This document shows, piece after piece, positions 1 to 64,000 of a DNA stretch of 64,000 nucleotides. The stretch lies in contig WHVD01000001.1 in NCBI GenBank assembly GCA_015178975.1, positions 1,240,001 through 1,304,000 on the forward strand, written 5' to 3'. Each line of letters begins with the position of its first letter. The first letter of the stretch is position 1. Below the pieces are notes generated by a model. It ran no database searches and had not been told where the DNA came from. It saw only the letters and a program-made list of their open reading frames with translations. The position numbers and the translations under genes were made by a program. This DNA is from Hysterangium stoloniferum (Eukaryota; Basidiomycota; Agaricomycetes; Hysterangiales; Hysterangiaceae).

Positions 1-95
1 ACATGCCAGAAGCTAATAGAAAGCATGCCTAGGAGGATACAGGCAGTTTTAAAGGCAAAGGAGGGTCATACAAAGTATTAGATTGTAAAATAATA

Positions 96-309
96 GAGGG
101 TCAAAAAACTGCCCCAATGAGTGATTATTTTGTTTGATTTATTGAGCAATGAGTTTTGATTGGAATCACATGATTCCATAAGTTGGTAGATAGCCAACAT
201 GTTCTAGTATATCATGTGAAGTTTTCAGAATTTTTGCTGATGTCATTCCTTCACACAATACCAATCTTTCTAAAATGCACAAACATTGGGGCAGTTTTTT
301 GACCCACTG
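96..309. mobile_element. MITE-like element with Tc1/mariner-type ends
   Basis: Inverted ends share GGGTCAAAAAACTGCCCCA, at about 98-117 and the reverse complement at about 285-305. The right end reads CAGTGGGTC outward and sits next to TA (310-311); the left end follows TA (94-95). A TA target and CAGTG-like termini fit the Tc1/mariner superfamily. The 214-bp interior has no coding potential, so it would be non-autonomous. Positions 1-95 hold nothing I can assign. Confidence 0.6.
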
Positions 310-311
310 TA

Positions 312-1069
312 AGAGCAGTGTGATTCAAAGAAGAATTTAGAGCAGAAAATATACTAAGATTACTGGGGAGAATCTAAGCTGATTTTCTGACTGGATTGTA
401 TGTACAACATCTGCCAGACTATATAGACTGTGGAATGAATAACATACCAAATCCAGTAATAATGAAAACTAAACTAGACGCGCCGCACCCATACAAACAT
501 CCCTGCGGATGGTGGAACGAAGGTAAAGAGAGCCGTCTTTCCTGAGTAGCGTTGTTTCTCAGTCATGGCTAGTTTTCCGTTTGGCCTCTTCAGATATGCA
601 GTATATACGGGCAATCCGGCCCCATAGGCAGAAAATTCTGGGGACGCATGCTGAACATCGAAAAGTTCAAAGATACAGTCTACCATGTAGTCGCGATGAG
701 CCGTGTATTCCCCTTGAAGACTTTGAGATAAATAAACACCAAACTTGGTGTTAGGAATGGGATGGAAGGGAGTGGTGTCCGAATTGTGACAGGTCATTTA
801 ACTATAATGGGAATGGGGCTCAGTTAGAGGGCTGACAGGTTTTCTGAGTGGGGTCCAGTGACTGATGCATGGGATGGAGTTGGAGATAAACAGGGATGGA
901 GTCTGGTGGGTATTCCAGTGACTGATACATGAAGTAATGAATGTTGAATGTGGACAAGTCTGATGTACAGAGTCTGGCAGGAATTCCGGTAAACTGACAA
1001 TTGGTGCATATAGGGTGCGGGTGCATATAAGTTAGTGCCTGGAGTCCGGTGGGAATTCTGGTCATAACA
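312..1069 (-). repeat. LTR family E copy, 5'-truncated, carrying a foreign exon fragment
   Basis: On the minus strand this begins TGTTATGACC at 1069 and matches the LTR-like repeats at 48473-49299, 49792-50550 and 58533-59772, including a TATA-like segment around 421. About 13 bp of normal LTR between roughly 477 and 727 is replaced by coding-like sequence (separate entry). The copy is cut at about 312 next to the MITE, so the part of family E that carries the conserved hairpin module is missing. Confidence 0.65.
477..727 (-). pseudogene. Captured exon fragment of an aromatic aminotransferase-like gene
   Basis: Frame 797-474 on the minus strand has LTR-derived residues first and then about 83 residues that look like the C-terminal half of a fold-type I PLP aminotransferase of the ARO8/kynurenine type: EYTAHRDYMVD, an acidic stretch, a VYTAYLKRP segment and TFVPPSAGMFVWV, which is the typical FxPPxGGMFxW strand. 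The catalytic lysine region is absent, so it cannot make an enzyme. Both borders lie inside LTR E sequence. It is best read as a host exon picked up by a retroelement. Family assignment is by remembered pattern. Confidence 0.55.
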
Positions 1070-1079
1070 ATAGGCATCC

Positions 1080-1345
1080 ACATTAAATGGAAACAATGGC
1101 AATGGTGACCACTCCTCAAAGAAGTCAAAAAAGAAAAACAGGACTGACTTGATCCCCAACAATGCTGTGGCCTCTAACAATAATACTGGTACCTCTGCAG
1201 CAAAGCCAAAAGATGATCTAAGTACCAAGGTTGGTGTTGATGGCAAGCTGACCCCCTGAGGAAAGACAGCAATGAAAGGATACCAATCTCTGCCTCTGGT
1301 GTGGCACCCCAAGACATATGGAAAACAGATGTCCCTTGAACAACA
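1080..1345 (+). pseudogene. Gypsy gag C-terminal fragment with CCHC zinc knuckle
   Basis: After one frameshift (about 1257) and a stop, the plus strand encodes CLWCGTPRHMENRC around 1289-1330, an exact C-x2-C-x4-H-x4-C knuckle, preceded by a Ser/Asn/Lys-rich stretch as in Ty3/gypsy Gag. It lies just upstream of the RT fragment in the same orientation, so both probably belong to one decayed element. The protease region between them is missing. Confidence 0.65.
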
Positions 1346-1489
1346 GCACCAAAGCTCACACTGCTAACTTTGGTACCTCATAGAATTTATGACCTAAAGA
1401 GTGACTGTGAAGATGTGTGGGACTGTGAAGATGTGTGGACCCACCCCCTGTTCATATTTATGTACTCACTCTCACAATCTGAACTGGTT

Positions 1490-2281
1490 TCTCTTACAGA
1501 ATTTATAGATGAACACCTTCATATCAGCCTCATATGGCCCTCCTTGTCACCTTATGGCACTCTAATTCTTTTCATTAGAAAGAAGAATGGCTCATTATGC
1601 CTTTGTGTAGACTTTAGAGGACTCAACAAAGTCACCAAAAAGGATAGGTGCCCTCTTCCACTCATCACAGACCTCTTACATAGATGCCCCTTGGAGACCC
1701 TGCATTTACATATACTACAATTGATGTACACCATGCCTACCACTTGGTGTGGATCACTGAAGGTGATGAATGGAAAATGGTGTTCTGAACATGCAATGGT
1801 TCTTTTGAATGGTTGGTTATGCTGTTTGGGCTCACTAATGCCCCTGCAGCCTTCCAGCAATTTATGAATGACATCCTCAGTGACCTATTAGATGTTTGTG
1901 TGATCATATACCTTGATGACATCCTCATTTATTTGGAGGATCCAACACAACATGACAAGCATGTTCATGAAGTGTTTCAGAGGCTCTGAAAGCATGGGCT
2001 GTTTGCCTGTGATGATAAATGCTCTTTTGATGTTGATCATATTGAATATCTCAGCTTCATTATGGGACCCGGTGGACTTACAATGGACAAAGACAAAATC
2101 CAGACTATCCATGAATGGCCAGAACCCCAAAAGGTCAAAGACATTCAGTCTTTTCTCAGTTTTACCAACTTCTACCATGTTTCATCCACAACTATTCAGA
2201 CATTTTGGCCCCCCTTGCCTGACTTACTCATAAAGAGGCCCCATGGAACTTTACAGATCAGTGCAGAATAGCCTTTCAATC
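1490..2281 (+). pseudogene. Ty3/gypsy reverse transcriptase fragment
   Basis: Two or more frames together give a gypsy RT: RKKNGSLCLCVDFRGLNKVT, then a shift near 1707, then [18 protein letters not shown] and the catalytic YLDDIL (about 1910-1928), followed by the thumb-like segment to about 2271. Frameshifts and a stop (TGA near 1987) disable it. The fragment ends at a Tc1 remnant. RNase H and integrase are absent apart from a possible pol end at 3580-3640. Confidence 0.85.
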
Positions 2282-3555
2282 TTGTACCATTCCTCCACCA
2301 CCCTCTCCCAAAGCTCTTCCATCCCCTGCAGTGCATTCTCATACCCTGCCAACCTCCTCTTCAGATGATTCCATAAGTGTTCAATGGGATTCAGGTCAGG
2401 AGACTGTGCTGGCCATGAGAGAACCCTGAAACCATTTTCTTGGAACCAATTCTGGGCCTTCTTGCAGGTATGCTTGAGGTCATTATCCTGCTGGAGGATG
2501 ACATCATCTGCAGATTTACCATAATCCCTGAGGCTGGCTTGCAGGTCATCCTCCAGAATCTGTATGTACAGATCCCCATCCATCCTTCCATGAATCTTGC
2601 ATGCATAACCCCCCCCCCACATACACACACAGCATGCACCCCCACATCATCAAAGATCCACCACCAAACTTCAGGGTTCCCTCAAGCAGCCTGTCGCTCA
2701 AGCCCTCCCATCTTTTTCCATACCCACTTCCTACCATCTGACTCCAGCCTATTGATTTTTGTCTCATCAGACCACACCACCTTCCAGTCCTCCACAGTCC
2801 AATCCTGATGTGCCAAAGCAAAGTCCATCCTCTCCTTCCTATGCTTCTTAGAAAGAAGAGGCCTTTTCTTCTTTACCACAGGCTTTATCCCAGCTGCCTT
2901 GAGTCCACAACATACTGTTTGAGGATTGAGTGACTGGTTGGTGATAGTGCAAAGTGCTCTTTGTTGCATCTACAGCTGTATCAGCCTTCCCAGAGCTGAT
3001 AAGATGTTGTGCAAAACAGATATTGGCTGTAGAGAGTTTGGAAGGATGACCACCAGAGGACTTAGAAAGGTGGGAGTGATGTTTAGAGTGAAGTCATGAG
3101 ATAGTAGAAAAGCCATATCCAGTGGAAACTGAAATATGTTTGGCAGAATAGCCAGCATCAAGTAGAGAAAGGATCTCTTGCTGGGCAGCAGGGGACAGAG
3201 GATGCATAGTTGAAATTAGAAGAATCTTAGCTGTGAAAGCCCTTCTACTTATACTTTAGCACAGTATGATCACATGACATGTTGAAAAATATAAACAAGT
3301 GCAAACAATCAACATTGTCATATGATTTTCATGCAAAAGCCTGTCAGTTACAAAAGGTATCCAATGACCCCTCTCTATTAAAATATTCGTATTGTTACCA
3401 TATATGGATATTACATAATGATTTTATGGTGCCTTGGATTATACATGATAGAGCATGTTGGCAAATAGTTTGGTGATTTCTATGATTTTATCTACTAGGG
3501 TATAAGCTATACAAGTTGAAACTGCAAAACATTGGATATGTTTTGTAAGTCACTG
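2282..3555 (-). mobile_element. Decayed Tc1/mariner element, 3'-truncated
   Basis: Transposase reads on the minus strand from ATG at 3207: a helix-turn-helix domain (SPAAQQEILSLLDAGYSAKH), an in-frame TGA near 3098, then DWTVEDWKVVWSDETK (first Asp of DDE), a QQDNDLKH segment (second Asp) and SPDLNPIEHLW (Glu). At least two frameshifts and the stop kill it. The outer end at 3555 reads inward CAGTGACTTACAAAA next to TA (3556-3557), a Tc1-type terminus. The opposite end is lost at the junction with gypsy RT at about 2281, so the insertion was followed by a deletion. Confidence 0.8.
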
Positions 3556-3579
3556 TATGTCTCTTATTATTCTTTTTTT

Positions 3580-3644
3580 TAGACAAGACACCCCAGCATC
3601 ATCCTAAAAAGGTCTTGAAGGGTCTCAACCTAATGGGGGAATAC
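3580..3644 (+). other. Gypsy pol 3' end and polypurine tract
   Basis: The sequence reads as a basic Pro/Lys-rich pol terminus and ends in the purine run AATGGGGGA (3632-3640), immediately followed by TGTTAGGATCCC, the start of LTR family B. This order (pol end, PPT, 3' LTR) fits the same plus-strand element as the gag and RT fragments. Confidence 0.55.
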
Positions 3645-3974
3645 TGTTAGGATCCCAGTTATTTTGGACCCCTGCAAGCCATTTTAGCTTCGTAACCATC
3701 CAGTATCCCACTATTGGTACCCCTACTCATGGTAGCACTACCCGCAGCACCCCAACACTTGTTTCTTTGTATCTTAGCACCTTAGCCTTCCATCCCATCT
3801 CTATTCCATTTACTCCCATCACTGTTTCCATGTATACATCCCACTGGCTATCTCACACCTTTTAGTATACTTTACTATGTATATCATATTCAGTCTTGTT
3901 TGCATCCCCATTCCTTCCCCTACTTCCTTTTGACTTGTCATCACTCTCACTTCTCTGATTGGTCCTCTGACCAT

Positions 3975-4594
3975 TGTTATGACCCATGCGCTCGGCACAC
4001 TGTCGGCCCCAATCAGACCTCATGCAAACCTCCAATTGCTCACAAACTGTCAGTTTAGCACATCCATTGTTCCCGATTGGTATTTTCCATCTGCCCTTTC
4101 TATACAACCAGTTTACACCTCTTTCCACCTCCATAGTAGTATACGTCCAGATTTGTAATGTTCCATCTATCAGTCTCTGTCCTCACATCACTCTATATGT
4201 AGTTCCACCTTCTCCATTAGTATTTTCCTTTATTCTGTTTTCATTTGGATAAGCACCGGATTTCTGTATATATGCTGCTCATGTATCGTAGTATTAGGAC
4301 AATCAGAATATCAACTCAGAACACTTGCACACCTCTCTCATAGTCCCACTCTAAGTATCCCACTCCTGCCTTTGCTTGCACTCACTTACTCTCAGTCTCC
4401 GACTTCATGACCTCACTACTATCCTTCAGCTTCCAATCGGTGACTTACCAAGAGGACTATTCGACAGGATTAGTTTTCTGCCTGCCCAAAATTTAAGGAT
4501 ATCTGACAGTAACTTGCAAGGGCACAGCACATACAAGTCCTTCCGTTCAGTCTCTGTCTGTCTTCCGACATCAGTCAGTTTTCTGTTCTTAACA
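3975..4594 (+). repeat. Solo LTR, family A, first insertion
   Basis: Ends are TGTTATGACC...CTTAACA, with 5-bp target duplications ACCAT at 3970-3974 and 4595-4599. A TATA-like TATATATGC near 4268 gives a plus sense. The module near its 3' end (to about 4540) has lost the second hairpin arm. No internal coding region remains, so it is a solo LTR. Confidence 0.85.
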
Positions 4595-4602
4595 ACCATC
4601 CA

Positions 4603-5338
4603 TGTTAAGAACTGAAAACTGACTAATGTCAGTGGCCGACAGGGACCGATCGGAAGGACTTGGCTTCAGCTTATGTGCTGCGCCCTCGCAAATATCTGTA
4701 GGGTGTCCTTAAATTTCGGGTGGGCGAAGACTAATCCTAAAGAACTCCTTTCGGTGAGATACTGATCGGAACTGAAGGACAAGTCGAGTGTCGGGCCAAG
4801 GGGTCGGGGCCGGGAGTGGGTGAGCGCACGCGAAGGTGGATGAGGGGATTCTTAGTCTGAGACTGTTACAGATGTATGAGGGTATTCTGAGTCGATATTC
4901 TGATTGCCTAGTAACTACAACTACAGTGGGTTCATATATAAGTAACAGGCATCTAGAAAATACTAACGGGGGGAAAGGCAGAAAATGGTATTAACAATAA
5001 GCTTGACTAGGAACAGGAAGTTTATGATTAGTTCAGAGGCTGATGATAACCGAGAGCGGAATTACTGTAAAAGGAAATAGTTCGAGGACTACAAATATAG
5101 ATAGACATATGTGAAACATAGGATAGAACAGATCATCATAATAAAAGGGACGTATCAAAAGTTTAACCAGACAATACGAGTATTTTGACGTGGGCGTAAA
5201 CGGAGTTTGATCATCGCGAAAGCATACGTCAGCTTCAAGGGCTGATGGTTTCCGATGTGGTGACTTGGATAGTAACTCGAATTGTTGATAAGTGGCGATA
5301 ACCTCGGTGGCCAATAGGGTTGCGACACGGTCATAACA
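4603..5338 (-). repeat. Solo LTR, family A, second insertion, opposite orientation
   Basis: Ends are TGTTAAGAAC...CATAACA (minus sense), with 5-bp duplications ATCCA at 4598-4602 and 5339-5343. The left duplication overlaps the right duplication of the neighbouring LTR, so this copy landed at the border of the first. The conserved module is at 4656-4708. It is 736 bp long, close to copies at 51978-52715. Confidence 0.88.
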
Positions 5339-5909
5339 ATCCATCTCCCCAGAGTATAAAGTTCCTTCATGTATGCTACAGTTTGTTCAATTCAAATATC
5401 AACTTAGATTACCCCCTTTTAGTTCTCAAGTCCTATTACTCCTATCTAATACTCTCAAAGGCATCTTTGGCAAGCTGTGACCCCTTACCTCACAACTATT
5501 AGTAATTCAACCTCCCAGCCAATTGAGCTAAGTGTTGATCTTCATTTCCTATTGTACATACTATCCACTCTGTTTGAAATACCAGAGCACATTAACAGTT
5601 CATACAAGGGTACAACACATATGTTGAAGCCAAGCTCCACTACATTTATAGAGTCAGACCTCCCAACTAGTACAATCTCTACAGTCAGCTCCCTGATTGA
5701 CCCAGTTACCATCATCAGCTTCCCAACCAGAGCCTCCCCTTCCCCTTTCAGGCTTAGATCTTAATATAACCAAGGATTTTTCATAAGGAAGAGAAAAGAC
5801 TTTATTATTCTAGGTGTAAAAGATGAAGGTATAATTGACTTAGAGGAGTAACACTAAATGCATGGAGAGGTAATGCAACCCTCAGTCTGTGCAGAGTCTG
5901 GAGGGATGC

Positions 5910-6078
5910 TTACTCTTTTTTTGGCTCAGAAACTGGTTTCTCCTTTGATGTTGAAGTTGTGGAAGAAGTGGTGGCTGCAAAAGCTTTGGAAGCATTGGAT
6001 TTCACTACCAGGCATTCCAGGACACAATGACTAGGTTTTCTGTACAAAAGACAAAGGTTATTGTCCATGCAATGTTGT
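5910..6078 (-). pseudogene. Gag-like fragment with damaged zinc knuckle, split by nested LTRs
   Basis: Minus-strand frame reads QHCMDNNLCLLYRKPSHCVLEC and then a Ser/Thr/Lys tail ending at a stop (5910). The CCHC knuckle is damaged because its second Cys is Tyr. The upstream residues continue on the far side of the LTR nest at 8281-8330 (SMQAPQERQ joins QHCMDN in frame once the LTR and one GTTGT duplication are removed), so the LTR family C copy inserted into this gag. The likely host is a gypsy-type element in minus orientation. Confidence 0.6.
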
Positions 6079-6526
6079 TGACATGAATTGAATTTCTTTC
6101 GATTAAGTTGGATAATAATCATAATATATTCTACAAAACCAAATACAGAACCCTTGTTCAATGAAGTATAGATTCACCCTGTTGATAAAGTGACAGGCTA
6201 ATACCAGTTGTGAAGGCTCACAGATGTTAGTGTCAAAGGGTTTCGACAATCATGTAAGATGAGATTGAGAGTAGATTAATAATACAGATAACTAATATAC
6301 AATGGAGAGATTTTCTGACTGAGGTCCTTCACTCTTCTCATTGCCCATTTATGCCTTTCTTCATTAAACTATGATTAAACTATGACCTATGAATGAAATC
6401 ATATGTATATGATGTCGAAATGAGACAAGTCAAATATAAGTTGAATGTTCATCAAATGGATTCAATGGTGTCGAAGATGTCAAATAGAATGTCAAGTTGG
6501 AGTTTTTGTCCAAAGACATGTCAAAG

Positions 6527-8166
6527 TGTTATGACCTGTTCCTGGATGTTTCAATATCCGACTTCCAACTTCCGACTTCCGACTTCTGACTATGGAGCAT
6601 CTTAGTTACCACATCTTCCATAATCTTCCCTTGTTCCACATTTGGTAATTTGTCCATTAACAAGTATTCACCCGTTTGTTTATTATATTCCTGTTTCAGA
6701 ATAATGTCTCCCCAATTCATCTTATTGTATTCCCATTTTGGAATACTCCCGTTTCCATCTTATTGTAGTCTTAGTTTGTAGTACAATAATAAGAAGACTT
6801 ATGTATGTATATTAGTTTCTGCGAATTTGTACTTTACTTTAGATCTGATATCGACTTAGTTTCTTATTCCCTCTTCTGTCTTTCTGTACACTCAATATTT
6901 GGAACTCTTTGGAACTCTGAATATCTGTTAAGTTGCCGAACAAAACTCCACGGATAGTCCCACGGAGGTTTCTCCAGTAACTATATTTTGAACACACACT
7001 TTCCGGGTAATAGTCCCACGGACTCCCCAGGTAATAGGTCCGGGGAGTTTCCGGGAATGTTAGTAGTACAAGGGAGTGTTGTATCAGAATAGTTACCAGA
7101 GAATGGGTACAACTGAGATGGACTTGGCTTCAGCTTATAGGCTGCGCCCTCGTACACTCATTCGGGCGTCCATATTTCAAACTGACAGAATGCATGCAAG
7201 GAGATGTAGATTCTGGAGTTCCCATGGGAGTTCCGGGAATCGAGCGTGCAGACAGACAAGAGGACAGGGGACTGGATCGAAGGGAAACTTGTTCAAGTGT
7301 CAAACTTGTTCGGGGGAAAACTAGTTCGAGATTGAAACTGGATTCTAAGTACATGAATATAGCGGGCTTATATAGACTGTGAAATGTAATAATACCAAAT
7401 CTGGTATTAATGAGAGGCAGAACTATTAAACATAAAACGAAACAAGTAAATACTAAACTGGGAATTAGGGACGGAACGGAACGGGAGCAGAGAACGAATC
7501 ATGACAGATCATTTAACCATAACTGGAGCGGGGCTCAGTTAGAGGGGTTCCGGAAGTCCGGTCGGAGTCCGGTGACTTGGTGCACAAGATAGTGTCGGGT
7601 ATAGACAGGCTTGATGTGCAGGAGGTCCGGCGGAGTCCGGTGGGTTTTCCAATGACTGGTGTGTGAGACGCAGAGACAGGTCATAACAGGAGCGGGGTTC
7701 TATGCTCTGTTAGAGGGGTTCCAGGAGTCCGGTCGGAGTCCGGTGACTGGTACATAAGACACAGTGTCGGGTGTATGTCAGGTGGAGTCCGGAGTCTGGA
7801 GGAGTCCGAGGATTGGTGTATGAGACACAGAGGGTTAGGTGTGGACAGGTGGGTGCGTGCAGAGAGTCAGGCATAAACAAGTTGAATGCAGGCTCCAGCG
7901 GGAACTCCGGTTGTAACTATACAATATAGAGGGTCGGGAGCATGTAGGACGGGGTCCGGGGGCCCGGAGGCCGGCGGGTTTTCCGGTTCCTGACAATATC
8001 TGTATCTTCCAGTGTAAGTCCCACCTTTGAAATTAAGGACTTCTGAGCATTTGCATAGAGGTGCAGCACATAAGCTGAAGCCAACATCCTGACCCTATCT
8101 GATAGTTTCTAAATTCCCAGTGACTTTCCAATAGTTCCAGAATAAGTTCTGACATGGCACTTAACA
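6527..8166 (+). repeat. LTR family G, middle shell of the nest
   Basis: Ends are TGTTATGACC...CTTAACA with CAAAG duplicated at 6522-6526 and 8167-8171. Without the inner LTR it is about 565 bp. A run of CGACTTC-like repeats lies at 6558-6592. The conserved hairpin module is at 8037-8089 near its 3' end, as in families A, D and E, although the rest of the LTR differs. Confidence 0.8.
6926..7995 (-). repeat. LTR-like family D, innermost insertion
   Basis: It is 1,070 bp, GC-richer than its surroundings, with ends TGTTAAG...TGACA and exact ATATC duplications at 6921-6925 and 7996-8000. The other copy is 60278-61332 in the opposite orientation. A TATA-like segment (minus strand, near 7372) and the module at 7120-7171 are present. 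Many GGAGTCCGG-type short motifs recur at 7550-7970. No coding region is credible. Confidence 0.85.
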
Positions 8167-8280
8167 CAAAGTGTCAAAGATGTGTCAAAGTGTCAAAGAT
8201 GAGTTGAAGAGTCATCAAAAGTTACTGTACCTTGAATGTTTTTGTGACAAGGTTGTGACTGTGACAGTTGTGACAGTTGT

Positions 8281-9498
8281 CTTTCTTGTGGGGCTTGCAT
8301 TGAGTTTGCCTGTAAGGTCAGGTTTTCTGGACAATGTTGATGCAAAGGGGGGGGGTATACATTGGTACACCATGGACATGAGCAAAAAAGCATTAATATT
8401 ACTAAGCTACTATACAGGACTATGTAGTGTTATCACAAAGTGTATTAAGATCCACAAGTGTCATCATGTTGAGATTATTACCGAATGGCCAAAATTTCAA
8501 CAGACAATTGTCATTTGCTGGATTGCTGACCTTTGTTGCTATTGCCAGAGTTGTTTGTTAAAATATATAGTCCCTAAAAAGAGCTCAGTCTCGTATAAGT
8601 ATAATGGACTGAGGTTAAGCTATGTAGGTTGTCCCTTTATATATTCTACATAAACAAAAGGACCATGTGCTCATATGTGAGACATGTGGATGAGTGGAGC
8701 CTGATCATGACGACTGATCATGTTGTTACCACACCGGTATCACCGTTATTCAGACAGTCCCCAAATATGTTGACCCTGCCACATATATGCGGTGCCTTTT
8801 GTCTTCAACATTGTTGTTGTTGGAAAACTTTTTATCATTCTTCTGGTCTGATTGTGTGGAGTTTGAGTTGTTGCCTGAACAGGTTGTTGCTGTTAGTTTT
8901 ATTTGCTACAGACTTGTTGGTTCTGTCCATGGTTGTCTTGTGGGTGATTTCCAATGTCTTGGGTTTGCTGTCTTCACCTTTTGTGACTTCATCCTTGAGA
9001 CAGGATGGCAAACCCACTCGACACTAAGGCGCTGGAGGATTTGATCCGGGGAACTGGACTCCATTAACAAGTCTTTCCAAACCCAGAAGATACTTTTCTT
9101 TGATTGAACTAAAAGGCCTGCTGAACCCTACTGTCCATCAAGGAGACATTAACCAATTCAATCCGATTCTGTGTAACAATCCAGCCGCTGCTTGTGATAA
9201 AATATACAATAACAGTAATGTAGCAGTAAATAAACAGCGAGTGATGCCACTTCGCTATATGACTAAAAGAACACATGATGATGTAGTCTGTGACTTGGCG
9301 CTATGGTGGTATGCATGTCTATCTCTAGGTGTATGACGATGATGGAGAACCAATACCGGTATGTGTATATGAAAGTCGAAGGGGGTAACTCCACCATGCA
9401 CAGCCCCAATCCCATCGCCGCGGCGCCCAAGTTGAATTCGAAAACGCGGCGCTGTGCCGTGTTTGCCTCTGCAGCAGACTCGCTGACGAGCGTACACC
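8281..9498. other. Repeat-derived spacer before the gene block
   Basis: The first ~110 bases continue the minus-strand gag remnant. Open frames at 8171-8653 (+) and 8629-9044 (+) are low-complexity in codon use, match no family I know, and cross repeat borders, so they are not called. Nothing is assignable from about 9050 to 9498. Confidence 0.4.
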
Positions 9499-11051
9499 TT
9501 ATCCATTACACCACGACACCCCAAACCGATCCTGCGCAACTCCCGGGAATCCATCGCCTTCACCCCCATCCGCACCGTCGATGAAGCCCACGCCGTAGCT
9601 ACCCTCAGCGGTAATGCCCACTTGAGGACAGCGCCATCCAAACAACGGCGGACACGCGCGGTCGACCGCATGGCATGTCTCCAAACACGGTAATAGCTCG
9701 CTATACCTCACGGTGCTGTTTATGTTGTTATTGCGCGATGGTGTCGTGATTATAGCGGGTCTGGGCTGCGTGATGTTGGCATGGGGGACGGCAAGGGCCG
9801 GGGGAACTTCGCCACAACGGGGGAGCGAGACAGCGCAGGCCCACGTACGGTACGCGATGGAGCAGGACTGGCATGTTTGCAGGGGAGAATACGAGTCGCG
9901 GCCACAAGGAAACGTGAGGAGGGCTGTAGTAAAGTTGGAGAGGATCGAGATGAGGGGGGAGGTGATTGAAGGCGGCAGATTCGAAGCTGTGTAGGTTGTA
10001 CCACCATCTGCGGGAGGAGGGAGCGGGACAGCATAGGCCGTGGACGGGCAGAAGGGCAATGAGTGGGCCAGGTGACACGAGAATGATGCTGGGAAACGAC
10101 AATCACGGTTAGATGCAATAAAGAAGGATGGAGGACGACCACTCACAGGACTTGGTGAACACAAATATCGGACCGGCAACAGCACCTCCATCCTGGATAA
10201 CCCAAGCGGTATAATTGGTATTTGATGTTAATCCCTCCACGAGCCATTGCGTTCGCCATCCCTGGCCCTCACTAATATCTCGTAATACAACGCTCGAAGT
10301 CACGTTAACGCCTGACGTCCCGTTGAGACCGATTACCGACCCAGATACACCGCGAGCCGTTTCACGAATTGCACATGCAGATAATGATAGTTTGAAGCCA
10401 GGTTGTTCTTGTATTTGTGTCGTGGGAGACAAGACAAGCGTGAAATTAGGTTGGGAAGAAGCAGGCGGCGGCGGTGGTAGCGTAAGATTACCTGAAGGAA
10501 GTGTATAATTTGGATATGACGGTTGAGGCATAAGTGGCGGTAGGTATGGCGGTGAGAATAGGAGTGCTTGAGTTGCAGTCGTGTCACCCAAAACAGGAAA
10601 CGTCGTTAGATTTCGATGTAAAGGATCTGTCGAACAAGTGTCAGACCAAATGACTCCATATTGAAATAACCTGTTTGAGTCACATACCACCACTTGAAAC
10701 CCCAACTTCAACTGGCCATGTTCCACTACTACTGGTCCCGGCGCCCAAGGAAATCTGCAACTTCGTCCCTCCACCACTCCATGTCCCAATACCTTCCACA
10801 AGCTCTATCTGTTCACCACCGCCATCCAACGCTCCTGTCACGATAAAATTCGGAAAGGGCTGATTTGCACTACAAACTGCAACAGAAACCTGTAGATGAG
10901 TTGTATCTGGGAGATCCAACGCAATAGACGGCGACGAAGCATTCAGAGTTAAAGGAAGGATAACATTCAGTAAAAGTTGTTGCGCTTGACCTAGAGACAG
11001 AAGAGAAAGAGCAAGAAGTGGTACAGGAAGTGTAACAGACTTGAAAACCAT
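9499..11051 (-). CDS. MID1: MID1-like stretch-activated calcium channel regulatory subunit
   Basis: Three exons on the minus strand: 11051-10688, 10626-10147 and 10088-9499, with GT-AG introns of 61 and 58 nt; 477 residues. The N-terminus MVFKSVTLPVPLLALSLLSL is a signal peptide. The middle is rich in NxT/S sites with a Pro-rich linker. The C-terminal part has the family's Cys pattern: LPFCPSTAYAVP, NFTTALLTFPCGRD, YSPLQTC, CSIAYRTWAC, YSELLPCLETC, AVDRACPP, YGVGFIDG and a WCNG end. Mid1 acts with the Cch1 channel in calcium influx at the plasma membrane of fungi; that role is family knowledge. Length is near the usual 500-600. The gene is the left edge of the transposon-poor block and diverges from the nucleoside hydrolase with about 570 bp between starts. 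Confidence 0.9.
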
Positions 11052-11618
11052 CCTCGACGCCGGCGTCGTTTTTGTGGGAAGGCTATCTGCTTATGTAAGT
11101 GACACGTTCGGCTCGAAGCCCGAGATATATGAATGGTTTTCTCATAGCTGCTGATGGAGACATTATTTGATTTGCGATATTTTCATAATGTTATTTGTTG
11201 TATGATACCTTAATCAATAATTCATCCTCAGAGGTGCATAGTCTTTCCTCATTTGTCATTGGAGAAGGTGTCTATTCGAGTGGGGTCATCCCTCACCAAA
11301 TCAGGCTACATTAATCAATAGTTTCAGAGAACATTTCTGGAGGGAGTCTGTAAACAGAATTCCCCTGTAGACTCAATGGCTCACTGGTGACAGTCATACT
11401 TGCACACACCACACCAGCGCAATTTAACGTCAATTTTCATTTCGGCTGGCATTTATAGTTTACATACGACTATATATAAAGGTGTGAGCTGGCAATCCAT
11501 CCTACGAATCTACTAAGTAGTCACAAATATAAATAATCATACCTACGTGGCCAGCATTCTTTTGTGGAAGCCCTCAACCACTATCACTCACGACTCGATC
11601 ACCATCTGAGGAGCTGCC
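11052..11618. promoter_or_regulatory. Divergent intergenic region (MID1 / nucleoside hydrolase)
   Basis: 567 bp between the two divergent start codons. A TATA-like ACTATATATAAAGG at about 11468-11481 faces the plus-strand nucleoside hydrolase. No repeat or other gene is visible. Confidence 0.4.
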
Positions 11619-13136
11619 ATGCATTGCTTGGCTTCAGTCATCTTGCTGTTCTCGGCTTGTCGATTCACCGTTACCGGCATACCCCAATCTTGTGATCTTT
11701 TTATCCGTTGCATTAATTATCTACTGATGTTTATATGTTTATTTTCCATATCACTGGCATTGAATAGATTCGGCAGATTCCAAAAATGTTGAACCCAAGT
11801 ATATTATTCTTGATACAGATTTCTTGAGTTGTGATTACTTTTCCTGACACACAACCTTGCTTCTGACTGATTTAAATCTCAACAGTCACTGACGATGGTA
11901 AGAAGGGGCACCTGGACAAGTCCTGGTTTTATTTTTACTTAATTGTCCTGCGACCAGTTGGTGCTCTTGCCCTGCTTAACACCTTTCAATACTGCGGCAA
12001 AGTGCGTCTCCTTGGAATAGTCTCGGGTCTGTCCCCAAATTGTCAAAAATTATCTACATTATCAAACAATATCCCTCAGATGTTAGAAGCCGGTACGCTG
12101 TGCCAGCCATGGATGCCATCAACACATGGTACTGCCATCCAGATATCCCATTCGGCCAAAATCAACCAGTTACCAATATAACAGCAGAGCCCGGGACCAA
12201 CCCAATTGAAGACCCGGTCTATGTAAAAACCCTTGCTGATCCCTCTCGTTTCCCAGAAGATATCCACGACGGCTCCAACAAAACTATTCATCGCCCTGTT
12301 GAGTTATACCACAGCCTTCTATCCAATGCCAAAGATCAGAGCGTCACCATACTTGCAATTGGATTTATGAGCAATCTCGCTGCGTTTTACAGTTCCCCAG
12401 GTGGGAGAGAGCTTATCTCAAAGAAGGTCAAAGAGCTCGTCGTCCAAGGGGGAGATTTCGGACCAAGAGGCCCGGATGGTGGTCCCAACGGCGCGAATTA
12501 TAACCTGGGTAAGATAACAATATCTCTCCACGCGCCCTCGATCAACAGTCTCGATAAACGTCAGGGAATGATTTAACTGCCGCAAAAGTCCTCCAGACAT
12601 GGCCCTCACCAGTGACATTTCTCGGAGTAGAAGTCGGGGGCGCCGTTCTGACGGGAAAAATCCTCCAGGAAACTCCCGTTGATAACCCTGTTCGCGTCGG
12701 TGAGTCTTTAGCTACTACCAGCATGGTGCATCGCCTGAATTGACGGCATTATTGCAGCCTACGAAATTTACAATAATGGTACCGATGTGGAGAATAAATC
12801 GTGGGATCTCGTGACTGCCTACTTTGCAGTATTGGGGCTTGAGGAGGGCTCTTTGCGATATGGAAATGGGGACCGGGGCGGAAGAATTGAGATATACCCG
12901 AATGGTACGGCGGCTTGGAATTACAGTGCCTCTGTGCCCTTCACGAGAAGGCAACATTTCTTAGAGTGAGTATTTCGAAAGTATCGCGTCACTCACACTC
13001 ATCCCAGGCTGGATGGATTATTCCCTTGTTTAGCTTCAGGGAAACCAACGTCACTGTGGCGCGTAAAATCGACGCATTACTTGCAACATTTGGTAGTCAA
13101 AAGCCACCCTGTCCAACTTCGCAATATATATCTTAG
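11619..13136 (+). CDS. Secreted inosine-uridine-type nucleoside hydrolase
   Basis: Eight exons: 11619-11691, 11777-11827, 11886-11897, 11958-12026, 12080-12508, 12589-12699, 12758-12965, 13040-13136; 1,050 nt, 349 residues. The N-terminus MHCLASVILLFSACRF is a signal peptide. IILDTDFLITDDVGAL is the calcium/ribose-binding DTDxxxxDD signature, with the DD encoded by a 12-nt exon. MSNLAAF, VVQGGDF and VTFLGVEVG match other conserved IU-NH strands, and VARKIDALL the C-terminal helix. The family cleaves the N-glycosidic bond of nucleosides, giving base and ribose; here probably outside the cell or in the secretory route. The 5' splice sites GTTGTG (intron 2) and GTCTGT (intron 4) are weak but frame and family similarity require them. 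Confidence 0.85.
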
Positions 13137-13754
13137 CATGAAGCGAATACTTCTCAAAGTTTGTGAGTGAGAATTTTATTTAGGGAATAATTGTGCAGAG
13201 GACAAGTGACAGGATCCACCCCTCTTCCCATTTATTTTGAGTTCTGTCTCTGTAATGTGGCAGATCACATCCCAGGGATGGTTCCCAAGTGCCTTTGACC
13301 CTTCTTTGTTGTGAGCCACAGGCTTCACATTAGTTCCGAAATTATTCTTTGCCCAGACACGTGGATCCAGTGAGTATATGCCTAGTCACTTTTTAAACTA
13401 GGTAAGCATATTTGAATGTAAGTTTATTGAGTTTTTAGTTAGTGACAACATACAAGCCGCCAAAAGTCTTTCGAGCAGTTACTTTAGTGTGGATACTCCA
13501 CTGTAATGTGGTCCTTGCTATAAACCTTGAGAGACTCGAATAATAATTTTTAAAACACAATTAGGCGAAGTCATTGCATTCCAAAGCAAAAGGTTGGACA
13601 GGGGGTAAAAGTATAATGGTACACGTATTAGATGCCAAGGAGGTTTCGTTACTAAAAGGAAATCATATGAGAAACGGGGAGGTGGATCATAGTAACTACA
13701 GCATGCCACTGGAAATATTGTTGACTGCTTTGGTTAAACGGGCGTCCCGTAAAA
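13137..13754. other. Intergenic, convergent 3' ends
   Basis: 618 bp between the nucleoside hydrolase and the first MARVEL-like gene, whose ends converge. No repeat, RNA gene or convincing reading frame seen. Confidence 0.4.
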
Positions 13755-14710
13755 TTACACTTGTTGCGGAGGGGTGGCATTGTATCCCACTGGAGGATAC
13801 GAAGTCGGTGAAGCTTGACCCGTATAGGGGTGATTGTTGTTCGTATGTGGTGAAGGACCTTCCTTTTCCGTTTGGGGTTGCTCATTGATTCTCGAGGCGT
13901 AGAAGTCGGTGCCAACCACACGCTGCTTGCAAATGTCGACGTTTCCACGAGAATACGAAATGACAGTGAACATCAACAGTAAGGCGAACCATGCTAAAAC
14001 TAAAGACATAAAAGTCGCGATACAAATCAGTTCGCTCGCAACTGAGATACGCTTGAAACCACTAACTCGTCAACCACGCAAGCCATGTGAAAGCAAGCAA
14101 GGCTTGTTGCTCATGGCAAAACCCCCGCAGGAACCGAGACACTCCAAATACAAATCTGCCTGAAGGGGAGGGACTTAGTATTGCTCCGAGGCTATTGGGG
14201 AATGAATACATACCTCGAAAGGAGCAATCGACTCCAGAGAGGACAGAAGTGGTGTCCGCCGCCGCCGCCAGCCAAAGTATCATGAGGAACCCTCCACAAA
14301 TCGATTAGTTGGATGCTATACATTATCCATCGCAATAGGCCCACCAGACCACCCTAATTCAACAGCAACCATTGACGTGACAGCACCTTTCTTACAAAAG
14401 TCAATTGCAATGCTACATGCATGTTCAGATATGAATATCCTATACACCAGCTCGGTATTGACATACCATGGAACAATAATGACCAGGGTAAGGACGGGAA
14501 CGGCTACGTCTAATCCCAAGAAATCCGGGGTAGTAGCTCCGGACGGAAATAAGCTCAAACCGTGTCCGGCCAGGCCCAACACGACGAAGCACTGAAAGAG
14601 AAGGGCACCTAAACATCGTGTTAATATTTAAATTGAATATCCCGTTCTTCGTCTGCTGCGGATATACCTAGAAGTGCGAGACGAACGATATTGATCAGTC
14701 GGGGCTCCAT
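13755..14710 (-). CDS. MARVEL-like four-helix membrane protein, paralogue 1
   Basis: Six exons on the minus strand: 14710-14668, 14608-14467, 14412-14345, 14291-14214, 14159-14067, 13999-13755; 222 residues. Four hydrophobic helices: LALLGALLFQCFVVLGLAG, VAVPVLTLVIIV, FLMILWLAAAAD and LAWFALLLMFTVIS, followed by a soluble Pro/Gln/Asn-rich tail. Between helices 3 and 4 are Cys residues (DCSF, GFCHE). This layout fits the fungal MARVEL/Nce102-like class of plasma membrane proteins, which organise membrane domains; I infer class from topology, not from a firm motif. All exon phases equal those of the copy at 16891-17948. Confidence 0.75.
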
Positions 14711-16890
14711 GGCGACTAGCTTCAAAGAGGGTAGAAGTAGGCAGAGAGAATCACGAGGATAAGTCACGTCTCAAAGCTTTATAAGTTGCCTGCATTGCAA
14801 TGCCCTGTTTAGGCCAAGTCTAGGTGCAAGAATGGCTTCTTGTGTCGTGCCTTGAGGTGCCCTGCCGCTATCATCATGGCCCCACAGCCCCATGCCAAGC
14901 GTCTCAGCGGTCACCTGCCCGAAGAATACTATAAAGAGCAGTACTTGGAAGCGGTGCTGTCGTTTATTCACATAATTCCTGTCAGATGTGCGCGGTCATG
15001 AGCGTCAGGCCAAGTGAGTTTTGCAGGTCTCTTCAATGCTTTCAATATCCTAGATTTTTAAGGGTGGTCATTCGAATTAAGAATAATATAGGATCATCCG
15101 AGATGACCCTGCCCACAAAATATCTTCTCATAGACGCTACGGAACAACTCTATAGAGCCAGCCACGAAGCCACGATTCCAGCACAGCCATGTATGTAAGT
15201 GTGCGGCGTTCTCTATATACATAGTACTATCAGGGGTTCCTGTACAGGCTGCCGACATCTGGTTCTGCTTGCCAACAATCAAAAATAACTGGGTTTTAAA
15301 AAGAGGCTTATCGTGTTCATCAAGATTGGGTTCTCATCTTGCACTATCTGAGATTAACGCAGAATGGGCATTGGGTATCGCACTCATACATTGCGACCGT
15401 GTTGAGTATTACGTCGAAGAGTTGAAACGTATATACAAAAGCCATGATCTAACCAAATATTTGGTCGGATTTACTTGTCGGTATAAAGTCAGACGAACTG
15501 TACCGACCGAGCCAGGAATCCAGCCTGGCAGGCAGGCAATGTAACGGCTGTAACCTGAATCTGCCAGATTCGATGTTGTTGGACGACGCCACGAGTTTGG
15601 AACGTGCATCAGACATCGCATCCAAAATTGCAGATAAGGCAAGAGGTGATATCTATTTCTGTCATCCCAAAATAGAGCCGCCGCAGGGAGGTGTTGCAAA
15701 AGACTGGATTTCCAAAGTCATTAGGTAGCAAGCAGCACGCTTTGTTCGCCTCTTTCCCAGATTGTCTTGGTTAACGATTCAATTTATGATTTTGTAATGG
15801 TATACTCATAAGTGTGTATATACCTTTCACTGCTTTCTCTAGGCTTGACAGTTTATGCGTTCACTGTCGCTCCTCATGGAAATACTGACATTTCGAGACG
15901 ACGTGCCATCGGCAGGGATTATCGCAAATAGCCTCATGCACATGATCAAAGAACACGGGAAGTCACTGGAGAACTACCTAACAACAAGGCGGTCCCGCCA
16001 CCCCTCGTGTTTAATATGCCTGAAATTTGGCGGCATTCACACTGTATCACATAAGTTTGATGTAATGAAATTATTACAGTCAAACGACCTTCGAAACCAA
16101 CGGTGTATTTACCTAACAGAACCGTATTTCTTAAAAATAAATATTCTCAAATTATAAATCAAATTATCTGCTGCCCCTATATATTACGCTAGAGACTCGC
16201 AAGTCGGGAGTGAGTATCTCCTTAACACAAGGCGCATGGCCTCAAAATACGAAGCTTGTGGTTCTACCTTCAGGGTGCTTGAGGAAGATACGACGTCGAT
16301 AAACCTTCTCGCGATACTACTCTCGTGACGCAGTCGCACAACAAAGTTGAACTTAAAGGAATAAGAAAAGAAATGGTGAATAAATTAGTCATTGAATATA
16401 CAACAGATTCGGCCCTAACCAATGCCTTGATGCAAGTTATTGTTAATTGCAACACCAGTAAATGCAGTTATGTAACATCCGTAATAAAGGCTATGTCCGC
16501 AAGGACGCAAGGCTGACTCCTGAGCCATGAATTTTTGTGATAAATTTCACATTACAATGGAAATTATTATAAAGGTATGATACAATCATAATATTAGAAC
16601 GCGTCGTAGACAAATTTTCTGATAGCCGCAGTAGCGATGGTTGCAACAAGTATCGAACATAAAGATTTCGCCCAAGAACCAAAAGAAAATATATACAATG
16701 TGTCTGTTATGCGAGTTACCTTTCGGTAAACTGGTTAAAGGGGATATATTGATGTGAATATGAATATATATGCTACTACATGACACAATGAAAAGCATTG
16801 CGCAATAATGATTTGACATTGTCTGGAGAAGACGCCGAGAAAGCTTTTCTGCTGAACACCTCTGCCCTCAATTTGAAGGGAACCGACCTC
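14711..16890. other. Long spacer between the two MARVEL-like genes
   Basis: 2.2 kb without an assignable gene. Plus-strand 15571-15727 keeps an open, codon-like frame containing SMLLDDATSLERASDIASK and ending in TAG, and 15290-15480 also looks coding-like, but no start, splice pattern or family could be established. These could be exons of an unknown or dead gene. No repeat family from the flanks is present. Confidence 0.3.
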
Positions 16891-17948
16891 TTATACCTGC
16901 GCGGGATATCCAGAAGGTGGATACGTTGCCTGTTGGGGCTGAGGGGGTGGTGTTGGTGTGTATTGCGGGCCGGGACTCCCGCTGTATTGCGTCTGCACGG
17001 GTGCACCCGTGTGTTGTTGCTGCATGGGTGAGCCAGTGTACTGCTGCTGCATCGGGGGTGCGCCGTACGCGTTCTGGGGCACGCCGCCGTACTGAGACTG
17101 CAATTGGCCCATGCCCTCCTTCTGTGCGAAGAAATCAGTGCCGGTGACTGGCTGAGTCCAGACACCCGTGTTGCCACGCGTATGCGAGGTGATGGTGAGG
17201 AACATCAATAGGACTACCCAGGCGAGTACTAGCATAGGGAAAAACATAAGAGAATTATTCAGCGCGACGTGTTGATGAACTGACGAAGGAAGAAGCCAAG
17301 CCAGCCGAAGGCAATAATTGCTTGCGCTTCATGGCATACTTCATTCGCTGAGCCAAAACTTTCTCCGGCGAAAGGGTTAACTGCTAACACCTTTAGTACA
17401 CATTGGTGATAGGGTAGAAGAGCACCTACCGACAAAATTACAGTTTACGCCGGCTTGTGCCGCTGTGCTCGCGCCAGCAGAGGCGATCCAAAGAATCATA
17501 AGTACAACTATCATGGAGTGAGGGACCAAAATAGAGAAGCAGGATTTAGTGCGTACATGACCAACCGAGCTCGACAGCTACCATTGAGGTGAAGGCACCC
17601 TTTCGGAAGAAGTCGATGACGACTCTGATGTGAGAAACGGTGGAGAAGAGCAGATGAGAAACAGAATGGTCTCTGAAACAAGAAGATACTCACGCAGGGA
17701 CAACAATGACCATTGTGATAACAGAAATGGCTAGGGCAAGACCCAGATAATCTGGTACGGCAAAACCCGCAACAACTCCAACCAAATGGCCCGAAAGCCC
17801 TAGATTAATGAGAGAACATAGAAGAAGGGCACCTGTTGGTGCAAATAATTTGCATTAGTTGGACTGGACGTATATATCCAGACGGAAGAAAACAAGCAAA
17901 CTAACCAAGGAGACCATATCGCACTAGGCTGATCACTCCGGGCTGCAT
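16891..17948 (-). CDS. MARVEL-like four-helix membrane protein, paralogue 2
   Basis: Six exons on the minus strand: 17948-17906, 17832-17694, 17624-17557, 17507-17430, 17380-17285, 17228-16891; 253 residues. Helices: LLGALLLCSLINLGLSG, LGLALAISVITMVIVVP, VLMILWIASAGAS and LAWVVLLMFLTITS. Shared with paralogue 1: KGAxTSMVAVELGWS after helix 2, and RGNxxxxxxxVxGTDF after helix 4. Exons 1, 3 and 4 have identical lengths (43, 68, 78 nt) in both genes. The tail is longer here and Gln/Pro/Tyr-rich with repeated MQQQxTGxP units (about residues 180-225), typical of a disordered cytosolic domain. Likely plasma membrane; partner unknown. Confidence 0.78.
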
Positions 17949-20172
17949 CTTGGGGAGAAAAGAGGAAATGGGAAGTTAGTGGAGCAATGTTGACAGGGCG
18001 ACGATTTTATCCATTCCCTTGTTTAAATACTTAGAAAAGACTGAGACTATTGATCGGCGGCTATCCTATTTCTATTGTCGCTTCACCGTGCTTTTGGATC
18101 CGTTCATCCCATAATACCCTTTTTAGGATCAGTGTACCTATTCGGTTAGGGTTTTGCGATTTGATCGTCCCTGTACCATTGATTTACTCAGATCCGATAA
18201 AAGACAGGTGTGATAGAGAGTTATGTAAAGGCTGATCCTTCAATTGAGTGATTCTGGTTGTTTGACAAAGGAAATGGTCTGCTTGCTTGGTTTGCTTTAC
18301 TTGGTCTACTTTGCTTGGTCTACTTTACTTACTCCGCTTGTCCCGTACATTCTACATTTTTGCAAGTCCTCCACGCAGGGCCTAACGCCAACAACATGCC
18401 CTAAGCAACTCAACAGGCACGAGGGCACATACATGTGCCCTAACCAGAGGCTGTCCAGATCTTTACTAAAATATTAGTTGATGAAATGGTTCCTTGGCAA
18501 ACCCAGGAAGCTCATGAAGAAACCACTTGGGGAGTGAGAAGTTTAATCTAGGATATGATGCGAGGCGGCCAATTTGGCAAGCTTTGACCTATTTGATGCA
18601 CGAACTGACTTTTAATAGCACCCCTAGTTACATGGACATAGGCAGTATTTACAGAACGCCCTCAAAAAAGTCCGGACACCCTTGATTCTTTTTGGCATTG
18701 TTACCCGCCTAATAATTAATCAATATCTTTCAAATCTGATATTGCGATTGCAGGAGCGTCTTGGTTTTGAGAATGTGTAGAGCAAGTCAGACCCGGTTTC
18801 AATGGCCGTTTTCGAACGGAGATTTCCGAGCAACGCCAAGGTCTTATTTAAGACTAGAAGGTATTTATATTTCACATAACACACCGTGGCATCACTAAAA
18901 CTTTAATGAGGCAATCAATATTTCGTTCGTTCAGGTTTTTGCTGTCGTTCTCGGCTGCTTTCGACACTCGTCGATGTATCCCGCGGATCCCACTGATGAG
19001 GAACGGTGTCGGAATGTCTATCGAGTCGGAAGAACGATGTTGCATAACAGCATCATCACAGTTGGGCCTGCCGCTCTACTTTTATACGGCTTGTTCTTCT
19101 GTGCCTAAGCGGTGTAGCGATACTTACGATACACCTCTTTCTCCATACCGTGAGATAAATCATAATGGAGAAGATCGCATCAGAGGGACTATCCTGTTAA
19201 TGAACTCCCAAATCAGCCTGCTCAATTGTACATGTCTATGGAGCCTACCCAAATTTCTGAACAAACAAGTTTGGCAATAACTATTGCGGCGCGAACTCAA
19301 ACATAGCAGAACAACGGAGCTAGCTAGCTTGGTTCGAACAGAGAATAGCTATGTCTTTGAACAGTGGTTCATTTATTTATCGTTAGTAGAAGTAAACACA
19401 CTACTGGATCACTTTATACAACAGTGTGCCGAGAGCGGCAAGATTTCTAACATCAAATTGCGATAAAGTGGGAGACAAGTTGTTTGATGGGAAGAGGTGA
19501 GTTTCTTTTCTCATGGAGGTTCGTAAATAGAATTGTACACGTCATTATGTTTCTGAGTGAGGCCTGTTTTGATAGGAGTTGCTTAGTTTAAGTAAAAAGT
19601 ACACGATGGAGCCAATAATAGTCAGCCGCAGACAGCGATTGGCGTACCCTGTTCTAGGTAAAAGCAGTGTGATATAACGTGATGTGGCTGTTCTATGAAT
19701 AATGTTCCAGCCTCTCTCAACATGACAAGAGACTACTTTAGTCTCGTTTATCAGGATCTAGGAGATGAGAGACAGACAATGAACAGATGAGACAGTTAAT
19801 ATAATCTATGGACGTATCAATGATATTAAATGCTAACTTTCGACGTTCTTTCTGGGCGGCCGTGACTGTAAAGATCGTTGCAAAGAGTGCTCCATGAGTT
19901 ATTACAAAGTACTTGTTTCCGGGTGAAATATTGATGGCTTCTCCTTTCGTACTGCTCACTCTGATCAACGGTCAGTTTTGATTGGACAGAGAGCCTTGAG
20001 ATAAGGAAAAGTAGCTGGCGCGTCGTATAATATATTGGCACAACGGGGATGGGAAGCAGACAATTGAAATGTTGAACCCATAATACACAAAGGGTACTCT
20101 ACAGAATCCGAAGTAGAGATTTAACAACACACGGGCACTTCAACATTCACCTTGATAGCGTCGCTGTTGATC
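17949..20172. other. Intergenic stretch with a short minisatellite
   Basis: 2.2 kb upstream of the MARVEL-like gene and downstream of the ankyrin gene. At about 18285-18340 a ~15-16-bp unit (TTGGTCTACTTTRC) repeats about four times. The open frames at 18906-19280 and 19284-19466 (+) have no family resemblance and no splice context; not called. Confidence 0.4.
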
Positions 20173-20841
20173 CTATTCCGGCCCGGAGCTTGCATTCGGG
20201 GCTGTACCGTCGTTGACCAAACCTGTTTTCTCTTTGAATAACGCAGCCATTTCATCATTTTTGAATATCTCGGCGGTGTCGATCGCGGATGGTGATCCAA
20301 GCATGGGATCGGCGCCGCCATCCAGAAGCGCCTGCACTGCCTCTTTTTCGTTTTTGTACACAGCGCCAGCAATCGCTGATTGGCCACGGTCGTTCAAAAT
20401 ATTCGGGTCTGCCTTATGCTTCAGTAATAATCGCACAGTTGACGGCTGTAGTGATCAGGAACGGACATAGAAGTTGATTGTCATGTTATTCAAACTGGCA
20501 AATATTGACGCACATTGCCATGGTAGGCTGCCAGAAGAACAAGTGAGTTGCCTTCTTCATTTCGAAGATTGGGTGGCAGTCCTCTCTCTAAGGCAGCGTC
20601 AAGAAGTTCGTCCATCTGGGCACCCCCTGTTCTTACTGCCTGAAATATGCGGGCAGCGAAATCCAAGGTTTCCTGATTATGATGGTTAGTCGTCCCTGAA
20701 CAACAGGAAGCACACTCACCTGAGGCAGTGCTGATGCATCAGGAACAGACTTAATGAATCAATATTCAAAAATAATATCAGTATGGATATACTCCTATGT
20801 GAGAGACTCACTTGAGATTCACGAATTGGTTCACTGGGCAT
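20173..20841 (-). CDS. Small ankyrin-repeat protein
   Basis: Four exons on the minus strand: 20841-20812, 20749-20720, 20672-20514, 20445-20173; introns 62, 47 and 68 nt; 163 residues. After a ~20-residue polar start it has about three ankyrin units: MDELLDAALERGLPPNLRNE, then GNSLVLLAAYHGNPSTVRLL plus LKHKADPNILNDRGQ, then SAIAGAVYKNEKEAVQALLD plus GGADPML. The C-terminus is Ser/Gly-rich. Short stand-alone ankyrin proteins of this build occur in yeasts and basidiomycetes; the partner is unknown. Exons 1 and 2 are both exactly 30 nt, and removing the introns gives one clean frame from ATG to TAG. Confidence 0.85.
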
Positions 20842-22450
20842 GATTGGTCTTGATCGAGATGATGTCAGACAGAGCGCTCATGTGACGTTACACACGATCA
20901 ACACTTGTCAAAGAGACATGTTAATTTTGACACCAGAAATAGATTAACACGTGTAAGACTAAATATCCAAGAAGGGACATTCGTGTAGGTCAACAATAAT
21001 TCGTACTTGGCCATGCCAGGCGAGTCGCGGTGCAGCTTCCAGACAAGTGACCTCCGTAGCACGAGCCGTAGTTCCGATGTCGAGGAAGTATTCAGATACT
21101 CGTGACCCAATGAACCGGTATGATTTTTTCGCGGACTAGGCGAACTTGAATTTACTGCTAGAGGTGATCATCACCTCGAATGATCTATGAAACATAAGTG
21201 AATGCCTTGGCCTTTTTCCAGACCTCTCCTTTTCACATTCCACACTGTAAATTTACGTGGGAGGCTGAGGTTGCGCATTTATCATACATGGCTGTGATAC
21301 AGGAAAAGGGCGATTCAACGGTTAGCTGCCAGTTCGCCATACGTCTGGATATAGGATTGAGCCGGGGTATTTTAATTTCAAGTACCAATTTCAATGAGAT
21401 AAATATGTTGTTTTTCCAATACAGATAAACAGACTGTCATCGTTTATTGAATGTTCACATTCATATCTCTACCACCATGTAAATCTCTTGTATTCCGGCT
21501 GTGCTGCACAGCACGGGGACTTTGGCCGGTTTGCTATTTACCAAAACCTTCACTGAGAGGCTACGCGGGTTGGTCTCTATTCCACACAGGGTACTCGCAT
21601 GTCCCTGGACTATACAGGTGCGCCGGCTTTATTCTGAGTTCCTGATTACATGTTGTTGATGTAATACTTTTATTCCAATCACTATGTCACATGAAATGTT
21701 TCAAACTGTTAAGACATCAGAACTCGAAGAGAAACAACAATGGCATCACCAATTGCAACATAATTACAGGAGTGCGATACAATCGAGGATAATGTAGAGC
21801 TCTTGTTACATTGTGGATTAGAGATCGAAATCAAGACTCGCCTTGGAAACTACTCGCCACTAACAAGAGAGCTCAGATACGTACGGTGATCTGTTGCAGG
21901 TCGGTAAACTCTTCGTTATTGCAGGACCGTAAGGACATGTCTTTGGAAACCCATTGTACAAATCGGCGTCCTGACATCCCGGCCAGAAGTGACCTCCTAC
22001 AGTGATGGCACCAGAAGAGCATCATGGAATGCATATAGTGTTTCTGCGATCTTTGTCCTTCCAAAGAAGCAGCCAGATGGTTGAGTGATGTCCAAGATCG
22101 GAGGAGTACCAAGCAATGTTACATAGGAAATCATTATGTCAATTTACACAGTTAGCCCAACAGAAGGCGACAATGCTAGGTGAAAGTACTGTATGGTACG
22201 ATGAACATCTCCCATAGCGTGGCACCTGTCACGCCACTTGCATTGACAATCAATGATCCATCTTCGTGAGGGCAGTCCATATCCTCGTAATAAGGGCATA
22301 CACTGGCACCAGATCCCCGCGAATTAACATCAGTACTCAAACAATGGCACATCCGACCAGGGGCAACAATAAGCTAAGAGTGCGATAGATCTATGTTGTG
22401 TAGGACACCAAAAAAATAATACCATTTCGAATAAGATTACAGTCACAATC
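20842..22450. other. Intergenic, no assignable feature
   Basis: 1.6 kb between the ankyrin and Cys-rich genes. Short open frames (for example 21198-21428 and 21873-22112) show no domain, splice pattern or repeat similarity. Confidence 0.4.
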
Positions 22451-23262
22451 TCACAACATCCCTAATAACAATGCAGCTGAAATTCCGAAAATCGAAGTAG
22501 AACTTGAAGGCTGCAGCATGTATCCCTCGTTTGGCTTGGTCGCAGTCGCAGTCGTTGTCGCTCCTACACCGGTGCTTGTCCCACTGCCGGAGCCACTGCC
22601 AGTAGGAAGAGACGCAGTACTTGATATGGTTCCGGTAAGCTGTAAGTCTCAGATTCATCCTCTATAGAAATGTTGTTCAAATGTAGCATACCTTCACAGG
22701 ATCAATGGGATGTCCTTCCTGAGTGCAAAGTTGCACTTACTCTATATTAATTAATTAATAAGTCAACGTCTTTCGAACTGCGAAAAGCGGATACGTACGA
22801 TCGGCACCTGCCTGTAGTGTAGAAAGCTCCGAGGGGAATATGCTGGCTACACAATTTGCACAATCCACTCCATTTTGACGGACAGCCGCAGTGCATAAAC
22901 ATGCCACATTGAGGGAGCCGCATGACTATCGCAATACACCAGTCTTAGAGCATATCGGTATCCGTCTACATAACTTACTTGGACAGCTGAAAACAAGGGG
23001 GCACAAATGTTGGTGCACTAAGGGGGCTTCTTAGTGTATGTTTACACGATAATCATGGAGATTATTACTTGAGGTGGGATATCAGTGGGTTCTAAGGTCG
23101 CTCCTTGTCTTTTAAGAAGAGTTGATCGGCCAGGAAAACTACTCCCATTTGTCGCAGCAACCCATACAACTAGACGGGGTTAGTAAAACGTGACTATTAT
23201 GCATCCAATGTCCCATAAAACACACCGGCAGCAAAGATGGTCAGGATTTGAGCTTTGAACAT
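22451..23262 (-). CDS. Secreted eight-Cys, Ser/Thr-rich, probably GPI-anchored protein
   Basis: Six exons on the minus strand: 23262-23226, 23169-23069, 23017-22979, 22925-22799, 22735-22692, 22639-22451; 178 residues. The signal peptide MFKAQILTIFAAVVWVAATN is followed by a KR site and a Cys domain: CTNIC, SCGSLNVACLC, DCANC and QLC, eight Cys in a CFEM-like spacing. A Ser/Gly/Thr tail (TGSGSGSGTSTG) leads to a hydrophobic end (IFGISAALLLGML), the usual GPI-attachment layout. CFEM-like wall proteins take part in adhesion or haem/iron capture in some fungi; function here is open. The first exon is 37 nt, as in the gene at 38343. Intron 4 must end at AAG to keep frame. Confidence 0.78.
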
Positions 23263-24709
23263 GCTGGATGCGTTTGAAACTGTGGGGCACAACAGATTCG
23301 CCAAAACTGATGCTGGCTAATGGAGGAAGACACAAAACTGAAAGGTGATATTTTGGAAGTGATTCTCAGGAACGATCAATCAAGATACTCGTAACACACC
23401 CATCCAGTGTGGTTGAGCTTTTCAGGTACGGAAGGGAAATAAAGACGGGAAGTGTTTCGAAAGCAGAATGATGGACGTACGTCCGATGATGCTGATGCTG
23501 ATGCGTTGTTCATTTAAGCAAGCAATGACTTTGTTAATTCATCGGATACTTATGCGGCCCAGCATGTGACCCTTCTAAATCAGACAGAACCAGAATATAA
23601 CTATTCTAACAGGCTAGACCTCATGAGCCGCTTATAAAGATAATAATGACCTAAGGAAATGCGCTTACACTGCAGCTATGCTGCTAATGTGCAGCTCGAA
23701 CATCTTCCGGGGTCACCAGATTTGGTGTCAGGACGATCAGAAGTTCGAGATTGACTGGCATGTTACACTCGCAGGACACCCGGTTGGGCAGCCATCGTTA
23801 TACCTCTTTTTATTTATTTGTACCCATTAACGTACGACAGTGCTTTCAAGTTTGGTGTCTCTTACATACGACGACTACGCCAAAACGACATTCACCTATT
23901 AATATCGATTTTTCTTTGTCCAGCCTATTGATGTTCTGGATTGAGGTCAATAATGGTTACATATATACAGCTAATGAAACGACGTTTTACCACCTTCCAC
24001 ATGTAATGTAAATATGTAAGGAATGGGAAAGGATTGCTTCCGGCTACGCGCAACTAGATAATCGTACTAGCGCTTCACCTCGAGAAGTCTTAATCGTTCG
24101 ACCGACGTCCGCCAATACATGACAACTTGAGAGACGATCTTCATGGGATATCGGCCAACAGCGTCACGGGGTAACTTTCTCCGGTAAAACAATACATTTA
24201 AATGTCGGTGATGGTCTTTTGCTGAGGAAAATCACTGATATACTTCATTCGTCTTTTCAAGATTGTGGAACGTGCAACTAAGCGTGCCGTTATATTGATA
24301 AGTACACCACCGACCCGATCGACCGACGTCGCAATGGCACTTACAAAGAAATATTATATTCTTATTAGTTGTTAGGTTTCGACCGAAGAATATGGGAGAT
24401 ACACCCCGTATGAACATGGCTTAACTCGTAGTGGAATAATAAATCTGACCTCACTTCTACCACCATGCCAGAAGACTTCTAGCTACTATCCTAATTAAGT
24501 TCTGGGCTGATCTATTTCGACGGGATGGGTTCCGGGTGACCAAACGATACTAGTAGAACCCAAAAATACAAGACAGGATTGCCGAACCTCTCGCAGTAAA
24601 TACTTCTGAGGTGGTGTCGTATGATACCACTGATGTATTCTACTCTGGTGGGAGAGGCATTTAAATGGTAGAGTCTGCAATTATCACTCGTTCACTTTCC
24701 CTATTCACA
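23263..24709. other. Intergenic, no assignable feature
   Basis: 1.4 kb between divergent genes. No repeat, RNA gene or convincing frame seen. Confidence 0.35.
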
Positions 24710-25642
24710 ATGAACGCACCCGTCATAGATCTTCCTGACGTGATCAAGCTTGTTTTGACGGCGCAGTCTCCTGATATTCAAGCGAGGACAATTGAGACGT
24801 ACTCAATAATCGACTAACATCTGAAAGATTATAGGACTCACACAATCTTATGTAGAATGTGGACAACTGACGCATCTTTCAACCACCCCCTTGTGAAGGT
24901 CAGAGCAGGGAATAACTCTAGAAACACCATATTGGCGCTTTTCCAGCGAGTATCTTTCCAAGTGCTTCGGCAATAAATATTCTTATGCTTTTTTCAGAGC
25001 CTACCGTATGCTTTCCCCCAACGTCGAGGCAAAGGTTCTTTACGTTGGTGCGCAAGGGTAGTTATTTTTATCCCATTTATAAACTCACCACACCGTGTTA
25101 AGTCGACAACATAGTTGTGAAGAAAATCTTCCTTGTTGTTGAAACCAAATTTCATTTGTTCTTCAGCATTTTTCCGGCAGTCCCGGCAAGGTACTCACAA
25201 ATTTTCTATCTATACTTGTATATATTGATGTTTCTATCAGATGGGTTGGAGAATTTACCTTGATTTCCAAACCAAGTTTGAAAGGTGGAGTAGATCCCTC
25301 TGGTGCCGTGAAACAGCTATGGTATATAACGGATGAAATTGACTACTGGCAACCAGAAGCAAGTCCCATTATAACATAGCAGACGTTCAAGAATTGATCA
25401 TTTGATATCAGGAGTTCACAAAGCTCTTCAACCCTATCTGCGCAATTATCGTGAAGTATCAGAAAATCATCGTTGCGTATATCATCGGGATTGTTGTCTT
25501 CTATTTGCAGTTATTTGGAATTTGGAAGTCAACGAGGAGTCAAGATCCTACTGGCAGTTTTCCTCCCCCTGGTGATGCCTCTGGTCCGATTACAGCCCTG
25601 AATGTTAGTGATCCTTCCAGTTCCGAAAAACCCAAAGTTTAA
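24710..25642 (+). CDS. SigF/NTF2-like membrane-anchored protein, copy 1
   Basis: Starts MNAPVIDLPDVIKLVLTAQS and is built from about six exons (introns near 24801-24855, 24945-24998, 25055-25110, 25192-25240 and 25363-25411). Core residues TTDASFNHPLVKV, NNSRNTILALFQ, AYRMLSPNVEAKV, FSIFPAVPARWVGEFTL and DEIDYWQPE follow the NTF2-like cone fold of the 'SigF-like' fungal family (FxHPL near the start, NSR, YRxLSP, DxYxP). After EFTKLFNPI comes one membrane helix (YIIGIVVFYLQLFGIW) and a short Pro/Ser tail. Two introns begin with GC (CA|GCGAGT and GAA|GCAAGT). Ligand or enzyme activity is unknown. The tandem paralogue follows at 26806. Confidence 0.7.
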
Positions 25643-26805
25643 ACTTGCGCGTTGAGATATGGATGCCTGTATATTTCTGTGATTTACTACCAGTATTAGA
25701 CAACTTTGCATCAGTAAACGCCTATATGCTGTCTCCTTTACTATCAGTGAAATGCTTGAGAATGAGGGCTTGCTGTATTGCTGAAAGAAATTGTGGGGTG
25801 AGAGGGACAATCCGTGTCATCCCTTGATTTCCAAGAAAGAATTCGAAACAAATTGAAGGATTGTGAATAATGAGGCATGTATAAGTCAATCACTGTATAC
25901 ACAATTCAGAAGGTTATGATACATTAAAAGGGTGTCCAAGCTTATCTTTCAAAACGTATTGATAGTAAGTTTTGATGTCTTACGATTTGTAAACAAAATA
26001 AAGTGACTCATTGCTAGTAAATCACTAGCGGCAGATTTAAAATCAAGCTTATAAGTGGCTCAATTGAAGAAGGTGAAAAGTAATAACATGACTCTTTCCA
26101 TGATTGAGTTCACTGTGTGGAAATGGAACTTTTTTCGCCAGTCTCGAGGCTTGATTGAGGTATTGAAAAACACGACAGGTTTTCAGTGGGTCAAGGAGGC
26201 GACCTAGCCGATTGACCACCGAATAAACCACCTGATAATATCATATAGCCCAAAAAAGCACGGCACAACTCCTCAACGGCTTGCAACACAATATCATGAA
26301 ATATTCCAAGGGAGTTCAACGATAAATGTTAAGAAGGCGATAAAGATCTTCACGTGAAGTCGAAATTCAGAGAATGTCTGTTCAAAGGCAAATGAGAACT
26401 GCGAGATCTTAGTAATGGCTCACTTTGGGTTACGTGTAGCTATTGTTACTGTTGGAGCTGAAATTTAGTTATGAAACTTTATAACCCAAAGCACTAGTAT
26501 CACTGACTTTATCAGCATAGCTCCGCTTCAACAGTAATCAGATTGGCTGGGTGGTGCCAGCGAAACACCAGTCGTCCGATCAACCATTTACCGGCAACCA
26601 CCTGTTCTGGTGAAGGCACGGCGAATGGTCCCGTGAATGGCATAGGAAGAGACAATGCATTTATAGGCATATTCCATTCAAATCATTACATCGAACATGT
26701 GATAAAGTGGCGCCACTAAGAGAGCATCCCTCTCATAAATATAATACATAGAACAGAGTGTTACTGCCCACCAGCCCCATATCCACCCCCATTTTTGTTT
26801 CAATT

Positions 26806-27700
26806 ATGGATAACCCCACTCAAGAATTCATAGGTGCCGTCACAGCAATTGCGGCAGCTAGTAACGCTGTGGAACAGGCTGACGCTTTTAACAAGTGATT
26901 TTTCAGTTCATGTCTGTCTACTCATGAGAGTCGGTTGACAATGTCATAATAGAATATTTGTTAACAATGCAACCTTCAACCACCCTCTCGTCAAGGTCAC
27001 TTCAGGACTAAATTCTAGACAAAGGATCTTAGCGCTCTACCAGTAAGTTGTCGCCTTGAGTATTAGTGGAGATATAATCTTCATTCTTTAATTTATATCA
27101 GGGGTTATCGTATCTTATCCCCTCGAGTCGAGATTACGATTCAATCTTTTGGTATATGATAATCTTGCGAAAACCTGTAATATGCTGATTACGTGCCTCC
27201 TTCTCCTTTCTTTCAGTGGAAAGCAAAGCGGAGCAGAAGATCTTCCTAGATATTGTGCAGAAGCTTTATCTTTTCGGTTTCATACCAGGTGCCCCCGCAA
27301 AGTGAATTCTTTTATCTCGATCAACACTTGTCTATCCTCACCATTGTCATCAGGTTGGTGGCTGAATTCACGTTGGTTAGCAAGAATAAAAAGTGGTTTG
27401 TAAAGGACCAAGTTGACTACTATCAACCCGAAGTATATCTAATTTACACGATATAATGTTCATGGCTGACCATTTTAACACCAGGAACTCGCAAAGCTCA
27501 CTAACCCTCTCCTTGCTAAATTGCTGGATATTCAGAAGTTCATCCTTACATTACTCATCGTCTTTTTGGTTCGATTCTTGAAAATTTGGAAACCCAAGAG
27601 TAGTGATACTGGCAGTGCTGACCATACTAGTACACCCATTGATGATCCCAGTCCGTCTCCGGGTCCCACTGGCCCTTCGGCCCCGACTGTACCGACTTAA
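26806..27700 (+). CDS. SigF/NTF2-like membrane-anchored protein, copy 2
   Basis: Same orientation as copy 1, 1.16 kb downstream. Start MDNPTQEFIGAVTAIAAASN; then NATFNHPLVKV, LNSRQRILALYQ, GYRILSPRVEI, QKLYLFGFIPGAPAK, LVAEFTLVSKNKKWFV, DYYQPEELAKLTNPLL, a membrane helix (FILTLLIVFLVRFLKIW) and a Pro/Ser/Thr tail ending TVPT. Introns lie at the same codon positions as in copy 1 but all begin with GT. The two proteins are clear paralogues with diverged tails. Topology suggests the NTF2-like domain on one side of a membrane and a short tail on the other; side and role unknown. Confidence 0.7.
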
Positions 27701-28917
27701 ACTGTAAAGGTCTGAGGAGAACTTCTCTTAGTTGCAATATTTACGTCGTGCATTATATAGCACAGTGATTATTTGATAGAATAACGCTATGATATGAATC
27801 TGTGGCAATAAAACGCTCAAGCATGCACCCTCACATTTATCGTGAGAAAACTATGCAATATTCAGTTACTATCACATTAATAGATGGGTCTGCAATTATA
27901 ACCCTGAGAGGCCTTCTGGTTTCTACGACAATGAGTGGTGTGGCTACCGTGTAAAGCCTCCTTAAACCATCAAAGTTTAGATATGTATGTTAGAATATGA
28001 CAAGTCAACAATGACCTCATACCTCTTCCTGATTGTAGTTAGATAGCCCGATTCACGCAATGTGGTAGCATACTTAGTCAGATTATAGTTTAGCTTCGTA
28101 CATAGAGTGTGCACAGACCAAACACACGGACCATGTAAGCTAGTATATACTTAGTTCCAGATGAGAGTAGAATCCTCATCTGGAAGCCTAGACATATCAT
28201 CGGTTTAACATTCTACACCGCTCTACCTAAAGTCACTTTCATAGTGCCTACTTAGAGAGTCCTCGTACTACGATTTCCAGGCTTGCAGAACTTATAGTCA
28301 GATCCTTCGACTGACTTTAACAATGTATACTCCGCGTCCAAATGTACAGTCGGATTTCATTAGCACCGCCATCGCCTTAATCGGCGAGGACAGCTGAGCT
28401 TCAACCCTGGTATTAGAAGACTCTTCGCGCTCGGAAAAAACCCGATTCCACATGCTTGTTCATGAGGCACAAAAGTCTCCGTAACGTTTAATGCAACAAA
28501 AAAATTACTTTGCTAAAATTCAGGCGGTTCGAAGGGGAATACCCACCGTCCGACATGGCCATCAGTCAGAAATGCAGGTTCCTTACCGTCGTAACCCCAC
28601 ACAACAAGAGTTAGGTCTCTTCATCAAATAAATGAAAGAGAAACCCAATGTAGCAATACCTTCGGGCTTCTCTGTGTGAACCTTCCACGCAAATCCTCTA
28701 AGAAAGTGACTTGAGGGCTAGCTTCTTTGTCGTCGCTCCTGGCGTAAAGTGGGGTGTTCTCAAGGGAAAATTTAAATATTCTCCAGTCATGAAATGGAAT
28801 AAAGAGGGTATCACCGAATCATGATACAGCTTTCAACCTCGAGCTATGAGCTAGCTATGTATGATTCTTTCATATCGCGACCGATAATATTAGAGGCCGG
28901 ATACCCATCTAAAACGG
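27701..28917. other. Intergenic with a perfect hairpin
   Basis: TTCCAGATGAG (28155-28165) is exactly complementary to CTCATCTGGAA (28175-28185) around a 9-nt loop. Nothing else assignable in this 1.2-kb stretch. Confidence 0.4.
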
Positions 28918-30141
28918 GCTTGCGGATGTCGGTGCCCTTAGGGAGCCTACTGGCAAGCTAAAGAAGAGGGTATAGGCCTGACGCATGCTGCATCATCCTA
29001 AATTTACAAAAGTAATATTACAGGCATTGTTACCGGCGTGTAAACCCCTTCATACCCGGTTTTGGTGCAGCATGAGAAATGTGAAATGGAATGCGAGAAT
29101 CCACAGATAAGGTATTCATCACTAGAGGCGATAGGATCAGGGATAGATATTGGAAATTGAGGGTGGCCATATTATGCACGATAATGCATATCGTATAGAA
29201 AGGGGCTCACAGTAGCTGACAATTAAAGATATGGACTCAAACGCTTCCAATCAATAGTGGCATCATTTTCATCCATTACCAATTCTTAATATAATATCAC
29301 AAACAAGGACAAGCAGTTACATGACAGACAGCGACAGATGAGGGGAATTGAAGGGAATCGTCGAATGAATGACGTCGCTATTCGGCGATCTGTCCAATCA
29401 CCCGATAAAATCAACTGAGCACACTTCACAGTGTCAGCGTCTCATGCAATTTATTTTTAGGGGTTTGAGTTCTCAACCATTTTTAAATAATTTTTCTGGC
29501 AAATATCCTCTGCTGTCAATCACTGGCACACTTACAACGTGACCATTTTGATTAAACAGGGCTAGGCAAGATTGTTTGTATACCTTTTGCTACCCACTTC
29601 GTCCTTAGGCTTCAAATTTAAAAAAAAATTCGCACTCACACTTGTTTACAATATAAGACATTTATAATGAAATACTTGACACTCGCTCTAGCAGTCTCTG
29701 GAGGTATGAAGGGGTGGGTTTACAATGCAATAATTTATTGATATTTGCGTTGGATTCATTTACTGCATTATCCTTGAGGTCACCCTCACTGCAACGTATT
29801 CGAGTTCATCCACGACAGGCTGAAGTCCCCTCTCATTGAGAGGGGAATGAGGCTCTCAAGTTAGTAAATTCAGTAAATTCATAGACACGGTATCTTCAGC
29901 GGCTCAATGTTCAACCTATTCAGTGTCAAGCGCAGTGTGCACCTGTCTTAGGCAATGAATTAGATTCGAAATATGATCTAGCAAATTCTGAACAATAAAT
30001 CCTTATATCCAAGAGTTGCGCAAGCACTGATAACGCATACATATGCAAAGCGCAGGTCGCTCAAGATTATCGGACTTGCATCGATTGTATTTCAGGTCTT
30101 GCAGCTACTGAGCCTAGTATTAGAACGATTGTCTGGGCAGC
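28918..30141 (+). repeat. Segmental duplication, left copy
   Basis: About 1.2 kb that matches 37573-38821 at high but imperfect identity with small indels, starting at GATGTCGGTGC and ending at GATTGTC. The two copies lie in the same orientation on either side of the ABC transporter gene. The left copy contains the pseudogene listed next. Confidence 0.85.
29667..30141 (+). pseudogene. Dead copy of the Cys-rich GPI-type gene
   Basis: ATG at 29667 with MKYLTLALAVSG, then the same intron and coding stretch as 38343-38827, but with an insertion of an inverted CTCATTGAGAG segment near 29835, an altered exon 2 border, and loss of everything after the duplication end (no Ser/Thr/Gly-rich tail or GPI signal). 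It cannot encode the full protein. Confidence 0.75.
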
Positions 30142-31090
30142 ACATAGAATTTTGAAATCTCCAGGGAGTGAGATGGATCAAAACAGTTTCTATGACCTAG
30201 TTACACTAAATAGGTAGCATGTGGTGTATCTCTCAGCATGTTGGACTACCTGAGATGGACATTGAAGGCAGCAGCCGAGTTGCGCGGGAACATTAGATGA
30301 GGCGCCCATTTCTACAGCGTAGACTTCATCCATAGAGTTGCCGAGGATGTATACAATCTATTGTGCGTCTATCCAGGGAAACCTATGGCATTTGAAACAC
30401 TCTGATTTATAGGCCCCTTTGTTTGTTGTGTAGGCAATGTAAGTAGTTCATTATAGTGATAACAACTCAATAATAACCTGAACTTCTCCCGCTCGTGTCC
30501 ACCGTGTATCGGTGCATCCGCCACTCACTGCGGCATCACATAATGTTTTGAAAGGCGTTTTCATGGTATTCAGAGTCGGAAGTCCAGTCTTTATGCTGTG
30601 GTATCCTGAATTATATAACGGCTCATTGAGACTAAGTCTAAGTATAAACTTTCATCTTCCAGTTGATCCTTTAATTAGTCCCTAATACACACAGTAAGTA
30701 AGGGATAGGGTACATTGCGCGAACCAAAGTCGAAAATTTCCAAAGACTTAGAGTTCCAACATTACCGCCGCCGTTCGACGTGATATCATCGTTGGGAAGT
30801 ATCATACTTTTTCTGACTTAAAGTAGTATAACTATATTTGGGGTTCCTTCAGGCAGTCAAGACAGGCTATTCAATCACCAGGACGTCCGCGCCCATAATA
30901 CTCTTTATTACAACCGATCCCGAACTTATTTCTATAGGTTAATCGGAGGATGAAATTCGAGTCCTTCCCGGTTTGACACCTGGATCCGCCGGGGAACTTT
31001 TGAAGTTCTGTAAGATGAACGTTTGTTCATCACGGAGAGCCGTAGATATAAAGAGTGAGCTGCATTTTTTTTCCATAACGACCACCACTC
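30142..31090. other. Intergenic upstream of the ABC transporter
   Basis: About 950 bp; no repeat or gene identified. Confidence 0.3.
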
Positions 31091-37166
<6,076 letters not shown>

Positions 37167-37394
37167 GAGGATGCTACATTGAGCGGGGAGATCAGGTGTG
37201 GCAGTGTTTTGGAAATATTGAGTTCCATCTGACATATATGCTGAAACTCGTGGCATAATGGAGAACTTGGTAATGACTCAGATGATCTAAGAAGCCTATA
37301 GAATGCTCTAATAGTTTTTTATTTTGCTAATTCTTTGTATATTAAAGAAGTGTGTAATTATAGTCGAAAAGAAGTATTTCGCCTCATTTACTTA

Positions 37395-37550
37395 CTCTTG
37401 GCTGTTTCTCAGAATTCCCTCATGGTAGCTATTATTCTCCAGAGAACTATTCGAAAAAACCTCGACCCCTTTTCTGTCCACCACGATGCTCAAATCCGGG
37501 ACGCTCTTCGCCGAGCGTATCTCGTTGAGGCTCGAAGTTGCTCCTCAATA
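37395..37550 (+). pseudogene. Partial duplicate of the ABC transporter NBD2 region
   Basis: Matches 36205-36470 (intron end, SLMVA codons, then TIRxNLDPF to the VEARS codons) but lacks the roughly 90 bp between them, so it is a deleted tandem copy. It sits 230 bp after the ABC stop and just before the right copy of the segmental duplication. Confidence 0.8.
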
Positions 37551-37572
37551 TAAGAAAATCAATGACATAAGC

Positions 37573-38821
37573 GAGCTTGCAGATGTCGGTGCCCTTAGGG
37601 AGCTTACCGGCAGGATAAAAGAAAGGGGTATGGGCCTGATGCGTATTGCAACATGCTAAATCTACAAAAATAATATTACAGGCATTTTTACCGGCCTGTA
37701 AACCACTTCATACCCGGTTTTGGTGCAGCGTGAGAGATGCGAAACGGAACGCGAGAATGCGTAGATAAGGTATTCCTCACTGGAGGTAATAGGATCAGAT
37801 AGATATTGGAAATTGAGGGTAGCCATAGTATGCACGCACGACAATGCATATCGTATAGAAAGAAGGTTCACAGTAGCTGAGAATTAAAGACACGGACCCA
37901 AACGCTCGCTGTCCAATCAATAGTGGCATCATTTACATCCATCACTAATTCTTAATATAAGATCACAAACAAGGACAAGCAGTTACATGACAGACAGCGA
38001 CAGATGAGGGGAATTGAAGGCAATCGTCGAATGGATTAACGTCGCTATTCGGCGATCTGTCCAATCACCTGATGAAGTCAACTGAGCACACTTCACAGTG
38101 TCGGTGAGTTTCAAGTCTATGCAATTTATTGTTAGGGGGGTCTGGGTTCCAAACCATTTTTAGACAATTTTTCTGGCAAATATCCTTTGCTGTCAATCAC
38201 TGGTACTCTTACAACGTGACCATTTTGATTAAATAGGGCTAGGCAAGATTGTTTGTATACCTTTTGCTACCCACTTCGTCCTTAGGCTTCAAATTTTTAA
38301 AAATTTCGCATTCACACTCGTTTACAATATAAGACATTTATAATGAAATATTTGACACTCGCTCTAGCAGTTTCTGGAGGTATGAGGGGGTGGGCTCACG
38401 ATGCAACAATTTATTGATATTTGCCTTGGATTCATTTATAGCTGCTGCATTGTCCTTGAGGTCACCATCACTGCAACGTATTCGAATTCATTCACGACAG
38501 GCTGCAGTCCTAGACCCGGGTGAAGTCCCCTCTCAAGTCAGTAAATTTATAGACATGGTATTTTCAATGGCTCAATGTTCAACCTATTCAGTGTCAAACG
38601 CAGTGTGCACCTGTCTTAAGCGATACCCAGGTATGAATTGGACTCGGAATATGATCTAGCAAATTCTGAACAATCAATCCTTATATTCAAGAGTTGCGCA
38701 AGCACTGACAACGCATGCATATGCAAAGCGCAGGTCGCTCAAGATTATCAGACTTGCATCGATTGTATTTCAGGTCTTGCAGCCACTGACCCTAGTATTA
38801 CAACGATTGTCCGGGCAGCAG
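37573..38821 (+). repeat. Segmental duplication, right copy
   Basis: Partner of 28918-30141. It covers the promoter and first exons of the gene at 38343. Differences are scattered substitutions and small indels, so the duplication is not very recent. Confidence 0.85.
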
Positions 38822-39397
38822 CGACTGGTATGAGTTCTATCTTTCTTAAAGAATCGAAGTAAGGTAGTATATTCAACAGTTTTCAACACGGGTTGCGCAC
38901 AAGCCGGTATTTCTGTCCCTGCTGTCACCGTGAGTATCTCCCATTAGCATACCATTTTTATAGAAGGCATATGAATTAACTTTCTCCGTCAGGTTCCAGG
39001 TATCCCCGCTGCTACTGGGGCTTCGTCGGCTGTGGCGGTACCTACGGTTGCACCGCCTGGTGTTTCCTCCGCTGGCACTACAGGTAGTCCTGTCCCACAG
39101 ACCACACTGCCTATACCTTCCGGTGGCATTACCATAGCAACTGGGAACGGTGGTATCACAATCAATACACCCTCAACGGGGACAGGCGTCGCTTCTCTGC
39201 CAGCACCCACCGGTTTTGAAATTGGTGGCGAAAATGCAACCAGTATTGCTTCAATACCCTTGAACCCGACTCCTGTGGCGGTGCCTTCGGGTTCGACTGC
39301 TCCTTCTATCGGCAAGGGCAACTCTGCACAAAGAACGATCATCGGTACAGGCCTCCCGATATTCGTTGGATTGATCGGTTCCGTATTTTTGCTATAG
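38343..39397 (+). pseudogene. Cys-rich, probably GPI-anchored surface protein gene with a 1-nt frameshift
   Basis: Exons 38343-38379, 38442-38630, 38692-38827, 38880-38929 and 38993-39397. The signal peptide MKYLTLALAVSGAALSL is followed by AQCSTYSVSNAVCTCL, then SCASTDNACICKAQ, YQTCIDCISG and NTGCAQAG. The tail is rich in Thr, Gly, Pro and Ser with a hydrophobic end (TGLPIFVGLIGSVFLL). At 38618-38619 an extra A (CTTAAGC where CTTAGC is needed) shifts the frame before the exon 2/3 junction; without it all phases agree. It is either a recent loss or a sequencing error. Cys spacing (CxC, DCxxC) and the 37-nt first exon relate it to the gene at 22451-23262. Confidence 0.7.
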
Positions 39398-40487
39398 GAT
39401 GATACCATTGTCGCGAATCGCATTTTCATAAAATCGGGTATTAAAGGACTTCATAATTACTGGCGTCACTGGTGACACGATATAGCTATTCACCTGTACA
39501 TTCATTTTCATTGGGTCGAAGGTCTTTTGTATTCTTAAATACCACTTTTTGTTCACGGTGAACTTTGAACCCGGATCGGAAACATGTTGAATAATGACAT
39601 TCGAGGGTGAGACTGGGCCTTTTGCCCTATCGATTTTTTGCCTCTATTCTTCGGTCTCCACCTTTTGATTTTGAGAATAACTACGTAAACAGTGTAACAT
39701 GTGAATTGGATGAAGTAAGGATTAAGAATATTAATCTGCGTTCCTATATACCGAACCTTAATTCAGGAGCCCATTTTAAGCCGCTGTAGACGCACACAGA
39801 GACCAGGATGAGGGTGGGAAGGTCCCTCGGAACAAAAGATAATTATATTATAGACAAAGGAGGCGTAGCAGTGTTGGGAGAATAAAGTTACACTCATAGG
39901 CCTCTTATGTCGTGGTGAAGTCAAGCGTTATCTGGGCCAATATCTTGTAGCGCAGGCTCACTCGTGGGCCTCACTGAGAATGTGGATGATGTTAATGCAG
40001 GCTTTCAAAAGTTCCTTGCAGTAATCTGTAATTTTGCATTGATTGTTTGCAGTCTGCGAATCCTTGAATTATATTGGCATGTTGATCCCCACAACTCGCA
40101 GTGCATTGAGTTCGATATCCGTGTTGGAGAACGGGTTTATCTCCAACACGTACTATCCAAAAATTTCTCAAAAGGAAATGCAACAATCAAATTTAAAATA
40201 ATAATTTCCTTATGTGAAATTAATCGTTAAATGACATTTACGACCAACCAGTTGACTCCCCAAAAATCCATTAAGAAAGCCGTTAATTAAACCGGACTCA
40301 CAGCCATCTGAAAATAAGGGTTTGAGCGCGTTTTCAATAAGCTGTGTTTACAAAGAACGGTACAAGAAAGCGCCAGTTCAATTATAATTTAACTTGTTGC
40401 TTCCGCCTTCTCTACCACAATTGCCCCTGAAAAATCAGTGCTCATCTCCGCTGCATTATTTAAAGAAACAGAAAAAATCAACGCATG
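39398..40487. other. Intergenic, convergent
   Basis: About 1.1 kb between convergent genes. No repeat or RNA gene visible. An inverted repeat, GATATCCGTGTTGGAGA with a TCTCCAACACG match (about 40112-40149), could form a stem. Confidence 0.35.
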
Positions 40488-42827
40488 CTAAATAGGAATA
40501 ATAGAGGATTTACCCTTAATTTGCTTAATAGGGCCAGCAAACCACCGTCTTGCGCTCAAAAACCACAAGCCGAGGCTATAGGCCATAACTATCCCCACCG
40601 CTACGACAGAATAATTGAAAGTTTGCGAGTCCACGGGATTAATTTGGGGGAGAATGAAGACGATGGAGATGAAGAGGATCCAAAGCACCGCGATCGTGGA
40701 GATGGGGAGAGAGAATGCACCGAGGTGGAAAGGCCCCTTTGTGAAGTTCTTACGGTAGATGACCCGAAGGGCGATGGGAATTCCTACAGATAGGAGACAG
40801 AGTAAGTAAGGTAACCGCCATCCATAGGGCATACAAGCACCGTAGGAGATGTATAGCCCAATGGTGGCGATACTCGTAGCTGCAGCAAAGGCAACACTAC
40901 TTCCCAAAGACGGTAATCCTAGTATGAAACTAAGCGTAACGGCCAACCAAACTAGTTCGGTGTGATTTTAACGCTGTGCATCAAGACAATAAAAGCTTGC
41001 CTCACCCGTTCGTACCGGCGTCTTTCGCTTGTCATCGATCTTATGGAAAAATGCTGATCCAGGAAGAGCGCCATCCCGCGAGAAAGCATACATCATACGT
41101 GAGTTCGACGTTATAGAAAATGTCCCAGCGAAAAACATGCACACGAAAATGACGACCTAAGCTAATCATCAGCATACAACATGCGTTGAACACACCCTGC
41201 GAAGTCATACCATGAGCGCAATTGCACCTTTCTCTCCGACCGTGTCAAGCAAGATCTGGGTCACAGGTTGACCTGTTGGTGAAGATACAGTAGCACCATA
41301 GTCTTGAATCGAAAAGAGAAGGCCGACAATGAGGAACCACCCCAAAACGGCGCTCACACCGATAGAAGTGACAATTCCAAGGGAGCCAGACATAGCTACG
41401 AGGTATTGGTCAGCATTCTTGACTCGACTGGCATTTCCTACCTGCATTATGTGTCTCTTCTGTCATCTTCCGTATACTTAATACACTAATAAAGGCTTAG
41501 ACTTGTCTACTCACGTGAGCACTAGCATCAAACCCTTTGATATGGTCAGCAACACGTATGCAGTATATTTGAGCAAGCCACAAACCAGTCATAGTATACT
41601 GTGCTAGCAGAATCCCAATCACAGCCACATAGGCATTGCTCGCGCGTGTGCCCCATCCTGGGTCACCAGTGTTGTCCACGAACGTTGTGAAGACAAATCG
41701 TGCTGACTGATGCGTCGGAGCTTTGGCAAGAATGGCAATGACAAATGAGACCGTTCCGAGAGCGTGCCACCAAATGGAAATAGTGTTTAACATGCCAAGA
41801 AGATGTACGCCGAAAGTGTTAATGAGCCCTTCCATTTAATGGGTGAGAGACTTGATAGATGTTTCTCAATTGGCCATAGCAATACCTTGGGCAACAAGAA
41901 CCGCGGCGTAAATACCGATTGTGGTGCGAGGGGCAGGGACAAATGTCGTTCCAATAGTAGCCGTCGTGGAGATAAATTGAGCAACAGCAAAGCTAGAGCA
42001 ACATTGAAGAAAATTGAATCACCGTCATCCAGTTAGGAACGTACCTTATCCCTGTCGTCACTGCTACTTGGCCTATATAATTGTTGAGCACTCAAAACAA
42101 GGATTATATAAATAGGTCCTCCTAACCGAGAAGATTGAACCAGCCCGTTATCTGTGTGGTCATGAGTAGATTGTAAGACTACATGGCTTATTGACATACC
42201 CATGAAGATATAGGTGCGCGTTTTTCAGGGACTATTTTGGCTGCCCAGAAATAAGGGCCGCCACTGGTAGGGTGAGCGCTGCATATTTCTGGAGAATCGT
42301 GGCAACATATTCAACACACATACAGGGGGATAAAACTCACCTGCCATTGCCAGACCAACCATCATTGTGAAGAATGCTGTTGTTGTCAAAAATTAGGGAC
42401 TGGGTGCGCAGCTGTGGGGCTACGCACAGACGACTACCCATCCCCATACCATTACAGCCGGACCGCCCGTATTCTAACGTGTCAATAAGGTCAAAATGCT
42501 GGCGAACGACGGAGTTGAATTTTTTGCACCAAACCATAAAGAAACAAACTCGCGGTCCCCTGTCAATCTTGTATTTCAACTTCATCAGGCATGGCGAGGT
42601 TAATTGGCTACTGTACCGTGATAACACTAATGATGGAGAATGACACGCCAAAATTCTTCAAGTTGTTACACTCAGCATAATAGATAAGGCATTATCAGTG
42701 AGTCGCTGCATACCTGTAGCAAGCTCAAATCGCGTTTCAGCTCCTGCTTATATCCCATCCGAGCAAGCTCAGCCTCGTCGTTGTCGTCATTTCCGTCACT
42801 TCGTTTCTCAGTGTCACCAGAGGACAT
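40488..42827 (-). CDS. Amino acid/GABA-type permease (APC superfamily)
   Basis: Minus strand, start MSSGDTEKRSDGNDDNDEAE at 42827, stop at 40488, with about ten short introns. After the acidic N-terminus come NFGVSFSIISVITGTASLF, YGLNTGGPAVMVWGWV, FFTMMVGLAMAE and the APC consensus region with PTSGGPYFWAA. Later helices include GLINTFGVHLLGMLNTISIW, ASNAYVAVIGILLAQYTMTG, ADQYLVAMSGSLGIVTSIGV and YGACMPYGWRLPYLLCLLS. Family order and lengths fit fungal Uga4/choline-type permeases that import GABA, amino acids or related amines across the plasma membrane; substrate cannot be told here. No disabling mutation noticed. Confidence 0.85.
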
Positions 42828-43593
42828 GGGCGTAAGTTGTTAGGTATCGGAGGATTGTTATCGCTTTGAAAATCCTCAGTGATGCATATAAAGCCAATCA
42901 CTGGCGTGCGAAAGAGATAAGCGAGGTTAGGCACAATACATAATTATTATACAGTGGGGGTAGACCAGAGACCAGGGCGAATCTAGGACTTTTCTGGTGC
43001 TAATGAGAGGTGAAAACGACATTTGTATGTGGAAGTTAGGTGTTCTATGCATTAGTGATATTTTAATATCGGGTCTTATTTCCCACAGATGACGCATTCT
43101 CTCTAGACAAATTAAATTCCGTCTATAAGGAATCGTACTGCGCTCCCTTCTTTGACGCTTGACCACCATTCCCGCTCTTGAAGCCAACATTAGGCGGTTT
43201 GACATTGCGTCGGTCAATTACTCTCCGCCTAAATCAATTCTGACCATCACCACACTCAGGTCACGTGCACTATATGACCAAGTCGATTTAAATTTAAAAC
43301 GACCAATAATAAAATACGTCGATTAATCAACAATTAATGCAGCATCAAGACGCAGTCAAAATAAATGTACATGGCATCCGTACATGAACCCGATTGCAAA
43401 CAAAAGTTGTTTAAACGAAGGGATGGAAGAAGCGAATAAGACGTCGATGGTACTGCGATCGACGTCAATATCTAGGTCAAATGAGTGGGATAGCGCGAAA
43501 TGAAGTGAAATGAACAGCAGTGCGACATTCGATTTGATTCATTAGATCATGTCAAAAGCAGAACATAAAAAACAAAACGTGGCTGTGAGAATT
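42828..43593. other. Intergenic between permease start and kinase end
   Basis: About 770 bp; AT-rich patches near 43270-43330; no gene seen. Confidence 0.35.
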
Positions 43594-46500
43594 TCATAGT
43601 TTGAGCTCGGTGAGGACACGGCGTGCGAGCATCTGATATTGCCAGCCATCACCACCTACGCGTCGGAACTGGATGCCATGGAAAGGAAGCCATGGAACCT
43701 AAGTTGCAAATATAGAATGTTATTCTTAGCTGAAGAGATACACGAGGCAGAGAAAATACCTTGACAATATTGATTTCAAATCGAACAGCCAAGCCATTTT
43801 GTAATGAGGCATTAAACGCGTCGTTATACGCCGCTTCCATAGATGGTGGTATCGAATCTTTTGCGTTAGAACTCTGGTTAGTGGGGGATATCGTCGCGAA
43901 ATCGCGAGGAATGGGTGGAAGATATTTCGCCCTGGCTGGGGAGCGTGGTCGTTGCCCATCCTCCGGTGACAAGTTAGTGTCTGATTCCTGCAGCAACAAA
44001 GACGGGGGCTCCGCTCCTTCGGCACTCGGGCGTTCGGGGACGCCAAGATGAGTATTGAAGAACGACGAGGAGCCGCTGCTGGCTGTCGCCGAAGGCCGAC
44101 CATGCACATGCTGCTCGCGTTCAGGCTCGCGCTCCTTGTCTTCAGAAGATTCTTTCTCCTTCCCTTTAAATCCGAGCCTGGAAGATTTACGGCCCATAGC
44201 ACGGCGGGTCGTGCCTTGCTGATACCGCTGTGTTTGCGCCTCAGTGAGGGTTGAGAGGTCGATCGATGGAAGGTGGATGCATTCAAAGCCTGTCTTTGTC
44301 TCCCGGAACTGCACTTGCATCCGTTCGAGAACTAGTCGGATGTCCCCTTTGATAGTAGACGGTGTTCTCGTGGATGTTGTAGCCACACTACCGAGTATCC
44401 CATATAAGCAAACAGACGCAGTGAGGGAGGGTAACAAGACTCACCTGAATAAACCCTTGAGGAAAACGGGTTTGAACTCCTTCTCATGGCCTTCCTCCTC
44501 CTTCCGCGTCTCCGGGTGCCCATTCACAATATGGCCCTGCTCATCCACACGTGGCGTCGACAGCCCCCCATCACGTTCATCCACTTTCGTGAAAAACCTC
44601 TCCACGTTTGACACACCCACGCTCGGGACACCACCGGCGCTACCAGGCGGCTTTGTCCGGCGACCAAGGGTATGGCCCATGAATGCAGACGCTCCAGTGC
44701 TGCTCCGCCGTTCATGCCTCGCAGCCCGTCCAGCCGGGTCCAGAATGGTTGCGGCCCGGCGATGCAAGGATCCCAGGGGCTGGCTGTGAGATTCCCGTAG
44801 GCTCTGTTCGGTCTTCGCATCGGGCGCTGCCGTGGAGTCGTTTTCTTTCTCCTTCTCTCCATCTCTCTCCCTTTCTTTCTCCTCCTTTTCATTATCGACG
44901 ACAATCCTCGGCGACATACTCAATATACTCGCCCTCTTCCCTGCCGATCGATGACCGTGATCCCTAGATCCCACAAGCAGACTCCCAAACTTCCTCGCGA
45001 GCGACACCGTGGGGCTCGTTGGCGGATGGTCAGGCAGCTCTTTCATATCATGCGCAGGCGCGCCATTCGTAGTCGTGACCGCGCCGTTCGTTTGCGCTGC
45101 CGTTGGAGTATCCACCTTCGTCGGAAACTCAGCACGCGGCGTGGCCTGCGATGGTGCCGGTGCCAGTGCTAGTGCCGGTTTCTCCTCTCTCGGGGCTGGC
45201 GCGGGCGCGGCCTGTTGTGGGATCCTGACAGCAGGATCCTCATTCTCCCTAAACGACGTCACATCTGCCGCTGCACTTTGCGGCACACCCGGCCAGCCCC
45301 TTCCGGCCGGCGGTCTCTGGCTGAGACTGTGGCTCCTCCGATGCGTCGACACAGGCGGCGCACGAGGCATCGTCATTGCCACAGGGGATGACGGGGCAGC
45401 CGGGGACGTTGGCATCGGCACCTGCAGTTCGTGTGCGCGTAGTTGGGGTTGAGGAGCGAATGAGGGAGTAACAGGAGATGGTGTGGCAACGGATGATGGT
45501 GCATCGTATGCCATGCCGGAGTAATGGGATGATTCAGGAGCTGGAAGTCGCGGGAGGGGCATGTTATAGTCAGCCTTCTTCTGCATAGATTCGGTGGAGG
45601 GGGGGCGGATCATGGGTTGTTTGAAGGACGGGGGAGGGAGGGATGTCGCTGTAGTTGTAGCTGATGGTGGATTGTATGCAGATGGGGGCGCCGAACCATC
45701 GAAATTTTCTGTGCCGGATGTTTTGTTTGGTATGTGAGAATTTAGAGAAAGTTGTGAAGATGCGAAATATCCTGGGCCGTACACACGTTCCCTTTCTTGT
45801 TTCTCACGGACGAGATAGTAGATTGAAATGAGGGGGTGGAAGCCTCGGGAGGGATCTAGGAGATTTCCATTATCAGCATTCTGCGCGGGCATTGTGCCGG
45901 AAATCACTGGAGACTTTGTGATCGGTGTATTGGGGGGCGATGAGTTTGGTGAAAACAACTTGCGGCGATAAAAATCAAAGCCAGAAAAGCGCTTCTTTGG
46001 CGTTGAGGGCGCTTTCTGCTCTTTCAGCCCGGTCGTGGAATCAAAAGAGAACGTGGATGAACCGCCGTTCAGCGTCATCCCCCCTCGGCGCTGACTCCAC
46101 GTAGCGACAGCGCGCACGTACAAGTCTGACTCGAGTATAGTCACAAGTCGGCGGTGTATCTCCTCAGGCGTCCCAAATTCGAACCCTGTCATGCCACGGA
46201 TGACCTGCGGATCGAGTTCGTCAGGCCGCAGCGGTTCTCGGTGCACGAGATGCGGATCGGGCGGACCAAAAAAGGAACGAATCATCCAGGGGTGATTGAG
46301 CACCTCGTTCAACGTCGCGCGCGACGCTGGATTTGTCACCAGCATCCGAGAAAGGAGGTGTTTGCATTCCGCACTAAGCCACACAGGGTATTCGACGAAA
46401 CCTCGTTTGATCTTGGCGTGTAATGCAGGCATAGATTGGTCATCGAAGGGGACCTTTCCGCAGACCAAGACGTAGAGCACGACCCCGAAGCTCCAAACAT

Positions 46501-47435
46501 CGACTTCAGGGCCGGTGTAGACCTTGGCGAGAAGAAGCTCCGGCGCAGCAAAATAAAGAGAACCGCAGAAGGTGGCGAGATGCGCAGAGGGATTATACAA
46601 ATTCGACAGGCCAAAATCGATGATTTTGATGTTCCCCGTGTGTGAAATTAGAATGTTTTCAATCTTAAGGTCTCGGTGGACAACGTTATTTCGGTGGCAG
46701 TATTCGAGAGCCGAACCGATCTGTCTTGCGAATTTGCGAGCCACACGCTCTCGCAGACGTCCATGGGATATTATGTAGTCGAGCATTTGACCGCCGTTAA
46801 CGTATTCAAATACCATGTAGTAGTGATGCTGGTGTACGATAAGTTCGCGCATTCCGCAAATGTATGGATGGTGCAATAGCAAACACAAGGAAGCTTCACG
46901 AATAGTGCGGATTTCTTTTGAAGCGTCCTTGCTCTGCTGCCTCGTAATGGCTTCTTGTGAGGCTCCTGCTGGCATGGGCGTAGGCTGTACCCGAGGTACT
47001 ATTTTGATAGCAAGCTATCGTACAAGCTTTTCATTCCTGAAAAGCATTGTTCATGGTATATTTACGCACCTTTTCCCCACTAACATTATGCTGAGCCAAC
47101 TTGACTTTTCCCATGCTGCCTTGACCGAGAGTCTTGCTGAGGGTGTAGTCACCCAGCACTTTGTTTGAACTTCGCCCCGTCTTTGTTGTTGATGGTGGGC
47201 GTGCTTCTTCGACAGAACGTCGAACAGCAGCTGGTTCTGGAGGTATTGGTTGTGGATTGAAAGCTTGAGGTGGCATCGAAACAGGCCTAGGACGGGTTGC
47301 ACGGGAGTCTACTGGGCGTGATACAGGCATGTCGAACTCGTGCCCAGCATCGTCAACACCCCCATGAGGTCCTGATGCTTCCTCTGGGACGCGGTTGAGA
47401 TGGCTCCCGGCCAGCGAGGTTTGATATGCACTCAT
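43594..47435 (-). CDS. KIN1: KIN1/PAR-1/MARK-type Ser/Thr kinase with KA1 domain
   Basis: Four exons on the minus strand: 47435-47070, 47014-44445, 44387-43760, 43698-43594; introns 55, 57 and 61 nt; 1,222 residues. A ~95-residue polar N-terminus precedes the kinase domain: [12 protein letters not shown] (Gly loop), LAIKIV (catalytic Lys), [34 protein letters not shown] and [10 protein letters not shown]. The long middle is Pro/Ser/Ala-rich and predicted disordered, then a charged Lys/Glu stretch ([14 protein letters not shown]). The C-terminus [20 protein letters not shown] with [15 protein letters not shown] is a KA1 domain, which binds acidic phospholipids. Kin1/Kin2 kinases act in polarity and exocytosis at the cell cortex. 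The 2,570-nt exon 2 is unusually long for this window. Confidence 0.93.
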
Positions 47436-47940
47436 CGTCGCCGAACTGCGAACAGCAGTGTGTCTGAAGATGTGTGCTGCCGATAGTTCGGCACGTTCCG
47501 TAAACGGTACCCCAACAGAGTATGAGTATAATTAGACGATTTTATTTCAATTTTCGTTAAGTATTTATCCTGTCTTTATTGCGCTTTTCCCCAGAGGACA
47601 AGCATGCCACTATGACCGTGCTTTCCCCTGGTCTAACCATTTAATCGCGGCCATCGCTCGATAAGGAACAACGGTGATCGTCGTAGGGAATACTAGCAGG
47701 CTACCTGAACATTGAATATACTCAGACCTACAAAGAAGTTGGTTATTAGGCACATCTTCCAAAACAATGATATGGGCTACGAGAAAGTCTTGTGCTGGGG
47801 AACAACAGTGAATCACCATGGTTTTTTGCCCTTGTCACAGAAAGGGGCGGCAAAGGGGTAATATCAATCTAATTAATTCTGTGACAAATGGGTTCATTTA
47901 CATTTATATCAGCATAACAAGGTGATATGCTACCACCCCA
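47436..47940. promoter_or_regulatory. Upstream region of the KIN1-like gene
   Basis: About 500 bp between the kinase start and the first repeat-derived sequence. No defined promoter motif could be picked with confidence. Confidence 0.3.
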
Positions 47941-47944
47941 CAAC

Positions 47945-48472
47945 TTTACTTGGTTGCTTTGCAACCTGGTGGATCAATAATAATGTCTCTAAACACTACA
48001 TCAGCAGTTATATCTGTCTTGGAATAATATTTTCAAATACTTGATCACATAACTTTTGTATTACCTTCTGTGACTATGTCATATTGAGGCCTTCTGTACA
48101 TTCCAGCTTCCCATTTATTCTCATTTTGAAACATATTTTAAAGTGATTAAAGTTTACATTATTCAGAATTATATACAATATATACATACTTTTGTAAATT
48201 CACTGAACATAAAAAACATAAGTCAGTCTCTTTTTGGAACCTTGCTGAATACTTACTCATGGATCAATAATAACATTCTTAAACACTACATTTGCAGTCA
48301 TATCAGTGTCATGGAGCAGGATTTTCACTCTTCCCCAATTTGTCCCTCTTGAAACACCAACATAAAACTGTCCATGTGAGAACATATGTACATACATAGG
48401 AGTATACAGATCCAATCCAACCTATTTTTAAAGATTGACCTGTGACTTATTGATAGTCATACAAAATGCTAG
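47945..48472 (-). pseudogene. Helitron/PIF1-type helicase C-terminal fragments
   Basis: Minus strand 48472-48258 reads LAFCMTINKSQ, then after a frameshift VGLDLYTP and FSHGQFYVGVSRGTNWGRVK, then ANVVFKNVIIDP. These are the last motifs of Pif1-family helicases found at the end of Helitron Rep-Hel proteins. A second partial copy at 48040-47945 reads ITADVVFRDIIIDPPGCKAT and a stop. The LTR at 48473 interrupts it right after MTINKSQ. Only the tail survives; no Rep domain or Helitron terminus was found. Confidence 0.7.
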
Positions 48473-49299
48473 TGTTACAACTGGAATTCCCACTGGACTC
48501 CAGGCACTAACTTATATGCACCCACACCCTATACGCACCAATTATCAGTTTACTAGAATTCCCACCAGACTCCGTACATCAGACTTGTCCACATTCGACT
48601 TCATTACGTTGTGTATCAGTCACTGGAATACCCGCCGGACTCCATCCCTGTCTATGTCCGACCTCATCCCATGCATCAGTCACTGGACTCTGCTTGGAAA
48701 ACCCGTCATCCCTCTAACTGAGCCCCATTCCCATTTTAGTCTAATGACCTTGGACTCCACTCCCGCTCCATTTCCCATTATGGTTTATGATTTGTCATGA
48801 TTTGGACTCCACTCCATTTTGTCCCGTTCCTAACACCAAATTTGGTGTTTACTTATACCATTTTATGTTTTGCTAGTTTTGTTTCATTATTACTGGATTT
48901 GGTATGTTATTCATTCCACAGTCTATATAGTCTGGCAGATGTTGTACATACAATCCAGTCAGAAAAGCAGCTTAGATTCTCCCCAGTAATCTAGTACATT
49001 TTCCACTCTAAACTCCTCTTTGAATTACACCACTCTCACTAGTTGGAGCCCACGGGCTCCAATGCATCTATCTCTTAACCTCCGACTTATTTATCTTGAC
49101 TCCCCGACCTCTCGACCCACAACCTCCGACCTACGACCCCTCAACCCATGAACTCTGCCTGGACTCCCCGGGTTTCCCATCCATCTGTTTGAAATTGGAC
49201 AACACGATCTCATGAGGGCCCAGCCTATAAGCTGAAGCCAAGTCCTACCAGAAATCCTGCGGGTTTCTCCGGAAACCCACTGTGTACGTACCCCTAACA
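48473..49299 (+). repeat. LTR family E, full copy
   Basis: TGTTACAACTGG...CCCTAACA, with a TATA-like TCTATATAGTC near 48922 and the conserved module at 49197-49245. Matching target duplications are not found (GCTAG left, CCCAC right), and related family E sequence begins directly after the right end, so the right flank was rearranged. Confidence 0.75.
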
Positions 49300-50795
49300 C
49301 CCACAGGCTCTGACCTATCTATCACTTAACCTCTGACCTACATATCTATCTTGACCCCTGACTCATCTCCACCCAACCCCTTGACTTCTATGGGAATCCT
49401 GCAGTCGATCCTCCAACCTCACAACCCACCAACTACCCCCAGACTCCCCAGGATTCCCATCCGCCCATCTGAATTTGGACAACACAATCTCACAAGGGCA
49501 TAGCCTATAAGCTGAAGCCAAGTCCTACCAGCTTTCCCATGGGTTTCTCTGGAAACCCTCTAATAAGCTCCACACATGCATCTTAACAGATTTCATTATT
49601 ACTGGATTTGGTATGGCATACATTCCACAGTCTATATAGTCTGGCAGATGTTGTACATACAATCCAGTCAGAAAATCAGCTTAGATTCTCCCCAGTAATC
49701 TCAGTACATTTTCCGCCCTAATCTCCTCTTTGAAACACACCATTATTTTACCTTGTCGGAGCCCATGGGCTCTGACCTATCTATTACTCAATGTTAAGGT
49801 GTGTACATGGAAGGTTTCCAGAGAAACCTGCGGGAAATCCAGTAGGACTTGGCTTCAGCTTATAGGCTTGCCCTTGCAGGATCATCTTGTCCAATTTCAA
49901 ATGGGCAGACAGGAATCCTGGGGAGTCTGGGCAGGGTTTGTGGGTTGAGAGGTCGGGGAGTCGAGATAGATAAGTCAGAAGTCAAGTGATAGATGGGTCG
50001 GAGCCTGTGGGCTCCGATGAGTAAGAGTGGTGTGTTTCAAAGAGGAATTTAGAGTGGAAAATATACTAAGATTACTGGGGAGAATCTAAGCTGATTTTCT
50101 GACTGGATTGTATGTACAACATCTGCCAGACTATATAGACTGTGGAATGAATAACATACCAAATCCAGTAATAATGAAAACTAAACTAACAAATATAAAA
50201 CGAGATAAATAAATACCAAACCTGGTGTTAGGAACAGGACGGAACAGAGTGGAGTCTGAATTGTGACAGGTCATTTGACTATAATGGGAATGGGGCTCAG
50301 TTAGAGGGCTGACGGGTTTTCTGAGTGGGGTCTGGTGACTGATGCGTGGGACAGGGTCAGAGATAGACAGGGATGGAGTGTGGCAGGTATTCCAGTGACT
50401 GTTACATGAAGTAATGAAGGTCAAATGTGGACAGGTCTGACGTACAGAGTCCAGTGGGTTTTCCAGTAAACTGATAATTGGTGTATATAGGGTGCAGGTG
50501 CATATATGTAAGTTAGTGCCCAGAGTCCGGCAGGAATTCCGGTTATAACACTTGACCTCCAACTCATCACCACCTGACCCCTTGACCTCCGCAGAATTCC
50601 CACAGTTGACTCCCTGACCTCTCAACCCACCAACTACTCCTGGACTCCCCAGGATTCCCATCTGCCCATCTGAAATTGGATGACACGATCTCATGAGGGC
50701 CAGCCTATAAGCTGAAGCCAAGTCCTACTGGCTTTCCCACGGGTTTCTCTGGAAACCCTCCAATAAGCTCCACGCATGCCTTTAACAGATAAATA
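49300..50795 (+). repeat. Array of truncated family E-variant LTRs
   Basis: Two head-truncated plus-sense pieces of a variant E LTR (49300-49590, ending CTTAACA, and 49591-49791 plus 50551-50795, ending TTTAACA). Each holds the module (49477-49525 and 50678-50725). The second piece is split by a minus-sense E copy. The tandem truncation pattern suggests repeated recombination between LTRs. Confidence 0.65.
49792..50550 (-). repeat. LTR family E copy inside the variant E piece
   Basis: Minus sense, TGTTATAACC at 50550 to the TGTTAAGG end at 49792, with module at 49845-49892 and TATA near 50138. Flanks CTCAA and CTTGA are only similar, and about 20 bp of the host LTR is missing at the site, so the duplication has decayed or a deletion went with the insertion. 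Confidence 0.7.
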
Positions 50796-50834
50796 GTTGA
50801 GACTAAATTATCCACATACATTTTTAAGATCTAA

Positions 50835-51533
50835 AATGGGGGAAGGGGAAAAATCTAAGTCAGAAGGCTGATGATAGGAAATGGGTTAATCGGGGGGCTG
50901 ATGATAGAGATTGTACTAGTTGGGAGGTCTGATTCTATAAATGTAGTAGAACTTGGCTTCAACTTACGTGTTGTGCCCTCTGGTATTTCAAACAGCAGAT
51001 AGTATAATATATCTAAGTAAAGGTCAGTACTTAGCTCAATTGACTGGAGGGCCGAATTACTAAAAGTCAAAGAGTAAGGGGTCATGGCTTGCCAAAGACA
51101 CCTTCTGAGGGTTTAATGTCAAGAGGAAAAGGCTGGAAACTATGTAAGAGAGTGTAATTTAAGTCAATTTTTGAACTGAGGAACTGTAACATACATAAGA
51201 AGATCTTTATACTACATCAAGATGGATGATCGGAAGGCCAATCAGAGAAGCAAAGTGTCAAATGGATCAAGGGAAGTAGATGACAAGGTGGGAAACAATG
51301 GAAATTAATGTAAAGTACTGAAGAATAATATTAAAGGGTCTGAGGTGGCAAGTAAGGCATATACATGGGAATGGAGATGGGACAGAGTGCTAGAAAACTA
51401 GAACACAGTGTAAACAAATATCAGGGGTGCCATGAGTGATAATGATGTGGGCAGGGGTTCTGATAATAAGACAACAAGGTTTTCCTAGTTAAAGACAGGT
51501 TGTGGGGGTCCAAAATGATGGGAGCCTAATATA
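50835..51533 (-). repeat. LTR family B, uninterrupted copy
   Basis: Minus sense; it corresponds piece by piece to 3645-3974 plus 5339-5768, which proves where the family A LTRs inserted there. Carries the CAAC/GTTG form of the module at 50949-50985. No element interior remains. Confidence 0.75.
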
Positions 51534-51574
51534 CATAGCATGTCCTTTCCATGTCCAATATCCAAAAGCCACTA

Positions 51575-51691
51575 AGGAAACAACAGTCACAAAAGGAAAC
51601 AAAGGTCACAAAGGAAAACAATGCTCACAAAGGGAAACAAAGGTCACAAAGGGAAACAATGGTGACAAAAGGAAACAACAATCACAAAAGG
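51575..51691. repeat. Minisatellite, left part
   Basis: Imperfect 19-bp units close to ACAAAAGGAAACAACAGTG. It continues at 52716 after an LTR insertion, with AAAGG duplicated at the break. Confidence 0.8.
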
Positions 51692-52715
51692 TGTTAAGAA
51701 CTGAAAAACTGACTAATGTCGGTAGGCCAATGGGGACCGATCAGAAGGACTTGGCTTCAGCTTATGTGCTGCGCCCTTGCAAGTAGCCATTGGGTGTCCT
51801 TAAATTTTGGGCGGGCAAAAACTAGTCCTAACGAGTTCCTCACAGTGAGTTGCTGATTGGGACCAAAGGATAAGTCGAGTGTCGGGCCAAGGGGTCAGGG
51901 ACTGAGAGTGGGCAAGTGCATGCAAAGGCAGAAAGTGGGATACTTAGAGTAAGACTTCTAGAGATGTATGTGGGTGTTGTTAAGAACTGAAAACTGACTA
52001 ATGTCGGTAGGCCAATGGGGACCGATTGGAAGGACTTGGCTTCAGCTTATATGCTGCGCCCTCGCAAATAACTGTCAGGTGTCCTTAAATTTTGGACGGG
52101 CGAAGACTAGTCCTAATGAGTACCTCACAGTAAGTTACCGATTGGGACCAAAGGATAAGTCGAGTGTCAGGCCAGGGTCGGGGACTGAGAGTGGGTGAGT
52201 ACACATGAAGGTGGAGAGTGGGATACTTAGAGTAAGACTGCTAGATATGTATGTGGGTGTTCTGAGTTGATATTCTGATTGCCTAGTAACTACAACTACA
52301 GTGGGTTCATATACAAGTTATTGGTGTCTAGAAAATACTAACTAAGGAAAGAGCAGAAACATTATTTGACAAATAAACTTCACTAGGAATGGGAAGGTTA
52401 TGATAAGTTCGGACGCCATGAATTAACTGAGAGCGGGATTAGGAGAAAAGGAAATAGTCTGAGGGTTACAAGTATACATATATAGGCATATGTGAAACAT
52501 AGAGTAGAATGGATCATCATAATAAAAAGGGATGTATCAGAGTATAACCAGATAGTATGAGTTGATGGGGGTGTAAACGGTGTTTGATCACCATGAAAGC
52601 ATACATCAGCGTCAGGAGACCGATGGTTTCCGATGCGATGACTTGATTGATAACTTGAAATGTCAATAGGCGGCAATAACCTCGGGGACCACCAGGTTGT
52701 GACATGGTCATAACA
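51692..52715 (-). repeat. Chimeric family A LTR: 286-bp head joined to a full LTR
   Basis: Positions 51692-51977 equal the first ~286 bp of an A LTR (seen from its TGTTAAGAAC end); then a complete A LTR runs 51978-52715. The whole is flanked by AAAGG at 51687-51691 and 52716-52720. So an LTR inserted in the minisatellite and later gained and lost a nested element by recombination. Modules at 51747-51799 and 52032-52084. Confidence 0.8.
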
Positions 52716-53035
52716 AAAGGAAACACTGGTTACAAAAAGAAACAATGGTGACAAAAGGAAAGAAAGGTGACAAAAAGAAACAATAGTGACAAAAGGAAAC
52801 AACAGTGACAAAAGGAAACAACAGTGACAAAAGGAAACAACAGTGACAAAAGGAAACAACAGTGACAAAAGGAACAATGGTTACAAAGGGAGCAACAGTT
52901 ACCAAAGGAGCAATGGTTTCAAAAGAAGCAATGGTTTCAAAGAAGGAAACATCTCAAAAAAAGCAACCATTTCAAAAGGAGCAGCCATCTTAAAAAAAGC
53001 AATCATTTCAAAAGGAGCAACCATTTCAACAGAGG
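52716..53035. repeat. Minisatellite, right part (19-bp units)
   Basis: At least six near-perfect 19-bp units ACAAAAGGAAACAACAGTG, decaying to the right into GTTTCAAAAGAAGCAATG-like units. As 19 is not a multiple of 3, the minus-strand open frame across it (FPFVTVVSFCHCCFLLSLL, 19 residues per three units) is an artefact. Confidence 0.88.
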
Positions 53036-53039
53036 CCAC

Positions 53040-53190
53040 AAATTGATATATTGTATTGTATTTTAATTTATTGTAATTTATTTTAGTTTATTATATTTTA
53101 TTTGGATTTATTGGATTTTATTTTTGAATATTTTATTTTCATTCATTGTATTTTATTTTAATTATTCCCTGATTTTATTCAGATTTTCCT
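53040..53190. repeat. AT-rich low-complexity tract
   Basis: Runs of TTTATT and TTTTATTT units following the minisatellite. Confidence 0.6.
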
Positions 53191-53429
53191 GGAAATTCAT
53201 GTAGAGTCTATATTACGGCACATGTCTCAATATCCCACCAGATGGAGGCTGCGCGGACGTTGAAAAGACTGAGTACATGATGCAGCGTTGGCTGGAGGAT
53301 GAACGTAAGCTTCAAAAACCACCGGGACAAATGAACAGCACTATTGTGACAGTGTCACATGTATTCCTCATTGAGTATAAGGCGACTTTGAGCGCTAACG
53401 TTTCGTCGCTTAACCGTAAGGATTCTGGC

Positions 53430-54077
53430 TAGTGATGTGCCAGGCCCGGCCCAAAGCCGCCAAGCCATCACTGAAAGCCAGCTTGTGTTCCGGCAAAGCC
53501 TGAGCCCCAGGCTCAAGCCACGGCTTTGGGACGGCTTTGGGACGGCTTTGCCACCGTCACATGTGTGAACACCGTCCATGCTTTGATCCGATCAATGGCA
53601 GACATCATCGATACTTTGATCCGTTTCTCCTGTGCTTCATATCCTCTAATACTTAACTACACGACACTCTTGTTTCTACACTAGACTGAGGTAAGTGTCC
53701 AGATGTCCCTTTTTCTCATTGATTTACACATGCTTATTTGTTTGTTAGCTATATTGCTTGGTATAATGGATTGAAGGTGCTGTTCTCGACATGGAAGGTA
53801 ATGATGATGATGATGTTGTTGTTCTTACATCAACTTAAGTATATGTATATGTAGATATATTGCAATAAGCCATGACATTGTTATTACTGACATCAACTAG
53901 AGTATATGCTACATATATACATGTTGCAATAAGCCCCGGCCCAAGCTGAGCCCGAGCCCTGAGCCCGAGCCGGAGCCCTGAGCCAAGCCCGAGCTCTCCT
54001 CTACGGCCTGGCCTGAGAATATGCCAGGCCCGAGCACCTGGCTTTCAGGCCAAGCCGGGCCGGCACATCCATCACTA
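53430..54077. mobile_element. hAT-type non-autonomous element
   Basis: Terminal inverted repeats TAGTGATG...GCCGGCCCGGC (left TAGTGATGTGCC with GGCCCGGC nearby; right GCCGGGCCGGCACATC and CATCACTA). Exact 8-bp target duplication ATTCTGGC at 53422-53429 and 54078-54085. An 8-bp duplication with TAGTGATG ends marks the hAT superfamily. Subterminal regions are made of GC-rich short repeats (GAGCCC, GGCTTTGGGAC), possible transposase-binding sites. There is no transposase frame in 648 bp. Confidence 0.85.
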
Positions 54078-54085
54078 ATTCTGGC

Positions 54086-56342
54086 AGAAGGTAACGCCTC
54101 TGGCAAAAGCCAAAGGAAACCATTAGCTGCAGTAAAAGACGCCTCGAATGTATATCGTGTCCTATCTTGTGTCTATACCCCTTCTTTTCGTATGTCACGT
54201 CAATTCGAAGACGCCAAATTCACCGAACCATATCCTCTGAAACGACACCTTGTCCACGCAATCCGCAGAATCACAAGCTCTTCGAGCGCCATAACGGCAG
54301 GTCAAGCACATGTTTGGACCTTCGCCTAATGAAATCAACGTACGTATCGCCAGACTCCGCTGCCGCCCGCTTCAAGCACCCACACCAGCTACGTCCACCC
54401 GACTTCAGCAAGCTCTTTAATACCCGCAACTGTCGCCTCCCGACACACTGGCTCCATGTTTACCAGATTAAAACCGTAGAGTGCTGCGGAGCCAGTTTGG
54501 CAGCTTTTACCACACAGCTAAGGAAATGACAGGTTGAGAGTCGGTAACTGTCCCGATAGTGCAGAAAGACTCGCGATAACGAACTGGTGATTAAGACATG
54601 TGATGTGAATGCCCGTCAGACTCCAAGCTTGATCCAGATCCATAATCCAACTCTGACTCATGACTCTGACTCTTCTGAATACGAAAAGCTATCTTCGTCT
54701 GTGACGTATTTTCTATCACCTTGTCGCATGCGAGTTGGCGATCGGGTGATCTTCGGTTCGAGGGCAGGCTGGAATTTGGTTACGTTTGCACGTCTCCAAG
54801 CTGAAGAGCGAACGGGCGCGGCTGTTCGGGATAGAGATCTACCGGAGTCAGAGGTGGTGCGAGGTGTGAGTGTGAAGCTCGAGGTGGATTTGTCAAGAAT
54901 ATTAAGGAGTATGTATCAGTGAATGAGAATGAACGGCTATCGGTAAGTGAGGGTTCGATTGGATGATATTCGAAGTCTGTCCCTAATGGGGATGCCTTCC
55001 TCACACCATCACTACCGTCAACATCATCCTTGCGGAGAATGGGGGACCATCTCACTAGGATTCGCATTAAAGTGAGGATCAATTCGCGGTCCACGGAAGA
55101 AACGAAGATGGGATGTGGTTGGTTTTATCTAACCTTGCACACTCGCACATTGCCTTGCTCGTGTCTCTTGTATATTGGTATGAATTTCGCGGTTCACTGC
55201 GAACCGGGTTATTGGGTTGCTATAAACCCAAAGTGTGAGCCATAATCAAACAACACAACAGAAATTCGGCACCTTATCCATAGTCCCGGGCCGCTAGACA
55301 TGAGTTGAACTGTGACAACACCATTGTTACTGGAGCTGTTGCAGAGTTTGTCGCCGATAGGCATCATCATTTCGGATTGGGATTTACGGGGATATGTGTT
55401 TGTTCAGAAGCCTAAGTACCCACATGTATCCATAATAGTCCCTATCCATGTCTGTGACTCTGTCCAAGATGCGGTCGTGCGAGTTCGGTTACTTCTGGTA
55501 ACCAGTATATATTTATGTCAGAGTGGTGGTCTATTCGTGCACTAGGGTCACTATTTTGTGCCCTGGTCCATCTTCCTTCATCATTCTAATCATCTGGGGA
55601 GCGGGGGATGGTGTTCCGGAGCCTACAGTAATTGAAATTAGTATCGACTGGCGGTATCTTGTGGGCATCATCTGGACTGGTGGGTCGTAAAAACTGTGTT
55701 GCACTTGTAGAACGAGTACTGAAGGTTCGACAGTGGTGCCGATGATGTGGAACGTAATCCGTATTCACCCTCATGAGGTTATAGCATCGCCTTGTAACGA
55801 TAATTCGTCATTGGAGCAATGAAACAGGACTAACTAAAACTCATGCCCAGCAATCTCGAGCACTCGGCGCTGTTACTAGTAGCCCCAAGTGGGAACAAAG
55901 GCATCATCTCATCGAAACATAGTGTAGATTACATCGATCATTGAGGACTGATTGTCGTCTGCCCCCCGTATTCCATTAGATATGGTATCACCGATCCCAT
56001 GAGTTGCAAGCCACGTATCGTCGACTACACTGTTGACATCAATAATCGGCTTGTGTCCTGTCCTCTAGGTGCCACTCTTGATGGAGTTGGAAAGATCATT
56101 TACGATCGAAACTTCAGCCTTGATCTAGTGACATGGAATATACAATCACTATATAGAATACAAATGATATCTCAACAAGGAACCCAGAAACTAACTGAAG
56201 GTTGGAAGTCTGCTCGTAGTACACACACCAGTGGATGAAAAACTTACCTATTTTAGTGACATCATGTTTGGATATTGGGAAAAACTCTGGCCAGATGTTA
56301 GACAGAAGTAAACAAACCGCTTTTGGACTCACACGACGTCAC
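54086..56342. other. Unassigned stretch
   Basis: 2.2 kb with several open frames (for example 54587-54922 + and 54780-55094 -) that overlap on both strands and match no known family. Small stems occur, such as GCGGTTCACTGCGAACCG around 55189-55206. Flanks of the hAT insertion rejoin cleanly but not into a recognisable gene. Confidence 0.35.
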
Positions 56343-57248
56343 TTAGACAAGGAATTTTTGCCAATGTTCCTTGGCAAGACTTTTGAATGCGACAAAACGC
56401 TGAAAAGCAACTCGCCTATAATTCGGCGTCTCCATTCCTTCACTGGATCGACGGTTGTGCCCTAAAAAAGTGATGCACTTTATGACCTTAGTTTGAGCAT
56501 TAGGATACTGGCCAGTCACAACCGCCACGCTGAGTGCCTGGGTGACAGGGACCAGATAAAAGGTGGGTCGTGTGCCAATCATTGTGATGCAGGGAATGGT
56601 CATGGCATCAAGGGTAGGAAGCCCTCTCGTCTGCCGCTTCTCGTTATTGTATTGGTATGCAGCAATTGCTTCAGCGATAACTTGAGGTTCAGGCTGCGTC
56701 GGATTAAAGATTGTTTTGTCCTCTTGCAAAATGAGCAAGATCATCGACCGTCGATCGAGTAGACAGACATCTGTTTGTGCAATTCGACGGTTATCGCCAC
56801 AGATCGTCAGCGGGATAATGTAGCGTGTGCTAAGCGCTAAGCCACGTTCTGCGAAGCCCAAAAGGCGGAGAGTCTCCCGAGAGAAGTCGTCGATTAAGCT
56901 TTCTTGACCGGCATTGGTGGCCAGATCAAGGTGCGTGAGATATTGGAAAGTGTCGTCAGGGACGTTGTCGGCATCGAGAGCTGAGTCGATGAGTGAGGGA
57001 TCTATACCTACCAAGGGAGGTTCAGCGTTCCGATGAAAGAAATCTTGGGGTGACTGAGCCGTAACGGTGATGTTATAAGAGATCAGCTCGTGGGTGGTCC
57101 AATCGCTGCCAGACTTTGCAGATCGAATAAGGTTGGCCATTTCGTCTTGGGGCCAATCAAAAGAGCATCCAAAATTCAGACCAATATCCTGACGAACCAT
57201 TTGTGAAGCTCTCTCACCTAAAATGTTACTTTGGAAGTCAAGGATCAA
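56343..57248 (-). CDS. Uncharacterised fungal family protein with D...ExK nuclease-like motif
   Basis: Intronless 301-residue frame from MILDFQSNILGERASQMVRQ to HWQKFLV. I recognise it as a family present in many copies in agaricomycete genomes, with no assigned function. Visible: YLTHLDLATN (103-112), an acidic helix DFSRETLRLLGF (121-132), QTDVCLLD (158-165), LLILQEDK (171-178), then a Gln-bearing helix PQVIAEAIAAYQYNN. Asp160 at the start of one strand and Glu176-x-Lys178 at the end of the next match the PD-(D/E)XK nuclease core layout; this is inference. It stands alone among repeats, is complete, and could be host or transposon-dispersed. The start is the only ATG giving full length. Confidence 0.75.
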   Translation of the reverse strand: MILDFQSNILGERASQMVRQDIGLNFGCSFDWPQDEMANLIRSAKSGSDWTTHELISYNITVTAQSPQDFFHRNAEPPLVGIDPSLIDSALDADNVPDDTFQYLTHLDLATNAGQESLIDDFSRETLRLLGFAERGLALSTRYIIPLTICGDNRRIAQTDVCLLDRRSMILLILQEDKTIFNPTQPEPQVIAEAIAAYQYNNEKRQTRGLPTLDAMTIPCITMIGTRPTFYLVPVTQALSVAVVTGQYPNAQTKVIKCITFLGHNRRSSEGMETPNYRRVAFQRFVAFKSLAKEHWQKFLV

Positions 57249-57499
57249 CAGTTAGGCGCAGTCTAATATTTTGGTATCGATATAGTTTCAGACTCCGCTT
57301 CATTACCCACGATCCCTTTATGGTTCGTATCTAATGAACTATGTCTTACACGTGCCTGAACAGGAGAACTCAAAACCGCCCTAAGCACTCTTTTTGTCCA
57401 TTTACTCTATTGTTCCATTTTTTCCTTTTGTCTTACTGTCTCATTGTGCTTTAGGAGCTATTGTTTTGCATCCACATAACTACAGACACGACTATCGTA

Positions 57500-57690
57500 T
57501 GTACCTCAGTCGATTTACCACCTTTGTGTTGACTGAGGTATGTTAGTCATAAACATGTTTTCCTTCACACATTAGCAGACTAACAATTGCTCGGTAGATA
57601 TTATACTTGTAATAGGTTTGATCCTTTTCTTTATATTAGTCAATTTACCACCTTTGTGTTGACTGAGATATTATACTTGTAATAGTATCA
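57500..57690. repeat. Hairpin and direct repeats
   Basis: TACCTCAGTC (57502-57511) pairs exactly with GACTGAGGTA (57531-57540). The segment TTTACCACCTTTGTGTTGAC occurs at 57514-57533 and again near 57648, and GATATTATACTTGTAATAG occurs twice (about 57597 and 57666). Confidence 0.6.
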
Positions 57691-58021
57691 GGCCAACATG
57701 CCCTATTTTGCCCAGCTTATACTTACTGAACCCACTGTGAACAACAAGAGCTTCGGGATCAGAAGGTGCTGACTAAGGTGGAGACAAGGCACCTACTTCA
57801 GATAACATACTACCTACTCATCTGCTTGAGTAGAATCTTTTTGGTTGGTCTATTGATGGCAGTTTGTGTTTGAACTGCATATACAGTACATCATTTTCTG
57901 CATCTATACATGTCTGCAGCTCATGGAAAGAATACAAGGCCACCTTCCATAAGGGGGCAAGGTTTACCTCCTGCTATCCTAAGGTGATTGACTCCTCTAG
58001 TGGAAGAGCAGTGTCACCCTC

Positions 58022-58521
58022 TGTCATGAACATACATACAAGCTCAAATTCTGATAATACTTTCCTTTGACATTCCTTCAACATTCCTTCAACATTCCTT
58101 TGACTTTTCAACTCAATTTCCAACTCAACTTCTGACTCATCTATCTTTTGAGATTCTCAATTAGTCTTTCAACAATCTTGAATATCTTCAACTTGTCTCA
58201 GTTTGACATCATTGATGATTTCATTCTGAAATTATATTATCATCATAGGTAAATGATATACATATAGTATAAAAGGGCAATGATAGGAGCAAGGGAAGTC
58301 AGTCAGAAAACCTGTACAATAATTATATTATTTACTTTATTACATAATCATCAAGACCTTATTCAACTTAATTATTCATGAGCCTCTGTGTCCTATCTTT
58401 GCCTCACACTTTATCAACAGGATGAATTAATACTTCATTGAATGAGGCATCTGTACTCGATATTGTTGAATACTCTTTGATTGTTTATTTGACTTTATTG
58501 AGTAAAATTTGATTTGTGTCA
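58022..58521 (+). repeat. Solo LTR family C in the DIRS-like element
   Basis: TGTCATGAAC...TTTGTGTCA, TATA-like TATAAAAGGG near 58269, flanks CCCTC (58017-58021) and CCCTT (58522-58526), a near-perfect 5-bp duplication. 500 bp. Confidence 0.75.
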
Positions 58522-58532
58522 CCCTTGCTACC

Positions 58533-59772
58533 TGTTACGACCAGAATTCCTGCCGGACTTTGGGCACTAACTTATACGCACCCACACTGTCACAACCATC
58601 ACATGTCACATATCATCACAAACATTCAAAGGTAATATTCAACAACTCTTTGACCTATCAAACTTAACTCGACAAAACTGAACATTAATCGACACCATCG
58701 AATCTCTTTTGACATGTCTCATTTCGACGTCATATATGATTTCATAATTAGTTCATAACATAGTCATAATGATACGACGAAAGCATAAAAGGGCTATGAA
58801 AGGAGTGAGGGAAGTCAGTCGAAATATCTGTATATTAGTGATATTAGTAATCTACTTTGTCGTAACTTCTTTGACAAATACTTCCGTGAGTTCTCATGAC
58901 TAGAAATAGCCTCTAACTTCATCGACAGGGCGAATATATACTTCGTTGAACGAGGCTTTCGAGTTCGATTAATAGAATATTATTCGACTTTATCGAAGAA
59001 TAATCGATTCATGACACACACCCTATATGCACTGATTGTCAGTTTACCAGAATTCCCACCAGACTCCATATGTCAGACTCGTCCATGTTCAACTTCGTTA
59101 CATCGTGTATCAGTCACCGGAATACCCACTGGACTCCGTCCCTGTCTATGTCCAACCTCATCCTATGTGTCACTCACCGGACCCCACTCGGAAAACCCAT
59201 CATCCTTCTAACTGAGCCCCATTCCCATTTTAGTCAAATGACCTGTCACGATTCGGACTCGGCTCCCGCTCCATTTCCATTATGGTTTATGATTTGTCAC
59301 GATTCAGACTCCGCTCCATTCTGTCCCATTCCTAACACCAAATTTGGTGTGTTTTGCTAGTTTCGTTTCATCATTACTGGATTTGGTATGTTATTCATTC
59401 CACGGTCTATATAGTCTGGCAGATGTTGTACATACAATCCAGTCAGAAAATTGGCTTAGATTCCCCCCAGTAATCTAATACATTTTCTGCTCTAAACTCC
59501 TCCTTGAATTACACCACTCTCGCTAGTCAGAGCTCACAGGCTCTGATGCATCTATCTCTCTTATTTATCCTGACTCCCCAACCTCTCAACCCATGACCTC
59601 TGACCCACGACCCCTTGATCCACGAACCCCACCCGGACTCCCCAGGATTCCCATCTGCCTGTCTGAAATTGGACAACACGATCTTGTGAGGGTGCAGCCT
59701 ATAAGCTGAAGCCAAGTCCTACCGGATATCCCATGGGTTTCTCTGGAAACCCGCTGTGTATGTACCCTAACA
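58533..59772 (+). repeat. LTR family E in the DIRS-like element
   Basis: TGTTACGACC...CCCTAACA, flanks CTACC (58528-58532) and CTGCC (59773-59777), one mismatch. Interrupted by an LTR C at 58588-59016. Module at 59671-59719. Confidence 0.75.
58588..59016 (+). repeat. Solo LTR family C nested in LTR E
   Basis: TGTCACAACC...CATGACA with exact CACAC duplications at 58583-58587 and 59017-59021; removing it restores the E sequence seen at 48520-48540. 429 bp. Confidence 0.88.
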
Positions 59773-60277
59773 CTGCCTGTAGGGAGGGGACTTGCGAATA
59801 TCAAGGAGGCACTGGTTGCCAAGACCTTTAACTCTGTCAAAAGCCTCTTTAATGCAATGTGGGATGGTATTGTCAGAGCAAACGATGAAAAGTGGGACAG
59901 AAACAACATCTCGGCCTCACAGAGAGCAGAGGAAAGGTCAGATGTGGATGCCGATGAGGTGTTGGAGGCTGTGCCTTCCAAAGGAGCTTTGTGTAGTGTG
60001 GTTATGCCCACAGTAGACAACAGGGGAATGAGTATAGAAATGGGGCAGGACCCACCTGAAGTATTGTTGGCATTGGCTAATGCCTTTTCTTCACCATCCA
60101 GTAAATATCAAGTGGTAGATTAATTTGAAAGCACCTCCAATTTATGACTTCAATGAAATCTGGCATAATAAGTTGGAATTGGATCTTGCATCCATTCCCA
60201 ACCAGATTTTACATATGGCTTTCAAGAAGGTATATATTCCTTTGGCTATGTTGACTATCAAGTCCTTGCAGTGGGTT

Positions 60278-61332
60278 TGTCAGGAACTGGACAACCCGCC
60301 GGCCTCCGGGCCCCCGGACCCCATCCTGCATGCTCCCGACCCTCTATATTGTATAGTAACAACCGGAGTTCCCACGGGAGCTTGCATGTCAACTTGTTTA
60401 TGCCTGACTCTCTGTACGCACCCCACCTGTCTGCACCTAACCCTCTATGTCTCATACACCAGTCCTCGGACTCCCCGGACTCCGGACTCCACTCTATGTA
60501 CACCCGACACTCTGTGTCTTATGTACCAGTCACCAGACTCCGACCGGACTCCTGGAACCCCTCTAACAGAGCATAGAACCCTGCTCCTGTTATCTGTCTC
60601 TGCGTCTCACACACCAGTCATTGGAAAACCCACCGGATCCACCGGACCTCCTGCACATCAAGCCTGTCTATACCCGACACTATCCTGTGCACCAAGTCAC
60701 CGGACTCTGACCGGACTTCCGGAACCCCTCTAACTGAGCCCCGCTCCAGTTATGGTTAAATGATCTGTCATGATTCGTTCTCCACTCCCGTTCCGTTCCG
60801 TCCCTAATTCCCAGTTTAGTATTTACCTGTTTTGTTTTATGTTTAATAGTTCTGCCTCTCATTAATACCGGATTTGGTATTATTACATTTCACAGTCTAT
60901 ATAAGTCTGCTATGTTCATGTACTTAGAATCCAGTTTCAATCTCGAACTAGTTTTCCCCCGAACAAGTTTGATCCTTGAACAGTCTCTAGTCCTCTTGTC
61001 TGTCTGCACACTCGATTCCCGGAACTCCCACGGGAACTCCGGAATCTATATCTTTCTGTATGCATTCTGTCAGCTCGAAATATGGACACCCGAATGAGTG
61101 TACGAGGGCGCAGCCTATAAGCTGAAGCCAAGTCCATCTCAGTCGTATCACCAGACTTTCTGGTAATTATTCTGATATCACTGTTCCTTGTACTAATAAT
61201 CCCCGGAACTTTCCTGGGACCTATTACCCGGGGACTCCGTGGGACTATTTCCCGGAAGCAAGTGTGTGTTCGGAATAGTTACCGGAAACCTCTGCGGGAC
61301 TATCCGTGGAGCGTGTGTTCGGGAACTTAACA
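60278..61332 (+). repeat. LTR-like family D in the DIRS-like element
   Basis: TGTCAGGAAC...CTTAACA, exact GGGTT duplications at 60273-60277 and 61333-61337. Same family as 6926-7995, opposite orientation. TATA-like TCTATATAAGTC near 60896, module at 61084-61135. Its removal joins LTIKSLQWV to HGNVDLKYTRIS in frame. Confidence 0.9.
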
Positions 61333-61479
61333 GGGTTCATGGAAATGTAGATCTTAAGTATACTAGAATCTCAGTTGGGAATAGGGCAAGTGAATATTTC
61401 CTCGATACCACTTGTTTTCCTTCAGAGGTGTCACTTACCACAGTGGATTTCTTACAAGCCTATGGAGGTTGTCTGTAAT

Positions 61480-62110
61480 CATTATAATATCAGATGTTTA
61501 CTGGTAAAATTTATATTTCTACAAAACTCCATCTTTAAATAGTGATATATCCTCTGAGACCATTATATTGTTAACCACCAACCATAAGAAACAATTCTCC
61601 ATAATTACATCCTAAACAATTCAGAGTCAATTAATAGAAACTATTGTATATGGTTTTCCAAGTTACATATGTAAATACTTGCTAATACTTTTGTTGTTAA
61701 TTTGTTTTTTAAAAGCTAAACTGTAGTTATTTCCTAGTAAAATATGTGATATATAATTGGAAATTTTTTGTCCTGTGGCTTTCTTAGTTGGGTGAAATCA
61801 CCTATATATTCTGGGTATGTTGAATCAAGTAGAAATCTATTCAGATTGACAGATCCATTCCAAAGTAATACATATGTATTTAGAGGTGCCAATGATATAC
61901 ATATGCATGGAATGGACTATCTAAAGGTATCTATTTTTTAAAAGTATTAGTGTTTTAAACTACTAATTTTTTTTTATTGTCTACTCATGTCCAGAAAGAT
62001 TCTTTAGTTTGTAATGTACAAGAGAGTTTAAAACTTTCAAAAACTTTTAAAAACCAAATTATGTTTGAATCACATCCCAGATGTTTAAATGACCTTTAGA
62101 GTATATTAGA
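61480..62110. other. AT-rich stretch inside the DIRS-like remnant
   Basis: No coding frame or known repeat; may be decayed interior. Confidence 0.3.
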
Positions 62111-63837
62111 ATTTGGTATACTCAATAGTTTTCAGATATCCTCCTATGCCAATTGGTTATCCATTATATGGGATATGTGTGGTGATGGGCTGGCTACTCA
62201 AGATTGGTACAAACATTGTGACAAGATGCAGGCAGATCCCAAACTCACCATGTGGTTTCCAGCTTGGTTTGAGATGGATAAAGCCTTATGTGTTCAGTGG
62301 AATTCAATGTCACCTATGGTGCCTGACCCTTCAGATGTATTATACATTTTGTCTTTCAAATGCCAGCATGCATGCCAAGGCCTTCTTGCCCAGCCTGGTG
62401 ATTCATTGCATGTGGTATGGGTCAATAAATTTGTGTATGATTCATCATCTTAGCAAGAAAGATCCTTCAGGTTTTTCAACTAACTCATGGATTAATGCAG
62501 AGGATTGGCCTACTAAATGGTACACTGTGGCAGCAGTTGCACAATATGTGAGCTCTTCTTATTTTCTCATTGTCTTTGTTTGTGCCCCTCTCTTTGCTTG
62601 TAAATTTTCTGCCTGTGTTGGCATGTCACAGTTGAGCCACTATGGGTATGTTGATGTTGAGCCACTATGGGCATGTTGATGTTGAGCTGGTACAGGCACA
62701 TTCTGGTTCAGCTAATTTTGGCAGGTTGATTGACAATGGGTCTTTATGGTGGCTTTACCCTTGCACATCATACATTATACTTACAGGTTTCTGCTAGATT
62801 TAGTGACTCAGCACAGTAGCTACAAGTTGTGTACCATTGTGGGTCCATAGTGCACACTGGTGAAATTCACATTTGCTCATTTGTGTCTGTGTCTGTGTCT
62901 GAGCTCTCACACTTCTTGTGTTTCACATCCACCTTCCTTCTTCATTCTAATAGTTTCTACATGCCTGCCTGGCACAGAAGGAGCCACCCTGGATATTAAG
63001 GATGCCTTTCACAATTCTCCTATTCTTCCCTCCCACAAGTGTTACATTGCTTGTATGTTCAGTGATGCAATTTTTATTCACCATTGCACACCATTCAGTC
63101 TCACTTGTGCTGCCAATGCCACTTGTGATCTGCTCCTGTGCCATTTTCTGGCCTTTGTGGCAAAGTGGGTGGATGATTTTGCCCTTTTTAGGGAGCCCTC
63201 ACACTCCTTCTCCCATCCAAATGGCACATCCTATGTCTTTCACTCACTTGCTGATATTCAGTCCTACACCCAATTACTGAGTACTCCTTTCCATGATATT
63301 CAATCCAAAGGCCAGGATTTTGCTTCAACTGTAACTTATACTGGCTTTGTGTGGGATTTGTGGTGCCACACAGTTTCTCTCCCTGAGAAGAAATGCCTTA
63401 AGCATCAAGCAAACCTTGAATGATTTTTAGTGGCTGCTACTATGACAGTAACTAGACCACAGGCAACCTCCCTCCATGGTTCCTTGCAGCATCTTACTTT
63501 TATTTTCACAGCTGGCCACTCATATCTCATTACATGGACCTCTTTCATTTCTCACTTTCCAAATAATTTTGCCTGCCATCATGTGTCTCCTTCTTTAATT
63601 GCTGATTTGCACTGGTGGCATGATGCACTCACATGTCCAGCCCTCACACGTTCCCTCCTACCTTGTGTGGTCCTGGACTTGAATATTTACATTGATGCTT
63701 CCACATCTTGGGATGGCTCAAAATGGGCAGCCTGGCATTTTCAGGAGGGCTGGGCATCACATGGGTGGGACATTTGTTGGGCTGAATGCATTGCTCTTGA
63801 ACTCGAACCCTCTGTGAGCCTGTATGACCCTTAACAG

Positions 63838-63990
63838 AGTAGTAGCAAGTTTCAACTGTTTCGGTGTTGAAGTTTTGTTTACAGTTGAGATAAGTACTTT
63901 ATTGCATGAAGCCTATCTGTAGAGACGAATTGAGTAGTAGCAAGCAAGTTTTGACCATTTTGGTGTGAAGCTTTGCTTACAGTCAAAATA
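63838..63990. repeat. Direct repeat at the right window edge
   Basis: A ~55-bp unit beginning GAGTAGTAGCAAG and containing GAAGYTTTGYTTACAGT occurs at about 63838-63893 and again at about 63931-63987. It follows the abrupt end of the RNase H frame, so it may be the edge of another insertion. Confidence 0.55.
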
Positions 63991-64000
63991 TAAGAGTCTT

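Follow-up and report, generated by a model that had tools for sequence, protein, structure and literature searches.

A conserved RNA module appears to help retrotransposons of Hysterangium stoloniferum to fold the start of their RNA into the primer for reverse transcription. The module is real and present in thousands of copies in the genome of this fungus, as is confirmed below. The new element is that its seemingly variable segment is predicted to pair with the sequence just past the PBS, which is supported by co-variation between families. Judging from sequence, we consider it probable that the module acts in cis as an RNA docking element, placed in the 5' leader of a self-priming Tf1-type clade of Ty3/gypsy retrotransposons.

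Distribution and build of the module

The window, i.e., the whole stretch of 64,000 nucleotides that was analysed, contains all 14 sites listed in the initial annotation. A scan of the window with a 27-nt core at up to 6 mismatches recovers 13 of these 14 together with one unrelated match at 11627, and it is the degenerate site at 4510-4540 that is not recovered at 6 mismatches. Modules and associated features in the window are as follows.

61084..61135, plus strand: family D module, clearest copy
61082-61087 (ATGGAC) and 61132-61137 (GTCCAT), plus strand: 5' and 3' strands of P1 in this family D module
61092-61106, plus strand: family D docking segment, GAATGAGTGTACGAG
61107-61109 (GGC) with 61127-61129 (GCC), plus strand: family D P2a
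61111-61114 (CAGC) with 61121-61124 (GCTG), plus strand: family D P2b
61115-61120, plus strand: family D hairpin loop, CTATAA
60933..60943, plus strand: family D self-primer copy, AGTTTCAATCT, 0 mismatches, predicted first 11 nt of the transcript
60898-60903, plus strand: TATA of the family D LTR with this primer, LTR end called at 61332
7120..7171, minus strand: family D module
7329..7339, minus strand: family D self-primer copy, 0 mismatches
4656..4708, minus strand: family A module
4895..4905, minus strand: family A self-primer copy, AATCAGAATAT, 0 mismatches, TATA-like box at 4935-4940
4510..4540, plus strand: degenerate module piece, from the initial annotation
51747..51799, minus strand: family A module, no upstream primer copy found
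52032..52084, minus strand: family A module
52270..52280, minus strand: family A self-primer copy, 0 mismatches
5585..5637, plus strand: family B module, full extent, P1 GAGC/GCTC, P2b CAAC/GTTG
5389-5399: family B primer-like copy for the module at 5585..5637, 2 mismatches
50949..50985, minus strand: family B module without the 5' strand of P1
51167-51177: family B primer-like copy for the module at 50949..50985, 2 mismatches
8037..8089, plus strand: family G module, this copy without U3/R part
49197..49245, plus strand: family E module, TATA at 48924-48929, LTR end called at 49299
48957-48967: family E primer copy for the module at 49197..49245, 1 mismatch
49477..49525, plus strand: family E module, no upstream primer copy found
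49845..49892, minus strand: family E module
50094-50104: family E primer copy for the module at 49845..49892, AGTCAGAAAAT, 0 mismatches
50678..50725, plus strand: family E module, no upstream primer copy found
59671..59719, plus strand: family E module, TATA at 59408-59413
59441-59451: family E primer copy for the module at 59671..59719, 0 mismatches

A family D LTR in opposite orientation lies upstream of the G module at 8037..8089.

The module consists of a closing stem (P1), a docking strand specific to each family, and a hairpin (P2, comprising P2a and P2b), which reads GGC-N-CAGC-N6-GCTG-AA-GCC and is nearly invariant across families. The hairpin CAGC-N6-GCTG described initially is present and is in fact longer, since GGC pairs with the GCC of AAGCC. 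The additional CCC/GGG pair is seen in A and D and is no common feature of the module, and the B site first given as 5608-5637 exists as the 3' half of a full module at 5585-5637. A GAAAT-like motif ends 1-4 nt 5' of P1 in the families compared (AAAAT in some A copies); highly conserved unpaired bases are GAAAT, AA, and a second AA ahead of the 3' strand of P1. The module is situated in the leader between self-primer and PBS, its end being 51-194 nt from the end of the LTR. With the transcript start predicted from TATA spacing, the initial view of a structured module with compensatory changes in the transcribed R/U5 part is upheld.

Across the genome, the pattern CANCN6GNTGAAGCCAAG (22 places, 14 fixed bases) has 7,983 matches (4,030 + 3,953), and the reversed control has 1. 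Outside this genome, the core matched 0 viral contigs and 0 prokaryote contigs, as expected for such collections. Inspection by eye of 20 copia RT loci, which may not extend to an LTR, identified the module in none.

Sequence evidence for self-priming in the module-bearing families

At the level of sequence, Tf1-type self-priming is seen in families A, B, D, E, G, and J: in each of them a PBS situated 2 nt past the LTR is complementary to the 11 nt with which the RNA is predicted to begin, the transcript start being deduced from TATA spacing (in A, B, D, E, and G, TATA precedes the primer by 30-35 nt). Complementarity at +2 is exact over 11 nt in A, B, and E; in J the complement is 15 nt long and an 11-nt start was assumed. 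The sites of D and G were predicted beforehand and then found (64 vs. 0 and 309 vs. 1 matches, respectively), 34 of the 64 D matches resembling family S (GA type) and 30 not being of GA type. For B, 38 vs. 5 matches were obtained. A search for family H at up to 2 mismatches gave 7 near-matches and no exact one; 6 have the predicted PBS, and in most the PBS is followed by CTTGCAGA, which is the E-like form. Family S (copies L087 and L088) has an 11-nt self-primer and lacks the module, so the module seems not to be needed for self-priming as such.

Predicted pairing of the docking strand with the post-PBS sequence

A docking duplex of 9-14 bp can be drawn in six of six families (A, B, D, E, G, and J), with its first paired base 4-6 nt past the PBS and its end at the P2 hairpin or one base into it; the post-PBS partner of family D is seen in copies L086 and L089. 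When sister copies supply the docking strands of A and B, 1 of 720 family permutations is as good, and with same-copy sequences 2 of 720 are, or 1 of 120 if J is omitted, for an idea that was derived from the same data as used here to test it. The segment which the initial annotation had described as a variable 15-25 nt is therefore no free spacer, given that it co-varies with the sequence just past the PBS (1/720 permutations).

Same-size windows of the leader outside the module are never as good as the docking strand in A (0/186), B (0/216), D (0/287), E (0/217), and G (0/141). Family J does not pass this control, 25.5% of 94 windows being as good, and neither does L016, an E copy in decay (17.9% of 84). 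For B, the common register is reached only if the docking strand is taken from a different copy, L037; its own copy provides 8 bp that start further from the PBS. Out of 2000 shuffles of the post-PBS sequence, 160 were equally good for B, 106 for J, and 30 for A; with A's own copy, 13% of 300 were. A pretzel duplex on the downstream side of the PBS is predicted from these data, B and J being the weakest cases. On the LTR side of the PBS, 171 of 720 family permutations are as good, and a second pretzel duplex is unsupported across families. One D copy has a 10-bp candidate duplex there, and pairings occur in S.

Proposed mechanism

In the mechanism that we propose, the first 11 nt of the transcript, as predicted, would fold back on the complementary PBS 2 nt past the 5' LTR, and the docking strand would pair with the sequence that begins 4-6 nt downstream of the PBS. 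Because the docking duplex would cross the primer:PBS duplex, the leader would form a pseudoknot, which may set the invariant hairpin next to the primer:PBS helix. By analogy to Tf1, the reverse transcriptase/RNase H of the element or its Gag might recognise the hairpin, upon which RNase H would cut off the 11-nt primer between nt 11 and 12 and minus-strand synthesis would begin. A reverse-transcription signal was among the options considered initially, and the co-variation of docking strand and post-PBS sequence favours such a role in priming.

Only tentatively do we extend this mechanism to a modular lock and key, in which an invariant hairpin would be read by the reverse transcription machinery of the whole clade, while an exchangeable docking strand and the post-PBS sequence would evolve jointly in each family, the RNA of any one family then folding on itself alone. 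D and other non-autonomous families would borrow the machinery, keeping the hairpin and their own docking pair.

Relationship of the families

Although the LTR families had been regarded as unrelated, those that can be compared are related self-priming Ty3/gypsy lineages, as indicated by homologous Gag proteins of A, E, and G and by the promoter common to D and E. Gag homology extends to J. A Ty3/gypsy pol of Tf2-like type was found for G, for L033 (which has an S-type PBS), and for L053, the pol pieces of all three ending in an SH3 domain; A, E, and J are linked by Gag homology alone. The pol of G comprises RT, RNase H, integrase, and a Tf2-type SH3 domain, and the PBS places of G lie about 2.9 kb ahead of RNase H matches. 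The A element has LTRs of 722 bp, a purine tract, an AAACC target duplication, and a gag start codon about 25 nt past the PBS. No Gag-like match was found within 1.5 kb of the PBS of family D, which despite this keeps primer, PBS, and module.

Comparison of A, B, D, E, and G shows similarity of the module in all 10 family pairs, of the sequence upstream of it in two (D-E and D-G, p<0.05), and of the sequence downstream in none at p<0.05. The assertion that the LTRs differ outside the module therefore holds for the transcribed leader and not for D and E as a whole, which have U3/promoter blocks in common. A single family under neutral drift had also been considered; common descent is borne out, but the module was kept while the rest of the leader drifted past alignment.

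The kinship of the Gags is also relevant to a packaging or dimerisation signal, in which Gag/nucleocapsid would bind the hairpin to select genomic RNA and docking would merely shape the leader. The module accompanies related Gags (A, E, G, and J) and is missing from the self-priming family S, and its retention in D, without a Gag-like match near the PBS, is as expected if D is packaged in trans. We nevertheless think this explanation unlikely: in six families the docking strand reaches up to the hairpin and its predicted partner is immediately next to the PBS, an arrangement indicative of primer placement; besides, packaging and priming roles can coexist.

Predicted pairing within the module

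The compensatory change noted initially in the B stem (CAAC/GTTG) is confirmed, and the closing stem of B, GAGC/GCTC, adds two further two-sided changes. Overall, two-sided changes occur at 5 of 13 module pairs, and 12 of 720 strand permutations pair equally well. Among 27 modules, the standard pairs at the third P2b position are G-C and A-T only, and pattern searches for other two-sided P2b changes gave 0 matches for CAYC/GRTG and 0 for TAGC/GCTA. Ordinary folding gives P1 at no more than 0.09 in any of six module-bearing leaders and predicts P2b in five of the six (two of them from E), the B leader being without it. For nine modules taken in isolation, z-scores range from -1.8 to +0.8, and a long-range partner of the hairpin loop of at least 6 nt was found in none of five leaders.

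Some of these data would also suit a DNA-level or descent-only explanation, i.e., a transcription-factor site, a promoter part, or slow-changing homologous LTR sequence devoid of any RNA role. The families share descent, by eye many of the differences between copies resemble CpG-type transitions, which are able to mimic compensatory changes, and P1.5 and P1.6 are each unpaired in 10 of the 27 modules. However, P1.5 is seen as A-T, T-A, and G-C, which CpG decay alone does not yield, the module is kept while the remaining leader is mostly unalignable, and the docking strand co-varies with sequence beyond the LTR, so that we judge this explanation to be quite improbable.

A role of the module in translation, export, or stability of the RNA, be it ribosome entry or a triple helix of ENE type, would agree with its position in the 5' leader ahead of gag, as in the A element with its gag start so close to the PBS. 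ENE elements are defined by a U-rich internal loop, which the module does not have, Rfam 15 gave 0 matches in the 64-kb window at gathering scores, ribozymes included, and the pairing with the post-PBS sequence would be left unexplained; this makes such a role very unlikely. An undescribed ribozyme, as once suggested, is the least credible of these explanations, for although the module is compact, with conserved unpaired bases (GAAAT, AA, and the AA before the 3' strand of P1) and a variable arm, docking accounts for that arm, self-cleavage in the leader would presumably destroy the template, we know of no catalytic core of known ribozymes recognisable in it, and Rfam searches were negative both for the window and for one D LTR, which at E<=10 gave a single unrelated 12.3-bit match.

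Comparison with known systems

The retroviral U5-IR stem-loop is a leader RNA structure near the PBS that is needed to start reverse transcription, and Lin and Levin in 1998 reportedly found that Tf1 requires a similar structure. Compared with the U5-IR stem-loop, the module is likewise a leader structure tied to the PBS region, but ends 51-194 nt before the LTR end and would reach the PBS region by long-range pairing.

In excerpts of published accounts of Tf1/Tf2 and the Tf1/sushi group (PMC7175516, PMC10085805), the RNA begins with 11 nt that are complementary to the PBS, and in the Tf1 "pretzel" further duplexes join PBS-adjacent sequence to the LTR downstream of the self-primer. The families described here resemble these elements in the 11-nt self-primer complementarity and in a duplex between PBS-adjacent sequence and LTR, the putative docking pseudoknot resembling the pretzel, and the pol of G bears a Tf2-type SH3 domain. 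In contrast, the further duplexes of Tf1 are described in those excerpts as pairings only, whereas here one partner resides in a module that is conserved in sequence among several families and has both a closing stem and a hairpin that hardly varies. The other further duplex, which would involve the LTR side of the PBS, finds no support across our families. A hidden Markov model survey of conserved LTR parts ties residual conservation in long R regions to stem-loops, and, unlike here, such a module goes unmentioned in its excerpts (PMC3601003). Nor do excerpts of the open-access full texts PMC4600332, PMC3601003, PMC6317226, PMC7175516, PMC10085805, and PMC3248453 contain a description of such a module.

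What looks like free spacer within a conserved LTR motif can form one side of a long-range pairing whose other side is outside the LTR, a pairing that pseudoknot-free folding cannot show. To our knowledge, the building of a primer by retroelement RNA is understood in detail for essentially one element, Tf1. Here about six natural families appear to have arrived at solutions of this folding problem that differ in sequence around one near-fixed hairpin, and with thousands of copies the leader fold should be derivable by co-variation and directly testable. If the lock and key were true, it would represent a new class of priming RNA beyond another pretzel.

The module and its co-varying stems

All 14 LTR sites at which the initial annotation had placed a hairpin module of ca. 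50 nt are present in the sequence, and a scan of the window with a 27-nt core recovered 13 of them together with one unrelated match. Genome-wide (111 Mb, 554 contigs), the pattern CANCN6GNTGAAGCCAAG gives 7,983 matches, or about 72 per Mb, and its reversed control gives one. Twenty-seven modules from the window and from fetched loci, belonging to eight lineages (A, B, D, E, G, H, I, and J), were aligned with the register set by hand. They consist of a closing stem P1 (GGAC/GTCC; GAGC/GCTC in B), to which many rows add one or two outward pairs, then a segment of 16–20 nt, and the hairpin P2 (P2a plus P2b), GGC-N-CAGC-N6-GCTG-AA-GCC. As most aligned loci came from a pattern fixing the GCTGAAGCCAAG side, invariance there is partly due to this selection. 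Two-sided changes exist at 5 of the 13 pairs, among them the compensatory replacement of G-C by A-T that had been proposed for the hairpin stem (P2b.3).

Two-sided changes among the 27 aligned modules
P1.2: A-T/G-C
P1.3: G-C/A-T
P1.5: A-T/T-A/G-C (unpaired in 10/27 rows)
P1.6: A-T/T-A (unpaired in 10/27 rows)
P2b.3: G-C/A-T

When 3' strands were permuted among one representative each of A, D, E, B, G, and H, 12 of 720 arrangements paired as well; with eight representatives this was a fraction of 0.03 of 5000. The 12 window sites alone have two-sided changes at 3 pairs versus 0.3 in shuffles. Folding z-scores of nine isolated modules lie between -1.8 and +0.8, and the module is thus undetectable by thermodynamics alone. 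By eye, module copies of the window and of the outside loci (L001–L091) seem to differ largely by C-to-T/G-to-A at CpG sites, which suggests decay by CpG methylation and must be allowed for in co-variation tests.

Self-priming predicted from sequence

One full-length A element was located.

Full-length A element
C1, 25–33 kb: a pair of 722-bp LTRs with 96.3% identity across the part that matches

It is flanked at both ends by a 5-bp duplication, AAACC, and has a purine tract 5' of the 3' LTR. No tRNA-type primer-binding site (PBS) was seen by eye; 2 nt past the LTR, there is an exact 11-nt complement of the LTR sequence located 33 nt after the TATA box. Among 56 distinct module sites scanned, such a complement lies at exactly +2 in six, i.e., A, B, E twice (11 nt), another E copy (9 nt), and J (15 nt), and in other geometry in four (L008, L010, L020, and one in the window). 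No complement was found at the remaining 46 sites, which would fit solo or 3' LTRs. For D and G, primers were predicted from the alignment with E and from TATA spacing, respectively, and their complements sought behind the LTR end. The G complement has 309 matches (control 1) and the B complement 38 (control 5), 13 of them without mismatch. The D complement has 64 (control 0) at a site common to D and to S, an LTR family without the module: 34 carry the dinucleotide GA as in S, 29 GT as in D, and one GC, and the 17 without mismatch comprise 14 GT and 3 GA. Four of these loci were read, L086 and L089 being D with module and L087 and L088 being S. The TATA-to-primer distance is 30–35 nt in A, B, D, E, G, and S.

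Within the window, an exact primer copy lies upstream of the two D modules, of two A modules (4656 and 52032), and of two E modules (49845 and 59671). The scan found no PBS behind any copy in the window, which suggests that these LTRs are solo or broken. A 19-nt tandem repeat (CAAAAGGAAACAACAGTGA-like) forms two blocks (51536–51729 and 52660–52929) on either side of two A LTRs. Direct repeats at 28960–30142 and 37618–38820 (86–95% identity, near-constant spacing of ~8.67 kb) are a segmental or gene duplication.

Coding features of the window
1370–2282, + strand: broken reverse transcriptase fragment, pieces 52–67% identical in protein to G pol
9502–10801, - strand: Mid1-type stretch-activated Ca2+ channel subunit, host gene, in two frames
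44444–47011, - strand: protein kinase ORF of 856 aa, host gene

Proposed docking of the module to post-PBS sequence

As described in PMC10085805, the Tf1 "pretzel" combines a primer:PBS duplex with two duplexes joining PBS-adjacent sequence to LTR sequence downstream of the primer. In a partner search modelled on it, post-PBS sequence repeatedly matched the module segment between P1 and P2, the docking strand. With both strands from the same copy, matched duplex energies sum to -87.3 versus a permutation mean of -57.5, and 2 of 720 family assignments do equally well; with J left out, 1 of 120 does. No equal-length leader window outside the module was as good in A (0/186), B (0/216), D (0/287), E (0/217), or G (0/141); J fails this control, with 25.5% of 94 windows as good. 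Using for A the docking strand of its other LTR (L006) and for B that of a different copy (L037) brought the sum to -91.8 versus -59.9, with 1 of 720 assignments as good. In this sister-copy version all six families choose one register: pairing begins at post-PBS position 4–6 and, on the module side, stops at the P2 hairpin or one base inside it. With same-copy strands, B forms 8 bp in a different register.

Predicted docking duplexes, sister-copy version
D: 14 bp, with a single-base bulge following the fifth pair
G: 13 bp
E: 12 bp, with a single-base bulge following the fifth pair
B: 11 bp
J: 11 bp
A: 9 bp

Out of 2000 shuffles of the post-PBS sequence, 30 were as good for A, 160 for B, 5 for D, 2 for E, none for G, and 106 for J. 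In an earlier version, which used a longer segment, the result was 1/120 for two sets of copies; there, the decayed E copy L016 fails the window control (17.9% of 84), and for A's own copy 13% of 300 shuffles are as good. A duplex on the LTR side of the PBS, with a 10-bp candidate in one D copy, lacks support across families (171/720 permutations as good).

The docking strand, by pairing just behind the PBS, would cross the primer:PBS duplex and create a pseudoknot, which is beyond ordinary folding to display. Such folding gives the primer:PBS duplex a probability of 0.91–0.97 in 7/7 leaders (two from E). In module-bearing leaders it gives P2b 0.94–0.99 in 5/6 (0.01 in B), P2a 0.01–0.86, and P1 at most 0.09; P1 in the leader therefore remains putative, co-variation being what argues for it.

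Relatedness of the families and scope of the module

The families had been considered unrelated. This does not hold for the families that could be compared, as Gag ORFs 3' of the 5' LTRs of A, E, and G match Retrotrans_gag and are 49–62% identical over shared parts, J Gag (L027) is 45% identical to that of A, and D and E have common U3 and promoter blocks. The Gag comparison covers A, E, G, and J. D, which has no Gag-like match within 1.5 kb, keeps the module. In the G element, pol encodes reverse transcriptase (RT), RNase H, and integrase, together with an SH3 domain of Tf2 type. That LTRs differ outside the module stands for the transcribed leaders of A, B, D, E, and G, compared without module and first 28 nt, but not for the blocks common to D and E: downstream of the module 10/10 and upstream 8/10 family comparisons do not exceed chance at p<0.05, whereas the module itself is alike in 10/10. 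In the first 28 nt of these leaders (L005, L089, L011, and L090) there is a second shared motif, roughly YGRCTTAGATTNCCCCC, directly 3' of the primer and at the expected primer cut site; it is better than random at p<0.05 in 5/10 family pairs. A young-looking E LTR (L051 and L054; locus positions 1–286) occupies one insertion point in two near-identical copies of another Tf2-like element and is absent there from sister copies, so that the insertion probably came before the copying of this pair.

At the level of sequence, a predicted self-primer, the PBS, the module between them, and the co-variation of docking are established. Transcription would start at the self-primer, the leader would adopt this fold in the cell, RT/RNase H or Gag might recognize the hairpin, and the primer would be cut at nt 11/12. 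Self-priming and a pretzel-like leader are already known in the Tf1/sushi group; searches of open-access full texts, which did not extend to key older papers, turned up no module conserved in sequence and carrying a swappable docking strand. In S (L087 and L088, around locus position 1506) the 11-nt self-primer is identical to that of D, the leader has only 126–127 nt and no module, and after the LTR D and S have no DNA match (L086 against L087). In the element of L033, which has an S-type PBS about 3.1–3.4 kb away, pol shares only about 40% identity with G pol. Because S apparently self-primes without the module and this pol is so distant, the module looks like the solution of one clade and not like a universal need.
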